A stretch of DNA of 45,528 nucleotides. It comes from a virus. The translations under genes and the position numbers were made by a program. The stretch covers positions 1 to 45,528 of IMG/VR virus record IMGVR_UViG_3300044972_001081; one strand, 5' to 3'. The notes beneath the pieces are model-generated. The model did no database searches and was not told the origin of the DNA. It saw nothing but the letters and a program-made list of their open reading frames with translations. Positions 1-45,528 of the stretch are shown piece by piece (position 1 is the stretch's first letter; each line of letters begins with the position of its first letter).

Positions 1-105
1 GAACCAGTCATACCAACCGGCTTCAATCTGAGTGGATCGCTTGTTTGCATCAAAGTCACCGCGGAGAAAACGAATAGCAAAGTCTGCGATGGGCATATTA
101 GACAT
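1..105 (-). CDS. Hypothetical protein, N-terminal part (runs off the window)
   Basis: The first 35 codons of a minus-strand gene are in the window, starting MSNMPIADFAIRF; the rest lies before base 1. The ATG at 105-103 follows the leader AGAGGAACC, the same leader used behind other copies of the promoter cassette, and the cassette at 137-165 lies just upstream. The family is not recognised. The start is well supported; the function is unknown. Confidence 0.75.
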   Translation of the reverse strand, partial: MSNMPIADFAIRFLRGDFDANKRSTQIEAGWYDWF

Positions 106-136
106 CTTGTAGGTTCCTCTGTTACCTTATAGAATC

Positions 137-165
137 AGTATAAACTATTTGTAAGTAAATGTCAA
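137..165 (-). promoter_or_regulatory. Early promoter cassette, copy 1
   Basis: On the minus strand this reads TTGACA (165-160), a 17-base spacer, then TATACT (142-137), followed by the conserved GATTCTATAAGG. It drives the gene at 105. The TGA in the -35 is the stop codon of the gene at 162-356. Confidence 0.9.
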
Positions 166-356
166 CCACTAAAAAGTTTCCAAAGTACAAAAATTGGAAT
201 TGACAACGGCCAAAAAAGCCCCGCAGCACAAGATACCAGTGCATCGAGACCTTCAGGATCACCATCTTTATTTTGTTTATCAAAATATTTAAGTGACTTA
301 AAATAAACAAATAATCCAATAACTAGGTAACTTGCAAATAAAAGTTCAGTTACCAT
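162..356 (-). CDS. Small membrane protein
   Basis: The product has 64 residues and two hydrophobic segments, about residues 2-20 and 42-61, joined by a polar loop rich in K, D and N. It should sit in the inner membrane with a cytoplasmic or periplasmic loop. Its ATG overlaps the end of the upstream gene by 7 bases and follows AAGGATTG. The TGA stop falls inside the -35 box of promoter copy 1. No family was recognised. Confidence 0.7.
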   Translation of the reverse strand: MVTELLFASYLVIGLFVYFKSLKYFDKQNKDGDPEGLDALVSCAAGLFWPLSIPIFVLWKLFSG

Positions 357-592
357 ACACTCAATCCTTTCTTGCGGATTACATTATTAATCCGCTTCTT
401 CAGAACATCTACGTTAATGTCATAATCTTCTTGGATATCATAGAATGCTTCCCATTTTTCATTCTGGGACATTTGCATCTTATTATCTACAAACCATTCA
501 ATACGCTTATTGAGATTTAGAACACGAATTTTATCTTCGTAATCAAGCTCTTCGAGAAGATTTTTTCTTTGTTTTTCAAGTACTTCCATCAT
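350..592 (-). CDS. Hypothetical helical protein
   Basis: The product is about 80 residues, beginning MMEVLEKQRK. It is charged and probably helical, with heptad-like leucines in the first 40 residues. A longer reading from 604 would need a TTG start; the ATG at 592 overlaps the upstream TGA as ATGA and has GGAAC upstream, so it is preferred. It belongs to the run of small early genes at 162-2691. Function unknown. Confidence 0.7.
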   Translation of the reverse strand: MMEVLEKQRKNLLEELDYEDKIRVLNLNKRIEWFVDNKMQMSQNEKWEAFYDIQEDYDINVDVLKKRINNVIRKKGLSVW

Positions 593-933
593 GCTACGTT
601 CCAATCAAGATCTTCTTTTGTTTCAACAGATTCATAACCATCATATTCAGTGATACGGTACAAATTGCCTTCTGGAACATCTTCGATCCGAAGTTTTGCA
701 AAGGTGCCGCTAGCCTTGTCACCAAGCGTTTCTACGACTTGAACAAGAATCGGATCATCTCGTTTAATCGAGTGGGGACCATAGAAGTTTTCTAGTCCTT
801 CTACTTTAAACGTATTACCCCATTTAGTTTTTTCTTCTGTATACTTGAAACCTTTTAGATCAAGATACATGCGAGTTGCTTCATCAGAAATACCAAATCC
901 ACCATAACAAGCATTATATACAATTTTAGTCAT
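589..933 (-). CDS. Conserved phage protein (CYGGFG type)
   Basis: The 114-residue product opens with MTKIVYNACYGGFGISDEA, an N-terminal pattern I recognise from small conserved phage proteins of unknown function. It is acidic and soluble, with no membrane segment. The ATG follows GAGGAATCAAA and overlaps the upstream stop as ATGA. It is probably co-transcribed with its neighbours from upstream promoters. The family assignment is from memory of the motif. Confidence 0.75.
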   Translation of the reverse strand: MTKIVYNACYGGFGISDEATRMYLDLKGFKYTEEKTKWGNTFKVEGLENFYGPHSIKRDDPILVQVVETLGDKASGTFAKLRIEDVPEGNLYRITEYDGYESVETKEDLDWNVA

Positions 934-1127
934 TTTGATTCCTCATATTGTTTTAAAACATTTGTAATACGATCATTAGATTCTCGAAACCATTCTACAC
1001 AAGATTCTGCGCAGGCTTTTGCTTGTGGATCATTAATATAAAATGAAAGCACATGAAATTTATCTTCTGCTTCAAACATATCAACAAGACACCGTTTTAG
1101 TTCTGCAATTAAACTAGCTTCAGTCAT
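930..1127 (-). CDS. Hypothetical protein
   Basis: The product has 65 residues, is mostly helical and acidic, and contains two cysteines close together (KACAESC) that are not arranged like a zinc site. It overlaps the previous gene by 8 bases and the next by 4 (ATGA), which implies translational coupling. No family was recognised. Confidence 0.65.
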   Translation of the reverse strand: MTEASLIAELKRCLVDMFEAEDKFHVLSFYINDPQAKACAESCVEWFRESNDRITNVLKQYEESK

Positions 1128-1380
1128 TAGTCAAACCTTTCCAAAATGAATGTTCCAGAATATATTCGGCAGATATTATAAAAACTGATTTATGTTCATC
1201 AGTCCGTTTTTCACCTTCTGGAAGTTTTCGTTCAATCAGATGAAATACTACAGAATGATCCAGTGGCTGGGGTTTCTCAATTCCAATCACAAGTTTATTT
1301 CGATGTGTCGGTTTAATATGGTGCAAAAATTGCGTTGCACGGGCTAAATCACTGATAGAAGAATCTGCAAAGTCCACCAT
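1120..1380 (-). CDS. Hypothetical protein downstream of RNA ligase
   Basis: The product has 86 residues in an alpha/beta pattern without membrane segments. The start is one base after the stop of the RNA ligase gene, and its ribosome site GGAGG lies in the last codons of that gene, so the two are translated from one message. The close pairing may mean a shared role in RNA repair, but nothing in the protein itself shows this. Confidence 0.7.
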   Translation of the reverse strand: MVDFADSSISDLARATQFLHHIKPTHRNKLVIGIEKPQPLDHSVVFHLIERKLPEGEKRTDEHKSVFIISAEYILEHSFWKGLTND

Positions 1381-1381
1381 A

Positions 1382-2509
1382 TTAAACCTCCATCCAGTTC
1401 ATCATTGCTTCGTACTTCGGACCGTTACCAACAGAGTCACGTATCTTCTTGATTACAAGGGCCCGAAGTTCCTTTCCGTCAAGAGCAGAGAAGATGAAAG
1501 CAGCATCTTCTTTGTTAAGGAGGTTCGGAACAAAGTTGATAGCAACTTCCTTCTTTACTCCACCATGCAGGACACGAGCAAGAGTGACAAGACCTTCGAG
1601 TCGACCAAGAACGTTTTCAATAGCAGCATCGAGTCGAAGTTCATATGCGCGAACAACAGCAAGATCAGTTGCATCCAACAAAGGCAGGACGTCATCGAGT
1701 TGTTCATTCACGATGATATCAGCAATGTTCCGATCAGAACGGATCAGGTCCTTGGTCTTGTGGATACGGACATACCAATCATTCTTGATTTTCAGCATGT
1801 GGCCCGTGGTAAAACGGATGATGTCACCCTCACGTCCCTGTTGTTGGCGGGCACGTACGATGTAGTCTGACAGCCCACCGTCTACAGACCCATACTGCGG
1901 AACAACCTCGAAAGGAGCACCGAAATGCAAGTTGCTGATATACTCACCAGTAACAGTGTTACGAATGGCGGTCAGGATCAACTTCGGCTCAGAGTAGTCA
2001 ATAACGATCTTGTTGGTCGGTGCAATGTATTCAAAGATCGGAGTTAAGCCATCGTCCATCATATATTCAAGCCAATCATACTGATTAGCATCAAGCAACT
2101 TTTCAGACTCGACAGCGATATCAGTCACACCCATCTTGGTGGCAAGACGAATCATTCCGTTCATGCGGAGCGGACGAATCATCGAGCCGTCCATCTTTTC
2201 CATGATAACATGAGGTTGAGTCATGTCAATCATATAAATCTGAGTCTCTTCACGCTCGTTCACGTTGAAGAACTTGTGATAGGGCCGCGACATGATGTTG
2301 CCTTCAGTATCGAAGATGATACCGCGGCACTCACGACGAATAGCAGCGCCAAGATCATCAGGACCAGCCATGTTGAAAGTATCCGCCATGGCCACAACAT
2401 AGTTAATTACCGTGCCAAACTCGCGCTCAGCAACAATAAATTCGGAACGGCCTTCGATGTAAGGAAGGACATCAGTGATGGTACGAATTTCAGGAAACAC
2501 ATAGTTCAT
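1382..2509 (-). CDS. rnlA: RNA ligase, T4 Rnl1 type
   Basis: The protein joins RNA ends (5'-phosphate to 3'-OH) through an enzyme-AMP intermediate. It has 375 residues, close to the 374 of T4 Rnl1. The nucleotidyltransferase motifs are in order: RECRGIIFD near residue 59, motif I EKMDGS with the AMP-accepting lysine at K105, FEYI (motif IIIa), and KIKNDWYVR (motif V). In T4 this family mends tRNA cut by anticodon nucleases. A kinase-like gene at 22302 and a Thg1-like gene at 18615 could act in the same repair. The start has GGAAG upstream. The identification is firm; the substrate is inferred. Confidence 0.93.
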   Translation of the reverse strand: MNYVFPEIRTITDVLPYIEGRSEFIVAEREFGTVINYVVAMADTFNMAGPDDLGAAIRRECRGIIFDTEGNIMSRPYHKFFNVNEREETQIYMIDMTQPHVIMEKMDGSMIRPLRMNGMIRLATKMGVTDIAVESEKLLDANQYDWLEYMMDDGLTPIFEYIAPTNKIVIDYSEPKLILTAIRNTVTGEYISNLHFGAPFEVVPQYGSVDGGLSDYIVRARQQQGREGDIIRFTTGHMLKIKNDWYVRIHKTKDLIRSDRNIADIIVNEQLDDVLPLLDATDLAVVRAYELRLDAAIENVLGRLEGLVTLARVLHGGVKKEVAINFVPNLLNKEDAAFIFSALDGKELRALVIKKIRDSVGNGPKYEAMMNWMEV

Positions 2510-2511
2510 TT

Positions 2512-2691
2512 TCAGTCTTCCATCATTACAAAAAAGTTGTGGGTGCCAGCAAAGAAGTCGTTCAGCCAGTCATTGATCATTTGCTTGTAGTCGCTATAGT
2601 GAGCGACTGGATGAGTCAGGAGCTTTAGACCTTTGATTGGATCAAAGGTCGTGTAGGCAGTTTCATAAACCGTGTATTCTACATTGATCAT
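2512..2691 (-). CDS. Small hypothetical protein
   Basis: This 59-residue gene starts MINVEYTVYETAY and ends FFVMMED. It is the first gene behind promoter copy 2, with AGAGGAACTGACC as leader, and stops two bases before the RNA ligase start. The correct spacing to promoter, ribosome site and next gene makes it real despite its size. The function is unknown. Confidence 0.8.
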   Translation of the reverse strand: MINVEYTVYETAYTTFDPIKGLKLLTHPVAHYSDYKQMINDWLNDFFAGTHNFFVMMED

Positions 2692-2718
2692 GGTCAGTTC
2701 CTCTTACCTTATAGAATC

Positions 2719-2747
2719 AGTATAAACTATTCAGGTGGTAATGTCAA
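2719..2747 (-). promoter_or_regulatory. Early promoter cassette, copy 2
   Basis: TTGACA (2747-2742), a 17-base spacer and TATACT (2724-2719) are followed by GATTCTATAAGG. The spacer differs from most copies (ATTACCACCTGAATAG...) but matches the copy at 18285-18313. It heads the 2512-gene and RNA ligase message. The -35 lies within the end of the 2731-3069 gene. Confidence 0.9.
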
Positions 2748-3069
2748 CCCACTTAATCAAATTAAAATCAGGAAAAACAATTTTTGCATGCACAACTTCA
2801 CAGAGACCATTCTGAACTCTTGCTTTCCAAAAATCATCAGATCCTTCGCCCTTACCTTCAAGTTCAATTAGAATTTTTGGATATTGCAAGGAGACTCGCG
2901 CGCAATCTTCTTTCCAGTCATACCATTTTGATTCAAAATAATTTGTAAGTGTGGTCCCATCATCCAAAAATTCATAGTCATGAAGATCAAGATCTTTTGC
3001 AATCTTCAAACCTTGGTTTGCATTATCAAGATTTGAAATTTTTAACTCATATTGTGTGTAGTATCCCAT
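2731..3069 (-). CDS. Conserved phage protein (MGYYT...WYDWKED type)
   Basis: The 112-residue product begins MGYYTQYELKI and carries WYDWKED and a GEGSDDFW stretch. This combination I recognise from small conserved proteins in phages and bacteria, function unknown. It is soluble. Its last codons are overprinted by promoter copy 2, and its start overlaps the upstream stop by one base. Confidence 0.75.
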   Translation of the reverse strand: MGYYTQYELKISNLDNANQGLKIAKDLDLHDYEFLDDGTTLTNYFESKWYDWKEDCARVSLQYPKILIELEGKGEGSDDFWKARVQNGLCEVVHAKIVFPDFNLIKWVDITT

Positions 3070-3320
3070 TAAAATCCCCCGTTAGTGTCCCAGTATTCTG
3101 CATTTTCTTTTTCAATTTGATCCCACTGTTCTTTGAGAATCGACACATCATATTCATTAGCCAAATATGGCTCTTGCCAGTAAGGTTCTCCGACAGGTGC
3201 CATTACAGAGGTTCCACCTTCATGAACATAGAACATATCGCTGTAATCTGCATCTACATAGATGCGAATTTCCCCGCCTTCTTCATAAGAAGACCAGCTA
3301 GCTTCATAAACAAGTTGCAT
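3069..3320 (-). CDS. Hypothetical acidic protein
   Basis: The product has 83 residues, is strongly acidic and rich in tyrosine and tryptophan. There is no membrane segment or known motif. It is linked by a TAATG overlap to the 2731-3069 gene and lies in the message from promoter copy 3. Confidence 0.7.
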   Translation of the reverse strand: MQLVYEASWSSYEEGGEIRIYVDADYSDMFYVHEGGTSVMAPVGEPYWQEPYLANEYDVSILKEQWDQIEKENAEYWDTNGGF

Positions 3321-3321
3321 T

Positions 3322-3477
3322 TTAAACCTTCATACATAGAAGTGTAAGTTTGGCATAGCGCCGAATTTCTTCATCGGATGATTCTGAAAAGTCAAACGAA
3401 TACATTCGTTCATAGACTAGACTGGCAGTTTCCATAGGAATATTCAGAAGTTCAGAGATAACACTAACCCAGTACAT
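3322..3477 (-). CDS. Small hypothetical protein
   Basis: This 51-residue gene starts MYWVSVISELLNIPM behind AAAGGAAACACA and is the first gene of promoter copy 3. It ends one base before the 3320 start. It is helical, with a SESSDEE acidic patch near the middle. The function is unknown. Confidence 0.75.
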   Translation of the reverse strand: MYWVSVISELLNIPMETASLVYERMYSFDFSESSDEEIRRYAKLTLLCMKV

Positions 3478-3506
3478 TGTGTTTCCTTTTCATGCCTTAT
3501 AGAATC

Positions 3507-3535
3507 AGTATAAACTATTTGAAATCAAATGTCAA
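3507..3535 (-). promoter_or_regulatory. Early promoter cassette, copy 3
   Basis: TTGACA (3535-3530), 17 bases, TATACT (3512-3507), then GATTCTATAAGG. The spacer has the usual ATTTG-N4-CAAAT dyad. It follows directly on the terminator at 3536-3564. Confidence 0.92.
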
Positions 3536-3564
3536 CAAAAAAGGCGAGGAATTTCTCCCTCGCC
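3536..3564 (-). terminator. Rho-independent terminator of the SPFH operon
   Basis: On the minus strand GGCGAGG pairs with CCTCGCC across an 8-base loop and is followed by six T. It lies 25 bases after the SPFH stop and abuts promoter copy 3, giving a clean unit boundary. Confidence 0.9.
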
Positions 3565-3588
3565 GAAATTTATTTGTAAGGATAGATC

Positions 3589-4980
3589 TTATTTTGTAGT
3601 AATGGTTGTATCCACTGCAAGATCTTTTGCGGTTTTCACCATCAGCATGTTCATGAAACTTTCAACAGTCCCAAGGGCCGAACCAGAATTTCCTGAACCA
3701 TTGCCACCAGCAATAACTGTGGATGGAACATTGATCTTGGAAGCAGCATCAGCCCATACTTTTTGTGCTTCGGTCCATGCCGCAAGTTTTTGTGCAAGAG
3801 CACCATCGGCCTCAAGGATTACACGCTTTTCATATGCAGCAGCATCGGCACCAACTTGAACAGATTCAGCATCAATTCGAGCACGTTCAAGGTTAATAGC
3901 AGCAGTTTCCTTTGCTACACGAGCCTCTTCACGGACACGTTCAGCAGCAGTAATTGCAAGTTTCTTCTGGGTTTCGGCCTCGGTGGTCAACTGGATTTGT
4001 TCGGTCTTTGCTTCTGCTTGACGCTTTGCAATTTCAGTATCACCTTCTGCAATTCGGAGCAGACGCTGTTCCTCTTGTTCAAGCCGCTGTTCCTTTGCAA
4101 TGACCCGACGAGATACAGCATCCTTACGCTTCTTTTGTTGTTCCTCGAATGCAGGGTCAGCCTCGATTTTTTCTAGGATTGCCTGACTAACTAGGATACC
4201 ATATTGCAGATATTCCGGAACAGTACGAATTTCTTTACCATTACCATCAAGCACCTTTTCGGCAACCATGATAGTGACGGTGGTAGCACCAACATCTGAA
4301 GTATCAGCTGCGTTTACAGTATCAGATGCAGCAGCACCGGAAGAATCAGCATTCAGTGCATCAATTACTTTTGGAACAAGTTGGACTTTGGGTTGACCTT
4401 TCATCAGAGTATCTTTGAACTCGATTTTAAATTGATCTCGCATCTGGCCAGAGAAATACTGTTCCATAGTAAACATGTTAGCAACAGTGTCGATTGCTGT
4501 AGTAACACTTGGACGAAGTGTCGTGGTAATCAGGCGCTCTGGTGACCGAAAGTCGCGGGCCATTTTCAAGAATTGGTCCGAATCTTGAGGAATACCGAAA
4601 CGAGTTGTTTGGAATACATCGCCAGTCCAGTTATCACTCATACGAACATTATATGAGCCGCTAACTGAACTTCCTTCAGCGTCAGGATCAAGTGTATGTG
4701 CTACAGTAATGAAGTAAGGCCATGCAGTTGAAGTTCCCCAGGCAGAAAAATACCAACCAGTTTCACAAGTTGAACTTTCAGATCCAAAAATTGTTCGGAC
4801 GTGTTGGCAATAACCAGCATCATTATAACTGATGGCACCAAAACCACCGATGAGAAGACCAAATGATGCAAGAATAGGAACAAAAATCCTTTTCAAAGTA
4901 CCAAGTTCTGCCGGCACCCTGACAAGTTTAAGTACAGTAGCAAGTACCAAAAATAGTACGGCCATAAAAATAGTAAACAT
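3589..4980 (-). CDS. SPFH/Band-7 (flotillin/prohibitin-like) membrane protein
   Basis: The 463-residue product has one or two N-terminal membrane segments (about 3-22 and 32-52), a middle part of SPFH type (about 50-270) and a long Ala/Glu/Arg-rich coiled coil (about 270-420) like the flotillin tail. Such proteins build ring-shaped scaffolds in the inner membrane and often control membrane proteases. It is the third gene of an operon with two tiny membrane proteins, ends at a strong terminator, and has an excellent AAGGAG site. The role in infection is unknown; membrane remodelling or protection against membrane-acting defences is possible but inferred. Confidence 0.85.
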   Translation of the reverse strand: MFTIFMAVLFLVLATVLKLVRVPAELGTLKRIFVPILASFGLLIGGFGAISYNDAGYCQHVRTIFGSESSTCETGWYFSAWGTSTAWPYFITVAHTLDPDAEGSSVSGSYNVRMSDNWTGDVFQTTRFGIPQDSDQFLKMARDFRSPERLITTTLRPSVTTAIDTVANMFTMEQYFSGQMRDQFKIEFKDTLMKGQPKVQLVPKVIDALNADSSGAAASDTVNAADTSDVGATTVTIMVAEKVLDGNGKEIRTVPEYLQYGILVSQAILEKIEADPAFEEQQKKRKDAVSRRVIAKEQRLEQEEQRLLRIAEGDTEIAKRQAEAKTEQIQLTTEAETQKKLAITAAERVREEARVAKETAAINLERARIDAESVQVGADAAAYEKRVILEADGALAQKLAAWTEAQKVWADAASKINVPSTVIAGGNGSGNSGSALGTVESFMNMLMVKTAKDLAVDTTITTK

Positions 4981-4994
4981 TGTATAGTTTCTCC

Positions 4995-5096
4995 TTAGTG
5001 TGTTTTATTTAGTTGTGTTTGTTGATCTTTGTATTCGGTGTAAACCCATACAAAGAATGGAATATATGCTAGAAAAAGTGCAATCGCTAAGTTCAT
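4995..5096 (-). CDS. Tiny membrane protein, SPFH operon
   Basis: The gene encodes 33 residues: MNLAIALFLAYIPFFVWVY as one membrane segment, then a short polar tail. Its ATG overlaps the upstream TGA (ATGA), and its TAA is part of the CTAAGGAG ribosome site of the SPFH gene. This coupling suggests that it works with the SPFH protein. Confidence 0.72.
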   Translation of the reverse strand: MNLAIALFLAYIPFFVWVYTEYKDQQTQLNKTH

Positions 5097-5248
5097 TTAT
5101 CTTGTTCCCTATTATCAACTACCTTTTCGACAATATTTCCATCTTCGTCCTTATCTTTGACATATGTATAAGTATTTTTACTTTTAACAGGCCAGAAGAT
5201 ACCGATAACAAGAACGATAAAACATGTAATAAGAATTAGCGTAATCAT
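5093..5248 (-). CDS. Small membrane protein, SPFH operon
   Basis: The gene encodes 51 residues, MITLILITCFIVLVIGIFW as a single membrane helix followed by a charged tail rich in Lys and Asp/Glu. ATGA overlaps exist at both ends. It is probably a small partner of the SPFH protein or simply its neighbour in the message. Confidence 0.75.
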   Translation of the reverse strand: MITLILITCFIVLVIGIFWPVKSKNTYTYVKDKDEDGNIVEKVVDNREQDK

Positions 5249-5475
5249 GATAGAATCTCAGCTGGTTCAAATTCTGTTCGGACTGTTTCAGGAGTCCCGT
5301 AATAGACACTCCATTTCATACGAAACTTCTTTCCAGTTTTGTGTAAAAAATCACGGGTGAATACTCCATAATCCTCTTGACTGTCAATACATTCTTCATC
5401 TGAGATTGCAGTAAAAAGTGGATGAAGTTCATCAATGATGCAGTGTAGGTGTTGCTCGATAATTGATATTGTCAT
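5245..5475 (-). CDS. Hypothetical protein
   Basis: The 76-residue product begins MTISIIEQHLHCIIDEL. The ATG at 5475 is joined to the upstream stop as TAATG, so it is preferred over a longer reading from 5559 that would overlap most of the 5475-5645 gene. It is soluble and slightly acidic. The family is not recognised. Confidence 0.7.
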   Translation of the reverse strand: MTISIIEQHLHCIIDELHPLFTAISDEECIDSQEDYGVFTRDFLHKTGKKFRMKWSVYYGTPETVRTEFEPAEILS

Positions 5476-5645
5476 TAGGTTTTTCCAATAAGTCCTCTGA
5501 TAAATGCCCAAATGAAGAAGATAGGAGTTAGAAAAATCAGTAACAATAACCCTATCCAAAAATGTTCTACAAGTACAAGTGCAGAACCATATACTGTTAC
5601 TAGAATGAAAGCAAAAACAATAATTGCAAAAACCAGTTCAACCAT
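5475..5645 (-). CDS. Small two-helix membrane protein
   Basis: The 56-residue product starts MVELVFAIIVFAFILVTVYG and has a second hydrophobic segment (about 29-50). Both ends are coupled by TAATG overlaps to its neighbours. Function unknown; it adds to the group of small membrane proteins upstream of the SPFH gene. Confidence 0.72.
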   Translation of the reverse strand: MVELVFAIIVFAFILVTVYGSALVLVEHFWIGLLLLIFLTPIFFIWAFIRGLIGKT

Positions 5646-5983
5646 TATGGTCTCACAATAATATTGTTGTCTCTATAGCGAGAAACTAGAATTACTTCAT
5701 AACCTTTGAGTTCTGGGTGTTTCCGAAGATGCCGCAGGAATGCCCGATATGATTTGCAATCAGAATGAGTAGATGCACCCGCGGGTGTCATCGTATTAGC
5801 AGTTACCCACTTCTTTGTCTGAAAGCACCACCAAAGTGAAGGTTGATCATCATTCCGAAATACGGTGATTCCCATGAACCATCGACGGAGAATACGTTGA
5901 CCTTTTGGTGCTTCGAAAGTGATGTTCATTTGATTCTTTAATGATATTAAGTAAGAAGATTTTGCGAGTTTGCTGTTGGTCAT
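5645..5983 (-). CDS. Hypothetical basic protein
   Basis: The 112-residue product is basic (many Arg/Lys) and contains SLWWCFQTKKW in the middle. The ATG at 5983 is coupled by TAATG; a second ATG at residue 19 is possible. The charge would allow nucleic-acid binding, but no motif proves it. Confidence 0.7.
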   Translation of the reverse strand: MTNSKLAKSSYLISLKNQMNITFEAPKGQRILRRWFMGITVFRNDDQPSLWWCFQTKKWVTANTMTPAGASTHSDCKSYRAFLRHLRKHPELKGYEVILVSRYRDNNIIVRP

Positions 5984-6240
5984 TACACTTCCACATCTTG
6001 ATATTGAACTTCCAAGATTTCATAGTCATGCTTTGGGTTTTTAGGAATCCAACGACCTGTTACATAACGATGTTTATTACCATGGTTTGGTAAATCCAAG
6101 TATGCTTCTTTCGATGTCGGCCACGATTCCAATACAGACCTGTCACCTCGTATGGACATACCATATTGATCTACTTGTTGAATGACGACTTGCCACTCAC
6201 ATCGCATTGTTTTGATACGGAAATTCTTCGTTTGGTTCAT
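5983..6240 (-). CDS. Hypothetical basic protein
   Basis: The product is about 85 residues, starting MNQTKNFRIKTM. An upstream ATG at 6252 lies at the expected transcription start and would leave no leader, whereas the ATG at 6240 has TGAGGTAC at the right distance, so the shorter form is chosen. It is basic and soluble; the family is not recognised. Confidence 0.7.
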   Translation of the reverse strand: MNQTKNFRIKTMRCEWQVVIQQVDQYGMSIRGDRSVLESWPTSKEAYLDLPNHGNKHRYVTGRWIPKNPKHDYEILEVQYQDVEV

Positions 6241-6258
6241 TTTGTACCTCATATAGAC

Positions 6259-6287
6259 AATATATACTGATTCTCTACTGTTGTAAA
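6259..6287 (-). promoter_or_regulatory. Promoter of the second type (reversed AGAATCAGTATA)
   Basis: TTTACA (6287-6282), 17 bases, TATATT (6264-6259). The spacer end reads AGAATCAGTA and runs into the -10, so the 12-base word of the cassette promoters is present in the opposite orientation. It drives the genes from 6240 downward. Confidence 0.85.
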
Positions 6288-6295
6288 CAAAAATA

Positions 6296-6505
6296 TTATG
6301 CCAACACGATTTTAATTTCTTTCAACTCAAAGTCAGGAAGATCATCTTTTGCATATGAAGGTTGATTTGTCATTGTACGAGTTGCTGCACCTTTCGATGT
6401 GTAGACACGAGCTTTCTGAAGCTCATCGGTCAATGTGTGACCCCATGCATCTGTTTTCTGCAGATATTTCAGAGTAAGTTTATCTCGGAGAACATATGAG
6501 GTCAT
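6296..6505 (-). CDS. Hypothetical protein
   Basis: The 69-residue product begins MTSYVLRDKLTLKYL. Longer readings start at or upstream of the predicted transcription start, so the ATG at 6505, which has AAAGGTGA upstream, is chosen. It contains Lys- and Thr-rich parts and no membrane segment. It stands alone between two promoters. Function unknown. Confidence 0.7.
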   Translation of the reverse strand: MTSYVLRDKLTLKYLQKTDAWGHTLTDELQKARVYTSKGAATRTMTNQPSYAKDDLPDFELKEIKIVLA

Positions 6506-6535
6506 GGTCGTTTCACCTTTTGTTTTCATAATAGC

Positions 6536-6564
6536 AATATATACTGATTCTATTTCATTGTAAA
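6536..6564 (-). promoter_or_regulatory. Promoter of the second type (reversed AGAATCAGTATA)
   Basis: TTTACA (6564-6559), 17 bases, TATATT (6541-6536), with AGAATCAGTATA spanning the spacer end and -10. It drives the 6296-6505 gene and lies back to back with the plus-strand promoter at 6598-6625. Confidence 0.85.
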
Positions 6565-6597
6565 CCAAATTATTTTACTTAAGTACGATATTTTTAG

Positions 6598-6625
6598 TTG
6601 ACATTATCTTAACACATGGTATAAT
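6598..6625 (+). promoter_or_regulatory. Full-consensus plus-strand promoter
   Basis: TTGACA (6598-6603), 16 bases, TATAAT (6620-6625), both hexamers perfect. Directly after it, TGGAT-TATC-ATCCA (6626-6639) forms a dyad over the expected start site. No convincing plus-strand gene follows; transcription would run antisense into 6698-7288. Confidence 0.75.
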
Positions 6626-6697
6626 TGGATTATCATCCATAAAGATATATGAATCAGTTAATTGAATTTAAACTGAAAGAATCAAGAAAAGTATATA

Positions 6698-6883
6698 TTA
6701 GTCGTCCCAGGCAGCATTGCTCCATCCTTCATCCCAAGCAAGGTAAAAATCCCACTCGTCATTGTTGTTATACTGGTTATCCTCCGATCCCATACCGTTT
6801 TGATATGCACGATAGCATTCTTCACGTGCATCCGATACAGTATGATCCGAAGAATGAACCCAGTTGTAGTATTCTTCGTCCAT
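6698..6883 (-). CDS. Very acidic small protein
   Basis: The 61-residue product is extremely acidic and rich in Asn, Trp and Tyr (ends EGWSNAAWDD). Strong acidity in a small phage protein can mean DNA mimicry, but there is no homology to support that. It is coupled by TAATG to the gene before it. The 130-base gap after it holds promoters on both strands. Confidence 0.7.
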   Translation of the reverse strand: MDEEYYNWVHSSDHTVSDAREECYRAYQNGMGSEDNQYNNNDEWDFYLAWDEGWSNAAWDD

Positions 6884-7017
6884 TAACTTGCTCCCAAAAT
6901 TAACATCATCACGCCGAAAACAGTAAACAAGATTGCAAATGCAGTACCTACTTTATCGGTAGATATAACAAATAGCAATGGTGTGATCACAAGCATAATT
7001 AGACCTGCGGCAGCCAT
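6883..7017 (-). CDS. Small membrane protein
   Basis: The gene encodes 44 residues, MAAAGLIMLVITPLLFVI as the first membrane helix and a second from about residue 26 to 42. The start lies one base after the upstream stop and the end is a TAATG overlap. Function unknown. Confidence 0.72.
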   Translation of the reverse strand: MAAAGLIMLVITPLLFVISTDKVGTAFAILFTVFGVMMLILGAS

Positions 7018-7018
7018 T

Positions 7019-7288
7019 TCACTTCACTCCGTCACGAAGATAAGCGGATTCCAGAAGAAGAATGACGCCAAGAGCTTCAAGCGGATTAAGCTTTTCGCCG
7101 AGAGCACTTGCAGTCACAGCCCGTTTTTCAAAGAAGTCGATTGCTTCGCGAACCGGCTTGCCTTCCATGTATCCAATATTTGAGTGGATACCCATCTTAA
7201 CAATGTCGTAGTCAGCACGGTTCACCCATTCAGGGTTGTGAGGAGTAAGGTTTTCGCGCATTTGTTGAAGCAATTCTAGAAAGTTCAT
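7019..7288 (-). CDS. Hypothetical protein
   Basis: The 89-residue product (MNFLELLQQM...) is soluble and helical. It is the first gene of promoter copy 4, with AAAGGAACC as ribosome site. It heads a three-gene unit with the membrane protein at 6883 and the acidic protein at 6698. No family was recognised. Confidence 0.75.
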   Translation of the reverse strand: MNFLELLQQMRENLTPHNPEWVNRADYDIVKMGIHSNIGYMEGKPVREAIDFFEKRAVTASALGEKLNPLEALGVILLLESAYLRDGVK

Positions 7289-7316
7289 GGTCGGTTCCTT
7301 TATACCTTATAGAATC

Positions 7317-7345
7317 AGTATAAACTATTTGAAAGCAAATGTCAA
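7317..7345 (-). promoter_or_regulatory. Early promoter cassette, copy 4
   Basis: TTGACA (7345-7340), a 17-base spacer with ATTTG-CTTT-CAAAT, TATACT (7322-7317), then GATTCTATAAGG. The TGA of the -35 is the stop of the 7342-7611 gene. Confidence 0.93.
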
Positions 7346-7611
7346 ACGTTATCAATACGCCTGTTGTGCATCTTTAAAAACTTTTTTGCATTCTTAAAAG
7401 TTTCACGATCTATAACATCAAAGTCAGGTGTCCATGGATGATTCGAAGAATAAGGATGATCAGAAAATCTGAACAAGTATGTTTTATTTCGTACATCCAG
7501 TTCAATATACCTTGAAGTTTGCGACCCACGCACACGATATTTGCACATCCTTTTGGTGCAAAGATTCTTGAAGAAACCGTAAAACTTATTCTTTTCAGTA
7601 AAGTTTTCCAT
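7342..7611 (-). CDS. Hypothetical basic protein
   Basis: The 89-residue product is rich in Lys, Arg and Phe (N-terminal MENFTEKNKFYGFFKN). It is the only gene between promoter copies 5 and 4. It starts behind GAGGTCAGC and its stop is the TGA of the copy 4 -35 box. Basic charge would suit RNA or DNA binding; nothing specific is seen. Confidence 0.72.
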   Translation of the reverse strand: MENFTEKNKFYGFFKNLCTKRMCKYRVRGSQTSRYIELDVRNKTYLFRFSDHPYSSNHPWTPDFDVIDRETFKNAKKFLKMHNRRIDNV

Positions 7612-7635
7612 GCTGACCTCTTTGATTATAGAATC

Positions 7636-7664
7636 AGTATAAACTATTTGAAAGCAAATGTCAA
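7636..7664 (-). promoter_or_regulatory. Early promoter cassette, copy 5
   Basis: TTGACA (7664-7659), a 17-base spacer identical to copy 4, TATACT (7641-7636), then GATTCTATAA. The TGA of the -35 ends the 7661-7912 gene. Confidence 0.93.
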
Positions 7665-7912
7665 CGGATAATTAGTTCTTTCTTTGCAAAAACCATTTCT
7701 GGATCCAACCCAACAAGATCAATACCACAAAGATCGAACTTCTTGTAACTCAAGCATTCTTTATAATCTAGAATTTCACCAAGAAGTTCCTTGATCTTTG
7801 CGATGTATTTCTCTGGTGCTGTGCTGTTTATTCTTGAAACATTTTCATAGAGACCAATTTCATCATATCTAATACCACTTTTTAATTTTGGAAATGTCGG
7901 TAATTTTTCCAT
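7661..7912 (-). CDS. Hypothetical protein downstream of DNA ligase
   Basis: The 83-residue product begins MEKLPTFPKLKSGI and is soluble. Its start is coupled by TAATG to the DNA ligase stop; its own stop lies within the next promoter's -35. The position suggests an accessory to ligase or chance grouping. Function unknown. Confidence 0.7.
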   Translation of the reverse strand: MEKLPTFPKLKSGIRYDEIGLYENVSRINSTAPEKYIAKIKELLGEILDYKECLSYKKFDLCGIDLVGLDPEMVFAKKELIIR

Positions 7913-9258
7913 TATTTTAAACCTTTTGCCATGTCTTTAGTTTCAAGTGCCCGTTCCAGTGTATCGGTTTCGGTTTTATCATCACGGACCTCAATGAACC
8001 GAGGATGTGAAAGTGCATAGTGCTCATTTGCACGACCACGAGTCAAGTCATTGCACCGAACAGTGACAATTTTACCGATCATTTCTGCTCGACGAGAATT
8101 GAAGTCCTGAAGTAGATCATCAGTAAAACCAGATGTCCGACCTTTAATCTTACCATCATCAGTTTCAAAGAGTATTGCACCAAACGTTTCTGCACGTGCA
8201 GTTCCAGGTGTTCCTTCTTGGAACCCAGTAATCCGAACCTCAAGATCAATTTCGAGCTTCAGCTTCAACTGATGTTTACTAGTCCCATTCTTGAAAATAC
8301 CATCTTTATCCTTCAAAACACCACCTTCAAGATCTTGATCCATCCACATTGAAGTCACTTCAAGTGCTTCATCAATGGTTTTGACCTCGTGATACGCAAT
8401 CACGTGAATATTAGACGAATTCATTTCCGAAACAAGATTTTCAAGTTGTCGCAGTCGGTCTTTGTATTTGGTCTTGTTTGGCACTTTATTATGTGCATTT
8501 GCATATTCTTCTGGTGTAATATAATCCCAAACATGAAAATCAATAATATCGTGTGGCGGTGTATCAGAATTGATCAAGCCGTTTGATTCTGCACGATTTG
8601 GTGACCCACGGACAAGCAACTCACCCACGTAGTAACCGTCTGGCGATTGAGCCAGGTACGATTCTAGCACAGGATATGTATATGATTCGCCAGATCGAGA
8701 AACAAATTCAACTTTGCCACCGGAGACAGATGCCTCACGATAAGTACCATCAGCTTTCAACTGAATATATGCAGGGAACTTGATGTCTTTTGCGGTTTTT
8801 GGACCAAAAATGCCGCAGCGCATATAGACGGGTTTCATAATCAGATCAGGGAACACTTTATTGATCTGAGTCCGACCCATGTTTGTACGAAGGTCTCGGT
8901 TTAAAATTCGTGTCGCAACAATTGTATCTTCCGGAGAAAGTCCGATCAGACATTCATGCATCTTGGCAATAGCTTCATTGCCAGTAACATTACGAGTCGA
9001 AAGTTTATTTGCCATGAACTCGAGGACTTCATCAAGTGTGTGAGTTACAGTTTTTGTTTCCGCAAAAACTTCATCATGCATATCACCAGATAGCCAATGT
9101 TTAATAGAAAGACCATATGTAAACTTGACTCGATCATGTGTCATTTGGAGAACACGTTGTAATTGTGTATGATCGGTATACTTTTTGAGAACGGCTAGCT
9201 TGTAATTACTACCATTCTCGATGTTTAATTCATTGATAATTTCAAATACTGATTTCAT
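7912..9258 (-). CDS. ATP-dependent DNA ligase, T4 gp30 type
   Basis: The enzyme seals nicks in DNA using ATP and serves replication and repair. The product has 448 residues (T4 gp30 has 487). Motif I is QLKADGTYRE with the AMP-lysine at K168; FVSRSGE (motif Ia-like), VGELL (motif III), EGGVLKD (motif IV) and the LKLKLEID region (motif V) follow in order, and an OB-fold tail ends the protein. The ATG at 9258 overlaps the upstream TGA as ATGA behind GGAAGGA, so a slightly longer reading from 9273 is rejected. It is in the operon from promoter copy 6. Confidence 0.93.
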   Translation of the reverse strand: MKSVFEIINELNIENGSNYKLAVLKKYTDHTQLQRVLQMTHDRVKFTYGLSIKHWLSGDMHDEVFAETKTVTHTLDEVLEFMANKLSTRNVTGNEAIAKMHECLIGLSPEDTIVATRILNRDLRTNMGRTQINKVFPDLIMKPVYMRCGIFGPKTAKDIKFPAYIQLKADGTYREASVSGGKVEFVSRSGESYTYPVLESYLAQSPDGYYVGELLVRGSPNRAESNGLINSDTPPHDIIDFHVWDYITPEEYANAHNKVPNKTKYKDRLRQLENLVSEMNSSNIHVIAYHEVKTIDEALEVTSMWMDQDLEGGVLKDKDGIFKNGTSKHQLKLKLEIDLEVRITGFQEGTPGTARAETFGAILFETDDGKIKGRTSGFTDDLLQDFNSRRAEMIGKIVTVRCNDLTRGRANEHYALSHPRFIEVRDDKTETDTLERALETKDMAKGLK

Positions 9259-9458
9259 TCTTTTTCCTTCCATTCAATCATAATATATGCTTCGTCACCT
9301 TGGTCGTAGGCACCATATTCATGCCGGAATGCAACTTGAACAAGTTCGCAACCTTCAGGAATCCATTTATTGAAGAAACTCATATCAGAAAAAGCATCAC
9401 AGTCCAACTCGTGCATTTGAACATTTACATAACCTTCAAAAGGCTTTTTCTTTTTCAT
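9255..9458 (-). CDS. Hypothetical protein upstream of DNA ligase
   Basis: The 67-residue product starts MKKKKPFEGYVNVQ and has an acidic second half. ATGA overlaps exist at both ends, so it is tightly coupled to the ligase. No recognised family. Confidence 0.7.
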   Translation of the reverse strand: MKKKKPFEGYVNVQMHELDCDAFSDMSFFNKWIPEGCELVQVAFRHEYGAYDQGDEAYIMIEWKEKE

Positions 9459-9607
9459 TCCACGTTCCCCACAAGTTTATAGCCACGATCTTCTTCCCAG
9501 ATGAGCATTTGTGCGTCAATCCAGATTTCTGCCGATATAGCAGACGCAAAAGGTACCGAGTCGATAATCTCCTCGGTACGCATGTCTTTTACGAGAACAG
9601 TCATCAT
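9455..9607 (-). CDS. Small hypothetical protein
   Basis: This 50-residue gene (MMTVLVKDMRTEEIIDS...) is the first behind promoter copy 6, with AAAGGAACC as ribosome site; the ATG at 9607 or the adjacent one at 9604 may be used. It overlaps the next gene as ATGA. Function unknown. Confidence 0.75.
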   Translation of the reverse strand: MMTVLVKDMRTEEIIDSVPFASAISAEIWIDAQMLIWEEDRGYKLVGNVE

Positions 9608-9637
9608 AGCAGGTTCCTTTATTCACCTTATAGAATC

Positions 9638-9666
9638 AGTATATACTATTTGTAAGCAAATGTCAA
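9638..9666 (-). promoter_or_regulatory. Early promoter cassette, copy 6
   Basis: TTGACA (9666-9661), 17 bases, TATACT (9643-9638), then GATTCTATAAGG. It heads the DNA ligase operon. The 46 bases between it and the gene at 9713 carry only a short in-frame extension of that gene (see findings). Confidence 0.92.
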
Positions 9667-9712
9667 CTCAGAAGTTGTGTTCTTCCTTATATTTTTGAAG
9701 CCATTTCAGTCT

Positions 9713-9946
9713 TCATTCTTCATCACCATCATCAGTGTCGTCATCAATATCATCATCAGTTTCATCATAGATCGTATCTACTTCGTGACCAAGAAGTTCT
9801 TCCAGAACATACCGATAAGCATCTTCTGTATTCATAAATAGGCGATCTTCGACTTCCTTGCCGTCAATATAAAGGATAGTTCCATACTCGGAGCAGCAAC
9901 CAGGTTCACCACAAGTCCAGTAATAATCTTTTGTTACAATTTTCAT
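9713..9946 (-). CDS. Hypothetical protein with Cys cluster and Asp-rich tail
   Basis: The 77-residue product has a CGEPGCC cluster at residues 12-18 that may bind metal, and a C-terminal run of Asp/Glu (about residues 62-77). It is coupled to the upstream gene by a one-base overlap. In the same frame after the TGA stop a further 14 sense codons follow. Function unknown. Confidence 0.7.
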   Translation of the reverse strand: MKIVTKDYYWTCGEPGCCSEYGTILYIDGKEVEDRLFMNTEDAYRYVLEELLGHEVDTIYDETDDDIDDDTDDGDEE

Positions 9947-10311
9947 TAGAATGCTACCTCATCTTCATATGTTTCTTTGACTCGTTTCTTTTTCTTGGCA
10001 AGAATATAGTTTGTCTCTTCACCTGATTTATATCGTTCTCTGGCATCTTCAATTACAGAATTATAACCAAAACCAACTGGATCACCGGCCCAAGTCAATT
10101 TTGTTTTACTTTCTGTCACTGGTTTCCAACCATTGGTTTTCTCTCCGCGGCCGTTATATGCTTGAAGAATACTTGAATTTTCATCAAAGTGTAGATACCA
10201 AGCACCATTCTCTACCCAACCAGTCCAGATACCATTCTTGTATGTGACATCAGAACAGTATAACCAATGGTTTTCATCAAATAGAAATACTTTACTAGCC
10301 ACGATAATCAC
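9946..10311 (-). CDS. Hypothetical protein
   Basis: The 121-residue product is rich in Trp, Tyr and Gly in its first two thirds (beta-type) and ends in a Lys-rich stretch (AKKKKRVKE). It overlaps the upstream gene by 17 bases. No family was recognised. Confidence 0.7.
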   Translation of the reverse strand: MIIVASKVFLFDENHWLYCSDVTYKNGIWTGWVENGAWYLHFDENSSILQAYNGRGEKTNGWKPVTESKTKLTWAGDPVGFGYNSVIEDARERYKSGEETNYILAKKKKRVKETYEDEVAF

Positions 10312-10543
10312 CTACACCGAGATCACTTTTTAGACCCTGTCCTCCTGGCATAAATCCCACAGAGGACCTGGTATTAGATTTTACTTTCAGACTAACATCA
10401 ATCGTAATTTCATTCCCAAGTTGATAGATTTTATCACCATTCTCTGGTTTATATTCACCACTTTTGTAGACCTCAAGCGGATCATCAATTAATCCTATAG
10501 CGCTTTCACCAGTTTCAAACTTTTTTATGAATACATATTTCAT
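10295..10543 (-). CDS. Hypothetical protein
   Basis: The product is 82 residues starting MKYVFIKKFETGESAIG. The ATG at 10543 overlaps the upstream TGA as ATGA and is preferred over the ATG two codons earlier. The composition is that of a small soluble beta-rich protein. Function unknown. Confidence 0.7.
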   Translation of the reverse strand: MKYVFIKKFETGESAIGLIDDPLEVYKSGEYKPENGDKIYQLGNEITIDVSLKVKSNTRSSVGFMPGGQGLKSDLGVGDYRG

Positions 10544-10896
10544 AACCAATCTCTCCCAATCTTTTTCTCTGGAACATTTGCAACAGCAATAGAAATTTCT
10601 TCGATATAGAATTCGGATTTTAATCCATTTTCTTCATCATCATCGTGATACCATTCAGACCAATAATCATAAACAAGACGAAATGATTTACCATCTTCAA
10701 ATACAAAATCATGTGTTTCATTACCACCGCAGTCGTAGTCCCAATGTCTGATGTGAGCATAAAAGTAATTTATAATTGAATTTTGATATACATCACCGTG
10801 ATCATCATAATTTTTGTCTGTATATTCAATCCAAGCTTTAGGTATATTACCAATACCAGCTCTATAGACAGTGTTTTTGGTGGTTGTAAATTTCAT
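10540..10896 (-). CDS. Hypothetical acidic protein
   Basis: The 118-residue product is rich in Asp, Tyr and Trp, with an EWYHDDDEENG stretch near residues 81-91. There is no membrane segment. ATGA overlaps join it to both neighbours. Not recognised. Confidence 0.7.
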   Translation of the reverse strand: MKFTTTKNTVYRAGIGNIPKAWIEYTDKNYDDHGDVYQNSIINYFYAHIRHWDYDCGGNETHDFVFEDGKSFRLVYDYWSEWYHDDDEENGLKSEFYIEEISIAVANVPEKKIGRDWL

Positions 10897-11129
10897 TCTT
10901 TGTATAACTCATCTGGTTTTAAAAAGTCGACTTGGCACGTTGTCGTGAATTTATTATCGGGAAATGCAGATTGCTTTAACTCTATTAGTTTGTCTTGATC
11001 CGAATATGAAGCACTTATATCACTCGCAATAAGTTGAGTTAGATCAAGACATTCTCCGAGTGTCTGGCCTTCGTATCCCATTGAAAATACTACGGTACCT
11101 GCATACCATAATGTAGCCCAATAAGTCAT
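10893..11129 (-). CDS. Hypothetical protein
   Basis: The 78-residue product begins MTYWATLWYAGTVVF. The ATG at 11129 overlaps the upstream TGA as ATGA, so an earlier ATG at 11144 is not used. It is soluble, with the conserved-looking EGQTLGECLDL in the middle. Function unknown. Confidence 0.7.
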   Translation of the reverse strand: MTYWATLWYAGTVVFSMGYEGQTLGECLDLTQLIASDISASYSDQDKLIELKQSAFPDNKFTTTCQVDFLKPDELYKE

Positions 11130-11326
11130 ATTGTAGTGAACCACTTCTTGAGGTATTTTGCCATATCATCCCTGCATTCAAATGTAAAACTTTTAGTAAA
11201 TTCAGATGCGTCATATACCCATTCAAAGAAACTCATAAAAATAAATGTGATATAAGAAAATACAAGGAATGCAACAACAAATGGTGTTGCTGGTAATTTA
11301 ATTAGTATACGAATTATTTTTTTCAT
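11126..11326 (-). CDS. Small membrane protein
   Basis: The 66-residue product has a basic N-terminus (MKKIIRILIK), a long hydrophobic helix (about 11-35) and a polar C-terminal half, so it is a single-span inner-membrane protein. ATGA overlaps at both ends. Function unknown. Confidence 0.72.
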   Translation of the reverse strand: MKKIIRILIKLPATPFVVAFLVFSYITFIFMSFFEWVYDASEFTKSFTFECRDDMAKYLKKWFTTI

Positions 11327-11469
11327 TCATCATCATCCTCGTGAACCCATTCTTGGTCCTGATCGGTGAATCCATCTTCTAGCATTGCAGCAAAGATATC
11401 ATCATAGATATGATCATCACCTTCGATAAGCATCATGCACCATTTTGCGTATTGTTCAGCCGTTGCCAT
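11323..11469 (-). CDS. Small acidic protein
   Basis: The gene encodes 48 residues from MATAEQYAKWCMML to EDDDE. It is strongly acidic. It overlaps the next gene as ATGA and the previous one by 14 bases. Function unknown. Confidence 0.7.
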   Translation of the reverse strand: MATAEQYAKWCMMLIEGDDHIYDDIFAAMLEDGFTDQDQEWVHEDDDE

Positions 11470-11671
11470 CTTGTATTCCTTCTTTGTTAATAAGTTCAAT
11501 TACTTTCAGTATTGAGTGCCGAGTCATATAACACTCATCCTTGTAGCGTTGTATAATTTCGTCTTTGGTAAGTGGACTGTGTCTGAAACCAACTTCTAGC
11601 GGATTGTATGTTGGATTTTCTAGACAGTTTGCCCAATATTCAAGATTCACTAGAATATCAATAGTCTTCAT
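11456..11671 (-). CDS. Hypothetical protein
   Basis: The product is 71 residues beginning MKTIDILVNLEYW. The ATG at 11671 is chosen over an upstream one at 11680; both overlap the preceding gene. It is helical and soluble. Function unknown. Confidence 0.65.
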   Translation of the reverse strand: MKTIDILVNLEYWANCLENPTYNPLEVGFRHSPLTKDEIIQRYKDECYMTRHSILKVIELINKEGIQDGNG

Positions 11672-11861
11672 CTGGACCAAATACTGTTAGGATACTTTGT
11701 ATTTCTTCAAATACTAGTTTATATTGTCTGACTGCTTTTAATAGTTGTTTATCTTGAATATCATCAATGTTTAGATAATCAAGGAACGTATGTTCAATTC
11801 CTTCGTACTCTGCTTTATTCCACAGTTCTTCATTACTGAAACCTTTAACTAGTTGTGCCAT
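11658..11861 (-). CDS. Hypothetical protein
   Basis: The 67-residue product (MAQLVKGFSNEELW...) is acidic and helical. Its start shares one base with the stop of the phosphoesterase gene (TAATG), so it is in the same message. Function unknown. Confidence 0.68.
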   Translation of the reverse strand: MAQLVKGFSNEELWNKAEYEGIEHTFLDYLNIDDIQDKQLLKAVRQYKLVFEEIQSILTVFGPDEDY

Positions 11862-12454
11862 TAAATCATTCCGATACTTTCAAATAGTAGCCTATCAATA
11901 GGCCACTGCTTTTCACGGTAATTCTTTGCATCAAGAGCAAGATCTTCAATATTGACTGGTGTATAGTTCCGCATTTCTACACATACGGAAGTATAAGGGC
12001 CCATTTTTGGCGAACCCATTGTATGGGTATGACCGTGAACTTGGAACATCGGTGTGTCAATATTCTTGCCACGGAATAGTGAAGATGGATGTAATGGCAC
12101 GTGATGAAAGACTAAACCATGATCAGTAAACATTCTCCAAAATAGTGTCTTCTTAAAAAATCCACCACTCGATAGAAATTGAATATCATCGTGATTACCA
12201 ACGATCAATCGCTTGGAGCCATTAAACTTTGGCCACGCGATTTTAAACTCGTCTTTGCTCCCAAAAAACGTGTCACCAAGTGTGTATACAATATCACCAG
12301 GCTTCACAACAGAATTCCAACGGTCGATCAAGAACTCATTCATCTGATCTACAGTATCAAATTCACGAGTACGATTACCTTTATAGTCAATAAAATTCAA
12401 AATGTTAGCGTGATTGTAGTGTAAATCCGAAATAACCCAGATATCTTTACTCAT
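11861..12454 (-). CDS. Calcineurin-like metallophosphoesterase
   Basis: The 197-residue product carries the full set of two-metal phosphoesterase motifs: SDLHYNH (D10, H12), YTLGD, VGNHDD, HHVPLH and VHGHTH. It should hydrolyse a phosphoester; the substrate cannot be read from the sequence. It is the first gene of the operon from the promoter at 12482-12509. A second, more PP-like member lies at 20810-21499. Family assignment is secure. Confidence 0.9.
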   Translation of the reverse strand: MSKDIWVISDLHYNHANILNFIDYKGNRTREFDTVDQMNEFLIDRWNSVVKPGDIVYTLGDTFFGSKDEFKIAWPKFNGSKRLIVGNHDDIQFLSSGGFFKKTLFWRMFTDHGLVFHHVPLHPSSLFRGKNIDTPMFQVHGHTHTMGSPKMGPYTSVCVEMRNYTPVNIEDLALDAKNYREKQWPIDRLLFESIGMI

Positions 12455-12481
12455 GATATATTCTTTCTTTGTACTCAGTTT

Positions 12482-12509
12482 ACTATATACAAAATATAGT
12501 AAATGTCAA
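12482..12509 (-). promoter_or_regulatory. Promoter of the phosphoesterase operon
   Basis: TTGACA (12509-12504), 16 bases, TATAGT (12487-12482). It lacks the cassette sequences. The TGA of the -35 is the stop codon of the 12506-12772 gene. Confidence 0.75.
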
Positions 12510-12772
12510 CCATTTTTTAACTTTTCCCACACTTCTTGCATTATTTTTAGTGAAAGTTGATCTGGGTGCTCGAGAGCATAATCAACACCATCACGTATCT
12601 CGGGAGTCCAACTTGTATCCCAGAGTTTAAATTCATTCCGAATTGTCCTTCCGATAGTTCCATGATATACTGACAATTTGTCTTTTGGTGTATTTACAAA
12701 TTCTTTCTTTATTTCTTTAAGTGTTTCTTTATTCAGAAGTTGCACGACTTCACTTACCATATCATCAAACAT
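12506..12772 (-). CDS. Conserved small protein (YHGTIGRTIRN type)
   Basis: The 88-residue product has YHGTIGRTIRNEFKLW in the middle and HPDQLSLKIMQ near the end. This resembles the DUF6794-type pattern (IRN...LW...HPD..S) as I remember it. The start lies one base after the helicase stop. Function unknown. Confidence 0.72.
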   Translation of the reverse strand: MFDDMVSEVVQLLNKETLKEIKKEFVNTPKDKLSVYHGTIGRTIRNEFKLWDTSWTPEIRDGVDYALEHPDQLSLKIMQEVWEKLKNG

Positions 12773-12773
12773 C

Positions 12774-13883
12774 TTAGTTCCTCACCAATTTAATTTTTTC
12801 ACTTGCTCTTGTTACCGCAGTATAAAGCCACTTCCACCTATCATCACGGAAACACCACGACTCGTCTTGGATCAAAACATACGGCCATTGAGAACCTTGT
12901 GCTTTGTGAGTTGTAATTGCATATGCATAATCAAATTGTTGTGAACCCTTTAGGAGTTTCCAATCTGGTTTTGCAACATCATCCATGAATAAACTTTTGT
13001 GAACCTTTGCCATAATCGGTGGCCGTTCTTCATCTTGTGACTCAAGTCTCATGTGCATAAAACTTGTTTTATATTTAGAAGTAAGAATTTGTTGAATGTC
13101 AAAAATCCCGCCATTGAAGATACCAAGGTCTTTATCATTCTGTAAACAAATAATCTTGTCTCCGACCACTGGTGTATCTGGATCAAGTTTCTTCAATTTA
13201 CGAATTTTTCTATTCATTTCAAAACGAGTAATATTTCTTCCAACCAATAATTGATCTGCTTCTAGAACATCTTTAGAACTTATCTTTTCAACCACACTAC
13301 TTTGCTCATAGTCACCATAATCTGGCATGATACCTTGCCGAACTTGAGTTGCTAGATAGATAATTGGATTGTCTTTTGCCTGGCGATGAATTTCAGTCAA
13401 CATGAAGTCCGGTGTTCCGGCAGTAAAATATCCAGTGCCTGAAATAGGTGGCAACTGACCTGGATCACCTAGAACAAGAATTGGTTTTTTAAACCACAAA
13501 AGATCCTTGGCAAGATCTTCATCAACCATGGAACATTCGTCAATAATAATCAGTTTTGCACTATTAATGAACGAACCTTTATTTAAGTGAAAAGTCACTT
13601 CCCCTGTATTCTTATCTTGTTCTGCAAGGTAGATCATGCTGTGGATTGTTCGAGCTTCCTCACACCCATTTTTGCGCATGACCAGTGATGCTTTACCTGT
13701 AAATGCCCCGAAAAATACGTCACCATCAATACCTTCCGCAAAATGTTTGGCCAGAGTAGTCTTACCTACACCAGCAAACCCGCCAAGATAAAAGAATGGT
13801 TTGTCGGGTCTTCTGCTAGTGTAATACTCTTGCACCCATTTATCTACGGCCTTTAAAGCCTCATTTTGTTGTGATGTCCACAT
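12774..13883 (-). CDS. SF1B DNA helicase, Dda/RecD type
   Basis: The ATP-driven helicase has 369 residues. Walker A GGFAGVGKTT is at about 34-43, motif II IIDECSM and motif III LGDPGQLPP follow, then THKAQGSQW and YTAVTRA (motifs V-VI). The length is close to T4 Dda (439) but shorter. It probably acts at replication forks or in recombination. The ATG at 13883 is chosen because CTATAAAGGAT lies at the right distance; a TATACT -10 at 13903-13898 has only a weak -35. The gene follows a terminator, so it begins its own unit. Confidence 0.9.
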   Translation of the reverse strand: MWTSQQNEALKAVDKWVQEYYTSRRPDKPFFYLGGFAGVGKTTLAKHFAEGIDGDVFFGAFTGKASLVMRKNGCEEARTIHSMIYLAEQDKNTGEVTFHLNKGSFINSAKLIIIDECSMVDEDLAKDLLWFKKPILVLGDPGQLPPISGTGYFTAGTPDFMLTEIHRQAKDNPIIYLATQVRQGIMPDYGDYEQSSVVEKISSKDVLEADQLLVGRNITRFEMNRKIRKLKKLDPDTPVVGDKIICLQNDKDLGIFNGGIFDIQQILTSKYKTSFMHMRLESQDEERPPIMAKVHKSLFMDDVAKPDWKLLKGSQQFDYAYAITTHKAQGSQWPYVLIQDESWCFRDDRWKWLYTAVTRASEKIKLVRN

Positions 13884-13941
13884 AAAATATCCTTTATAGT
13901 ATAATGGTACCAATTTAACATATATATTTGATTAGTCAACT

Positions 13942-13966
13942 AAAAAAGCGACCGAAGTCGCTTTTT
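13942..13966 (-). terminator. Rho-independent terminator with UUCG loop
   Basis: Minus strand: AAAAAGCGAC, loop TTCG, GTCGCTTTTTT. The stem is closed by C-G around a stable UUCG tetraloop and followed by a T run. It ends the NAMPT unit after the gene at 13968. Confidence 0.93.
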
Positions 13967-13967
13967 C

Positions 13968-14222
13968 TTATTTTGTCTTTTCAAGAACTTTTTTCATGAA
14001 CCTGTGCTCTTTAATCTTAGGGTATAGAGCGATTCCAATTTGTCTTGTATTTTCGAGCATTTTCTCTGTAACAACTGGCCGTGTCAATTCAAATAATGCT
14101 TGATTTTCAACTTTGATCCGGTTATTTCGTGCATCATTGAGTTTCCAAACATTTGCCATCCATTTAACATACTCTTTATATTCTGGAGTATGCATTTCAT
14201 CGGCTGTGAAGTACATTTTCAT
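13968..14222 (-). CDS. Hypothetical basic protein downstream of NAMPT
   Basis: The 84-residue product begins MKMYFTADEMHTPEYKEYVKW and is basic and helical. It starts one base after the NAMPT stop and is followed at once by a terminator, so it is the last gene of that unit. It may be an accessory of the NAD module; no family is recognised. Confidence 0.72.
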   Translation of the reverse strand: MKMYFTADEMHTPEYKEYVKWMANVWKLNDARNNRIKVENQALFELTRPVVTEKMLENTRQIGIALYPKIKEHRFMKKVLEKTK

Positions 14223-14223
14223 G

Positions 14224-15723
14224 TTAATACCTATCTACAATAACGTCTTCGTACTCTGCTGGTTTGAGCTCAGACCGCTCACGAACTTGCTCGAACGTAG
14301 ACTTGTTGAACAGCTCGCCGTTCAGGTATACCAGCTTCAAGAGGTTGTCTTCTGGTGTTACCATTTCCTCTGGTAGAGTTCTGTATCCGCAAGACCCCAA
14401 ACCACATTGGCGTACCAGAGCAAGACGACCCTCTTTAGACTTTTTGCCGTGATCGCCAACTGGATCCTTGCTGAACCCAACCCAAGGACCGTCAGCAATT
14501 CGAATTGCACTGGCCTTCATTGCATATTTCAGAGTATCACGATTCCATGCTTGCAACAGTCCGCCTCCCATACCAAATGCGATATTCTCTAGACTATAAC
14601 CTGCCGCAATGATATTGTCAACAAGTACTTGCAGAGTATGTTCGTTCAAACCGTCACCTTGAATAACTTTGACAATAGGTGATCCGTCTGGACGTTTTGC
14701 AAGAACTTTGTAGCCCTTGCTATTGACAGTGTAGCCAAAGCATTCTGCGAGGATGTCCATGATTTCAATTGGAACGGTCATCGGATCGCCAGAGTCAGGG
14801 CGGACGACCAAAGTGCCACCACTGTCGATCACCAAGTCTTTGAGTTGATTACCCCAAAGTTCACGAACTGCTTCGTAGATGTTGTAACTATCAGACACGC
14901 AGGCATAGATGCTTCCCGCAAAGCTGAACTGCGTAACCATATTGCGGTATGCTTCAACCTCGTTAGCACGACCCCAGCTGGTAACGGTGCTGTGCTCACT
15001 AGCAGGAATGGTCCGAGCAACAGGAGGTGCATCCAGACTAGTAATGTCAGCATCGTAGTATGCATATGCACCAAGAATACCTTCGACTGTATCCGACCCC
15101 CAGAAGTTAACCAAGTGACTCATACCACCAAGAACAGCACTTTCAGTTGAGCTTACACCGCGTCCACCAAAGTCGTGCAGAGCAAACTTGATCACCAAAT
15201 TCATCAACACGTCAACGGGAATGTCAGAGGTTTTCACCAGAGCCTTTGCAATGATCTTCTTGAACTTACGGCTCTTGGTAGCAACAGTAGAAGGATACCA
15301 AACCCCACGCAACAGTGCCATTTCGATGTAGGAGGTCAGCCAGCCAAATCCACTCGTGGTATTTTTGACCTGCACTTGGACGTTATGAGTTTCCATAACG
15401 GTTCCCTCTGGAACGGCAGTGATTTCGAGTGGCAAAAATCCACCAAACTCGTTGAGCACACGTTCCCAACCTTCACGATTGAAGGGAGCGCCGTATACTT
15501 TGAAGATCAGCTCAGCAAAGTTGATGTCCGCCATAGTAATTGGTGTGGTCATGTAATCCATGATCCAAGCCTGTCCACCAAAGAAGGTACTTTTGTCTTC
15601 CCCACCACGAGACTCAATATATGAGCTGATGTGAGTTGTGCCTGGCGGGTATTGTTTAAATTGGGATGGTTTGTAACCGTCAGTGCGCAGAATCGCAGTG
15701 AGTAGGTGTAGAATGTTTTTCAT
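14224..15723 (-). CDS. nadV: Nicotinamide phosphoribosyltransferase (NAMPT)
   Basis: The enzyme makes NMN from nicotinamide and PRPP, the first step of NAD salvage. The 499-residue length fits the family (human NAMPT 491). Family signatures are clear: GRGVSSTES...HLVNFWGSDT, IPASEHSTVTSWG, VVRPDSGDP and GMGGGLLQ. With the NMN adenylyltransferase at 16288 it forms a complete nicotinamide-to-NAD route, as in phage KVP40 and the pathway called NARP2. The unit has its own promoter (15783-15810), a leader hairpin and a GAGGAG ribosome site, and ends at 13942. Confidence 0.95.
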   Translation of the reverse strand: MKNILHLLTAILRTDGYKPSQFKQYPPGTTHISSYIESRGGEDKSTFFGGQAWIMDYMTTPITMADINFAELIFKVYGAPFNREGWERVLNEFGGFLPLEITAVPEGTVMETHNVQVQVKNTTSGFGWLTSYIEMALLRGVWYPSTVATKSRKFKKIIAKALVKTSDIPVDVLMNLVIKFALHDFGGRGVSSTESAVLGGMSHLVNFWGSDTVEGILGAYAYYDADITSLDAPPVARTIPASEHSTVTSWGRANEVEAYRNMVTQFSFAGSIYACVSDSYNIYEAVRELWGNQLKDLVIDSGGTLVVRPDSGDPMTVPIEIMDILAECFGYTVNSKGYKVLAKRPDGSPIVKVIQGDGLNEHTLQVLVDNIIAAGYSLENIAFGMGGGLLQAWNRDTLKYAMKASAIRIADGPWVGFSKDPVGDHGKKSKEGRLALVRQCGLGSCGYRTLPEEMVTPEDNLLKLVYLNGELFNKSTFEQVRERSELKPAEYEDVIVDRY

Positions 15724-15753
15724 AATAGAACTCCTCTATTGTTAGTGTTGTTA

Positions 15754-15772
15754 CCAATTCTCTCTGAACTGG
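15754..15772 (-). promoter_or_regulatory. Leader hairpin with AGAGA loop (NAMPT)
   Basis: On the minus strand CCAGTTC-AGAGA-GAATTGG forms a 7-bp stem (one G-U pair) a few bases after the expected transcription start. Two other leaders in this region have a stem closing the same AGAGA loop. Confidence 0.6.
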
Positions 15773-15782
15773 ATTTAGTTTA

Positions 15783-15810
15783 AATATATACTACTTTACT
15801 TGTTTGTCAA
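15783..15810 (-). promoter_or_regulatory. Promoter of the NAMPT unit
   Basis: TTGACA (15810-15805), 16 bases, TATATT (15788-15783). It lacks the GATTCTATAAGG cassette. Confidence 0.85.
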
Positions 15811-15817
15811 CTGATTC

Positions 15818-16111
15818 TTATGCGGCTTGATCTTGGGCATCATGCCATTCTACAGTCCATTTTTGTAATTTTCTGTGGCCTTTTGGCCAATCATTCATGC
15901 CAAGGTATGTGACTTGATCACAGCATGGGCATTTAAAGCATACAGTTGGATTACAATCACATTTTTCATCAAAGTAACCTGGGCGATAGCGTAGATCATT
16001 CCAATCAATTTCAAGTAGTGCTTCGCAGCCTTCATTATCGCCACCCCAACCAGTGCAGCGATGTTGAATGGTCCATTGTTCTTTTGTTTTGCCTAGTTCA
16101 AGAATTTTCAT
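15818..16111 (-). CDS. Zinc-ribbon-like protein
   Basis: The 97-residue product has HRCTGWGG...C near the start and KCDCN...CFKCPCCDQ in the middle, enough cysteines for one or two zinc sites. It lies between the two NAD genes, behind TTGGAGAAGC, and could bind nucleic acid or a protein. No family was recognised. Confidence 0.75.
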   Translation of the reverse strand: MKILELGKTKEQWTIQHRCTGWGGDNEGCEALLEIDWNDLRYRPGYFDEKCDCNPTVCFKCPCCDQVTYLGMNDWPKGHRKLQKWTVEWHDAQDQAA

Positions 16112-16139
16112 AGCTTCTCCAATACTTCATCTAATTCTT

Positions 16140-16283
16140 TCAGGAAACTCCAGGCGGGATTATCGCCCGAAGTATGTTTTCATTATCAATATATAATGAA
16201 ACCAAATAACCTAATTCTTGAAGTTCTCGTTTATTGGCAGAGATATTCAAGACATAATCTGATGCTGTTAGTTGTACATCCAT
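16140..16283 (-). CDS. Small hypothetical protein
   Basis: The gene encodes 47 residues (MDVQLTASDYVLNIS...IIPPGVS). The ATG at 16283 follows the NMNAT-Nudix stop by a few bases, with TGGAT as ribosome site. A longer reading from 16433 only overlaps the Nudix domain out of frame. Function unknown. Confidence 0.68.
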   Translation of the reverse strand: MDVQLTASDYVLNISANKRELQELGYLVSLYIDNENILRAIIPPGVS

Positions 16284-16287
16284 TTGT

Positions 16288-17352
16288 TTATCCAATGTTA
16301 ATGAAGTTGTCGATGATATGAAAATGATCTTCGAAGAGCTTCTCTTGTTTGACTTGGTTGAATGGAACCCAGAACGCTTTTTCAGCATCATCGGAACCTT
16401 TGACCTTTGGAAGTTCACCAACACCAAGGTCAATCAAGAATGCCTGTGTGATGGTACGACCACGAGATGAGCGGTTCGGAGCATCAAAAGTCTTGGACTC
16501 TTTGATAGAACCCTTGAGAACGGGAACAGGAACCTTGATTTTTGTTTCCTCTTTCAACTCACGGATAGCCCCATCAAGCATAGTTTCATCTTGATTGAGG
16601 AACCCGCCAGGCAGCGCCCATAGTCCTTTTCCTGGCATGTCGCCACGTTTCACGAGAAGGATGTGACCTGACTGAATAACAACAGAGTCAACAGTCATGA
16701 AGGTTGGTGGGAACGGCGCAGATTTCCAAGCTTCCTTGTATTTCTTGACCATATCATATTCTTTAGAAAGAGTATCCCATGCACCGCCAATTTTGGCATT
16801 TTGCATGATAGTATTAGCCATCGCATCATATGAAGGTTTTGGCATTGCGGCAGCAATTTTACTTGGGGACCCATTTTCACCGAACAACATCTTCCGAATA
16901 TCAGTAGCATTGATACCGTTAACATCACCAACTTCGACATGGTCCTTCCAACGAGGAAAGATGTTCAAGTAGTAACTAGTACTGTCCTTCGAATGACCGA
17001 TAAGACCAACATCTTTTGCATCAGGGACGGTTTCATCAACAATCTTCTGGATCGCGTTGACCCACTTGTTGTCGTCATATGGAAAGTCAGAGACTGGAAC
17101 CACTTTGATGCGAGGTGTCTTGTTTCGACCCTGTGCACCGTCATAAGTGAAGTGCTTTGGTTCATTGAAGCAAGCTTCAATCATAGTCTTGCGTTCTTGG
17201 AATGTAAAGGGATTTCGGATATTTCGTGCGGCAAAAGAGGAACCGACTACGATTACTACTTCTTTTGCTTGTTCTAATGCAGCATCAATAACTGCTTTGT
17301 GTCCATTGTGAAACGGTTGGAATCTTCCGATAAAAACTAGTGCATCGCGCAT
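16288..17352 (-). CDS. Bifunctional NMN adenylyltransferase / Nudix hydrolase
   Basis: The N-terminal part (about 1-180) is a nucleotidyltransferase: FIGRFQPFHNGH holds the HxGH motif and NATDIRKML the second signature. It makes NAD from NMN and ATP. The C-terminal part (about 200-350) has an intact Nudix box spread over GGFLNQDE and RELKEE, as in NadM-Nudix proteins that also cleave ADP-ribose. The ATG at 17352 is preferred; the longer reading uses TTG. The ribosome site GGAG lies in the loop of a small A/T stem (GCAAAA/TTTTGC). It is the second enzyme of the NAD salvage pair. Confidence 0.93.
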   Translation of the reverse strand: MRDALVFIGRFQPFHNGHKAVIDAALEQAKEVVIVVGSSFAARNIRNPFTFQERKTMIEACFNEPKHFTYDGAQGRNKTPRIKVVPVSDFPYDDNKWVNAIQKIVDETVPDAKDVGLIGHSKDSTSYYLNIFPRWKDHVEVGDVNGINATDIRKMLFGENGSPSKIAAAMPKPSYDAMANTIMQNAKIGGAWDTLSKEYDMVKKYKEAWKSAPFPPTFMTVDSVVIQSGHILLVKRGDMPGKGLWALPGGFLNQDETMLDGAIRELKEETKIKVPVPVLKGSIKESKTFDAPNRSSRGRTITQAFLIDLGVGELPKVKGSDDAEKAFWVPFNQVKQEKLFEDHFHIIDNFINIG

Positions 17353-17380
17353 TTGCAAAAACTCCTTTTGCTATATTGAG

Positions 17381-17397
17381 TGATCCTCTCTGGATCA
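17381..17397 (-). promoter_or_regulatory. Leader hairpin with AGAGA loop (NMNAT-Nudix)
   Basis: TGATCC-AGAGA-GGATCA, a perfect 6-bp stem at the very start of the transcript from 17406-17434. The same hairpin and the following GCAAAAGGAGTTTTTGCA recur at 18080-18124. Confidence 0.7.
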
Positions 17398-17405
17398 CAT
17401 GTTTA

Positions 17406-17434
17406 TTTATAATCTATAGTTGGTATTTTGTCAA
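17406..17434 (-). promoter_or_regulatory. Promoter of NMNAT-Nudix, overlapping a late-type motif
   Basis: TTGACA (17434-17429), 17 bases, TATAAA (17411-17406). The -10 extends to an exact TATAAATA (17411-17404), the T4 late promoter motif, so early and late use are both possible. Confidence 0.75.
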
Positions 17435-17437
17435 CAA

Positions 17438-18079
17438 TTATTTACGACCAGTTGGGCAATTTCGTTCGGCACCACGTTTCTGGTATGTTTCAGCAATCGC
17501 CAATTCATGATTAATTGAGTTACCTTTCAGTGCATACACATCTTTTGAAACACTGATTTTAACAAATGTACGAATACCAGGTTGAATGTTTGTATCAACT
17601 TTATGCAAGACTCGTTGATCAAGTTTCATGAGGTTCTTATTTGCATAACGGAATTGTTTTGACGGATCAGGTTCACATAATTGGTTCATTTCATCTAGTG
17701 AATGAACATGATCAGCAGAAAAACTGTGAAGTGAATTGTCACAGAAAAACACTGTGGGATTTTTGTCAGACCAAATGTAGTTTAGATCACCCGTCATAAA
17801 ACCATCGCTGTGCCAACCAGGGCGATTGCCAGGTGTTTCGGGTTTGACATAAAGTGTTTTTGCAGTAATGTAAACATAATCATTGTCCCATTCATCGGCA
17901 CGATCAAGTTTTACTTTTTCAACTAATGGCAAGAATTGCATTAGATTTGCGGGGATTACGGTATCAGACATGCCAGGAGTTTTAATTGGACAATACATCC
18001 AAAACATCATTTCAGTAGGATCAAGTTCTACCGGACCTAAATTTTCAGGTTGGGTTCCATAAATCTTATCAGTCGTCAT
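17438..18079 (-). CDS. 2-oxoglutarate/Fe(II) oxygenase-like protein
   Basis: The 213-residue product has GWHSDGF (H90, D92) and VLHKVDTN...GIRTFV (H159, R170), which fits the HxD...H...R pattern of Fe(II)/2-oxoglutarate oxygenases. A cupin-like beta pattern lies between. The substrate is unknown. It lies upstream of the NAD genes and shares their leader hairpin and ribosome site, which argues for shared control. The family call rests on the motif pattern only. Confidence 0.6.
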   Translation of the reverse strand: MTTDKIYGTQPENLGPVELDPTEMMFWMYCPIKTPGMSDTVIPANLMQFLPLVEKVKLDRADEWDNDYVYITAKTLYVKPETPGNRPGWHSDGFMTGDLNYIWSDKNPTVFFCDNSLHSFSADHVHSLDEMNQLCEPDPSKQFRYANKNLMKLDQRVLHKVDTNIQPGIRTFVKISVSKDVYALKGNSINHELAIAETYQKRGAERNCPTGRK

Positions 18080-18107
18080 GATGCAAAAACTCCTTTTGCG
18101 GTATCAA

Positions 18108-18124
18108 TGATCCTCTCTGGATCA
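18108..18124 (-). promoter_or_regulatory. Leader hairpin with AGAGA loop (oxygenase-like gene)
   Basis: TGATCC-AGAGA-GGATCA again, followed by GCAAAAGGAGTTTTTGCA before the ATG at 18079. Here it lies between two genes of one message, not at a transcript start. Confidence 0.68.
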
Positions 18125-18136
18125 GATGCTTATTTA

Positions 18137-18256
18137 TTAATTTGCTTTACAGATGCGAACCATCCAACGGTAAAAACCGAATTTTCGGCTTTGACTGACT
18201 TTAGCACCTTGAGAAAGAATAAAGTCACGGTCGATATTCATCTTACGTAGAGGCAT
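18137..18256 (-). CDS. Tiny basic protein
   Basis: The gene encodes 39 residues (MPLRKMNIDRDFILSQGAK...), net basic. It is the first gene of promoter copy 7 behind AAAAGGAACAACAC. Function unknown; the size and charge suit a small regulator or host-takeover peptide. Confidence 0.72.
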   Translation of the reverse strand: MPLRKMNIDRDFILSQGAKVSQSRKFGFYRWMVRICKAN

Positions 18257-18284
18257 GTGTTGTTCCTTTTCACCTTATAGAATC

Positions 18285-18313
18285 AGTATAAACTATTCAG
18301 GTGGTACTGTCAA
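18285..18313 (-). promoter_or_regulatory. Early promoter cassette, copy 7
   Basis: TTGACA (18313-18308), 17 bases, TATACT (18290-18285), then GATTCTATAAGG. The spacer resembles copy 2. The TGA of the -35 ends the 18310-18618 gene. Confidence 0.92.
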
Positions 18314-18618
18314 CCCTTCTTTTCACAATCGGGATAAGTACAATGCAAATTATGTAAAGGGCAGTTACCGTTTTCATCTTTGTTTGGACATATTGACTCT
18401 GTTTCTTCTAATAGACTAATGAGTCGTTCAGCACCTGCTTTTGCATCAGCTGCCATTACATCAGGTGAATATCCAAGCAGATATGCAGCAACCATGGCAC
18501 CATAAAGGGAAGCAAGAAGATCATCAGCATCTTTACTATCTTCAAGTTGTTGCAGCCATTCCTGTAGGTGAATGGCTGCATTATTATTGATTTTCTTTAC
18601 TCGTTCATCTTCACTCAT
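18310..18618 (-). CDS. Hypothetical protein with C-terminal Cys/His cluster
   Basis: The 102-residue product has a helical N-terminal two thirds and a tail with CPNKDENGNCPLHNLHC...C, which could bind zinc. It is coupled by ATGA to the Thg1-like gene, so a joint role in RNA processing is possible. No family was recognised. Confidence 0.72.
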   Translation of the reverse strand: MSEDERVKKINNNAAIHLQEWLQQLEDSKDADDLLASLYGAMVAAYLLGYSPDVMAADAKAGAERLISLLEETESICPNKDENGNCPLHNLHCTYPDCEKKG

Positions 18619-19394
18619 TTCACATATCCTACTCTCTGGTCAAGTGTATAGTCACCAAAGAACACAAGATCAAGTTCTTGAATTTTAGTTCGTTTAACAA
18701 GAACATCAGCATCTGGACGTTTATGTTCTGGTATCTTCATAAGTTCTGCTTGAGTCAAATATGACTCAACAGTAACTGGCTTTGCATAAGTGCCATACTT
18801 ATATTTGTTTGGAAGCTCGGCCCAATCAGTAAAATAGTCAGACTTAAGAAGTGCTTTCATTTCTTCACCTGATAGACCGTGCATCTTCGAATGACCCACA
18901 GTCCAACGAAATAGTGATGAAATACTGTTCTTTCGAGCATCTTGAACACGCCACAAAAGTACGTTTGATGCTTCGGCAAGGTCAGGAACAGCCCATGCAC
19001 GGCAGTCAAAGAAAGCAGGTTTATCCATCTTTACACACTCAGAAAGAGTGGCATTAAAATGGAATGTTGCCATAGATGCAAGGATCGAGTTGATCTTTGA
19101 TACTTTACCACCGAACATATATTCAGATGACTTCTCACCTGGTGTGTAGATCAATGTGATTTCGTCCGATTGTGTATACCCAATACTTGCATGAGTGTAC
19201 TTGACAAGGTTCATCATAGTGTTGACCATGACACCACCAAGGATATCATCGAATGGCTTCTTGAAACCTTTTGTGAATTTACTGAAACCTTTGCCGTCGA
19301 TCCGAACACAAAGGATCTTATCAATTGGTACATAAGCTTCTGTATATTCGTGTTCGTGTGCTTTCATCCTGTCGCCAAATTCATCGTTTTTCAT
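18615..19394 (-). CDS. Thg1-like 3'-5' RNA polymerase (tRNA guanylyltransferase family)
   Basis: The 259-residue product has the Thg1 signatures VRIDGKGFSKFTKGF (metal ligand D33) and GYTQSDEITLIY (D77, E78). Thg1 adds G to the 5' end of tRNA(His); Thg1-like proteins repair truncated tRNA 5' ends by templated 3'-5' addition. With the RNA ligase at 1382 and the kinase-like protein at 22302 it suggests a tRNA repair set. The start overlaps the upstream gene by 14 bases. Family call firm, substrate inferred. Confidence 0.93.
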   Translation of the reverse strand: MKNDEFGDRMKAHEHEYTEAYVPIDKILCVRIDGKGFSKFTKGFKKPFDDILGGVMVNTMMNLVKYTHASIGYTQSDEITLIYTPGEKSSEYMFGGKVSKINSILASMATFHFNATLSECVKMDKPAFFDCRAWAVPDLAEASNVLLWRVQDARKNSISSLFRWTVGHSKMHGLSGEEMKALLKSDYFTDWAELPNKYKYGTYAKPVTVESYLTQAELMKIPEHKRPDADVLVKRTKIQELDLVFFGDYTLDQRVGYVK

Positions 19395-19644
19395 GTCTTG
19401 CTACTTCTTTCACAACTTCAATAAAATTATCCCATGTTAATTCTTCTCTGGTTATATTAATTTTCCTACCCTTATGAGAATCATTGGGCTCCAGTGTCAC
19501 CCAAAAACAATCTATATCATTTTGTGACAAATGTAAAGGGAAAAATCCAAGTTCTCGAACCTTTGTTCTAAGATCTTCTAGAATATCTTCTCTTCGTCCA
19601 AAGTGACCTGGATCAAAACTTTCAATTGTCTGCTTTAGATTCAT
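19381..19644 (-). CDS. Hypothetical protein upstream of the Thg1-like gene
   Basis: The 87-residue product begins MNLKQTIESFDPGHF. The longer reading from 19764 would overlap the membrane protein gene out of frame, so the ATG at 19644 is chosen. It is soluble and mixed alpha/beta. Function unknown. Confidence 0.7.
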   Translation of the reverse strand: MNLKQTIESFDPGHFGRREDILEDLRTKVRELGFFPLHLSQNDIDCFWVTLEPNDSHKGRKINITREELTWDNFIEVVKEVARHEKR

Positions 19645-19870
19645 CTTTTGATTTCCAGTTAAGTTTAAACAACTTTGCAAGCATCCATGCACTTCCGATA
19701 ATAATAATAGCAGGGACTGTAATGAACCAAAGCATAGCAAACATAAACACCATGAAAAGTCCAAGTATTGTATCTTCAGTTAATGGATATTTCTTTTTAT
19801 TTTGGTGGACAAATACAAAAATACTTCCGACAAGCATTGTAAGTGCAAACATAATAGCATAGATACTCAT
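19622..19870 (-). CDS. Two-helix membrane protein
   Basis: The 82-residue product has membrane helices at about 2-21 and 38-64 and a charged C-terminus (KSKDESKADN). It starts in a TAATG-type junction with the HD gene. Function unknown. Confidence 0.72.
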   Translation of the reverse strand: MSIYAIMFALTMLVGSIFVFVHQNKKKYPLTEDTILGLFMVFMFAMLWFITVPAIIIIGSAWMLAKLFKLNWKSKDESKADN

Positions 19871-20481
19871 TACAAATCTCCTTTTAGAATACGGGCTAGA
19901 TTCATGGTAGATACGATACCTCGCATCACTTGTTTGTAAAATTCACGATGATCTGGATCAGTTTCCATGTTCTTTTGAACTCGATCATATAGACCACCCA
20001 TGAACTTGATGTTGTTATCTACAAATGTGACTTCATTAATATTATAGAGGTTCATTGATTCATCCATAATAGATTGAAAATTGTAGAAGGTATCAAGTGG
20101 ACTTGTCAATGCATGAAGGTCTGCACGAATGATAGCAGAAGAATTAACTACACTTGCATGAACAGCATGATCGGTGGTCCGCATAATCAGACTGTAAACC
20201 TGAGCTTGTGTCGAAGGACTCAATTCACATCCGCTATACTCAGAAACCATTTTAACAAAAATCTTAGCAGATCTAAGTTCTTTTTCCGGCAATGCGTCAT
20301 ACACAATATCATGAAATAGAACAGCCCAATCAAGAGCTTCATCATAAGGTTCGTCGGTTTTGTGTAGATACTCGTACATAGCAAGAACATGACATCCATT
20401 GTGGTATTCGCAATCAGAATAATCTAGAATATCCCAGGCGGCGCTTCCAAGTTCCGTATCTGCAATTTTGGTCCAGTTCAT
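19870..20481 (-). CDS. HD-domain phosphohydrolase
   Basis: The 203-residue product has HNGCHVLAMYEYL followed by LDWAVLFHDIVYD, with the HD pair at H57-D58. This is the pattern of predicted metal-dependent HD hydrolases. It may act on a nucleotide or dinucleotide; the substrate is not known. The ATG at 20481 overlaps the upstream TGA as ATGA, so it is preferred over 20493. Confidence 0.85.
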   Translation of the reverse strand: MNWTKIADTELGSAAWDILDYSDCEYHNGCHVLAMYEYLHKTDEPYDEALDWAVLFHDIVYDALPEKELRSAKIFVKMVSEYSGCELSPSTQAQVYSLIMRTTDHAVHASVVNSSAIIRADLHALTSPLDTFYNFQSIMDESMNLYNINEVTFVDNNIKFMGGLYDRVQKNMETDPDHREFYKQVMRGIVSTMNLARILKGDL

Positions 20482-20813
20482 GTAATAACCCAATCATTTT
20501 TGTTAATAACATCCGTAGCATCAACTTCATCCAAAGTTTGGAAATGCGGTGCCAGTTTTTCTTCATACTGTTTTGCGACACTCATGCCATATGAACTTGC
20601 GCCATATGTATCTTTATGACACGCATATGTGGAACCACTAGAACCAATGAAGAGATAATAATCATCTTCTTCAATCAGTTTAGTAATCCCGCTATTCATA
20701 CGCCAGCTGTCACTGCCACCGTATCCACCATACCAAGATCCAAAGACTCGGTAGTGTGGATCTTTACCAGTAATCTTGATAATCATCCACTTATCTGGTT
20801 GATAGTAACTCAT
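20478..20813 (-). CDS. Hypothetical protein
   Basis: The 111-residue product is rich in Tyr, Gly and Ser (WYGGYGGSDSWRMNSG, GASSYGMS). It is soluble and looks beta-rich. ATGA overlaps join it to the phosphoesterase and the HD gene. No family was recognised. Confidence 0.72.
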   Translation of the reverse strand: MSYYQPDKWMIIKITGKDPHYRVFGSWYGGYGGSDSWRMNSGITKLIEEDDYYLFIGSSGSTYACHKDTYGASSYGMSVAKQYEEKLAPHFQTLDEVDATDVINKNDWVIT

Positions 20814-21499
20814 GGTTTACCTCTCTTTCGTTGCATCTCTGGCCACGTAACTTCCAATGTTTCCATATCTACGTCAATGTAGCTGAGTTCATTTAGGCAA
20901 ATGAAGCGCGTTCCATCAATCACCTCGTCTGCATCGCAGTGCCAGTGGCCAAAAATGTGAAGTTTTGGTTTATGAATTTCAAACATCGTTTCAAATGCCG
21001 AACCTGTTCTAGTACGATATTGAGCACCAGATAGTGATTTATTCCGTTCAATAAACAACTTGTTTGAAACTGAAAGCGGACAATCGTGAGTCACCATCAC
21101 TCGAGGCTGAACAGTTTCATAGATCGAGATCAGTCGATTAAATTCTTCATATGAAAGTTCTTCATCTTCAAATAGATCAATACCTTTTGTGCGCCATTGA
21201 TAATCAATAGACCAAGCACCGCCAATAAACATCACGTCATTTTGAATAGTACCATCTTTAATCCATGGCAGCATTTCTCGGCACTGAGCAGGATTATCGT
21301 GATTACCACGGATGAAGTGGCCATTCACTCGAATTAACATATCTTCGAGTGACTCATGCCAAAAATCACCTTGACCCATGCCGACATTCATGTCACCGAC
21401 TTGGATCACAGTATTGACATCATTGGGAATATTGTCTAGTACAAGACTCAACTCATATTTGTAACCGTGTACATCACCAATAAACCTAGTTTTAGCCAT
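20810..21499 (-). CDS. Calcineurin-like phosphoesterase (Ser/Thr phosphatase-like)
   Basis: The 229-residue product has FIGDVHGY (D9, H11), QVGDMN, RGNHDN, VTHDCP and FGHWH in order, the metal-binding set of the PP1/PP2A-like and lambda-phosphatase-like enzymes. It could remove phosphate from proteins or nucleotides. It is the second metallophosphoesterase of the window and differs clearly from the one at 11861. Family certain, substrate unknown. Confidence 0.9.
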   Translation of the reverse strand: MAKTRFIGDVHGYKYELSLVLDNIPNDVNTVIQVGDMNVGMGQGDFWHESLEDMLIRVNGHFIRGNHDNPAQCREMLPWIKDGTIQNDVMFIGGAWSIDYQWRTKGIDLFEDEELSYEEFNRLISIYETVQPRVMVTHDCPLSVSNKLFIERNKSLSGAQYRTRTGSAFETMFEIHKPKLHIFGHWHCDADEVIDGTRFICLNELSYIDVDMETLEVTWPEMQRKRGKP

Positions 21500-21728
21500 T
21501 CTTTTTCTCTTTCAAGTAAACATAGACTGTGTTCATTGAATTACTATGCGCTGGTCCTGCAAAGTTCCACTGAACGTGATCAACCCACCCGCCTGCTTTA
21601 TCACCGTCGACAAATTCACCAACTCGTGGGATGTGAAAAGGATCATCAATGTAAAATTTATTATCAGAAACTCCATTCTGATCAATTTCTATAACCCACA
21701 TACGAAGTTTCATTTGATTCAGACTCAT
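21492..21728 (-). CDS. Hypothetical protein
   Basis: The 78-residue product starts MSLNQMKLRMWVIEIDQ behind GGAGAGAATCAA and ends in a Lys-rich tail. It overlaps the phosphoesterase start. Upstream lies a partial promoter cassette: TATACTGATTCTATA is present (21760-21746) but no -35 at the right distance. Function unknown. Confidence 0.7.
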   Translation of the reverse strand: MSLNQMKLRMWVIEIDQNGVSDNKFYIDDPFHIPRVGEFVDGDKAGGWVDHVQWNFAGPAHSNSMNTVYVYLKEKKNG

Positions 21729-21762
21729 TTGATTCTCTCCATTGATATAGAATCAGTATATA

Positions 21763-21807
21763 CTATTCTTCGAAAACTTCGACCCTATCACTAAAGGTCT
21801 CGACCAT
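21763..21807 (-). CDS. Possible 14-residue peptide
   Basis: MVETFSDRVEVFEE follows GAGGTTTTGGAA at a suitable distance and ends just before the partial cassette. The reading is possible but too short to be sure; it may be only a shadow of intergenic sequence. Confidence 0.3.
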   Translation of the reverse strand: MVETFSDRVEVFEE

Positions 21808-21817
21808 TTCCAAAACC

Positions 21818-22030
21818 TCAAGTAACCGATTTGGCAGGTTTAACAGGCTTGTTAGCCTTGCGGAACTCGCGGCGGCGCCGCGCAACCAATTCGCGAGTAG
21901 CACGGGGAGATTCGTTGCCTGGTGCCAAGAAAGGTTGGAAAACAGTTGCTCCTTTATTACGAAGGAATTCGTCAATCAGATCGCGGGACTCAGGTGTAAT
22001 ATCGTCGCGGCCAGTTTGAGGTTGTGCCAT
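21818..22030 (-). CDS. Small basic protein
   Basis: The 70-residue product begins MAQPQTGRDDITPESRDLI and ends in a very basic part with RRRREFRKANKPVK. It has its own promoter and AAAGGAAA ribosome site. This local stretch is visibly more GC-rich than its neighbours. The shape resembles small phage proteins with a short helix and basic tail; DNA or RNA binding is likely but not shown. Confidence 0.75.
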   Translation of the reverse strand: MAQPQTGRDDITPESRDLIDEFLRNKGATVFQPFLAPGNESPRATRELVARRRREFRKANKPVKPAKSVT

Positions 22031-22065
22031 GGGGTATTTCCTTTTGTTGTATTTTCGATATATTA

Positions 22066-22094
22066 TATATATCAGGTTCTGTAGGTATTGTCAA
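22066..22094 (-). promoter_or_regulatory. Promoter of the small basic protein
   Basis: TTGACA (22094-22089), 17 bases, TATATA (22071-22066). The -10 is weaker, and a TATAAT lies a few bases further on at a poor distance. Confidence 0.65.
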
Positions 22095-22119
22095 CCGATT
22101 CTTTTGGTACTACGAGTTT

Positions 22120-22302
22120 TTATTTTACAAGTCCTTGGTCTAACCAATCCATCATTAAAATTTTGAGGTCCTCAATTGATTGACATTCGAGGACCTCTTG
22201 TATTCGTTTTTCTTTTTGAATTAGTTCACGTTGTTCTTTTATGATCTCGCGAACTTGACTTGGTGTCAGACCGATTTCTCTGCCTTTTGCAATCAAGTTC
22301 AT
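22120..22302 (-). CDS. Hypothetical helical protein
   Basis: The 60-residue product has a GLTPSQVREIIKEQREL part resembling a helix-turn-helix edge followed by a charged coiled coil. It is coupled to the kinase-like gene by TAATG. It could be a small regulator or a partner of the kinase; not recognised. Confidence 0.68.
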   Translation of the reverse strand: MNLIAKGREIGLTPSQVREIIKEQRELIQKEKRIQEVLECQSIEDLKILMMDWLDQGLVK

Positions 22303-22790
22303 TAGATCTTGTTTCCATAGATATCATACAGATGAACCTCATCAAATCCTTCACCAAGAGTCGGTTCAACATATGAATCAGCCATGGTTTCAATGATATG
22401 CATTGGAATGATCTTACCAGGACGTGCACCTAGACGAATACCAAGTTCAAGCCATTCATCTCCAGTCTGTGGAGGTACACGACAGATACAGATTTTCCGA
22501 TACGACTTTGGAAACTTCGACAGGATACCAAGGCGCTTCTTGGAAGACATGTTTGTCTGGTCGATTATGACATCTTTGCCTTTTTGTATAGCAAAACCAA
22601 GAAGACTATTACAGGCGGCTGTAGCAGCCTTGATAGTATGTGCAAATTCTTCATTGTAAGATGTACCCATTCGTCTAGCTACATCTTCAATATAATTATC
22701 GGTGCTGTAAATAAAACCATCAAAATCTTCAGGAATAGAAGTAGACTTGCCTGAACCAGGCAGACCAACGAGAACAGTTAAAGTAGGCAT
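22302..22790 (-). CDS. P-loop kinase, polynucleotide-kinase-like
   Basis: The 162-residue product starts MPTLTVLVGLPGSGKST, a Walker A motif, continues with IYSTDNYIE and has IIDQTNMSSKKR in the middle, as in the kinase domain of polynucleotide 5'-kinases (AAA_33 type). It lacks the phosphatase domain of T4 Pnk. It could phosphorylate 5'-OH RNA ends before ligation by the RNA ligase at 1382. The ATG at 22790 with GGAG upstream is chosen over a TTG four codons earlier. The kinase fold is clear; the substrate is inferred. Confidence 0.8.
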   Translation of the reverse strand: MPTLTVLVGLPGSGKSTSIPEDFDGFIYSTDNYIEDVARRMGTSYNEEFAHTIKAATAACNSLLGFAIQKGKDVIIDQTNMSSKKRLGILSKFPKSYRKICICRVPPQTGDEWLELGIRLGARPGKIIPMHIIETMADSYVEPTLGEGFDEVHLYDIYGNKI

Positions 22791-22792
22791 TG

Positions 22793-23065
22793 TTAACTCC
22801 AATCCATATCAATTTCTTCAGTTTGCGAACCGGGTGCATAAACGACACCATTCATGCTGATAGTACCCGGACCTATCCATGTCCAATTCATACCTGAGCG
22901 CCAGGTATTTTTTTCTGACATGCCAACCACTCGTAAGTCACCAATAGCAAGGGAGTGAGCAGAATATGATGCGTCAATTACAGCAACAATTTCACCCGCA
23001 AGCAGTCTTTGCCTCGCATCTTCAACTTGTTTGACTTTTTCGTCATGCGACATAAGTTTCAGCAT
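22793..23065 (-). CDS. Hypothetical protein
   Basis: The 90-residue product (MLKLMSHDEKVKQVEDARQ...) has a helical start, then a beta-rich, Trp- and Gly-containing half. It is the first gene of promoter copy 8, behind GAGGAAACAG. Function unknown. Confidence 0.73.
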   Translation of the reverse strand: MLKLMSHDEKVKQVEDARQRLLAGEIVAVIDASYSAHSLAIGDLRVVGMSEKNTWRSGMNWTWIGPGTISMNGVVYAPGSQTEEIDMDWS

Positions 23066-23091
23066 TTCTGTTTCCTCTACCTTATAGAATC

Positions 23092-23120
23092 AGTATAAAC
23101 TATCTAAGAGATAATGTCAA
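23092..23120 (-). promoter_or_regulatory. Early promoter cassette, copy 8
   Basis: TTGACA (23120-23115), 17 bases, TATACT (23097-23092), then GATTCTATAAGG. The TGA of the -35 ends the mini-ORF at 23117-23161. Confidence 0.92.
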
Positions 23121-23161
23121 CTTGTTTGTTTGATAAATTCTTCATCAACAATACGAGTCAT
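23117..23161 (-). CDS. Possible 14-residue peptide
   Basis: MTRIVDEEFIKQTS starts behind GGATGAATCAAT and stops at the TGA inside the promoter -35, as full-length genes here do. That repeated junction is the main reason to list it; translation is not proven. Confidence 0.4.
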   Translation of the reverse strand: MTRIVDEEFIKQTS

Positions 23162-23167
23162 ATTGAT

Positions 23168-23357
23168 TCATCCAACCAAAATGGTATCTTTCCAGACTGA
23201 CCAGTAACCTAGACCAAGTTCTTTTTGAAACCGAACATCTGGGCCGTGAACCGACCCCTTAAACATTTCCTTTCCGACTTCTGCTGAAGTGACAGCTAAT
23301 GGGCAGGAAGGATCAGCGGCGAGAATACAAATATAATGAAGTTTTTTATTTGAATTT
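23168..23357 (-). pseudogene. C-terminal part of a frameshifted gene
   Basis: A 67-codon open frame (from KFWDKN through HYICILAADPSCPLA to ending YWSVWKDTILVG) has no usable start codon before an internal ATG. It joins the upstream gene at 23358-23567 in the +1 frame: dropping one A from the ATGAAAG at 23372-23366 would fuse both into one protein of about 130 residues. It is therefore a broken or frameshift-expressed second half. The family is not recognised. Confidence 0.6.
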
Positions 23358-23567
23358 TTATCCCAAAACTTTCATATAATCACGACTCCAAGCATGGAGA
23401 GTTTGAAGAAGTGCATGGTATGTCCCGCACTTGATCTTTTTGCCGGACTCTTTGTGGATACCAATCCACCCGTTGCATGTGTACATTGTCCACTCTTTTT
23501 TGAGTTCATCGACAAGTTCAGCGGTAGGTTTGAAAACAGTGAAACCGGTCATATTGGGGTTATTCAT
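23358..23567 (-). CDS. Hypothetical protein (first part of the frameshifted gene)
   Basis: The 69-residue product starts MNNPNMTGFTVFKPTAEL and ends SRDYMKVLG. It is the first gene of promoter copy 9, with AAAGGAACCTCAA as ribosome site. The coding sequence appears to continue in another frame past the stop (23168-23357). Function unknown. Confidence 0.7.
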   Translation of the reverse strand: MNNPNMTGFTVFKPTAELVDELKKEWTMYTCNGWIGIHKESGKKIKCGTYHALLQTLHAWSRDYMKVLG

Positions 23568-23594
23568 TTGAGGTTCCTTTCACCTTATAGAATC

Positions 23595-23623
23595 AGTATA
23601 AACTATTCTAATGCAAATGTAAA
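23595..23623 (-). promoter_or_regulatory. Early promoter cassette, copy 9
   Basis: TTTACA (23623-23618), 17 bases, TATACT (23600-23595), then GATTCTATAAGG. It is the only cassette copy with TTTACA at -35. Confidence 0.88.
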
Positions 23624-23680
23624 TAGTAAAAATTATCTTTTTGCTATTTTGTTTCCTCGAAGAAACCCCAAGTTGTTGAT

Positions 23681-23785
23681 CTAGTATCTTTTTTTAAGTT
23701 GTTCCAAGACTTTCAGCAGAATTTCTCTGTCTTTGTAAGATCCGGTTCTGTTGATTAGTTGTTCTAATTCTTGGATGAGTGACAT
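23681..23785 (-). CDS. Tiny helical protein
   Basis: The gene encodes 34 residues (MSLIQELEQLINRTGSYKD...), a charged amphipathic helix pair. It has a very good AAGGAG ribosome site. It stands about 30 bases after the 23816 gene stop. Function unknown. Confidence 0.68.
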   Translation of the reverse strand: MSLIQELEQLINRTGSYKDREILLKVLEQLKKRY

Positions 23786-23815
23786 AAAGAATCTCCTTGT
23801 GCTCCAGAAGATTAT

Positions 23816-24187
23816 TTATCTTCCACGGTCGAGTTTCAGTTGTTCAATACGGGCTTCAGCCTCTTCTCTACTATAGAACCATTTTTTTCGGTCTATATCA
23901 AAGATATCAGTTTCATCATACTCTGGATAAATTTGGCCATCAGAGTGTTTAAAATGATACTCTGTTTGTTTATCTTCATCGAATCGGACATCACCTCTTG
24001 CGATAAATGTTACCTTACCGCAATATGTGATTTCTTCAATTTCGTAAGTAAACCGATCCCTATCATAGCGATACCATTCAATTCCATCTGTATCAATCAT
24101 CGTGATTCGTTTTTGAGCAAAGACGTGATTATCTTCTTTGACAACATATACCTTATCACCAAATTTAAGTTCTTTTAACTTAATCAT
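23816..24187 (-). CDS. Conserved phage protein, barrel-like
   Basis: The 123-residue product (MIKLKELKFGDKVYVV...) has a beta-rich first part that looks like a small barrel and a C-terminal helix WFYSREEAEARIEQLK, an arrangement common in small phage proteins of unknown role. GGAG lies just after the 24200-24228 hairpin. Confidence 0.75.
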   Translation of the reverse strand: MIKLKELKFGDKVYVVKEDNHVFAQKRITMIDTDGIEWYRYDRDRFTYEIEEITYCGKVTFIARGDVRFDEDKQTEYHFKHSDGQIYPEYDETDIFDIDRKKWFYSREEAEARIEQLKLDRGR

Positions 24188-24199
24188 TTATTTCTCCAT

Positions 24200-24228
24200 A
24201 TGTCCCATCGGTTAAACCGATGGGACAT
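24200..24228 (-). repeat. Strong inverted repeat (hairpin) between genes
   Basis: ATGTCCCATCGG-TTTAA-CCGATGGGACAT, a perfect 12-bp stem that can extend to 14. No T run follows on the minus strand; the next ribosome site begins 3 bases after it. It is a candidate RNA processing or stability element, less likely a terminator. Confidence 0.75.
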
Positions 24229-24236
24229 TTGTCAAT

Positions 24237-24923
24237 TTATTCTTGAGTTTCTTTTGCTTTTCGTCTTGATTTAAATTTTGGTTTCTCTTCGGGTTCTTTA
24301 TCAACTTCTTCAGTTGATTCTTTATTCTTTTCTTTTTCTTCTTCTGCATCCAGAATTTCTTGTCTAGACTTAAGTCTTTTAATTACATCAGTCCCATCCA
24401 TCCAGATGTCTTTGTTTTCTAGCATTGATGTAATTTCTTCGTCGGTAAGAAAATGCTTGTATATATCACGTAATAGATTTTCAGACCATGCACGTTCGTG
24501 TTTCAGCTGGTCAAACATTTCACCACCTTTACCGAATACACCACTTGAATAGTTATGGAACATAAACATAGAATGTTCGGATATTTCAAATGTTTCACCA
24601 CAGAGCATAATCATTGTTGCAGCTGAGGCACATAGACCTTCAACTGAAATAACTATATTTGCTGATGTTTCTCTCAATGCTCGCATAAATTGAATTGCTG
24701 TAAATACATCGCCACCATGCGAGTTGACATATATTTTAATTACATCATTTTCTCCAGCGTGACGAATAGTATCAAACCATTGAATGTAATTTTCCGAAGA
24801 TTCAATATCTCCACTCAAATAAAATTCGTGGATATTTACCAATTGCTTATGGAATGTTCTATCGTCTTGTTTTACACCTTTACCTAGTAAGATGTCCATA
24901 AGATCTAATTTATTGGCTTTCAA
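24237..24923 (-). CDS. ClpP-like serine protease
   Basis: The 228-residue product has the ClpP fold signatures YVNSHGGDVFTAIQFM, GLCASAATMI with catalytic S100, MFMFHNYSSG with H123, and a likely acid at D172 (NKDIWMDG). The tail (about 190-228) is a Lys/Glu-rich extension not found in ClpP. It may process virion proteins or host targets. The start is TTG at 24923, overlapping the upstream TGA, supported by AAGGAG at the right distance; the next ATG is 24 bases further in. Confidence 0.87.
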   Translation of the reverse strand: MKANKLDLMDILLGKGVKQDDRTFHKQLVNIHEFYLSGDIESSENYIQWFDTIRHAGENDVIKIYVNSHGGDVFTAIQFMRALRETSANIVISVEGLCASAATMIMLCGETFEISEHSMFMFHNYSSGVFGKGGEMFDQLKHERAWSENLLRDIYKHFLTDEEITSMLENKDIWMDGTDVIKRLKSRQEILDAEEEKEKNKESTEEVDKEPEEKPKFKSRRKAKETQE

Positions 24924-25240
24924 TTATTATTCTCCTTTTTATTCCAATAGTCTGTAGGCATATTGGTCCATTGTGTAGACCAGTAGATAGTAAAAAAGTA
25001 TAGATTTAGTTGAGCATGTGGACAATCATACCAAAACTTGTGAAGTCCAAAGTTAGGTAAACCAAAAACTTTACGAACATGTGTATCATTTTCAAATTCA
25101 CGATATGCATCTCGCATATCTTTATCCATCAACCCCCAACGGAAGTAATAGAAGTAGTGGTTGGTTCCAAGAGTTTTCTCAGATTGCCACCATTCAATTC
25201 CCGTCCAGTCGAGTTTAAATTTCCAAGGATACTGTTTCAT
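24920..25240 (-). CDS. Hypothetical aromatic-rich protein
   Basis: The 106-residue product starts MKQYPWKFKLDWTGIEWW and is exceptionally rich in Trp, Tyr and Phe. The ATG at 25240 with AAGGG upstream is preferred over 25321, which would overlap the previous gene fully. It is upstream of and coupled to the ClpP-like gene. No family was recognised. Confidence 0.72.
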   Translation of the reverse strand: MKQYPWKFKLDWTGIEWWQSEKTLGTNHYFYYFRWGLMDKDMRDAYREFENDTHVRKVFGLPNFGLHKFWYDCPHAQLNLYFFTIYWSTQWTNMPTDYWNKKENNN

Positions 25241-25406
25241 TATCAATTCCCTTAAAATATAATTCATATGCAGATGGGCATACATCGCATTCTTTGCCGT
25301 CAACTTCGCCATATCCGCCATTGCAAGTATTATTTCCGCATTTACCGCAGATTACAACCTCGTGGTCGCAGAGACTACAATGTATCCAATAATGTTTATC
25401 TGTCAT
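25215..25406 (-). CDS. Zinc-ribbon protein
   Basis: The 63-residue product has CSLCDHEVVICGKCGNNTC and CDVC, enough for two zinc sites. The ATG at 25406 overlaps the upstream TGA as ATGA. It is the first of three consecutive small Cys-rich genes (25215-25782). Role unknown. Confidence 0.75.
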   Translation of the reverse strand: MTDKHYWIHCSLCDHEVVICGKCGNNTCNGGYGEVDGKECDVCPSAYELYFKGIDNETVSLEI

Positions 25407-25618
25407 TGATCTTCCATCCAAAATTTTTTGCAATCTGGGCACCTAAATTCAATCCAATAGCAATCGGAACTTCGATCGTAATTTCCACTGCTACCATCTT
25501 TCTTCTTGCTTACATTCGGATGAGGACACAGATTCTGAAGAATTGTTTCTTCAGTATCCCATTTCAGTTGATTTTTAGTAATTGTTGCAAGTTTACGTCT
25601 TACTTGTGCTGGTGTCAT
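25403..25618 (-). CDS. Zinc-ribbon protein
   Basis: The 71-residue product has a helical N-terminus, then CPHPN and, near the end, FRCPDCKKFW, a likely zinc ribbon. ATGA overlaps on both sides. Role unknown. Confidence 0.72.
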   Translation of the reverse strand: MTPAQVRRKLATITKNQLKWDTEETILQNLCPHPNVSKKKDGSSGNYDRSSDCYWIEFRCPDCKKFWMEDQ

Positions 25619-25782
25619 GTTTCATCCCATACTCTTTCACAGATCTTACATTTACATTCTGTATATTGCAGGAAACCACCGCCTGAAGTACATTCACTAA
25701 TTGATTTTCGTTCAACATTAGAACTTATAATACTACGAATTGTATGTGCTACATTCCAGCATTCACATCTTTCTTTATTCAT
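25615..25782 (-). CDS. Small Cys-rich (zinc-ribbon) protein
   Basis: The gene encodes 55 residues, MNKERCECWN... with CKCKICERVW at the end. The five-to-six cysteines can hold one zinc. ATGA overlaps on both sides tie it to its neighbours. Confidence 0.74.
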   Translation of the reverse strand: MNKERCECWNVAHTIRSIISSNVERKSISECTSGGGFLQYTECKCKICERVWDET

Positions 25783-25859
25783 TTTCTATCAAACTCACTT
25801 GGATTGAATGCAGCAATCAATACAATTATAACAATAGTAACAAATATAGAACTTATCAT
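25779..25859 (-). CDS. Tiny membrane peptide
   Basis: The gene encodes 26 residues, MISSIFVTIVIIVLIAAFN plus a short polar tail. It has a GAGGTGA ribosome site and an ATGA overlap with the next gene. It is likely a single-span membrane peptide. Confidence 0.62.
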   Translation of the reverse strand: MISSIFVTIVIIVLIAAFNPSEFDRK

Positions 25860-25869
25860 AGTCACCTCT

Positions 25870-26304
25870 TTAAAATAATTTTGTTATATCATCTCGGACA
25901 GACATTAGGATTTTACCTAATTCATTGCGGCCTGTCCCGAGAGGTGACTGTCCCCAAAATTTGTCACCCCAGGTATTCCCTTCAATCAACTCGTATGATC
26001 TTGTTTCTTGGAGTAATTTCATTAAATTTGCATTCTGGTCAAATTTTGACTCTACTATATTCTTCATGATAGAAACTTTAATAGAGTCCCAGTTGGATTT
26101 TAATTTCAAAGTTCTCCCGAACCGTTTTACATCAGAAGTATTTGGTATTTCTGATATTGCTATTTTTTGAAGTTGATTGTCAGTCTTTGCTGCGACATAC
26201 GCGTGTTCAGAAGAAGGATATTCAATACCTTCATATGAGACATTACACGGATAGAAATTTGAAAGAAACCTAAAAGAACCAGAAAATGATGTTATTTTAG
26301 CCAT
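25870..26304 (-). CDS. NADAR/YbiA-family N-glycosidase
   Basis: The 144-residue product matches the family throughout: FLSNFYPCNVSYEG, YPSSEHAYVAAK, FGRTLKLKSNW, EGNTWGDKFWG and RNELGKILM. NADAR proteins cleave N-glycosidic bonds; members remove ADP-ribose from guanine in DNA and can counter DarT-type toxins, others act on riboflavin intermediates. In a phage with NAD salvage genes the first role is attractive. It is coupled to the YbaN-like gene, with AAGGATTAC as ribosome site. Family firm, role inferred. Confidence 0.92.
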   Translation of the reverse strand: MAKITSFSGSFRFLSNFYPCNVSYEGIEYPSSEHAYVAAKTDNQLQKIAISEIPNTSDVKRFGRTLKLKSNWDSIKVSIMKNIVESKFDQNANLMKLLQETRSYELIEGNTWGDKFWGQSPLGTGRNELGKILMSVRDDITKLF

Positions 26305-26702
26305 GTAATCCTTTTGCCTTCATTCACTCGGCGCTGATATTCTTCTTCGGAACCAGGATATCTCCAACCCCAAATTGCAACAAGTAACATAAAAATACCA
26401 GAACCAAGAATAGCAGCAATATTACCAGTAGTAAACCACATAATGATAAGTGAAGAGGTCATTGTTGCAATCATGAAATATTTGAATTTAGTAGGGAAAA
26501 TTTTCTTCTCTTGCCAACCAATAAGGAATGGGCCGAAAATCTTATGTGAATATATCCACTTATGCATACGGTCACTCGATTTAGCAAAGCAAAAGGCTGC
26601 TCCAACCGCTGGTGTACTCCAAGGAATACCTGGGAGCACCACACCAGCATATGCAACAGCCAATAAAAATATTCCTAAACTAAACCACAGTATCTTTTTC
26701 AT
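26292..26702 (-). CDS. YbaN-like (DUF454) inner-membrane protein
   Basis: The 136-residue product has LPGIPWSTPAVGAAFCFAKSS, typical of the DUF454/YbaN family, and membrane helices at about 4-22, 74-92 and 94-112. Its cellular role is not established even in bacteria. It is an unusual gene for a phage and may come from a host. Confidence 0.82.
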   Translation of the reverse strand: MKKILWFSLGIFLLAVAYAGVVLPGIPWSTPAVGAAFCFAKSSDRMHKWIYSHKIFGPFLIGWQEKKIFPTKFKYFMIATMTSSLIIMWFTTGNIAAILGSGIFMLLVAIWGWRYPGSEEEYQRRVNEGKRITWLK

Positions 26703-26931
26703 TTTTCTCTTTCCGGCAATATGAACATTCTATATAACTTTTCATATCACTCATGTTAAACACGTGGTGGTATTGGTGATTTCCAAATAAACAGTTAATC
26801 CAGCCTTTGAAGAATCTGTAATAACCTTTGATACCACCACCGTGTGCGGTTGCCATTAGATGTATATTTATCCAATGTCCGCCATACCATACAAACACTC
26901 GTTTATGTTTAAAGAGAATTTTCAAGTCCAA
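26680..26931 (-). CDS. Hypothetical protein with Cys pair
   Basis: The product is up to 83 residues with several His and a CSYC pair near the C-terminus. No ATG is present early: the start is probably TTG at 26931, or the TTG at 26925 that overlaps the upstream TGA. The start is uncertain; the function is unknown. Confidence 0.6.
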   Translation of the reverse strand: MDLKILFKHKRVFVWYGGHWINIHLMATAHGGGIKGYYRFFKGWINCLFGNHQYHHVFNMSDMKSYIECSYCRKEKNEKDTVV

Positions 26932-27734
26932 AGACTATTTCTGTTTTTAATCAAACGTATCAGCATTTCGGTATCTTCTGCTTCATATGCAGCCTCAATC
27001 TCTCGATTTTTGTCAAGAATCTTTCTAGTCTCTACGTGATCTTCCTCTGGATCATCATGCATGAAACCAATTCCGCGCACACGTTTACTTTTGCAATGTG
27101 CAGACCAACCGCTTAGATCATAAGGGTCTGGGCGGTTAGGATACACCTCTGTCCACCATTTATAAAGTGCAATGATTTCTGTTGCTACTAGAGCTTGAGC
27201 AGTAGGCTTTACTTCGTGCTTTTTATCTTCATCGAGCCACTCTTCATCTGTAAGACTAGTTTCCCACTCGAGGTGTTGAAGCCCAGCTTCAGGACTACGC
27301 CAGGTTCGAGTTCGCCAGCGACCTACCTGCCACCACTTCATACCTTTTTGTTTTTCTTCACTCCAGCGATAGTTGCTGTAAGCCTTTTCAATCTCGACAA
27401 AATCCGCAAGTTCGTCAAAGAGACATATAAGAATTCGACTATCAAAATCACGATACTGCCCGGGTTTGATGTGTTTAGGGTGAGATACAAGAGCATGACT
27501 CTGGTCCACCCAACGATTCACAACGTAGTACTTTAAACTATAAACGCGGTCGGGAACCCATGTAATAATATTCTGGATATAATCTATTAATTCATCAGCA
27601 ATCCAATAACGAATAGGATACTTACTTTTAGCATCAGACTCCCAGTCTTCCCAACCTTTCGCACTAAGCACAAGTGGTTTACCAGTACCTCGAATGATAT
27701 TCGCAATTTTGCTACACGACCAGTAGTTCTTCAT
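26922..27734 (-). CDS. Large conserved phage protein of unknown function
   Basis: The 270-residue product has a motif set I recognise from many phages: GWEDWE, PIRYWIADE, YVVNRWVDQSHAL, KPGQYRDF, LICLFDELADFVE, and RPDPYDLSGW. It is soluble and Trp-rich. No activity is known. It is the first gene of the unit from the promoter at 27759-27787, with AAGGAG upstream. Confidence 0.85.
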   Translation of the reverse strand: MKNYWSCSKIANIIRGTGKPLVLSAKGWEDWESDAKSKYPIRYWIADELIDYIQNIITWVPDRVYSLKYYVVNRWVDQSHALVSHPKHIKPGQYRDFDSRILICLFDELADFVEIEKAYSNYRWSEEKQKGMKWWQVGRWRTRTWRSPEAGLQHLEWETSLTDEEWLDEDKKHEVKPTAQALVATEIIALYKWWTEVYPNRPDPYDLSGWSAHCKSKRVRGIGFMHDDPEEDHVETRKILDKNREIEAAYEAEDTEMLIRLIKNRNSLWT

Positions 27735-27758
27735 GATCTAATCTCCTTGAGTAATTAC

Positions 27759-27787
27759 TTTATATCATCAATTAGTAGGTTTGTCAA
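27759..27787 (-). promoter_or_regulatory. Promoter of the 26922 gene unit
   Basis: TTGACA (27787-27782), 17 bases, TATAAA (27764-27759). It overlaps the end of the 27768-28121 gene and lacks the cassette sequences. Confidence 0.82.
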
Positions 27788-28121
27788 CATTTTGTTTGGA
27801 CTTAAATAACTTTATATCATTGATAGCACTCTTGAGTGTTTCTGCATAGTTGAGTGCAGTCTGTTCATTCATCACGATGGTTGTTTCCATTTCAGCATGC
27901 CCTTTAGTAAGGATTTGCCAAATTTGTTTCCAACGATTATTTTCCCACCACTTTGTGTGATTTTTCACATAAACATGAACCTGAATACCGCATTCATCTG
28001 CTTCAATATTTACTTCATGAGAACAATCTTCATTTCCACAATCACAGCGAATGTGGTACCACTTACTATCACCCCATTCAGATGTTTTTAAGATACCTTC
28101 AGCTGGTTTTTGTACTCGCAT
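27768..28121 (-). CDS. Hypothetical protein with CxC...C cluster
   Basis: The 117-residue product has HIRCDCGNEDCSHEV near residues 23-37, a possible metal site, and a helical Lys-rich end. The pattern is common in small phage proteins. Coupled by TAATG to the gene before it. Confidence 0.74.
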   Translation of the reverse strand: MRVQKPAEGILKTSEWGDSKWYHIRCDCGNEDCSHEVNIEADECGIQVHVYVKNHTKWWENNRWKQIWQILTKGHAEMETTIVMNEQTALNYAETLKSAINDIKLFKSKQNVDKPTN

Positions 28122-28414
28122 TATCCGTGCCTCTCCATTGTATCAATAAGTATATCTACATTATCTTCTAAATCTTTTTTGCCGGTTCCGCGGACCTTAT
28201 CTAGGTTCTTCATAATACAAAGATCACAAATAGCCAAGTCAAGATACTCACCGGTTCCCATTGGATCAAATATCGAAGACCCGTAGTGCCCATATGTACG
28301 AAAATGAAGACCACCCATAGGATGAACTTCAACTATCTTGTCTTTCATATCATATTCGAGATTATCAAGTTCTTCTCCACATGCAATACAATCAATTTTG
28401 GTTTCAGTTTTCAT
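28121..28414 (-). CDS. Zinc-finger-like protein
   Basis: The 97-residue product has CIACGEE near the start and AICDLCIMK later, a split C2-C2 pattern suited to one zinc. It also has HPMGGLHFRTYGHYGS in the middle. ATGA and TAATG overlaps join its neighbours. Function unknown. Confidence 0.75.
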   Translation of the reverse strand: MKTETKIDCIACGEELDNLEYDMKDKIVEVHPMGGLHFRTYGHYGSSIFDPMGTGEYLDLAICDLCIMKNLDKVRGTGKKDLEDNVDILIDTMERHG

Positions 28415-28599
28415 TGTCCCTCAATCAGTTCCCAGCGAGCATCAATTGTTAATTCATTGTGATAATTAGTTGTAATAATTTTTTGGTATAGTTTGCCGTT
28501 GATAAACCTTAGTTCATTAGTTTTTTGTTCGCCGAGGATAAATTCCCCAGCATCATCAGCAATTATAATGTCTCCATCATAGATATTATCTTCTTCCAT
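28411..28599 (-). CDS. Hypothetical acidic protein
   Basis: The 62-residue product (MEEDNIYDGDIIIADD...) is acidic and looks beta-rich. It is coupled by TAATG to the 28599 gene and by ATGA to the next. Function unknown. Confidence 0.68.
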   Translation of the reverse strand: MEEDNIYDGDIIIADDAGEFILGEQKTNELRFINGKLYQKIITTNYHNELTIDARWELIEGQ

Positions 28600-28763
28600 T
28601 ACTGTGTTTCCTTAACTTCTTGCATTCGTTTATAGTGTTCATATGACTTTACAAGAAATTCAAAACGTTTTGGATACTGAAATGGATTTGGAATGTTTTC
28701 TACACCATAATGCTCTATAAATTCTTCAATAAATGCATCATCTCTGTTCACCGAATAAGTCAT
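28599..28763 (-). CDS. Small hypothetical protein
   Basis: The gene encodes 54 residues (MTYSVNRDDAFIEEF...KETQ). The ATG at 28763 lies inside the upstream gene, with AAAGGACATTT as ribosome site; the reading uses an otherwise empty stretch fully and ends with a TAATG overlap. Function unknown. Confidence 0.74.
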   Translation of the reverse strand: MTYSVNRDDAFIEEFIEHYGVENIPNPFQYPKRFEFLVKSYEHYKRMQEVKETQ

Positions 28764-29013
28764 AAATGTCCTTTTTTAATCTTTTAGCATATGGTGTTAA
28801 CATTTCTTCATCTTCTAAAATATAATCTTTGATGAGAAACTTAAGATAGTTTTGAAGTTCTTTCATATAGTTTGGAGTATCAGAAACTATCACTCGTTCT
28901 ATGAAACCTGAAGGATACCTAAGTCCGAATACCTGGTATTCACATGATCGCTTAATACGAAAGAATGGAAAATACTGTGTTGAGTAAAGTTTTCCTTCGT
29001 ATTCTACTTGCAT
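28738..29013 (-). CDS. Hypothetical protein
   Basis: The 91-residue product starts MQVEYEGKLYSTQYFPF and has a helical, Lys-rich second half. It begins directly after the upstream stop. Function unknown. Confidence 0.7.
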   Translation of the reverse strand: MQVEYEGKLYSTQYFPFFRIKRSCEYQVFGLRYPSGFIERVIVSDTPNYMKELQNYLKFLIKDYILEDEEMLTPYAKRLKKDIYDLFGEQR

Positions 29014-29331
29014 TTAATCCCAGACTTGTGATACTCGATACGAATATTTATTATACTTTTCTTGTTTTGGGTCTGACCATTCAAGAGTATTTTTATCAGC
29101 AACTTGTGAAAGTTTAATTGCTTGATCAGATGTTGCAGCTTCGACTGTTAGGACTGCAGTCCTATATGAAGTTGCAATATCTTGAACTTCTACTGAATAC
29201 TTACGGAGAGGCTTTCCTTTTGTCTGCTTTTTAATACCAGTTACCATTTCTTTAAATTTGCCATAAGGCAAATCTTGCCATTCTTGAACTTTTTCGGGAG
29301 TTGGTTTTCCAAGAATACCCCATGAATTCAT
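29014..29331 (-). CDS. Hypothetical protein
   Basis: The 105-residue product has a basic N-terminal half (KKQTKGKPLRK) and a beta/alpha second half with TVEAATSDQAIKLSQ, similar to short domains that follow a strand with a helix. ATGA overlap with the upstream gene. Function unknown. Confidence 0.7.
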   Translation of the reverse strand: MNSWGILGKPTPEKVQEWQDLPYGKFKEMVTGIKKQTKGKPLRKYSVEVQDIATSYRTAVLTVEAATSDQAIKLSQVADKNTLEWSDPKQEKYNKYSYRVSQVWD

Positions 29332-29474
29332 TTTCTAGTCTCCTGTTCTTTTCTAAAATCACAATATAGTTCAAAGATTAGATATGGTATGAATACAAGT
29401 ATGCTACCTACAAAAAGCATTGCTGTAAGATAATCAGCAATTAAGAAACATACAATGTAATCATACCATTTCAT
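29328..29474 (-). CDS. Small membrane protein
   Basis: The gene encodes 48 residues: MKWYDYIVCFLIADYLTAML and onward is hydrophobic to about residue 37, then charged. The ATG at 29474 follows the SleB-like stop by 4 bases, with AGGATG upstream; a longer reading from 29516 is rejected. It could assist release of the wall hydrolase; this is inference. Confidence 0.7.
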   Translation of the reverse strand: MKWYDYIVCFLIADYLTAMLFVGSILVFIPYLIFELYCDFRKEQETRK

Positions 29475-29478
29475 TTTG

Positions 29479-29940
29479 TTACATCCTATAGAAAGTGTGT
29501 TCACCAATAGTTCCAACCTTGGTGAATTTTCTTGCCCACCTTGGCAATCTTTTTATGTCATGTTTATTAATAAAGTGTGTCGCTAAGTGACTATATGATG
29601 TAACATTTTCATCTAATAGTTCTTTTGCAATTGACGAAGCTTGTTCCCAAGCTTCGTGTTCACTAGGTGTTTTATTCTTTCTAGAACAAGTCCAAGCAAA
29701 TTGGCAACCTTGATATACTACAGCGCATATAGTGTCAGGATAATGCAGTGAAGCAACACGATTGATGGTGACTTCACCAACCATTCTCATTCCTTTTTCT
29801 GATTCTCCGCGTGCCTCGTGATAGATATTTAAAGCGAGTGCTTGCAATTCTGCCCGTTCATCGCAATTTCCGGCGACGGCAGCAGTACTCATCAAAGATA
29901 AAGCAATACATACAGTCGCCACAAATGTGAATAATCTCAT
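29479..29940 (-). CDS. Secreted SleB-like cell-wall hydrolase
   Basis: The 153-residue product has a signal peptide (about 1-23, ending AVAG) and the SleB family core: ALNIYHEARGES, VGEVTINRVAS, YPDTICAVVYQ, CQFAWTC. SleB enzymes are lytic transglycosylases or related hydrolases of peptidoglycan. Export by the host Sec system would put it in the periplasm without a holin. The window also has a GH19 endolysin without signal peptide at 43079, so the phage has two wall-cutting enzymes. Confidence 0.9.
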   Translation of the reverse strand: MRLFTFVATVCIALSLMSTAAVAGNCDERAELQALALNIYHEARGESEKGMRMVGEVTINRVASLHYPDTICAVVYQGCQFAWTCSRKNKTPSEHEAWEQASSIAKELLDENVTSYSHLATHFINKHDIKRLPRWARKFTKVGTIGEHTFYRM

Positions 29941-29972
29941 TTGTAGTCCCTTTTTGTTTGTTACAGATAGAG

Positions 29973-29996
29973 CAAAGGGAGCATAAGCCCCCTTTG
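29973..29996. repeat. Inverted repeat between genes
   Basis: CAAAGGGGGC-TTAT-GCTCCCTTTG on the minus strand, a 10-bp stem with one G-T pair, between the 30006 gene and the SleB-like gene. The U-rich side is on the plus strand, so as a minus-strand terminator it is incomplete. Confidence 0.7.
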
Positions 29997-30005
29997 AAGT
30001 TTTAT

Positions 30006-30221
30006 TTATTTACGAGTGATACCCCGAGATCCTTCAAAGAAGTGGCGTTCAAGAACTCGATTGTTCTTTCGAGAGAACTTGATATTCTTGATATTATCAC
30101 CAAGGATGATTTCATCTTGAGTTCGTGAAACAATGACAAAGTCAGATGAAAATTCTTTAAGAACAGATTTCATCAATGCATCACCGCCGATACGAGTCAC
30201 TTCAATAGCATATTTGTTCAT
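30006..30221 (-). CDS. Hypothetical basic protein
   Basis: The 71-residue product starts MNKYAIEVTRIGGDALM and has a basic C-terminus. The ATG at 30221 with AAAGGAACC upstream is chosen over 30236. It is the first gene of promoter copy 10. Function unknown. Confidence 0.72.
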   Translation of the reverse strand: MNKYAIEVTRIGGDALMKSVLKEFSSDFVIVSRTQDEIILGDNIKNIKFSRKNNRVLERHFFEGSRGITRK

Positions 30222-30247
30222 TGAGGTTCCTTTCACCTTATAGAATC

Positions 30248-30276
30248 AGTATATACTATTTGAAATGAAATGTCAA
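30248..30276 (-). promoter_or_regulatory. Early promoter cassette, copy 10
   Basis: TTGACA (30276-30271), 17 bases, TATACT (30253-30248), then GATTCTATAAGG. Confidence 0.92.
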
Positions 30277-30277
30277 C

Positions 30278-30859
30278 TCATTTGTTTAGAATAAATGCCC
30301 CACGGCGATTTTGTGACCAAGCAGCTTCAGTGGAACCTAGGACAGACGGGCGCTCTTTTCCATAACTAACTGTTTGAATTCTGTTGGCATCAATTCCTTT
30401 GGAGATAAGACTTGCTTTAAGAGTCGATGCACGCTTCTCTCCTAGATACAAGTTATATTCTCTTGTTCCACGTTCGTCCGCATGCCCTTCGATGGTTACC
30501 ACATATGCAGGATAGTCTTTCATAAACTTTGCTACGTCATCAATAAGCCAATTACTCTCAACATTAGCAGTATCTGCGCTATAATTAAAAAATGCGCGAG
30601 TATGTCCAATTTTATCTTTGCGAGTCATTTCATCAACTATTGATTTTAATTCAACAACTTGGTTTTCTAAAACTTCAAAATTTGTCTGAAGTTCGGATTT
30701 ATGATCTGTAATAGTATTAGTTAGTTGTGTCACTGCATCAGTAATCTGATCATTGATATAAGTTTTAATATCTTCTGCCGGTGCAGTAATAGGGGTCGTA
30801 GTTTGTGCAAATGCAGCCGTACCTAGTAACATAGCAGCAATTAGTGTAAGTTTTTTCAT
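30278..30859 (-). CDS. Secreted OmpA/Pal-like peptidoglycan-binding protein
   Basis: The 193-residue product has a signal peptide (MKKLTLIAAMLLGTAAFA), a helical middle (about 30-85) and an OmpA-like domain (about 90-193) with VTIEGHADERGTREYN and LGEKRAST, the peptidoglycan-binding face of Pal/OmpA. Unlike Pal it lacks a lipobox cysteine, so it should be a free periplasmic protein. The ATG at 30859 has GGAGAATAAA upstream. It could compete with host Pal during lysis or alter the envelope against other phages; both are inference. Confidence 0.9.
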   Translation of the reverse strand: MKKLTLIAAMLLGTAAFAQTTTPITAPAEDIKTYINDQITDAVTQLTNTITDHKSELQTNFEVLENQVVELKSIVDEMTRKDKIGHTRAFFNYSADTANVESNWLIDDVAKFMKDYPAYVVTIEGHADERGTREYNLYLGEKRASTLKASLISKGIDANRIQTVSYGKERPSVLGSTEAAWSQNRRGAFILNK

Positions 30860-30895
30860 TTTATTCTCCATTATAAATTAAATTCTGATATTTGT

Positions 30896-31621
30896 TTATT
30901 TCCACCATTTCTCGCCTTTAGACTTTGATTCCCAGAAATGATCAATAATTTGATTGCAGATAAAAATACCTTCTTTGTTTAGATATCTATCACATATTGA
31001 AATACTTAAACCGATCTGCTCGTCTAGTTTATTCCCATATCTAAGTTCTGGATCTTTTCCGTCATTTAACCTATCAACAATCCAAAGTGCTTTTCTGCAA
31101 ATTTCTTTTCTATCTAGTTTTGGTATGTATATAACGCCAGTATTATACATGATGTATGATGTATTAAAGTCAATATCAACTTCATACCATGGTAAAGATG
31201 GAAGAATTTTATCCAAATTACGGAATTGCGTAATATAATATTCGGCAGACCATAAAATTGGATTATTTCCCCAGATAGAATTATCTATATGTGATTTAAA
31301 TGCCGTATCAACATCTAATAGTACAACATCTTCACTATCTGAGAAGTCCATTAAAATAAAGATCTTTTCGATCAAGATTCTAATCAGACCAGTAAAAGGT
31401 CTGCGGGACGTGATAATTTTAGAGATATATCCATTTTCTTGACAATACGTCTGGATTTCTAAATCTGAGAAAGAGTGATAAATGTATATAGCAGGATTTA
31501 CTGTATACATTTTCAAGCATTCTATTGACTTCTTTAATTGCTCGAAGAAGTCAACTTTATCTTGCGCATTTTTGTACTCGTTAATATAAAGATATGCAAA
31601 ATTCAAATTAATACTCAGCAA
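30896..31621 (-). CDS. Glycosyltransferase-like protein
   Basis: The 241-residue product has VVLLDVDTAFK (DxD motif), MYNTGVIYI and DEQIGLS, the order seen in GT-A glycosyltransferases of GT8-like type. It may modify phage DNA, a virion protein or the host surface. There is no ATG at the start; TTG at 31621 or a nearby TTG is used, overlapping the upstream gene. It is more AT-rich in codon use than its neighbours, which suggests recent transfer. Assignment moderate. Confidence 0.65.
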   Translation of the reverse strand: MLSINLNFAYLYINEYKNAQDKVDFFEQLKKSIECLKMYTVNPAIYIYHSFSDLEIQTYCQENGYISKIITSRRPFTGLIRILIEKIFILMDFSDSEDVVLLDVDTAFKSHIDNSIWGNNPILWSAEYYITQFRNLDKILPSLPWYEVDIDFNTSYIMYNTGVIYIPKLDRKEICRKALWIVDRLNDGKDPELRYGNKLDEQIGLSISICDRYLNKEGIFICNQIIDHFWESKSKGEKWWK

Positions 31622-31808
31622 CTGCTGTAAAGTTATCCATTGTCATGCCACTTTTAAAATTTTGAAAACGACGGATAGTGTGGCGCCCTTTAAACGCCAC
31701 ACCAATCTCGGTATCATGCCTGTATGGATGCACCTTGTGACCACTCCCACGGCCATTTGTAGTAATAGTATAAAGCAGTCCGTTTTTCTTGTAGCGGAAC
31801 AGTGTCAT
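31608..31808 (-). CDS. Small hypothetical basic protein
   Basis: The 66-residue product begins MTLFRYKKNGLLYTI and contains KVHPYRHDTEIGV. The ATG at 31808 is supported by TAGGAGC. It is linked to the 31811 gene. The shape is typical of small phage proteins; function unknown. Confidence 0.7.
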   Translation of the reverse strand: MTLFRYKKNGLLYTITTNGRGSGHKVHPYRHDTEIGVAFKGRHTIRRFQNFKSGMTMDNFTAVAEY

Positions 31809-31810
31809 GA

Positions 31811-32155
31811 TCAAGCTCCTAGATTATATTTGCCGATATTGACAAAACCGAAGTTGTCAACGATGTAACAATCACCGTCCTTGACAAAGATATCACCGAC
31901 AGATCCACTCGAACCACGAGCAAGCCGCCGAACCAATCCATCTTCCCAGAGGTTTGTCGATTCAAATGCTTGATCTAGGTCATCAGTATCAACTTCATAA
32001 GTTGCATCGTAATACTCTACAAAGTCTTCATTCCACTTACGAGCACCGAGCATCATATCTGCACGAGCAACTGCTTTAGGAACTGCGTCCCAACCTCGTG
32101 CATTGACAGCGATAATGTCAGAATCACTCAGTCGGATTTGGTAAATAGTGATCAT
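31811..32155 (-). CDS. Hypothetical protein
   Basis: The 114-residue product starts MITIYQIRLSDSDI and is acidic with alpha/beta character. It is the first gene of promoter copy 11, behind AGAGGAACC. No family was recognised. Confidence 0.74.
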   Translation of the reverse strand: MITIYQIRLSDSDIIAVNARGWDAVPKAVARADMMLGARKWNEDFVEYYDATYEVDTDDLDQAFESTNLWEDGLVRRLARGSSGSVGDIFVKDGDCYIVDNFGFVNIGKYNLGA

Positions 32156-32186
32156 GTTAGGTTCCTCTGTGTTACCTTATAGAATC

Positions 32187-32215
32187 AGTATAAACTATTT
32201 AAAAGCATTTGTCAA
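32187..32215 (-). promoter_or_regulatory. Early promoter cassette, copy 11
   Basis: TTGACA (32215-32210), 17 bases, TATACT (32192-32187), then GATTCTATAAGG. The TGA of the -35 ends the 32212-32373 gene. Confidence 0.93.
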
Positions 32216-32373
32216 CCCACCAAAGATACTTTTTTCAACTCATCCAACTTTTTACAGACTTCATCCACTTGTTTCCAATCTTGAGCATTTTTAGCGGTTA
32301 CCAATGCAAGAATTAGATCAAGTTTGGTATTTACACGATCAAGAGCAACATTCACATCACGGAAGTTTTTCAT
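32212..32373 (-). CDS. Small helical protein
   Basis: The gene encodes 53 residues (MKNFRDVNVALDRVN...KKVSLVG), amphipathic helical. AAAGGAGAC gives a strong ribosome site; the stop is the TGA of the copy 11 -35 box. It stands alone between two promoters. Function unknown. Confidence 0.75.
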   Translation of the reverse strand: MKNFRDVNVALDRVNTKLDLILALVTAKNAQDWKQVDEVCKKLDELKKVSLVG

Positions 32374-32401
32374 GGTGTCTCCTTTTATTCATTACGGTAC
32401 C

Positions 32402-32430
32402 ATTATATACCGATTCTTTACATTTGTAAA
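32402..32430 (-). promoter_or_regulatory. Promoter of the second type after the nrdA terminator
   Basis: TTTACA (32430-32425), 17 bases, TATAAT (32407-32402). The spacer end reads AGAATCGGTA, one base from the AGAATCAGTA word of the other second-type promoters. It drives the 32212 gene. Confidence 0.87.
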
Positions 32431-32433
32431 TAG

Positions 32434-32456
32434 AAAAGAGGCCCGAAGGCCTCTTT
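32434..32456 (-). terminator. Terminator after nrdA-C, with UUCG loop
   Basis: AAAGAGGCC-TTCG-GGCCTCTTTTC on the minus strand, 2 bases after the nrdA-C stop. The UUCG loop matches the terminator at 13942. Confidence 0.93.
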
Positions 32457-32457
32457 C

Positions 32458-33477
32458 TTAAGCTTCACATGCAGCGCACCCAGCGGCTGTTACTCTTTTT
32501 CTGGTCAATGCTTGGGCGGCCGACATTGAGTAACTGTAATACAAGCTCTTGACACCCATTTCCCATGCATATAGATAAAGTGCATTTATTTCTTTTACAG
32601 GCATATCTGGATCAACCATCAAGTTCAAACTTTGACCTTGGTCAATGTATTGTTGACGAACACCAGCGTGATCAATAATAGTGTAAGGGTTAATTTCAGC
32701 AAAGGTCTTGAATACTTCTTTTTCATTTGGAGACAAGAAGTCTAGATGTTGGATTGAACCATCTGCATTTTTAATTGTTTCCCATACCTCTGTTGTGTTT
32801 TTACCTTTTTCTTCTAGCAATTCCTGAAGGTAAGGATTTTTAATAGTCACTTTCATCTTTGCAAGATCTTTGACATAGCAATTAGAGAACTCAGGCTCGA
32901 TAGACTGACTTACCTGTCCTAGAATAAAACTACTAGATTTAGTAGGTGCAATTGCCATGGTTGTAGTATTACGCATACCATAACCCTTAAGTAATGGTGG
33001 TTCACCTAGTTTTATTGCAAGTTCACGTGATGCAGCGTGTGAACGTTCCTGTAATGTTTTTGCAATTTCCATGTTCTTCTTTGCTGCTTCTTTAGATTCA
33101 AAACCAATCATATTAGATTGAAGATATGAATGCCAACCAAGAATACCAACACCGATTGCACGATGATTAATTGCAAATTCACGTGCACGCTTCAGATATT
33201 CTTGACCTTCAGCTTTACGGATAAACTCTTCACAAACTGTATCAAGGAACATTGTCATAACTTCGATAGCGTCTGTTTCAATAATCTCATCCCAGTGAAG
33301 AGCATTAATTGATGAAAGGACACAAGTAAAAGTTTCAGTGACAGACGACGGAAGTGCAATTTCGATACAATTATGTACCAATATATCGTTGGCAAAAAAA
33401 GATGATGTTTCCGGAACTGTTATATCGTACACGGGTATTTCTTCATCATAATCAATGTATTCTATTCTTATACCCAA
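32458..33477 (-). CDS. nrdA: Ribonucleotide reductase alpha, C-terminal part, with split-intein C half
   Basis: Residues 1-36 are the C half of an intein (VYDITVPETSSFFANDILVHN, ending His-Asn). Residue C37 is the first extein residue and corresponds to the radical-carrying active-site cysteine (E. coli C439); E39 follows as in the family. The remaining 303 residues complete NrdA, including SLYYSYS (radical-transfer Tyr pair) and the C-terminal GCAACEA redox cysteines. The start is TTG at 33477, behind AAAGGAAA inside the end of the endonuclease gene. Trans-splicing with the 34387 gene would give a 560-residue NrdA. Confidence 0.93.
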   Translation of the reverse strand: MGIRIEYIDYDEEIPVYDITVPETSSFFANDILVHNCIEIALPSSVTETFTCVLSSINALHWDEIIETDAIEVMTMFLDTVCEEFIRKAEGQEYLKRAREFAINHRAIGVGILGWHSYLQSNMIGFESKEAAKKNMEIAKTLQERSHAASRELAIKLGEPPLLKGYGMRNTTTMAIAPTKSSSFILGQVSQSIEPEFSNCYVKDLAKMKVTIKNPYLQELLEEKGKNTTEVWETIKNADGSIQHLDFLSPNEKEVFKTFAEINPYTIIDHAGVRQQYIDQGQSLNLMVDPDMPVKEINALYLYAWEMGVKSLYYSYSMSAAQALTRKRVTAAGCAACEA

Positions 33478-34316
33478 TTTTTAGTTTCCTTTTTTGTAAA
33501 TTGTCTCCATTCGTTTGAATGGAAGCTGTTATATTTTTCTAAAGTTATTCCATCTTTTTCGGAACATTTTATTAATTCATCTACCATACCCCAAAATCCT
33601 CTATTTGAAAATCTAAACATTTTCCAATGTTTTAGATGAGGTAAATTATAGTAAACAGAATGTTGAATCCAAAAACTACCATTAACCAGTTTATTGTACT
33701 TATAGCAACAATTTTTATAAGATTCTAATAAATCTGTGTCGGAATATTTGCTATTTTGATTAGCATATCCTAGACTCTCGTTACTTCTTATTTTATTCTG
33801 TTCAGCAGTTTTCTTTAATCCTTTAGTAATATGAACCCATTCGCCATTTAAAACCTTTGGATCATTCATTGATACTATACCCAATCTTTCGCCAGTAAGT
33901 AGATTTTTTGCTGGCATAGTTCCAGTTTTACCTTTACTTATAGCTTTATTTGTTTGTATTTTATATTTTTCATATATTCTTGAACTATAGTTATATACAG
34001 ACCTTTTATTATTTACAGGGCCGCCATTTAAAAACATTTTTAATGAAAGATAGCAGCGATATTCCCATTTTGTATTATTCCATATCTTACAAAGTATTAA
34101 ATGTGCTATAAAATGTTCTCTTGGAGTAAGATATGTAATATTACCTACGTGCTCGCCATCACCTTCATATATTCCATCATTATGACGAAGTTTTCTTTTA
34201 TTATTTTTATAAAAAAATACCGGTACTATATGATGTTTTTCCAAACTACCGCCCCGAATTTTTTTCCTTCTTATACCTCGTTGGCACATATTTTGGTATA
34301 TTTTTTCATAATTCAT
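33468..34316 (-). CDS. HNH homing endonuclease between the nrdA halves
   Basis: The 282-residue product has an HNH core: EKHHIVPVFF (H28, H29), GNITYLTPREHFIAH (N59, H68, H72). A Lys/Gly-rich NUMOD-like part (ISKGKTGTMPAKN...) and a C-terminal DNA-binding part follow. It should cut nrdA lacking the insertion and drive its own spread. The gene lies exactly in the break of the split intein, overlaps the start of nrdA-C by 10 bases, and is much more AT-rich than its neighbours. Translation is probably limited to late infection by the element at 34319-34365. Confidence 0.88.
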   Translation of the reverse strand: MNYEKIYQNMCQRGIRRKKIRGGSLEKHHIVPVFFYKNNKRKLRHNDGIYEGDGEHVGNITYLTPREHFIAHLILCKIWNNTKWEYRCYLSLKMFLNGGPVNNKRSVYNYSSRIYEKYKIQTNKAISKGKTGTMPAKNLLTGERLGIVSMNDPKVLNGEWVHITKGLKKTAEQNKIRSNESLGYANQNSKYSDTDLLESYKNCCYKYNKLVNGSFWIQHSVYYNLPHLKHWKMFRFSNRGFWGMVDELIKCSEKDGITLEKYNSFHSNEWRQFTKKETKNWV

Positions 34317-34318
34317 GC

Positions 34319-34365
34319 AGTAAAATCTCCTTTTTATTTTTATTTATAATAAGGGAGATTTCACT
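34319..34365 (-). promoter_or_regulatory. Hairpin hiding the endonuclease ribosome site
   Basis: AGTGAAATCTCC (34365-34354) pairs with GGAGATTTTACT (34330-34319), 12 bp with one G-U, closing a 23-base loop. The second arm holds the GGAG of the endonuclease. Messages read through from nrdA would fold and block translation; late transcripts starting in the loop would not. Confidence 0.82.
34341..34348 (-). promoter_or_regulatory. T4-type late promoter in the hairpin loop
   Basis: Exact TATAAATA on the minus strand. A start about 6 bases downstream would lie before the GGAG arm but after the first arm. Confidence 0.8.
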
Positions 34366-34386
34366 ACATTATAGAGTGTTTAGAGA

Positions 34387-35475
34387 TTATTCACCTATTA
34401 GAAGTTCATCATCTTCTGTAAGATCTTTAGCTTCTACCCAACCTCTGTTTTGAGTAAAGATTTTATGATCTGGTGTGCACTCAACAACTTTGCCTGTTTT
34501 ATCATCAGTAATACGTATCATTTTTTTAGTAGAACCAGTTTGGGCGGCCGCAGTAACTTTACAGAAACCTTTTTCTGTTTTTACTTTAGTCTCAGCTGGT
34601 ATTCCACCTATTGACCAAAGTTTAACAAATGTTTCTATATCTATTGTTTGTGGTTCTTTTTCAAACGGAAACCACACTGTCATAATACTATCACCACGTA
34701 GACACATGTTTGACGCATGGATCTTCATCTTTTTATCTTTATAGACTTGAGGCTTGTTATTGTTAACATTATCACCAAATAGGATATAAGGATACCCAAT
34801 CTCTGATCTACGCTGAAGTACTTTTGCCCAGATTCGGCGCTTCTCTGCATCACCTTTTTTCATTGACTCTATAAATGAGTCTGAAACAACAATACCAGTA
34901 GTTAGTCCCTGAATTGGATTTCCTTCGGTTCCAATATCTAAAAACTCGTCGGCATCTGGATGATCAATATCTTGATATGCAGCAAAGAAACCTCTGCGAA
35001 CTGAACCTTGTGAAACTACTGATGCGAGTGTATCATATAGTTGCATAAAGTGGACGGAACCTGATGATGCGCCGGAATCTGTAATATTAGCCCCACGGTG
35101 ACGGACTGCACCGAAGTAACCGGAACAACCACCACCATTTTTCATTAACATACCGTTTTCTGCAACGCCAAAAAGAATTGATTCCATATTATCATCAATA
35201 TAAGAGCCAAAGCAAGAAACTGGTAAACCACGCTTCTTACCATAATTAGCCCAAACAGGTGATGAGAGAGAATAGAAACCACGTGACATATAATCATAAA
35301 ATTTGTCTGCATATCCAGGAATACCTAGATATTTTTCTGCTGTTGCGGCGATCTCTCTAATTCGACTTTCTGCAGTTTCACCCGCATCTTCATTGATGTA
35401 GCCCCTTGAAAGAAACTTTCGTGAGTCTTCATTCAACCAATAAAATTTTTCGTACGTCTTTGTTACCTCTATCAA
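34387..35475 (-). CDS. nrdA: Ribonucleotide reductase alpha, N-terminal part, with split-intein N half
   Basis: Residues 1-257 are the class I NrdA core, with redox cysteine C88 (PVSCFGSY), GGGCSGYFGAVR and the SNM just before the active-site cysteine position. Residue C258 begins the intein N half (105 residues), with CTPDHKIFT as block B. No ATP cone is present; it is on NrdB instead. The start is TTG at 35475, overlapping the nrdB stop, with GGAGGATG upstream. The protein is inactive unless spliced to the 32458 product. Confidence 0.93.
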   Translation of the reverse strand: MIEVTKTYEKFYWLNEDSRKFLSRGYINEDAGETAESRIREIAATAEKYLGIPGYADKFYDYMSRGFYSLSSPVWANYGKKRGLPVSCFGSYIDDNMESILFGVAENGMLMKNGGGCSGYFGAVRHRGANITDSGASSGSVHFMQLYDTLASVVSQGSVRRGFFAAYQDIDHPDADEFLDIGTEGNPIQGLTTGIVVSDSFIESMKKGDAEKRRIWAKVLQRRSEIGYPYILFGDNVNNNKPQVYKDKKMKIHASNMCLRGDSIMTVWFPFEKEPQTIDIETFVKLWSIGGIPAETKVKTEKGFCKVTAAAQTGSTKKMIRITDDKTGKVVECTPDHKIFTQNRGWVEAKDLTEDDELLIGE

Positions 35476-36752
35476 AATAGATCATCCTCCGTAAATGCTT
35501 TTGTTTTCTTTGAATATGCTGTGCTTCTCTTAACAAAGAAGTCAACATTTTTTGTACTTAAAATTTCTTCAACAAACCAATCTGTGCTTGAAACTGCAAC
35601 TTGATCTACTTCATAAATTGGTTTAATATCAATTGCTTGTAGTGATTGGTTGAAACGATGCTTTAGAAATTCCTTGACGGTCTCTTTTGGAAGGAAGTCT
35701 AGATCTGAATCACCATAGATCCAATCTACAATCATGGACTCTGCCTTATATGCTTCTTTGCAGAGTCGATTTACCTCTGAAATTGTGTCTTTGGTCCACC
35801 AATCTGGATTTTCAGCTTTGATAATGTTAACAAGTTCAAAACCGAATCTAGCATGAATGTCTTCTTCTTTTGAAGTCGCTTCCACTGCATTAGAGATGCC
35901 TTTCAACATATTCTTATGCTTGTTGAAAGCCATCATGATTAGAAATTGCGAGAATAATGAAACATTTTCTACAAACATAGAAAATAGGACAATATTGTGG
36001 AAGTAATCTTTATCATCGACTGGGTTCTGAAGAGCTTGTTCTAGGTATGCAATACGCTTTTTTATTGCAGGAACATCTACTATAGTTTCAAACTCTTCAT
36101 TTAAACCCATGATTTCAATGAGATTTGAATAAGCATCGGCATGGCGAACTTCAGATTCTGCAAATGTTGCGCCGACTGCTTGTACTTCTGGTTTCTTTAG
36201 TCTATCACCGACTTTACCCCAGAATGCTTTGACTTGAACTTCTATTTGTGAAATTGCAAGCATTGCTTTCTTTACAATTTCTACTTCTTCTTTTGTCATT
36301 CTTACTTTCATGTCTTGGATATCAGATGAGTAATTAAATTCTGTATGAACCCAATATGAATGACGGATAGCATCTTTATATTCGTCTAGTTGTGGATACT
36401 CGTAAGGTTTTAAATTAGTTCTTTTACGAAAAATATCTGGCATGTTATTATGGCGATATACAATGTATTCTCTTGCCAGATCGTGTAGGCCCATGTCCAT
36501 TATTACATTTTCAACGGTTCTATGAACTGTATCGACACTTACAATAACATCATTTACTGCACTTTTATTTAAAATATCTGTTACTTCTGTTGCCACTTCT
36601 TCTGGCATTGTTTTACTTCTGATACCGATGGACTTCATTGCTTTAGATACAGCAGTGCTGATCTTGTCTTTGTCATAAACTTCTGTAGTCCCGTTTCGTT
36701 TGGTAACGTAATTTACTGTCTTAGAATGTTCGTTTGTTGAACTATCTAACAT
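35472..36752 (-). CDS. nrdB: Ribonucleotide reductase beta with N-terminal ATP cone
   Basis: NrdB supplies the radical for dNTP synthesis. In this 426-residue protein an ATP cone (about 11-100, VTKRNGTTEVYDKDKI) is fused ahead of the ferritin-like domain. Metal ligands and radical site: E138, E201, H204, Tyr Y208 (EVRHADAY), E262, E297 and H300. The radical tyrosine is present, as in class Ia. Usual NrdB is about 375 residues, the extra length being the cone. The placement of the cone on NrdB rather than NrdA is known in some bacteria and phages but uncommon. The leader has AAAGGG. Confidence 0.95.
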   Translation of the reverse strand: MLDSSTNEHSKTVNYVTKRNGTTEVYDKDKISTAVSKAMKSIGIRSKTMPEEVATEVTDILNKSAVNDVIVSVDTVHRTVENVIMDMGLHDLAREYIVYRHNNMPDIFRKRTNLKPYEYPQLDEYKDAIRHSYWVHTEFNYSSDIQDMKVRMTKEEVEIVKKAMLAISQIEVQVKAFWGKVGDRLKKPEVQAVGATFAESEVRHADAYSNLIEIMGLNEEFETIVDVPAIKKRIAYLEQALQNPVDDKDYFHNIVLFSMFVENVSLFSQFLIMMAFNKHKNMLKGISNAVEATSKEEDIHARFGFELVNIIKAENPDWWTKDTISEVNRLCKEAYKAESMIVDWIYGDSDLDFLPKETVKEFLKHRFNQSLQAIDIKPIYEVDQVAVSSTDWFVEEILSTKNVDFFVKRSTAYSKKTKAFTEDDLF

Positions 36753-36856
36753 ATGTAAGTACCCTTTCGTTTGAATTGTTAATAGAGAAAATAATTCATA
36801 GCCCTAGAAACAGGGTTACAATAAATATATTTAAAGGATTTTTAGTCTGTTTTGGT

Positions 36857-36896
36857 CAACATATGATATTTATTATCTACTATCTTCAACATATTG
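36857..36896. promoter_or_regulatory. Possible pair of NrdR-box-like sites upstream of nrdB
   Basis: CAACATATTG (36887-36896) fits the core of the NrdR-box consensus at 9 of 10 positions and CAACATATGA (36857-36866) at 7 of 10, 30 bp apart. The flanks fit poorly. The 170-base gap between thyA and nrdB otherwise holds a small hairpin (ACTTGTT/AACAAGT) and AT-rich sequence. Confidence 0.35.
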
Positions 36897-36923
36897 ACTT
36901 GTTACAACAAGTTACCAAAATTT

Positions 36924-37811
36924 CTATACGGCCATAGTTGCTTTTATAGTATCATGACTTTGATAGTTTGTCAACTTAAAACAGTCTACATCATTCAATC
37001 TAAAACCACTTTTCAATCTATCTTCCAAATCAAACTCAGTGTCAATTTCCAGCCCGGGTAATGGATATTCTTCTCTTGAAAGTTGTTCTCGAACTTGATC
37101 AAAGTGATTTGAATAAATGTGTGCATCGCCAATTGTGTGCACATAGTCACCGACTCCAAGACCAACTTCTTTTGCAAGAATATGAGTCAAAAGTGCGTAT
37201 GATGCAATATTAAATGGGACACCCAGAAACACATCTGCGCTTCTTTGATACATTTGGCAATTCAACTTGCCGTTAATAACCCTAAACTGGGCGAATGCAT
37301 GACACGGAGGGAGTGCCATTTCATGTAGCTGGTTAGGGTTCCATGCTGATAGGATAATTCGTCTTGAATCTGGATTGGTTCTAAGTTGGTGTAGTATGGT
37401 TGTGATTTGGTCGACACCATTGTCGACCGAGAACCCGCCGAATTTACGCCACTGGAAACCATAAACGGGTCCGAGCTCTTTTGTAAACTCGTTGTTGATA
37501 TAGCCGAGGTCCTTACCCTGTTTATCGGCATTTGCAGTCCAGATTGTATTTCTTCCAACCAATTCCACTCGGTGTTTACCAAATGTGAGTTCTGAAAGCC
37601 GTCTTTCATCTGTACTTCCTTCAAGGAACCAGAGAATTTCTCCGACGACTGATTTCCACGCAAGCTTTTTCGTTGTAACCGCCGGGAAACCTGCCGAGAG
37701 ATCGAACCGCATTTGATATCCGAAAATGGATCGTGTTCCCACTCCAGTTCTGTCATTTACATCTTCTCCATGTTCTAAAATATCTTCTAATAGCTTATGA
37801 TATTGTTTCAT
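36924..37811 (-). CDS. thyA: Thymidylate synthase
   Basis: It makes dTMP from dUMP with methylene-tetrahydrofolate. The 295-residue product has RTGVGT near the start, the active-site LPPCHAF with C170, and QRSADVFLGVPFN. The ATG at 37811 overlaps the folA stop as ATGA, so it is preferred over a TTG four codons upstream. It works with the neighbouring DHFR, which regenerates the folate. Confidence 0.96.
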   Translation of the reverse strand: MKQYHKLLEDILEHGEDVNDRTGVGTRSIFGYQMRFDLSAGFPAVTTKKLAWKSVVGEILWFLEGSTDERRLSELTFGKHRVELVGRNTIWTANADKQGKDLGYINNEFTKELGPVYGFQWRKFGGFSVDNGVDQITTILHQLRTNPDSRRIILSAWNPNQLHEMALPPCHAFAQFRVINGKLNCQMYQRSADVFLGVPFNIASYALLTHILAKEVGLGVGDYVHTIGDAHIYSNHFDQVREQLSREEYPLPGLEIDTEFDLEDRLKSGFRLNDVDCFKLTNYQSHDTIKATMAV

Positions 37812-38290
37812 ACTTTGCTCCAAATACTAAATGATAACCCATCTTGTTCTCGTGATGCCATTTCAGCGTAATCAGAAAGATATTCTTTCATCGGAACAAA
37901 AGTATCACATTGATAGTCACCAGGAATATGTGTTGTATAGATATTATCACATAAATGTAATGTTTGTTTATAGATATCAGCTCCACCGATAAACCAAGTT
38001 TTTAGATCGGGGTATTCGAGTTTCAAAAGACGAATTAGTTTATCCATATCTCCAAAATAGCGACCATCGGGTTCACCTTTTATTTCAGATCTTGTAACAA
38101 CAATATTAGTTCTATTGGGCAATTTTTTATTACCTAATGATTCCCATGTTTTCCTGCCCATCACAACAACATGACCATTTGTACATTCTCTAAACCATTT
38201 CATATCAGCCGGATTATGTGGCCAGGGCAGCCCACCATTTTTACCAATACCATAATTGTCATCATGGGCTAAAATTGCATTTATCGTCAT
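37808..38290 (-). CDS. folA: Dihydrofolate reductase
   Basis: The 160-residue product has the DHFR landmarks GKNGGLPWPHNPADMKWF, VVMGRKTWESL, and WFIGGADIYKQ. It reduces dihydrofolate with NADPH and is first in the folA-thyA-nrdB-nrdA string. The ribosome site is ACGGAGAT. A weak TTTACA-N17-TATTTA lies just upstream. Confidence 0.95.
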   Translation of the reverse strand: MTINAILAHDDNYGIGKNGGLPWPHNPADMKWFRECTNGHVVVMGRKTWESLGNKKLPNRTNIVVTRSEIKGEPDGRYFGDMDKLIRLLKLEYPDLKTWFIGGADIYKQTLHLCDNIYTTHIPGDYQCDTFVPMKEYLSDYAEMASREQDGLSFSIWSKV

Positions 38291-38303
38291 AATATCTCCG
38301 TTT

Positions 38304-38311
38304 TATAAATA
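38304..38311 (+). promoter_or_regulatory. Late promoter for the plus-strand genes
   Basis: Exact TATAAATA on the plus strand, 71 bases before the ATG at 38382, the only late-type motif facing the plus-strand pair. It lies within the folA upstream region on the other strand. Confidence 0.7.
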
Positions 38312-38381
38312 CTCAGTGAAATTCGTTCTGTAAATATTTGACCTATACCATGAATTTCATCACTAGAAAGGGAATAGGTCG

Positions 38382-38714
38382 ATGAATATAGGAATACTTG
38401 GAATGTATATGTATTTACCAATAATTGCCTTAATAGTTGGTCTTGGTTTTGTATTTTTCTCCGGTGACGTGTTTAGATATCCGTGTCAAGATCCATTAAA
38501 TTGGGAAAATGCAGAGTGCAAACCACCAGTTTGTAAAGCTGCAGGCTTGTGTACAGAAGATCTAATAAAATTTGATACTACCACAATAGAAGAAAAAATT
38601 ACCGAAGATGTAATTGCTACTGATAATATGTCCGCTGTAGATGCTTTTATTGAAGATACTCCAGTAATTAATGACCAATTAAACACATGCGAAGGGTCGT
38701 CAAATGTCCAATAA
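38382..38714 (+). CDS. Conserved T4-like membrane-anchored protein
   Basis: The 110-residue product has an N-terminal membrane helix (about 8-27) and a conserved Cys-rich stretch YPCQDPLNWENAECKPPVC...GLC that I recognise from T4-like marine phages. The part after the helix is probably in the periplasm, where the cysteines may pair. It overlaps the next gene by 11 bases. Expressed late, if the motif at 38304 is used. Function unknown. Confidence 0.78.
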   Translation: MNIGILGMYMYLPIIALIVGLGFVFFSGDVFRYPCQDPLNWENAECKPPVCKAAGLCTEDLIKFDTTTIEEKITEDVIATDNMSAVDAFIEDTPVINDQLNTCEGSSNVQ

Positions 38715-39003
38715 AAGAAAAACAGAAATTACCATAGAACTATTAAATGCTAAACTTAGATTCATTGTTGGAATTTGTCTAGCGTTTACTCTTACAGGAA
38801 CAATTTTTGCTGTTTTATACTCGTTGATACATGTTACTCAACCCATGTATACTTCACCTAATGATCAGCAATTCTTTGAATTAATACAACCGATTGCAAC
38901 ATTTTTAACTGGAACACTTTCTGGTATTATGCTCGGTGGTGCAACTATATCAGGCCGCAGAAAAGAAGACGATGAAGACTCAGTAACTGAAACAAAAGAA
39001 TAA
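38704..39003 (+). CDS. Two-helix membrane protein
   Basis: The 99-residue product has membrane helices at about 18-42 and 60-82 and an acidic C-terminal tail. It is the second gene of the late plus-strand pair and ends at the terminator 39019-39049. Its topology resembles small phage holin-type or envelope proteins, but no family is recognised. Confidence 0.75.
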   Translation: MSNKRKTEITIELLNAKLRFIVGICLAFTLTGTIFAVLYSLIHVTQPMYTSPNDQQFFELIQPIATFLTGTLSGIMLGGATISGRRKEDDEDSVTETKE

Positions 39004-39018
39004 AGTAAATACATACTG

Positions 39019-39049
39019 AAAGGTTGGTGCTTTATGCGCCAACCTTTTT
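39019..39049. terminator. Bidirectional terminator
   Basis: AAAGGTTGGTGC-TTTAT-GCGCCAACCTTTTT, a 12-bp stem. It ends the plus-strand pair and, from the other side, the primase gene, whose last codons (KKVGA, stop) lie inside the hairpin. Confidence 0.9.
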
Positions 39050-40051
39050 CCACGACATCATTTTTAAATTAGCTTTCAGACCTTTGTACGTATTATCTAA
39101 TAATACTTTTTCAATATCAGTCATACCATTCATTACCATTTCATTAATATCTTTGCCTGGTAAATTAGATGGCCAAATGCATATTGAATAACCATCACGG
39201 ATAACTTTTTCCATTCGTTTGTGAATTTCTTTATTTCTTGGTTCAGAATCAAATACAAAAATTGCATTTTCAGGATTCTTTAAACCAGAAACATTACCAT
39301 CAGCACCTGCCATGGCAACAGCATTTGATAAAAACATACTATCAATTGCACCTTCAACAACAAAGTATCTTTTGGTAAAATCAACTTTATCAAGTCCAAA
39401 AACTTTTGGAACTTCTTCCAACATAATTGTAATATAGCGAAGACCATTTGGTTTAAACCCACGAGCAGATAATCCAAATACCTTTCCTTCACCATCAATA
39501 AAAGGTATTATTAAACGAGGTTCATCTTTGACCACATTAGGAAATTTATTCGGAATTAATGTATTGATCCATGTCATAAATTTCGGTGCATAATATAGTC
39601 TATAATGCTGAGCTGTAGGTATCTGTCGTTTATCAATATATTGTTTTACTGGATGGTCAAACGCAAGTTGACTAATCTTTTTGATAGTCTTTAGTGGATT
39701 GACATATTTCTTAAAATCTGGTTTTGATGATTTTAATTGATCCAAAGGCTGTGGCTGGGCATCTTTGGCATTTTTCATATATTTTTCAGTGATATAATCA
39801 TTATATACAAGGTTATCAACATCTTTTAGAAATGTTTTGAATGTCTTGCTTGCATAACAATTATGACAATAAAAATGAAATGAATTGTTCTTTTCAAGTA
39901 ACCAGCCGCGGGCCTTTACTCTGCTTTTCTGTGAATCGAGACATACAGGACATCTGAAATTTATTTTATATGGGTTGGTCGATTTAACTTTAAATCTTTC
40001 TAGCCTAGAAGACAAAAGCATAGTATATTGAAGATCGACATAGTCAACCAT
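39032..40051 (-). CDS. DNA primase, T4 gp61 type
   Basis: The primase makes RNA primers at the replication fork. The 339-residue product (T4 gp61 has 342) has an N-terminal zinc ribbon FRCPVC...FYCHNC (about 33-66) and a Toprim domain with FVVEGAIDS, MAGADGN and FVFDSEPRN. It has its own promoter (40086-40113). A helicase partner (gp41 type) is not in the window. The end of the gene is overprinted by the terminator. Confidence 0.93.
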   Translation of the reverse strand: MVDYVDLQYTMLLSSRLERFKVKSTNPYKINFRCPVCLDSQKSRVKARGWLLEKNNSFHFYCHNCYASKTFKTFLKDVDNLVYNDYITEKYMKNAKDAQPQPLDQLKSSKPDFKKYVNPLKTIKKISQLAFDHPVKQYIDKRQIPTAQHYRLYYAPKFMTWINTLIPNKFPNVVKDEPRLIIPFIDGEGKVFGLSARGFKPNGLRYITIMLEEVPKVFGLDKVDFTKRYFVVEGAIDSMFLSNAVAMAGADGNVSGLKNPENAIFVFDSEPRNKEIHKRMEKVIRDGYSICIWPSNLPGKDINEMVMNGMTDIEKVLLDNTYKGLKANLKMMSWKKVGA

Positions 40052-40085
40052 TTCTAATCACCTATTAATGTAATATTATTGTACC

Positions 40086-40113
40086 ATTATATATTCAAGT
40101 TGAAATTTGTCAA
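40086..40113 (-). promoter_or_regulatory. Promoter of the primase gene
   Basis: TTGACA (40113-40108), 16 bases, TATAAT (40091-40086), both hexamers perfect. The TGA of the -35 is the stop of the 40110-40574 gene. Confidence 0.9.
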
Positions 40114-40574
40114 CCGAAAAATATCGCCCAAGGTAATTTATTGATTATAAAGAGTAGAACTGCACCGATTCCTAGAATGTACCAGCGCCAGTTTTCTAGT
40201 GCCTGTATTCTTTTATCTTGGGTTTCAAGTTTTTCTGACATATTCCTGTTCATATTTTCAATAGAATCCAATAGTTCACGATGATGGCGCTCTCTTTCTT
40301 TCTGAGATGTTTCTTTCATATCATCAAACTTTGTTGTTAATTCTTTTCGAAATTGTACTTCTTCATCGTTGTGTTTTTTAATTGTCTCTTCGAGTGTTGT
40401 CACTCTTTTTTCATTATTTTCCAAGATATTTTCCTGAACTGCGATAGTTTTAAGTATTTCAGACATTTGACCAACAGCGCTGTCTATTTTAGTAAAAACA
40501 TACTCAATCTGCTTTATATCTTTTTGTATCAATGCAATGTCGGTTTTTAAACTATTGATTTCATTGTCTACCAT
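40110..40574 (-). CDS. Coiled-coil membrane protein (XhlA-like shape)
   Basis: The product is about 154 residues: a long charged coiled coil (about 1-125), then RIQALENWRWYILGIGAVLL leading into a C-terminal membrane helix. This shape resembles XhlA-type lysis accessory proteins. It follows the holin gene and overlaps it. The ATG at 40574 has GAGGATG upstream. The stop is in the primase promoter -35. Function inferred from shape and place. Confidence 0.7.
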   Translation of the reverse strand: MVDNEINSLKTDIALIQKDIKQIEYVFTKIDSAVGQMSEILKTIAVQENILENNEKRVTTLEETIKKHNDEEVQFRKELTTKFDDMKETSQKERERHHRELLDSIENMNRNMSEKLETQDKRIQALENWRWYILGIGAVLLFIINKLPWAIFFG

Positions 40575-40875
40575 TGGTGACATCCTCGTACTCAGTTTTT
40601 AATCGTTGGATTTTTTCGTTACCACGAGTCCAAGCAGCAACACCAAGAACTGCGCCCATTGCAGCATGGAAAATACCGCCTGATAGTAAAGTCAAAGGAC
40701 TCCATTGCAATGATACTACACCTGTCACACCATATACCTGCACAATACTCCAAAAGATTGGAAATACTATAAAATCGAACAAGATAATAACCATATAAAC
40801 TACGGCCATCATAGGTCGCCAATATTTTTGTAACCAGGTATCTGCTTTCATATGCTTATTTATATTGTGATTCAT
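40561..40875 (-). CDS. Holin (three-helix type)
   Basis: The product is up to 104 residues with hydrophobic segments at about 22-44, 46-57 and 61-81 and the KADTWLQKYWRPMMAVVYM start and charged end of the 3-TM phage holin family. It should make the inner-membrane hole for the endolysin at 43079. It overlaps the o-spanin gene. The start may instead be the ATG at 40851 (MKADTW); neither has a strong ribosome site. Confidence 0.8.
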   Translation of the reverse strand: MNHNINKHMKADTWLQKYWRPMMAVVYMVIILFDFIVFPIFWSIVQVYGVTGVVSLQWSPLTLLSGGIFHAAMGAVLGVAAWTRGNEKIQRLKTEYEDVTNGRQ

Positions 40876-41200
40876 ATATAGCTATAATCTTCTTCTGTTG
40901 ATCAATTAGTGCTCTCACATCAGATAAATTTAATGCTATATTTTCATATCCGCTAGTAGTCAATGCAAAGAATACAACTTCACCAGTTTTAATTTCTTTA
41001 AATTTTTCAACTGCATTTTCGGGAGTTATGATAATCCATTTAACTTCACGTAATCTAAGTTGATCTACTGTAGGAACTACTGGTGCTGGTTTTTGTATTT
41101 CAATAGTTCTAACTTCGACCGGTTTTACTGGTTCTATTTTAGTAGATGATCCGCAAGCTGCAAGAAAAACAATAGATGATAGCATTACATATTTTATCAC
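40856..41200 (-). CDS. Outer-membrane lipoprotein, o-spanin (Rz1) candidate
   Basis: The 114-residue product has a lipoprotein signal with lipobox LAAC (YVMLSSIVFLAACGSS). A Pro/Val/Glu-rich stretch follows, then a globular C-terminal half, so it is longer than usual Rz1. The start is GTG at 41200, overlapping the upstream TGA (GTGA). Its position after an N-anchored coiled-coil protein (41197) is that of a spanin pair. Confidence 0.75.
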   Translation of the reverse strand: MIKYVMLSSIVFLAACGSSTKIEPVKPVEVRTIEIQKPAPVVPTVDQLRLREVKWIIITPENAVEKFKEIKTGEVVFFALTTSGYENIALNLSDVRALIDQQKKIIAIYESQYK

Positions 41201-41670
41201 TGCTTCAACTCCAAGAATAACCAGGGACATTCCGAATTAAATTGGCGCTCAGTTGTTGCCGCCATTTCTTTTTCATTTAGCGGCGCGCCGGACATCAATT
41301 CAAAACATCTTGTTGCATTTGACGAAGCACTATTTATAGTTCTTTCTACAAGACCTGGTTTTGCTGCGGCAAGAGCGCCTAGTTCATGACGACCTAGGCG
41401 CTCTTTTAACTCGTTATTTTGTAATCGTACTATTTGAAACTCAGACTGTACTCGTGAAAAATCTTCTTGAACTTGTTGATATGATGCTTGTAGATTATCA
41501 ATAGTTTGAACATTTTGATTATTAGCATTAGTAATAGTAAGATTATTTGCTTCAAGGGTAGCAGTATTTTCTATAAGTTGAGCAAGTTTCTTTTGAGTAC
41601 TATAATAATAGGCGCCGGCAGCACTACTCATTAAAGCAACTAAAACACCTATGATAATCCACGATTGCAT
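41197..41670 (-). CDS. Inner-membrane coiled-coil protein, i-spanin (Rz) candidate
   Basis: The 157-residue product has an N-terminal membrane helix (about 3-24), a coiled coil (about 28-95), and a conserved KPGLVERTINSAS...RCFELMSGAPL...ATTERQFNSECPW end that I recognise from T4-like marine phages. The N-in anchor plus periplasmic coiled coil is the i-spanin layout. It overlaps the lipoprotein gene. An exact TATAAATA inside it (41338-41331) may be chance. Confidence 0.75.
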   Translation of the reverse strand: MQSWIIIGVLVALMSSAAGAYYYSTQKKLAQLIENTATLEANNLTITNANNQNVQTIDNLQASYQQVQEDFSRVQSEFQIVRLQNNELKERLGRHELGALAAAKPGLVERTINSASSNATRCFELMSGAPLNEKEMAATTERQFNSECPWLFLELKQ

Positions 41671-41673
41671 TTA

Positions 41674-42330
41674 TTAATCTCTTGTAAGCTTCTTGATTGC
41701 TAAATCAACACCTGCAAGGCGCTTAGCTGCCTTTTCGCGTGGTGCATTAACATCTTTGTTGGTGGTTTTCATGATACTGCGCATCTTGTCTTTATCATCA
41801 TAAGACATATGACGGTTCATCATACGATCCATTTCATCGGACTGTGCTTTCTTTTCACCATATTTAATAGCATTTGAGGCAGCATTATCTGCAGCTTTGC
41901 TTACATATGATGCAAGTGTTGACTTTTTAAGTTCGTCAAGTTCTTCAGCTTCTTCAGACATCTTTACTTCGCCACTGCGACGCTTAAGGGCCATTGCACG
42001 ACCGGCTGCTCTCTTCTTAAGAGTCTCGGTGTCTTTGCCGTCTTTAGACCAATCACCACCACCGACCATCATTTTGCCGGTGATGTCTCTGCCTTGCTCA
42101 CCAGCCTTATTGTAATAGTTACGGACAGTGTCTTTTGAGAGTTCGTCAAGTTCTTCAGCTTCTTCTTTCATGTCTTCTTCATCATCATCTTCATCTTCTT
42201 CATCTTCATCGTCGCTCATTTTTGCTTCAAGAGCAAGACGAATACGGCCACGAAGTTCTTCTGTAAGTGCTTCTTTTAGATCACGAGGATTTTTATTAAT
42301 TGCCTCTTGAATGATTCTTTGAATTGTCAT
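41674..42330 (-). CDS. Prohead core/internal protein candidate A
   Basis: The 218-residue product starts with a helical module, MTIQRIIQEAINKNP...KEALTEELRGRI, shared at 25 of 38 positions with the next gene. An Asp/Glu run (about 39-55) follows, then two copies of the pattern EELDELxK-T-YxxKA (about 58 and 128) and a Lys/Arg-rich end IKKLTRD. Such proteins in T4-like phages are prohead core or internal virion proteins. The functional call is by resemblance. Confidence 0.68.
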   Translation of the reverse strand: MTIQRIIQEAINKNPRDLKEALTEELRGRIRLALEAKMSDDEDEEDEDDDEEDMKEEAEELDELSKDTVRNYYNKAGEQGRDITGKMMVGGGDWSKDGKDTETLKKRAAGRAMALKRRSGEVKMSEEAEELDELKKSTLASYVSKAADNAASNAIKYGEKKAQSDEMDRMMNRHMSYDDKDKMRSIMKTTNKDVNAPREKAAKRLAGVDLAIKKLTRD

Positions 42331-42354
42331 TTGTCTATCCTTTAGTTGTAAAAA

Positions 42355-43077
42355 TTATTTTTTCTTTGCCGCTTCTTTTGCAGCAGCCGCGGCGGCCTGA
42401 GCTCTTACTTTATCAGCCTCTTTATCCGCTTTTCTTGATGCTCTCATCATATTTTGTGCACCACTATCACGATATGAGATTTCATCAAGTTCTATTTCTT
42501 CATTTGCCTTTTTTCTATTTGCAAATTCAGCCTTATCATATCCTTTATGATAAGCGGTTTCAGCACTATATTTGCCAGAGCGCATTCCAAAATGTGGGCC
42601 ATAACCACGACCTAGTCCGTGTTTAAATGCCATTCTACCAGCTTCTTCGTGTTCACCGGTAGATTTTAGTTTGTCAACAATTTGTCGACCTTCTGCTTCA
42701 CTCAATTCAGTTTCTTCTTTCATCTTAACTGGAGATTCACTTGAAGTAAGGTGCCATTTAGCAGAGTCTTTGGCTGCTGCAAGAGATGATTCAGTACCCA
42801 CTTCGTGCTTTGCAGTATTACCGCCGATCCGAACTGAGTAACCATTACTTCCCATGGAAGAAGTTTTAGTAATTCTACCTACGGGGTTACCATTGTGGTG
42901 AATGTGATGGTCGCCAGAATCCGTTTTCTTAAATGAAACTGATTCATCAAGATTAGCTTCTTCCATCTTTGCGGCAAGTGCTTCGGCAATTCTTGCTTTT
43001 AGTTCTTCAACAAGTGCTTCTTTCATCTCTAAAGGGGCACCGTTTATTGATTCTTGGATTATCTTTTGAATTGTCAT
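42355..43077 (-). CDS. Prohead core/internal protein candidate B
   Basis: The 240-residue product starts MTIQKIIQESINGAP and shares the N-terminal module with the 41674 gene. The middle has GDHHIHHNGNPVGRI and a serine-rich stretch; the end is a Lys/Ala coiled coil (KVRAQAAAAAAKEAAKKK). Ribosome site GGAGCC lies in the endolysin stop. It is probably packaged in the head; inferred. Confidence 0.68.
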   Translation of the reverse strand: MTIQKIIQESINGAPLEMKEALVEELKARIAEALAAKMEEANLDESVSFKKTDSGDHHIHHNGNPVGRITKTSSMGSNGYSVRIGGNTAKHEVGTESSLAAAKDSAKWHLTSSESPVKMKEETELSEAEGRQIVDKLKSTGEHEEAGRMAFKHGLGRGYGPHFGMRSGKYSAETAYHKGYDKAEFANRKKANEEIELDEISYRDSGAQNMMRASRKADKEADKVRAQAAAAAAKEAAKKK

Positions 43078-43078
43078 A

Positions 43079-43969
43079 TTAGGCTCCTAATAATTTTCTG
43101 ATTTGTTCATTATCCATAATACCATCTGCAGTATATTTATTAGTTCTCTGCCATGATCTGACTGCTATTTCAGTCTGGAGACCATAAACACCATCAGCAC
43201 CTAGACCTAATTTAGCTTGAACCTTTTTAACAACATCACCAGTTGATTTTTTCTGGATTGTTGGATAACTTGCAGGAGCTGCCTTTTCAGTTACTACAGC
43301 GGCAGCAGGTGCAGATTTAACCGCAGGTGCTGAACTTACTGAACCACCAACAATTGCTTTTGCCTTTTTGTATCTAGCAGTTCTATCTTCAAGACCGATA
43401 GTCCCACCATTAATTTTCTTTGTCATGCCTACGATATCATCTGCATCTGCAAATTTTTCAAGACCATTCTTTTTCCAGAACCAGCAGGCAGACTCAAGAG
43501 CACCTTTCTTTGTTCTTACATAAGCGGCAGCTTCATCGGCAGTCATACCAATGTCTTTAGCAAAGACGGAATAATTATTTCTACCGGTAAGTTGCTTTAC
43601 GCCACCACCACGGAACTTCCAACCATCACCTGGTTGTGTATTGCCTAGCGCACCTTGCTTTGATCTATTTACATCCATGTAAACATAATTAGCAATTTTT
43701 TCTGGATTTCTTGCATATGCAGCTGCATCTTCCTTACCAGCACCAAAATATCTTGGAAATACCTTCAAAAGAGACTCTGTGCTATAGTTAAGATTTTCCT
43801 CAAGTGCACGAAAGTCTTGTGACTCATGCGAACACTGAGCCATAAAACTAGCTATACGTAATGGTGTAGTTATATTATACTTTTCAAAAAAGTCAACTGC
43901 TATATCATACCACTCAGCTGCTTCTTTATTTGATGGGATCATTTGTTGAAATTGTGAAGTTGTAATCAT
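43079..43969 (-). CDS. GH19 endolysin with C-terminal peptidoglycan-binding domain
   Basis: The 296-residue product has a chitinase-like GH19 lysozyme domain (about 1-205): QCSHESQDFRALEENLNYS with the catalytic glutamate E49, and FRGGGVKQLTGRNNY. An Ala/Pro linker (about 207-235) leads to a PG_binding_1 domain (about 236-296, STGDVVKKVQAKLG, DGVYGLQT). No signal peptide, so it needs the holin. The ATG overlaps the upstream stop as ATGA. Confidence 0.93.
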   Translation of the reverse strand: MITTSQFQQMIPSNKEAAEWYDIAVDFFEKYNITTPLRIASFMAQCSHESQDFRALEENLNYSTESLLKVFPRYFGAGKEDAAAYARNPEKIANYVYMDVNRSKQGALGNTQPGDGWKFRGGGVKQLTGRNNYSVFAKDIGMTADEAAAYVRTKKGALESACWFWKKNGLEKFADADDIVGMTKKINGGTIGLEDRTARYKKAKAIVGGSVSSAPAVKSAPAAAVVTEKAAPASYPTIQKKSTGDVVKKVQAKLGLGADGVYGLQTEIAVRSWQRTNKYTADGIMDNEQIRKLLGA

Positions 43970-44676
43970 TGTACTGCCATTGTCCTTATATGTTTATTAT
44001 ATCTTTTCTTTGGGCGATAACCACTGACTGCGGTGTCGCCGGTTCCAGGTTCACCAACTACTGTATCAGATACTTTAATATCGGGCACCGTTAAATCATC
44101 TTTTAGAAAATCTGAAAATGTTTTTCTACGCTTTAAGGGATCTGAATTAAAAGTTGCAGCTGCTCTTGTTCTATGCTTTTTCTGTTGAGCACGAGTTAAA
44201 CCAGGTTCACCCTGTGGTCCAACACCAATACCTGCAATAGCACCAGAGCCAACTGACATACCAATTGCTCCATCTTCCTTTATTTTTTTGTTGACATCTT
44301 CTGAAAGTATGGTATAATTGATATACATATCATAAAATAAATCTATTGATTCATCCAATACATCTTCCGATATATCCTCATTGAGAGTAGAGGAATCAGA
44401 AAATTCGTTCCATTCACGGATTAACCAGAGTGCAGCCGCATATGATGCAACTTTAGATGAACCACCTGGTACTTTTGCAAGTAGTTTTTTCAATTTTAAA
44501 ATCATAAGATCATATGTACGCAGGGAGTCTTTTTCTTCCTGGGTTTTTCGTTGATCTTTTTTCTTAAGAATATTCCCATCGGTATCAATAATACCTAGTT
44601 TATAGGCACTCCAATCCTCAAAGGGTGTTGTTAGTCTTCTTAAGAATTGATAGACAAGATATAGATCTACTAACAA
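43966..44676 (-). CDS. Conserved T4-like virion-region protein
   Basis: The 236-residue product has TTPFEDWSAYKLGIIDTDG and KVPGGSSKVASYAAALWL, a signature I recognise from T4-like marine phages; a basic tail follows. The start is TTG at 44676, with AAGGAA upstream. Its place among late genes suggests a structural or assembly role; function unknown. Confidence 0.75.
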   Translation of the reverse strand: MLVDLYLVYQFLRRLTTPFEDWSAYKLGIIDTDGNILKKKDQRKTQEEKDSLRTYDLMILKLKKLLAKVPGGSSKVASYAAALWLIREWNEFSDSSTLNEDISEDVLDESIDLFYDMYINYTILSEDVNKKIKEDGAIGMSVGSGAIAGIGVGPQGEPGLTRAQQKKHRTRAAATFNSDPLKRRKTFSDFLKDDLTVPDIKVSDTVVGEPGTGDTAVSGYRPKKRYNKHIRTMAVQ

Positions 44677-44690
44677 ATCAGTATTCCTTA

Positions 44691-45287
44691 TTATTTAGTA
44701 AGACGATTAACAGCACGATTAATCCCAGTTTTTCGATTTAATCTCATTTTATTGAGTTTCTTGTATTCTGGGCTTTTCATATCGGAGGTATGACCAATAT
44801 CTCTTTGAATATGAGTAAGATCATCTGCTGATTTCTTGACATATGAACCAAGAGTTTTCTTGTCCAGTTCATCAATCTGTTCTACTTCTTCATAATTCAT
44901 TTTAGACATCATGCGCTTCTCACCTTCTGCATATGCGTGTAGAGTTTGCATTTGGTCGTGTATGGATGCAAGTTTATTCTGATACCATTCTTCAGGGTCT
45001 GAACCCATGTCAAGGTATTCCATGATTTCCTCTGCTGCGTATGCAATGAATTGAAGTTGACGCATCATCATTGGAACTTCTTCCCATGCATTTTCATCAA
45101 GATCAGTTTCTTCGTTTTTCTCGATACCCTTAGCAATCTTATGAGCTTTTCTAATTGTGCTCTTTTCAAGCGGTGGTTCGTCACCAGTGGCCTTCATAGC
45201 AGCAGCCATACCTATTGCATATGGATTTGTCGCTTTTTCTTCGAGCTGTTCTATCATCATTGAGATAACTAAATCTTTCATCGACAT
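44691..45287 (-). CDS. Virion-associated protein sharing the EELDEL repeat
   Basis: The 198-residue product has a helical N-terminal part and ends with QIDELDKKTLGSYVKKSAD...GINRAVNRLTK, the same pattern seen twice in the 41674 gene. AGGAGAAA lies upstream of the ATG. It is probably a head or core-associated protein. The paralogy is visible in the sequence; the role is inferred. Confidence 0.7.
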   Translation of the reverse strand: MSMKDLVISMMIEQLEEKATNPYAIGMAAAMKATGDEPPLEKSTIRKAHKIAKGIEKNEETDLDENAWEEVPMMMRQLQFIAYAAEEIMEYLDMGSDPEEWYQNKLASIHDQMQTLHAYAEGEKRMMSKMNYEEVEQIDELDKKTLGSYVKKSADDLTHIQRDIGHTSDMKSPEYKKLNKMRLNRKTGINRAVNRLTK

Positions 45288-45527
45288 TTATATTTCTCCT
45301 AGTTTTTCGGTTATTATAGGGTCAGAATTAATCTTATTAGCATATATAATTTTGCCATCATATTCTATATAATCTGGCATAAAATTTAAATAGTCTACAA
45401 ATGGTTTTAAATAGTCTTGATAATCACTTAGTTTCATAAAAAGCATATTAGTTGCTTCTGTTCCGAAACAATTATATATGATAATAAGATGATTGAGAAT
45501 CAACCTTTCTTTCAAATCTCCAAATTG
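45288..45527 (-). CDS. Conserved T4-like protein, C-terminal part (runs off the window)
   Basis: The reading frame is open to the right edge; the visible part starts QFGDLKERLILNHLIII and contains YNCFGTEATNMLFMKL. I recognise the pattern from short conserved proteins in the structural region of T4-like marine phages. A TTG at 45515 is not the true start, since sense codons continue upstream. The stop is joined to the next gene. Confidence 0.72.
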   Translation of the reverse strand, partial: QFGDLKERLILNHLIIIYNCFGTEATNMLFMKLSDYQDYLKPFVDYLNFMPDYIEYDGKIIYANKINSDPIITEKLGEI

Positions 45528-45528
45528 C

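What the first reader, a model, noticed from the sequence alone, without database searches (positions are those of the whole stretch)
1382..22790. Dispersed RNA-repair set: Rnl1-type ligase, PNK-like kinase, Thg1-like polymerase
Rnl1 and Pnk of T4 repair tRNA cut by host anticodon nucleases. Here a kinase-like protein without phosphatase domain (22302) and a Thg1-like enzyme (18615), able in its family to rebuild tRNA 5' ends by 3'-5' addition, accompany the ligase. A phage that could replace lost 5' nucleotides, not only reseal cuts, would be a new twist on tRNA repair.
Basis: inference. Interest (0 to 1): 0.65.

Follow-up and report, generated by a model that had tools for sequence, protein, structure and literature searches.

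The report
Phage RNA repair gene cluster
A large bacterial virus carries a conserved set of genes that look able to mend broken tRNAs, including an enzyme that can add letters back to the front end of RNA; such kits have been predicted in large phages before, but what this front-end enzyme does during infection has not been tested.

Summary
All three genes are real. The ligase (1382-2509) is Rnl1-type. The Thg1 homologue (18615-19394) is a bacterial Thg1-like protein (TLP): closest to Bacillus thuringiensis TLP, core catalytic residues kept. The kinase (22302-22790) folds most like polynucleotide kinases but lacks T4 Pnk's acceptor-binding Arg38.

The set is larger and less dispersed than described. 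Kinase, a calcineurin-like phosphoesterase, an HD phosphohydrolase and the TLP lie in one co-directional, partly overlapping run (23065-18310). The neighbourhood recurs, reshuffled, in divergent phages, once as contiguous HD-kinase-Rnl1. Kinase relatives lie near Rnl1 in 33 of 80 loci, against 0 of 80 control loci.

The 'new twist' is not new: Aravind's group linked Thg1 with polynucleotide kinase and RNA ligase in 2010 and in 2021 listed Thg1 as a 5'-end restorer in jumbo phages; 122 phage records here carry it. TLP chemistry suits 5' ends paired to a template (acceptor stems), not anticodon-loop cuts, so the TLP probably repairs a different lesion from the ligase.

Verdict: a good new example of a known, untested kind.

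The parts
22302..22790 (-). stand-alone PNK-like P-loop kinase (TTG alternative start at 22802)
   Evidence: AAA_33 3.6e-10, phrog_505/2071/6931; model pLDDT 94.7, nearest fold C. thermocellum Pnkp kinase Z 15.5
20810..21499 (-). MPE1, calcineurin-like phosphoesterase
   Evidence: Metallophos 4.6e-11; contiguous with kinase in G004 and with kinase-TLP in L254; weak profile match to RNA lariat debranching enzyme 2.8e-5
19870..20493 (-). HD-domain phosphohydrolase, candidate 3'-end healing enzyme
   Evidence: HD motif residues H31/H35, H61-D62, D125 invariant; phrog_19425 5.6e-6; next to kinase in six of six distinct HD phages
19381..19764 (-). small ORF of unknown function overlapping the TLP start, conserved near the TLP in G004
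   Evidence: 41.6% identity, E 4.7e-22 in G004; no family
18615..19394 (-). Thg1-like protein (3'-5' RNA polymerase family, TLP type)
   Evidence: Pfam Thg1 1.6e-28; BtTLP 4kgk 3.5e-30; catalytic residues invariant
18310..18618 (-). small conserved ORF downstream of the TLP, unknown function
   Evidence: homologues downstream of TLP in G003 and G004
11861..12454 (-). MPE2, second calcineurin-like phosphoesterase; its relatives lie beside phage kinases and ligases
   Evidence: phrog_547 9.6e-43; in 23/80 kinase loci against 2/80 controls
1382..2509 (-). Rnl1-type RNA ligase
   Evidence: RNA_lig_T4_1 5.9e-23; T4 Rnl1 1.6e-27
16288..17358 (-). neighbour: bifunctional NMN adenylyltransferase/Nudix (NAD salvage), not a repair enzyme itself
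   Evidence: NF003786 1.3e-126; next to ligase-kinase pair in Ruegeria phages
14224..15723 (-). neighbour: nicotinamide phosphoribosyltransferase (NAD salvage)
   Evidence: phrog_448 3.4e-142

Best explanation
This is the RNA-repair set of a large phage, probably of an alphaproteobacterium. Proposed mechanism: the HD and calcineurin-like phosphoesterases clear 2',3'-cyclic or 3' phosphates and the stand-alone kinase phosphorylates 5'-OH ends. The healed ends then go two ways. Rnl1 reseals broken loops, as in T4. The TLP uses the kinase-made 5' phosphate, activates it with ATP or GTP, and rebuilds missing 5' nucleotides opposite the intact 3' strand of the acceptor stem. The target is presumably host or phage tRNA damaged by defence nucleases. 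Shown here: presence, residue conservation, fold of the kinase, conserved gene neighbourhoods. Inferred: every activity, the order of steps, the substrates and the counter-defence role.
For: Kinase-MPE1-HD-TLP in the window, HD-kinase-MPE1-TLP in G004, kinase-HD-TLP in G003 and L062, HD-kinase-TLP in L144. HD-kinase-Rnl1 contiguous in L147 and kinase-TLP-MPE1 in L254. Rnl1 in 33/80 kinase loci against 0/80 primase control loci, p 3.5e-12; MPE2 23/80 against 2/80, p 4e-6; 24 and 16 of 57 kinase clusters at 70% identity. Ligase and kinase genes overlap in phages RpAliso, MAL1, MD18 and Cr30. PNK-like kinase genes abut or overlap TLP genes in Plesiocystis, Lentisphaera, Enhygromyxa and other bacteria. 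Catalytic residues intact in the TLP. Kinase fold nearest to bacterial Pnkp. Precedents: HD-type phosphatase with PNK in phage RM378 (cited in PMC1997131); Thg1-PNK-ligase neighbourhoods (PMC2904730).
Against: No activity was measured. The kinase lacks the T4 Arg38 equivalent, and its fold margin over O-phosphoseryl-tRNA kinase is only about 1 Z unit. The HD protein scores below Pfam's cut-off and its model was poor (pLDDT 46). Only 5 of 82 phage Thg1 loci carry this kinase within 10 kb, so the TLP link is confined to this phage group plus L234, L254 and some bacteria. The ligase is about 16 kb from the TLP. No tRNA gene was found in the 137 kb contig.
Confidence: 0.6

Rival explanations
1. 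The TLP is a true tRNA-His guanylyltransferase that adds G-1 to phage or host tRNA-His, and has nothing to do with damage repair.
For: Family name and PHROG annotation; the relative G003 encodes a tRNA-His without G-1 and with A73, the configuration on which eukaryotic Thg1 acts.
Against: The protein is of the TLP type, far from eukaryotic Thg1. A73 without G-1 is the normal state in the Rhodobacteraceae-Rhizobiales-Caulobacterales-Hyphomonadaceae clade (PMC3937112), and such alphaproteobacteria use an atypical HisRS that does not need G-1 (PMC6471195). Thg1 phages infect many unrelated hosts.
Confidence: 0.12
2. The kinase, HD, phosphoesterase and Nudix proteins act on nucleotide signals or NAD metabolites (counter-signalling or NAD salvage), and the TLP and ligase are unrelated passengers of the same accessory region.
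For: NAMPT and NadM-Nudix genes sit beside the cluster; P-loop kinases of AAA_33 type also include small-molecule kinases; HD and calcineurin-like folds have many substrates.
Against: HD-kinase-Rnl1 and ligase-kinase gene pairs without the NAD genes are common; the kinase's nearest folds act on RNA, DNA or tRNA.
Confidence: 0.15
3. The kinase makes 5' phosphates mainly for the TLP and not for the ligase; cluster and ligase form two separate repair routes.
For: In this lineage the kinase sits with the TLP while the ligase is 16-40 kb away; bacteria show kinase-TLP pairs; TLP chemistry needs a paired template.
Against: Most phage relatives of the kinase that have a partner pair with Rnl1, not with a TLP.
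Confidence: 0.25

Closest known systems
Bacillus thuringiensis Thg1-like protein (PDB 4kgk; PMC3701042)
   Same: nearest solved relative, 3.5e-30; metal-site and triphosphate-binding residues kept; KNSIS motif
   Different: phage gene inside an RNA-repair cluster; R16 of BtTLP is Thr here; activity untested
Phage T4 Rnl1-Pnk tRNA repair
   Same: Rnl1-type ligase and a polynucleotide-kinase-like P-loop kinase
   Different: kinase has no HAD 3' phosphatase domain and lacks the R38 equivalent; no PNK3P domain found in G001-G004; HD and calcineurin-like proteins instead; TLP added
HD-type Pnk (phage RM378; Deinococcus DRB0098; PMC1997131)
   Same: HD phosphohydrolase paired with a 5' kinase, and in L147 also with an RNA ligase
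   Different: separate genes here, not one fused protein; homology of this HD to the fused HD domains was not tested
Bacterial Thg1-PNK(-RNA ligase) neighbourhoods (PMC2904730)
   Same: kinase gene adjacent to TLP gene, sometimes with an RNA ligase
   Different: the phage cluster adds HD and MPE genes; the bacterial kinases read show Asp-x-x-Arg, which the phage family lacks
Jumbo-phage RNA-repair complements (PMC7824862); roseophages MAL1 and MD18
   Same: Rnl1 with kinase, Thg1, calcineurin-like phosphoesterases, NAD salvage; RlaP in MAL1, RpAliso, phiN3 and in relative G003
   Different: HD-kinase-TLP clustering; no RlaP seen in the part of this genome that is held

Membership tests
Rnl1 RNA ligase | Nucleotidyltransferase domain with KxDG lysine and motif V | tested here: met
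   aligned to T4 Rnl1 (KEDG/KMDG; KIKSDWY/KIKNDWY); Pfam PF09511 82.3 against 28.3 bits
T4 RnlA equivalog (TIGR02308) | Score above the NCBIfam cut-off | tested here: not met
   143.1 against 242.25 bits; filed as Rnl1-type, not as a T4 RnlA equivalog
Rnl1 RNA ligase | Seals RNA ends | not testable with these tools
   needs purified protein
Thg1-like protein (TLP) | Thg1 domain with metal-binding acidic residues and triphosphate-binding residues | tested here: met
   E14, R31, D33, D77, E78, K100, R132, R149 invariant with BtTLP; Pfam Thg1 99.7 against 29.2 bits
Thg1-like protein (TLP) | Closer to bacterial TLP than to eukaryotic Thg1 | tested here: met
   4kgk 108 bits; 3wbz 39 and 3otb 24 bits
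Thg1-like protein (TLP) | 3'-5' templated polymerase activity | not testable with these tools
   needs assay on 5'-truncated tRNA
T4-type polynucleotide kinase | P-loop, catalytic Asp (T4 D35), lid arginine (T4 R126) | tested here: met
   P-loop, D35, R123/R127 conserved in 44 relatives; aligned to T4 Pnk
T4-type polynucleotide kinase | Acceptor-binding arginine (T4 R38) | tested here: not met
   STDxxIE in the family where T4 has RDDYR; filed as PNK-like only
T4-type polynucleotide kinase | HAD 3' phosphatase (PNK3P) domain | tested here: not met
   no PNK3P match in G001-G004, control genomes ring; records may be incomplete
Polynucleotide kinase fold class | Nearest solved fold is a polynucleotide kinase | tested here: met
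   C. thermocellum Pnkp Z 15.5, 152 aligned, rmsd 3.0; next O-phosphoseryl-tRNA kinase 14.3
HD phosphohydrolase | H...HD...D metal-binding motif | tested here: met
   H31/H35, H61-D62, D125 invariant in three divergent proteins
HD phosphohydrolase | Pfam HD score above cut-off | tested here: not met
   17.6 against 22 bits; phrog_19425 'phosphohydrolase' 5.6e-6; so HD-like by motif
HD-type Pnk | HD domain homologous to that of RM378 or Deinococcus HD-PNK | not tested
   no such sequence was fetched; only gene pairing was shown

The most novel reading that the evidence does not exclude
The kinase-HD-MPE1-TLP cluster is a dedicated pathway that rebuilds tRNA 5' acceptor ends, distinct from the Rnl1 anticodon pathway, and answers host nucleases that attack the acceptor end; it would be the first known in vivo role of a bacterial-type TLP.
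Probability: 0.2. Interest if true: 0.75.

Novelty: new member of a known kind. Interest (0 to 1): 0.42.

Why it matters
The biological job of bacterial and phage Thg1-like 3'-5' polymerases is still open. A compact cluster that ties one to a 5' kinase, two kinds of candidate 3'-end phosphoesterase and, in relatives, an RNA ligase makes the tRNA-repair hypothesis directly testable, the more so because isolated relatives (MAL1, MD18, RpAliso) infect tractable roseobacters. It also points to an HD family and two calcineurin-like families as likely end-healing partners of phage kinases that have no phosphatase domain of their own.

Tried and rejected
HD structure prediction with three sequences failed (pLDDT 46) and was not searched. 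A bacterial genome scan with the HD alignment found nothing; tblastn of HD against phage isolates found nothing. PF18735 was searched by mistake for RlaP (it is HEPN_RiboL-PSP); the PF10127 search followed. A long ORF next to a TLP in L077 first looked like an HD fusion, but only its C-terminal part matches anything (phrog_19425) and the N-terminal part is probably stop-free GC-rich DNA. Automatic clustering of TLP neighbours gave mainly antisense shadows of the TLP ORF and was dropped. Coincidence of the kinase-Rnl1 pairing was rejected by the primase control. A tail-fibre attachment role of the ligase (phrog_562 is also annotated so) was not pursued. A 2H phosphoesterase match in G001 is below cut-off. 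The HD and TLP enrichments alone (4/80 against 0/80, p 0.12) are not significant in the kinase set; their support comes from conserved order in divergent phages.
Full report
What is there. The window is a 45.5 kb virus record that lies with 99.98% identity inside a 137 kb contig, G001. Nearly all genes run on the minus strand. The three genes of the finding are present at the stated places: an Rnl1-type RNA ligase at 1382-2509, a Thg1 homologue at 18615-19394 and a P-loop kinase at 22302-22790. The last coordinate is an ATG preferred over the TTG at 22802, because relatives begin there.

The ligase aligns over some 234 residues with T4 Rnl1, including the nucleotidyl-accepting lysine motif (KMDG) and motif V. 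It passes Pfam but not the stricter T4 RnlA equivalog cut-off.

The Thg1 homologue is a bacterial-type Thg1-like protein (TLP). Its best solved relative is the B. thuringiensis TLP (3.5e-30); a fungal-type Thg1 (3wbz) gives 4.3e-9 and 3otb 1.9e-4. Eleven further phage proteins and BtTLP share E14, R31, D33, D77, E78, K100, R132 and R149 without exception. By the alignment these correspond to residues that the BtTLP paper describes as active-site or triphosphate contacts (PMC3701042). TLPs characterised so far restore missing 5' nucleotides opposite a paired 3' strand and accept many tRNAs (PMC3701042).

The kinase was modelled with 44 sequences at pLDDT 94.7. Its nearest solved folds are the kinase domain of C. 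thermocellum Pnkp (Z 15.5), O-phosphoseryl-tRNA kinase (14.3) and T4 Pnk (13.8). It keeps the P-loop, the catalytic aspartate and two lid arginines, but has STDxxIE where T4 Pnk has its acceptor-binding Arg38. It is therefore called PNK-like, not a T4 Pnk family member, and its substrate must be tested.

The surroundings. Between kinase and TLP lie a calcineurin-like phosphoesterase (MPE1, 20810-21499) and an HD phosphohydrolase (19870-20493). Genes from 23065 to 18310 are co-directional and several overlap by a few bases. A second calcineurin-like phosphoesterase (MPE2) is at 11861-12454. NAD-salvage genes (NAMPT 14224-15723; NadM-Nudix 16288-17358) separate it from the TLP.

Is this more than chance? 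In relatives whose TLPs are only about 60% identical, the neighbourhood is kept but reshuffled: HD-kinase-MPE1-TLP in G004, kinase-HD-TLP in G003 and L062, HD-kinase-TLP in L144. In L147, another phage, HD, kinase and Rnl1 ligase are contiguous; in L254 kinase, TLP and MPE1 follow each other. All six distinct phages found by the HD search have the kinase within 2.4 kb. Among 80 loci found by the kinase alone, 33 have an Rnl1 ligase within 8 kb and 23 an MPE2 relative; 80 loci of similar mean length around a primase gene gave 0 and 2 (p 3.5e-12 and 4e-6). After grouping kinases at 70% identity, 24 and 16 of 57 groups show the link. In isolated phages RpAliso, MAL1, MD18 and Cr30 the ligase and kinase genes overlap. 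The TLP link is weaker: 5 of 82 phage Thg1 loci, all of this group, have the kinase, plus L234 and L254 from the kinase search. In bacteria a PNK-like kinase ORF overlaps or abuts the TLP ORF in six of 80 loci, one of them (L371) with stop-to-stop ORFs that overlap so far that the call is doubtful; such pairs were published in 2010 (PMC2904730).

How it most likely works. Shown: the enzymes are present with intact core residues (kinase R38 excepted) and are linked in the genome. Inferred: HD and MPE proteins heal 3' ends, the kinase makes 5' phosphates, Rnl1 seals loops and the TLP rebuilds 5' acceptor-stem ends. A cut anticodon loop offers the TLP no paired template, so the TLP probably serves another lesion rather than the classic PrrC cut. 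No HAD 3' phosphatase of the T4 type was found in G001-G004, which fits replacement by HD or calcineurin-like enzymes, an option that PMC7824862 mentions for some jumbo phages.

tRNA-His maturation is unlikely to be the purpose. The relative G003 encodes about 50 tRNAs. Its tRNA-His has A73 and no G-1. That is normal for the Rhodobacteraceae-Rhizobiales-Caulobacterales-Hyphomonadaceae clade (PMC3937112), and such alphaproteobacteria use an atypical histidyl-tRNA synthetase that does not need G-1 (PMC6471195). Isolated phages with related proteins infect Ruegeria, Phaeobacter, Sinorhizobium and Caulobacter. This also suggests the kind of host, though none is proven, and the tRNA belongs to the relative, not to this phage.

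Novelty. Thg1 in a phage (201phi2-1), its neighbourhood with PNK and RNA ligase, and a possible repair role against host defence were proposed in PMC2904730. PMC7824862 lists Thg1 in jumbo phages as restoring 5' ends beside RNA ligases, kinases and RlaP. 122 phage records carry a Thg1 homologue. HD-type Pnk is known from phage RM378 and Deinococcus (PMC1997131). The set is thus a new member of a known kind. What is added here is the recurrent clustering of a stand-alone HD gene and calcineurin-like genes with this kinase family and, in one phage group, with a TLP.

Noticed in passing
32458-35475 (-): The ribonucleotide reductase large subunit gene is split in two by a probable split intein: 34387-35475 ends in an intein N-part and 32458-33477 begins with an intein C-part ending in VHN|C (Pfam Intein_splicing 1.3e-5 and 2.4e-5, both below cut-off). 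A free-standing homing-endonuclease-like ORF (33468-34316, phrog_655) lies between the halves: a fractured-gene arrangement.
   Followed up: partly
35472-36752 (-): The small subunit of ribonucleotide reductase carries an N-terminal ATP-cone domain, which is more usual on the large subunit.
   Followed up: no
104-173, 2685-2753, 3471-3543, 7282-7345, 7626-7665, 18253-18316, 23560-23620, 30214-30280, 32149-32225: Dispersed repeats of about 40-70 bp, mostly between genes, 85-100% alike and also present elsewhere in the 137 kb contig; perhaps shared promoters.
   Followed up: no
14224-17358 (-): NAMPT and NadM-Nudix NAD-salvage genes next to the TLP, and next to the ligase-kinase pair in Ruegeria phages; possibly a counter to NAD-depleting defence.
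   Followed up: no
L039:15934-16008 (relative G003): Phage tRNA-His with A73 and no encoded G-1, as in a clade of alphaproteobacteria, within about 50 tRNA genes.
   Followed up: partly
L061 (Xanthomonas phage XacN1):6001-9075: Kinase of this family followed by a gene annotated methyltransferase and a metallophosphoesterase, reminiscent of bacterial Pnkp-Hen1 repair.
   Followed up: no
L038:13656-14039 (contig G004): ARAGORN reports a permuted tmRNA gene on this phage contig with tag ANTNAKPEVRLAA.
   Followed up: no

Follow-up and report, generated by a model that had tools for sequence, protein, structure and literature searches.

The mode of operation of T4 late promoters and of the switches that control I-TevI and mobE is established knowledge, and in T4 late transcription starts about 6 nt after TATAAATA. 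Hairpins combined with a late promoter are already known for I-TevI, segB, and Aeh1 mobE (PMC2988022, PMC3014915). The last of these is an HNH endonuclease gene residing in nrdA, according to the accounts of Gibb & Edgell 2007 and 2009 relayed in the same two reports; I-TevI, in addition, has an operator that shows 15/20 identity to its homing site, overlaps the late promoter, and undergoes about 100-fold less cutting (PMC2988022). Fractured genes in which split inteins are associated with endonucleases were described by Dassa et al. 2009, as relayed in PMC3653736 and PMC7090010. The locus analysed here is read as a late-release translational switch of the class to which I-TevI, mobE, and gene e belong, in which a hairpin would block translation early and a late start at TATAAATA would relieve the block, and this reading is considered highly probable.

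The locus lies in a window of 45,528 nt, the whole stretch of DNA that was analysed, whose source is an uncultured phage of the T4 superfamily; two longer contigs of 115 kb (G001) and 137 kb (G002) are 100% identical to the window across 10.8 kb around the locus. The genes of interest are on the minus strand in the order thyA, nrdB, N-terminal half of nrdA, HNH endonuclease, and C-terminal half of nrdA. In particular, nrdB (35472-36752; Pfam Ribonuc_red_sm, 1.1e-56) overlaps the start of nrdA, whose 5' half (34387-35475; Pfam Ribonuc_red_lgC, 2.6e-32) comprises the N-extein and the N half of a split intein (34704-34390), the latter with an Intein_splicing match (1.3e-5) under Pfam's curated score cut-off. 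The C half of the split intein and the 3' half of nrdA (C-extein), recognised by Pfam search and by sequence, form an ORF at 32458-33477 with its own ribosome-binding site (RBS), AAAGGAAA, and a TTG start within the 3' end of the HNH gene. The two intein halves are separate ORFs flanking the endonuclease gene, as in a fractured gene, and the insertion point is directly 5' of the catalytic cysteine codon. This codon opens the C-extein, whose initial 20 nt (TGTATCGAAATTGCACTTCC, 33350-33369, minus strand) presumably form the right half of the homing site. The endonuclease (33468-34316, minus strand; 282 aa with the pattern HHIVP...N...H) matches phrog_655 (E 1.4e-16) and is a homologue of Aeh1 mobE and T4 MobB; the Pfam search gave no match for the protein itself, its relatives L148 and L149 match Pfam HNH, and none of its relatives was found in bacterial genomes. 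The original prediction of an HNH enzyme in a split-intein locus is confirmed, the locus being an nrdA cassette. Elsewhere in the window, genes for a nicotinamide phosphoribosyl transferase and a cytidyltransferase/nudix protein (14224-15723 and 16288-17358) indicate possible NAD salvage, and others encode a tRNA-His guanylyltransferase (18615-19394) and a ClpP-like protease (24237-24923).

The 12-bp stem with one G-U pair between AGTGAAATCTCC (34365-34354, minus strand) and GGAGATTTTACT (34330-34319), on which the prediction was built, is present as described, and the 47-nt stretch by itself folds at -14.8 kcal/mol (z = -4.98; 0/200 shuffles as good). The stem is in fact longer, with ATGT (34369-34366) pairing to GCAT (34318-34315) to give 16 bp with two G-U pairs; this hairpin reaches -22.6 kcal/mol (z = -7.32; again 0/200 shuffles as good), the same structure is obtained when 121 nt of context are folded, and the leader is the third most stable among the 215 called gene leaders in G002. 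The 3' arm, GGAGATTTTACTGCAT (34315-34330, minus strand), holds the GGAG ribosome site (34330-34327), as had been claimed, and includes the paired A and U of the start codon, the distance between the end of GGAG and the ATG (34316) being 10 nt; in the predicted fold of the long transcript, both the Shine-Dalgarno (SD) sequence and the AUG are sequestered by the stem. The 5' arm, ATGTAGTGAAATCTCC (34354-34369, minus strand), is entirely missing from the predicted late transcript, which would start at about 34336 and, with a mere -2.6 kcal/mol, is no more stable than its shuffled versions, leaving the RBS open; this agrees with the expectation that a late RNA sheds the first arm and frees the GGAG. 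The hairpin lies 17 nt past the stop codon of the nrdA 5' half and is very stable, features that would also suit a transcription terminator or an RNA-processing site between this half and the nuclease gene; such a role is very improbable, since no U-run follows the stem (GCAUGAAUUAUG), a terminator scan returned none at the hairpin, and the 3' half of nrdA, located downstream, needs transcription.

The loop contains, at 34348-34341 (minus strand) and between the arms, the exact octamer TATAAATA of T4-type late promoters that had been noticed there. Its number in the window is not raised (5 found versus 4.06 expected), and the promoter role is assigned because of its position before genes in G002, where 14 of 23 exact copies are located 22-52 bp before called ORFs (7 for the best anagram); the genes tested downstream include those of the tail sheath, head protease, scaffold, and major head (capsid) protein. 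In G003, a colinear sister phage, 26 of 54 copies precede genes, and its genome encodes the late sigma factor gp55 (3.5e-64) and the clamp gp45 (4.8e-72); gp55 was not found in G002 by T4 phmmer or by profile, because this contig is a fragment that ends before the matching genome region, present in G003. These positions support the view that TATAAATA would behave as a late promoter in the window phage. A repeated early-type promoter, TTGACA-N17-TATACTGATTCTATAAGGT, has about 23 copies at 37-98 kb of G002 and occurs on the minus strand of the window at 124-145, 2706-2727, 3494-3515, 7304-7325, 9625-9646, 18272-18293, 23079-23100, 23582-23603, 30235-30256, and 32174-32195; it is absent from 98-137 kb of G002, including the region upstream of nrdA, and no strong early promoter was detected just upstream of nrdA.

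Comparable arrangements were observed at other genes of these phages. A second homing endonuclease of G002 (L021, 135049-135951) is preceded by TATAAATA at a distance of 36 bp, and its SD is covered by a short inverted repeat (GGTATC/GATACC). In G003, other homing endonucleases (L223, L224, and L232; 2991-3638, 21804-22562, and 185699-186316) have TATAAATA and strong hairpins at the start region, and a gene with a protease-like PHROG match (L223, 6589-7386) shows a 14-bp SD hairpin whose 5' arm is overlapped by TATAAATA. Viral contigs were also scanned for the pattern CTCC..TATAAATA..GGAG, and among the matches listed the stems are mostly weak; these matches include the same device before a prohead-protease-like gene (L095, recognised by eye) and before others, and therefore the device is not exclusive to endonucleases.

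A profile built from the nucleases of the window and of Yersinia phage TG1 identified relatives within nrdA split inteins in L145, L146, TG1, L148, L149, L150/151, and L174/175. With the intein C half as query, 80 loci were retrieved at the same nrdA site, mostly split with an endonuclease gene in between, and the layout is found in dozens of phage contigs; among the loci that could be typed, the nucleases are HNH in 25 and GIY-YIG in 41, the latter identity being backed by PHROGs for three representatives. When near-identical sequences are removed, 13 of 23 leaders contain an exact TATAAATA enclosed by a hairpin that extends to the start region, and in most of these 13 the start region is open in the predicted late RNA. 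Hairpins with variant octamers occur in L148 (GATAAATA) and in Aeh1; among the leaders folded, L174 has only a weak hairpin, and L149 and L316 have none, so that some cassettes are without part of the device. The 3' arm of the GIY-YIG leaders carries no good SD, and what is hidden there is therefore the start region, not a classic SD. That a hairpin should have arisen by chance around an equally fortuitous TATAAATA within an AT-rich gap is in line with the count of the octamer in the window, which equals chance; the z of -7.3 for the hairpin and the positioning of TATAAATA before late genes reduce this possibility to almost nothing, and the repetition of the layout in many different leaders already contradicts it.

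The related 208-kb phage L252 has the same nrdA mini-intein in contiguous form and without an endonuclease and is the empty state of the cassette. In the alignment, the stop codon, the hairpin, the promoter, and the HNH gene all correspond to additional DNA in the window, and the control leader is therefore part of the mobile cassette. A decayed cassette was seen in L253 around 3890, where the HNH gene is down to 15 codons and the hairpin is retained with a TTCG loop and without the late promoter.

The leader also contains a copy of part of the homing site, a feature that the original prediction had overlooked. The putative operator TGTAGTGAAATCTCCCTTATTATA (34345-34368, minus strand) adjoins and overlaps the late promoter and shares 13/20 positions with the C-extein site of the window itself, with a single-locus p of about 0.01-0.04 (matrix p = 0.013). 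The 5' arm of the HNH leaders, TGTAGTGAAAT, keeps its sequence also in leaders that leave it unpaired and resembles the nrdA codons to the right of the insertion point (Cys-x-Glu-Ile). The similarity was evaluated by a matrix derived from 52 distinct C-exteins, with upstream regions from the same phages, selected by RBS, as background and with permuted controls, which replaced an ungapped local score against each leader's own site. By this matrix, 20/20 leaders have p < 0.05 (19/20 with the matrix's first copy) in a set from which L262 (truncated ORF), L274 (other nuclease), and Aeh1 (other insertion site) had been dropped after failing the first matrix test; the statistic is 215 versus 33 +/- 12 for permuted matrices (maximum 87.5), and control windows taken from the C-extein from +12 on, the intein, and the N-extein gave few or no matches. 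The mimic covers the right half only of the homing site, roughly the initial 20 nt of the C-extein, and is in sense orientation in most HNH leaders; in HNH leaders with TATAAATA it mostly constitutes the 5' arm, beside the promoter, and in GIY-YIG leaders it is located in the 3' arm. Mimicry limited to the right half is consistent with binding and repression without efficient cutting, and the mimic probably functions as an operator.

The mimic could also be a relic, a piece of nrdA that was copied as the endonuclease entered the intein, beside a hairpin and a late promoter that still work. This origin would be in keeping with the copying of only those first 20 nt or so in sense orientation and with the fact that leaders do not track their own site, which they match no better than other sites (p = 0.13); however, the location of the mimic in the 5' arm of HNH leaders but in the 3' arm of GIY-YIG leaders and its persistence in highly divergent cassettes are not explained by simple inheritance, and a relic is considered rather unlikely. 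Among other cassettes, L186 and L188 have a helicase-like gene broken by a split intein that hosts an HNH gene; a hairpin takes up the SD and AUG of this HNH gene, and neither TATAAATA nor a homing-site mimic accompanies it, the search for the mimic at the fractured helicase of L186 being negative; nrdA split inteins carrying a different, resolvase-like nuclease were observed in L274, L277, and L279, with neither hairpin nor mimic in the leader tested.

The pairing itself was followed in alignments of the separate hairpin arms, which MAFFT misaligned on whole leaders. In the register anchored on the AUG, pairing is kept in 47/47 cells of the window, L145, and L146, although four of the pairs differ in both partners, and registers slid by 1-3 are 31-55% paired; compensating base changes in related phages, proposed as a check of the stem, are thus seen, in a covariation of limited weight that comes from three sequences and is equalled in 28/500 shuffles. 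The imperfect pairs are, on the mRNA strand, G-T in 21 cases and A-C in 5 (p = 0.0025, an optimistic value because the leaders are mutually related), an excess that favours RNA pairing over a DNA palindrome. The GIY-YIG leaders are 95% paired with little change and hence give weak evidence of covariation. If the element acted at the DNA level only, the inverted repeat would serve the nuclease or some other factor as an operator or as a palindrome to bind, and pairing in the RNA would be a side effect. This would account for a mimic that is found more widely than the exact combination of hairpin and promoter, including leaders in which one of the two is missing; it is nevertheless improbable, considering the prevalence of G-T over A-C at unmatched positions, the compensating changes, the extension of the stems into SD and AUG, and the variation of the 3' arm among cassettes whose 5' arm is conserved.

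Under the late-release switch, read-through messages from nrdB-nrdA would contain both arms earlier in infection and form the 16-bp hairpin masking SD and AUG, so that the nuclease would not be made while NrdA is. A late RNA polymerase of the gp55/gp45 type would initiate at TATAAATA in the loop, and the short late RNA, devoid of the 5' arm, would be translated. The same 5' arm, beside the promoter, would also mimic in the DNA the right half of the homing site in nrdA; the nuclease, once made, would bind the mimic and repress its own late promoter, with no cutting because the left half of the homing site is not copied. The anatomy, folding, promoter positions, recurrence, compensating changes, and homing-site similarity were computed here; what we infer for the window phage is the time of expression, the block of translation, the late start, and the binding and repression by the nuclease. 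The riboregulated late expression of the homing endonuclease that had been proposed is supported by sequence, folding, promoter position, and recurrence. The proposal left it between convergent and transferred control, and the two enzyme families differ in this respect: conservation of the 5' arm within HNH cassettes suggests shared descent, and the equivalent leader on GIY-YIG enzymes suggests convergence or enzyme swapping. The chances are about even that an element of ~24 nt in split-intein nrdA combines a promoter-adjacent operator with an early-blocking RNA arm and was acquired separately by HNH and GIY-YIG enzymes.

These data extend the layered control of T4 homing endonucleases to split-intein fractured genes, mostly in phages far from T4, and to two unrelated nuclease families; to judge from the recurrence, selfish genes in essential phage genes would generally need a nuclease that is expressed late and limits itself. 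The many natural variants can be used to examine how operator, promoter, and RNA switch are connected, and the leader copy of the homing site is a signature that may help to predict the targets of uncharacterised homing endonucleases.

As regards the known systems, the nearest precedent is Aeh1 mobE rather than I-TevI, to which the original prediction had compared the locus. In Aeh1, as in the window, an HNH gene splits nrdA, the RBS hairpin contains a late promoter (TCTAAATA), and the nuclease is homologous (phmmer 7e-8); unlike in the window, there is no intein, the insertion lies some codons past the catalytic Cys, and no mimic of the window-type homing site was found in the leader. The window cassette was also considered as mobE proper, a designation that was rejected as its insertion is inside the intein before the Cys codon and not at the Aeh1 site. 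The T4 I-TevI leader shares with the window the RBS hairpin, the releasing late promoter, and a homing-site-like operator on the promoter, but I-TevI is a GIY-YIG enzyme of the td group I intron, not of a split intein, and in the HNH leaders described here the 5' arm is formed by the mimic itself. The fractured genes of Dassa et al. 2009, as far as they are presented in PMC3653736 and PMC7090010, include an nrdA interrupted within the intein, whose halves flank an endonuclease gene, as in the window, and to these the present cassette adds a regulatory leader with hairpin, late promoter, and mimic. The nrdA-HNH locus of Yersinia phage TG1 (KP202158) has the same split intein, an HNH gene, a hairpin, and an exact TATAAATA, and differs from the window in its stem sequence and in belonging to a Tevenvirinae phage; its deposited annotation names the HNH gene and does not name the intein or the hairpin-promoter device. 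A literature search covering part of the journals found no paper joining split intein, nrdA, and hairpin. What is new here, in comparison with these systems, is a known type of control placed on a split-intein cassette, its occurrence with two nuclease families, and the presence of a homing-site mimic within the hairpin.
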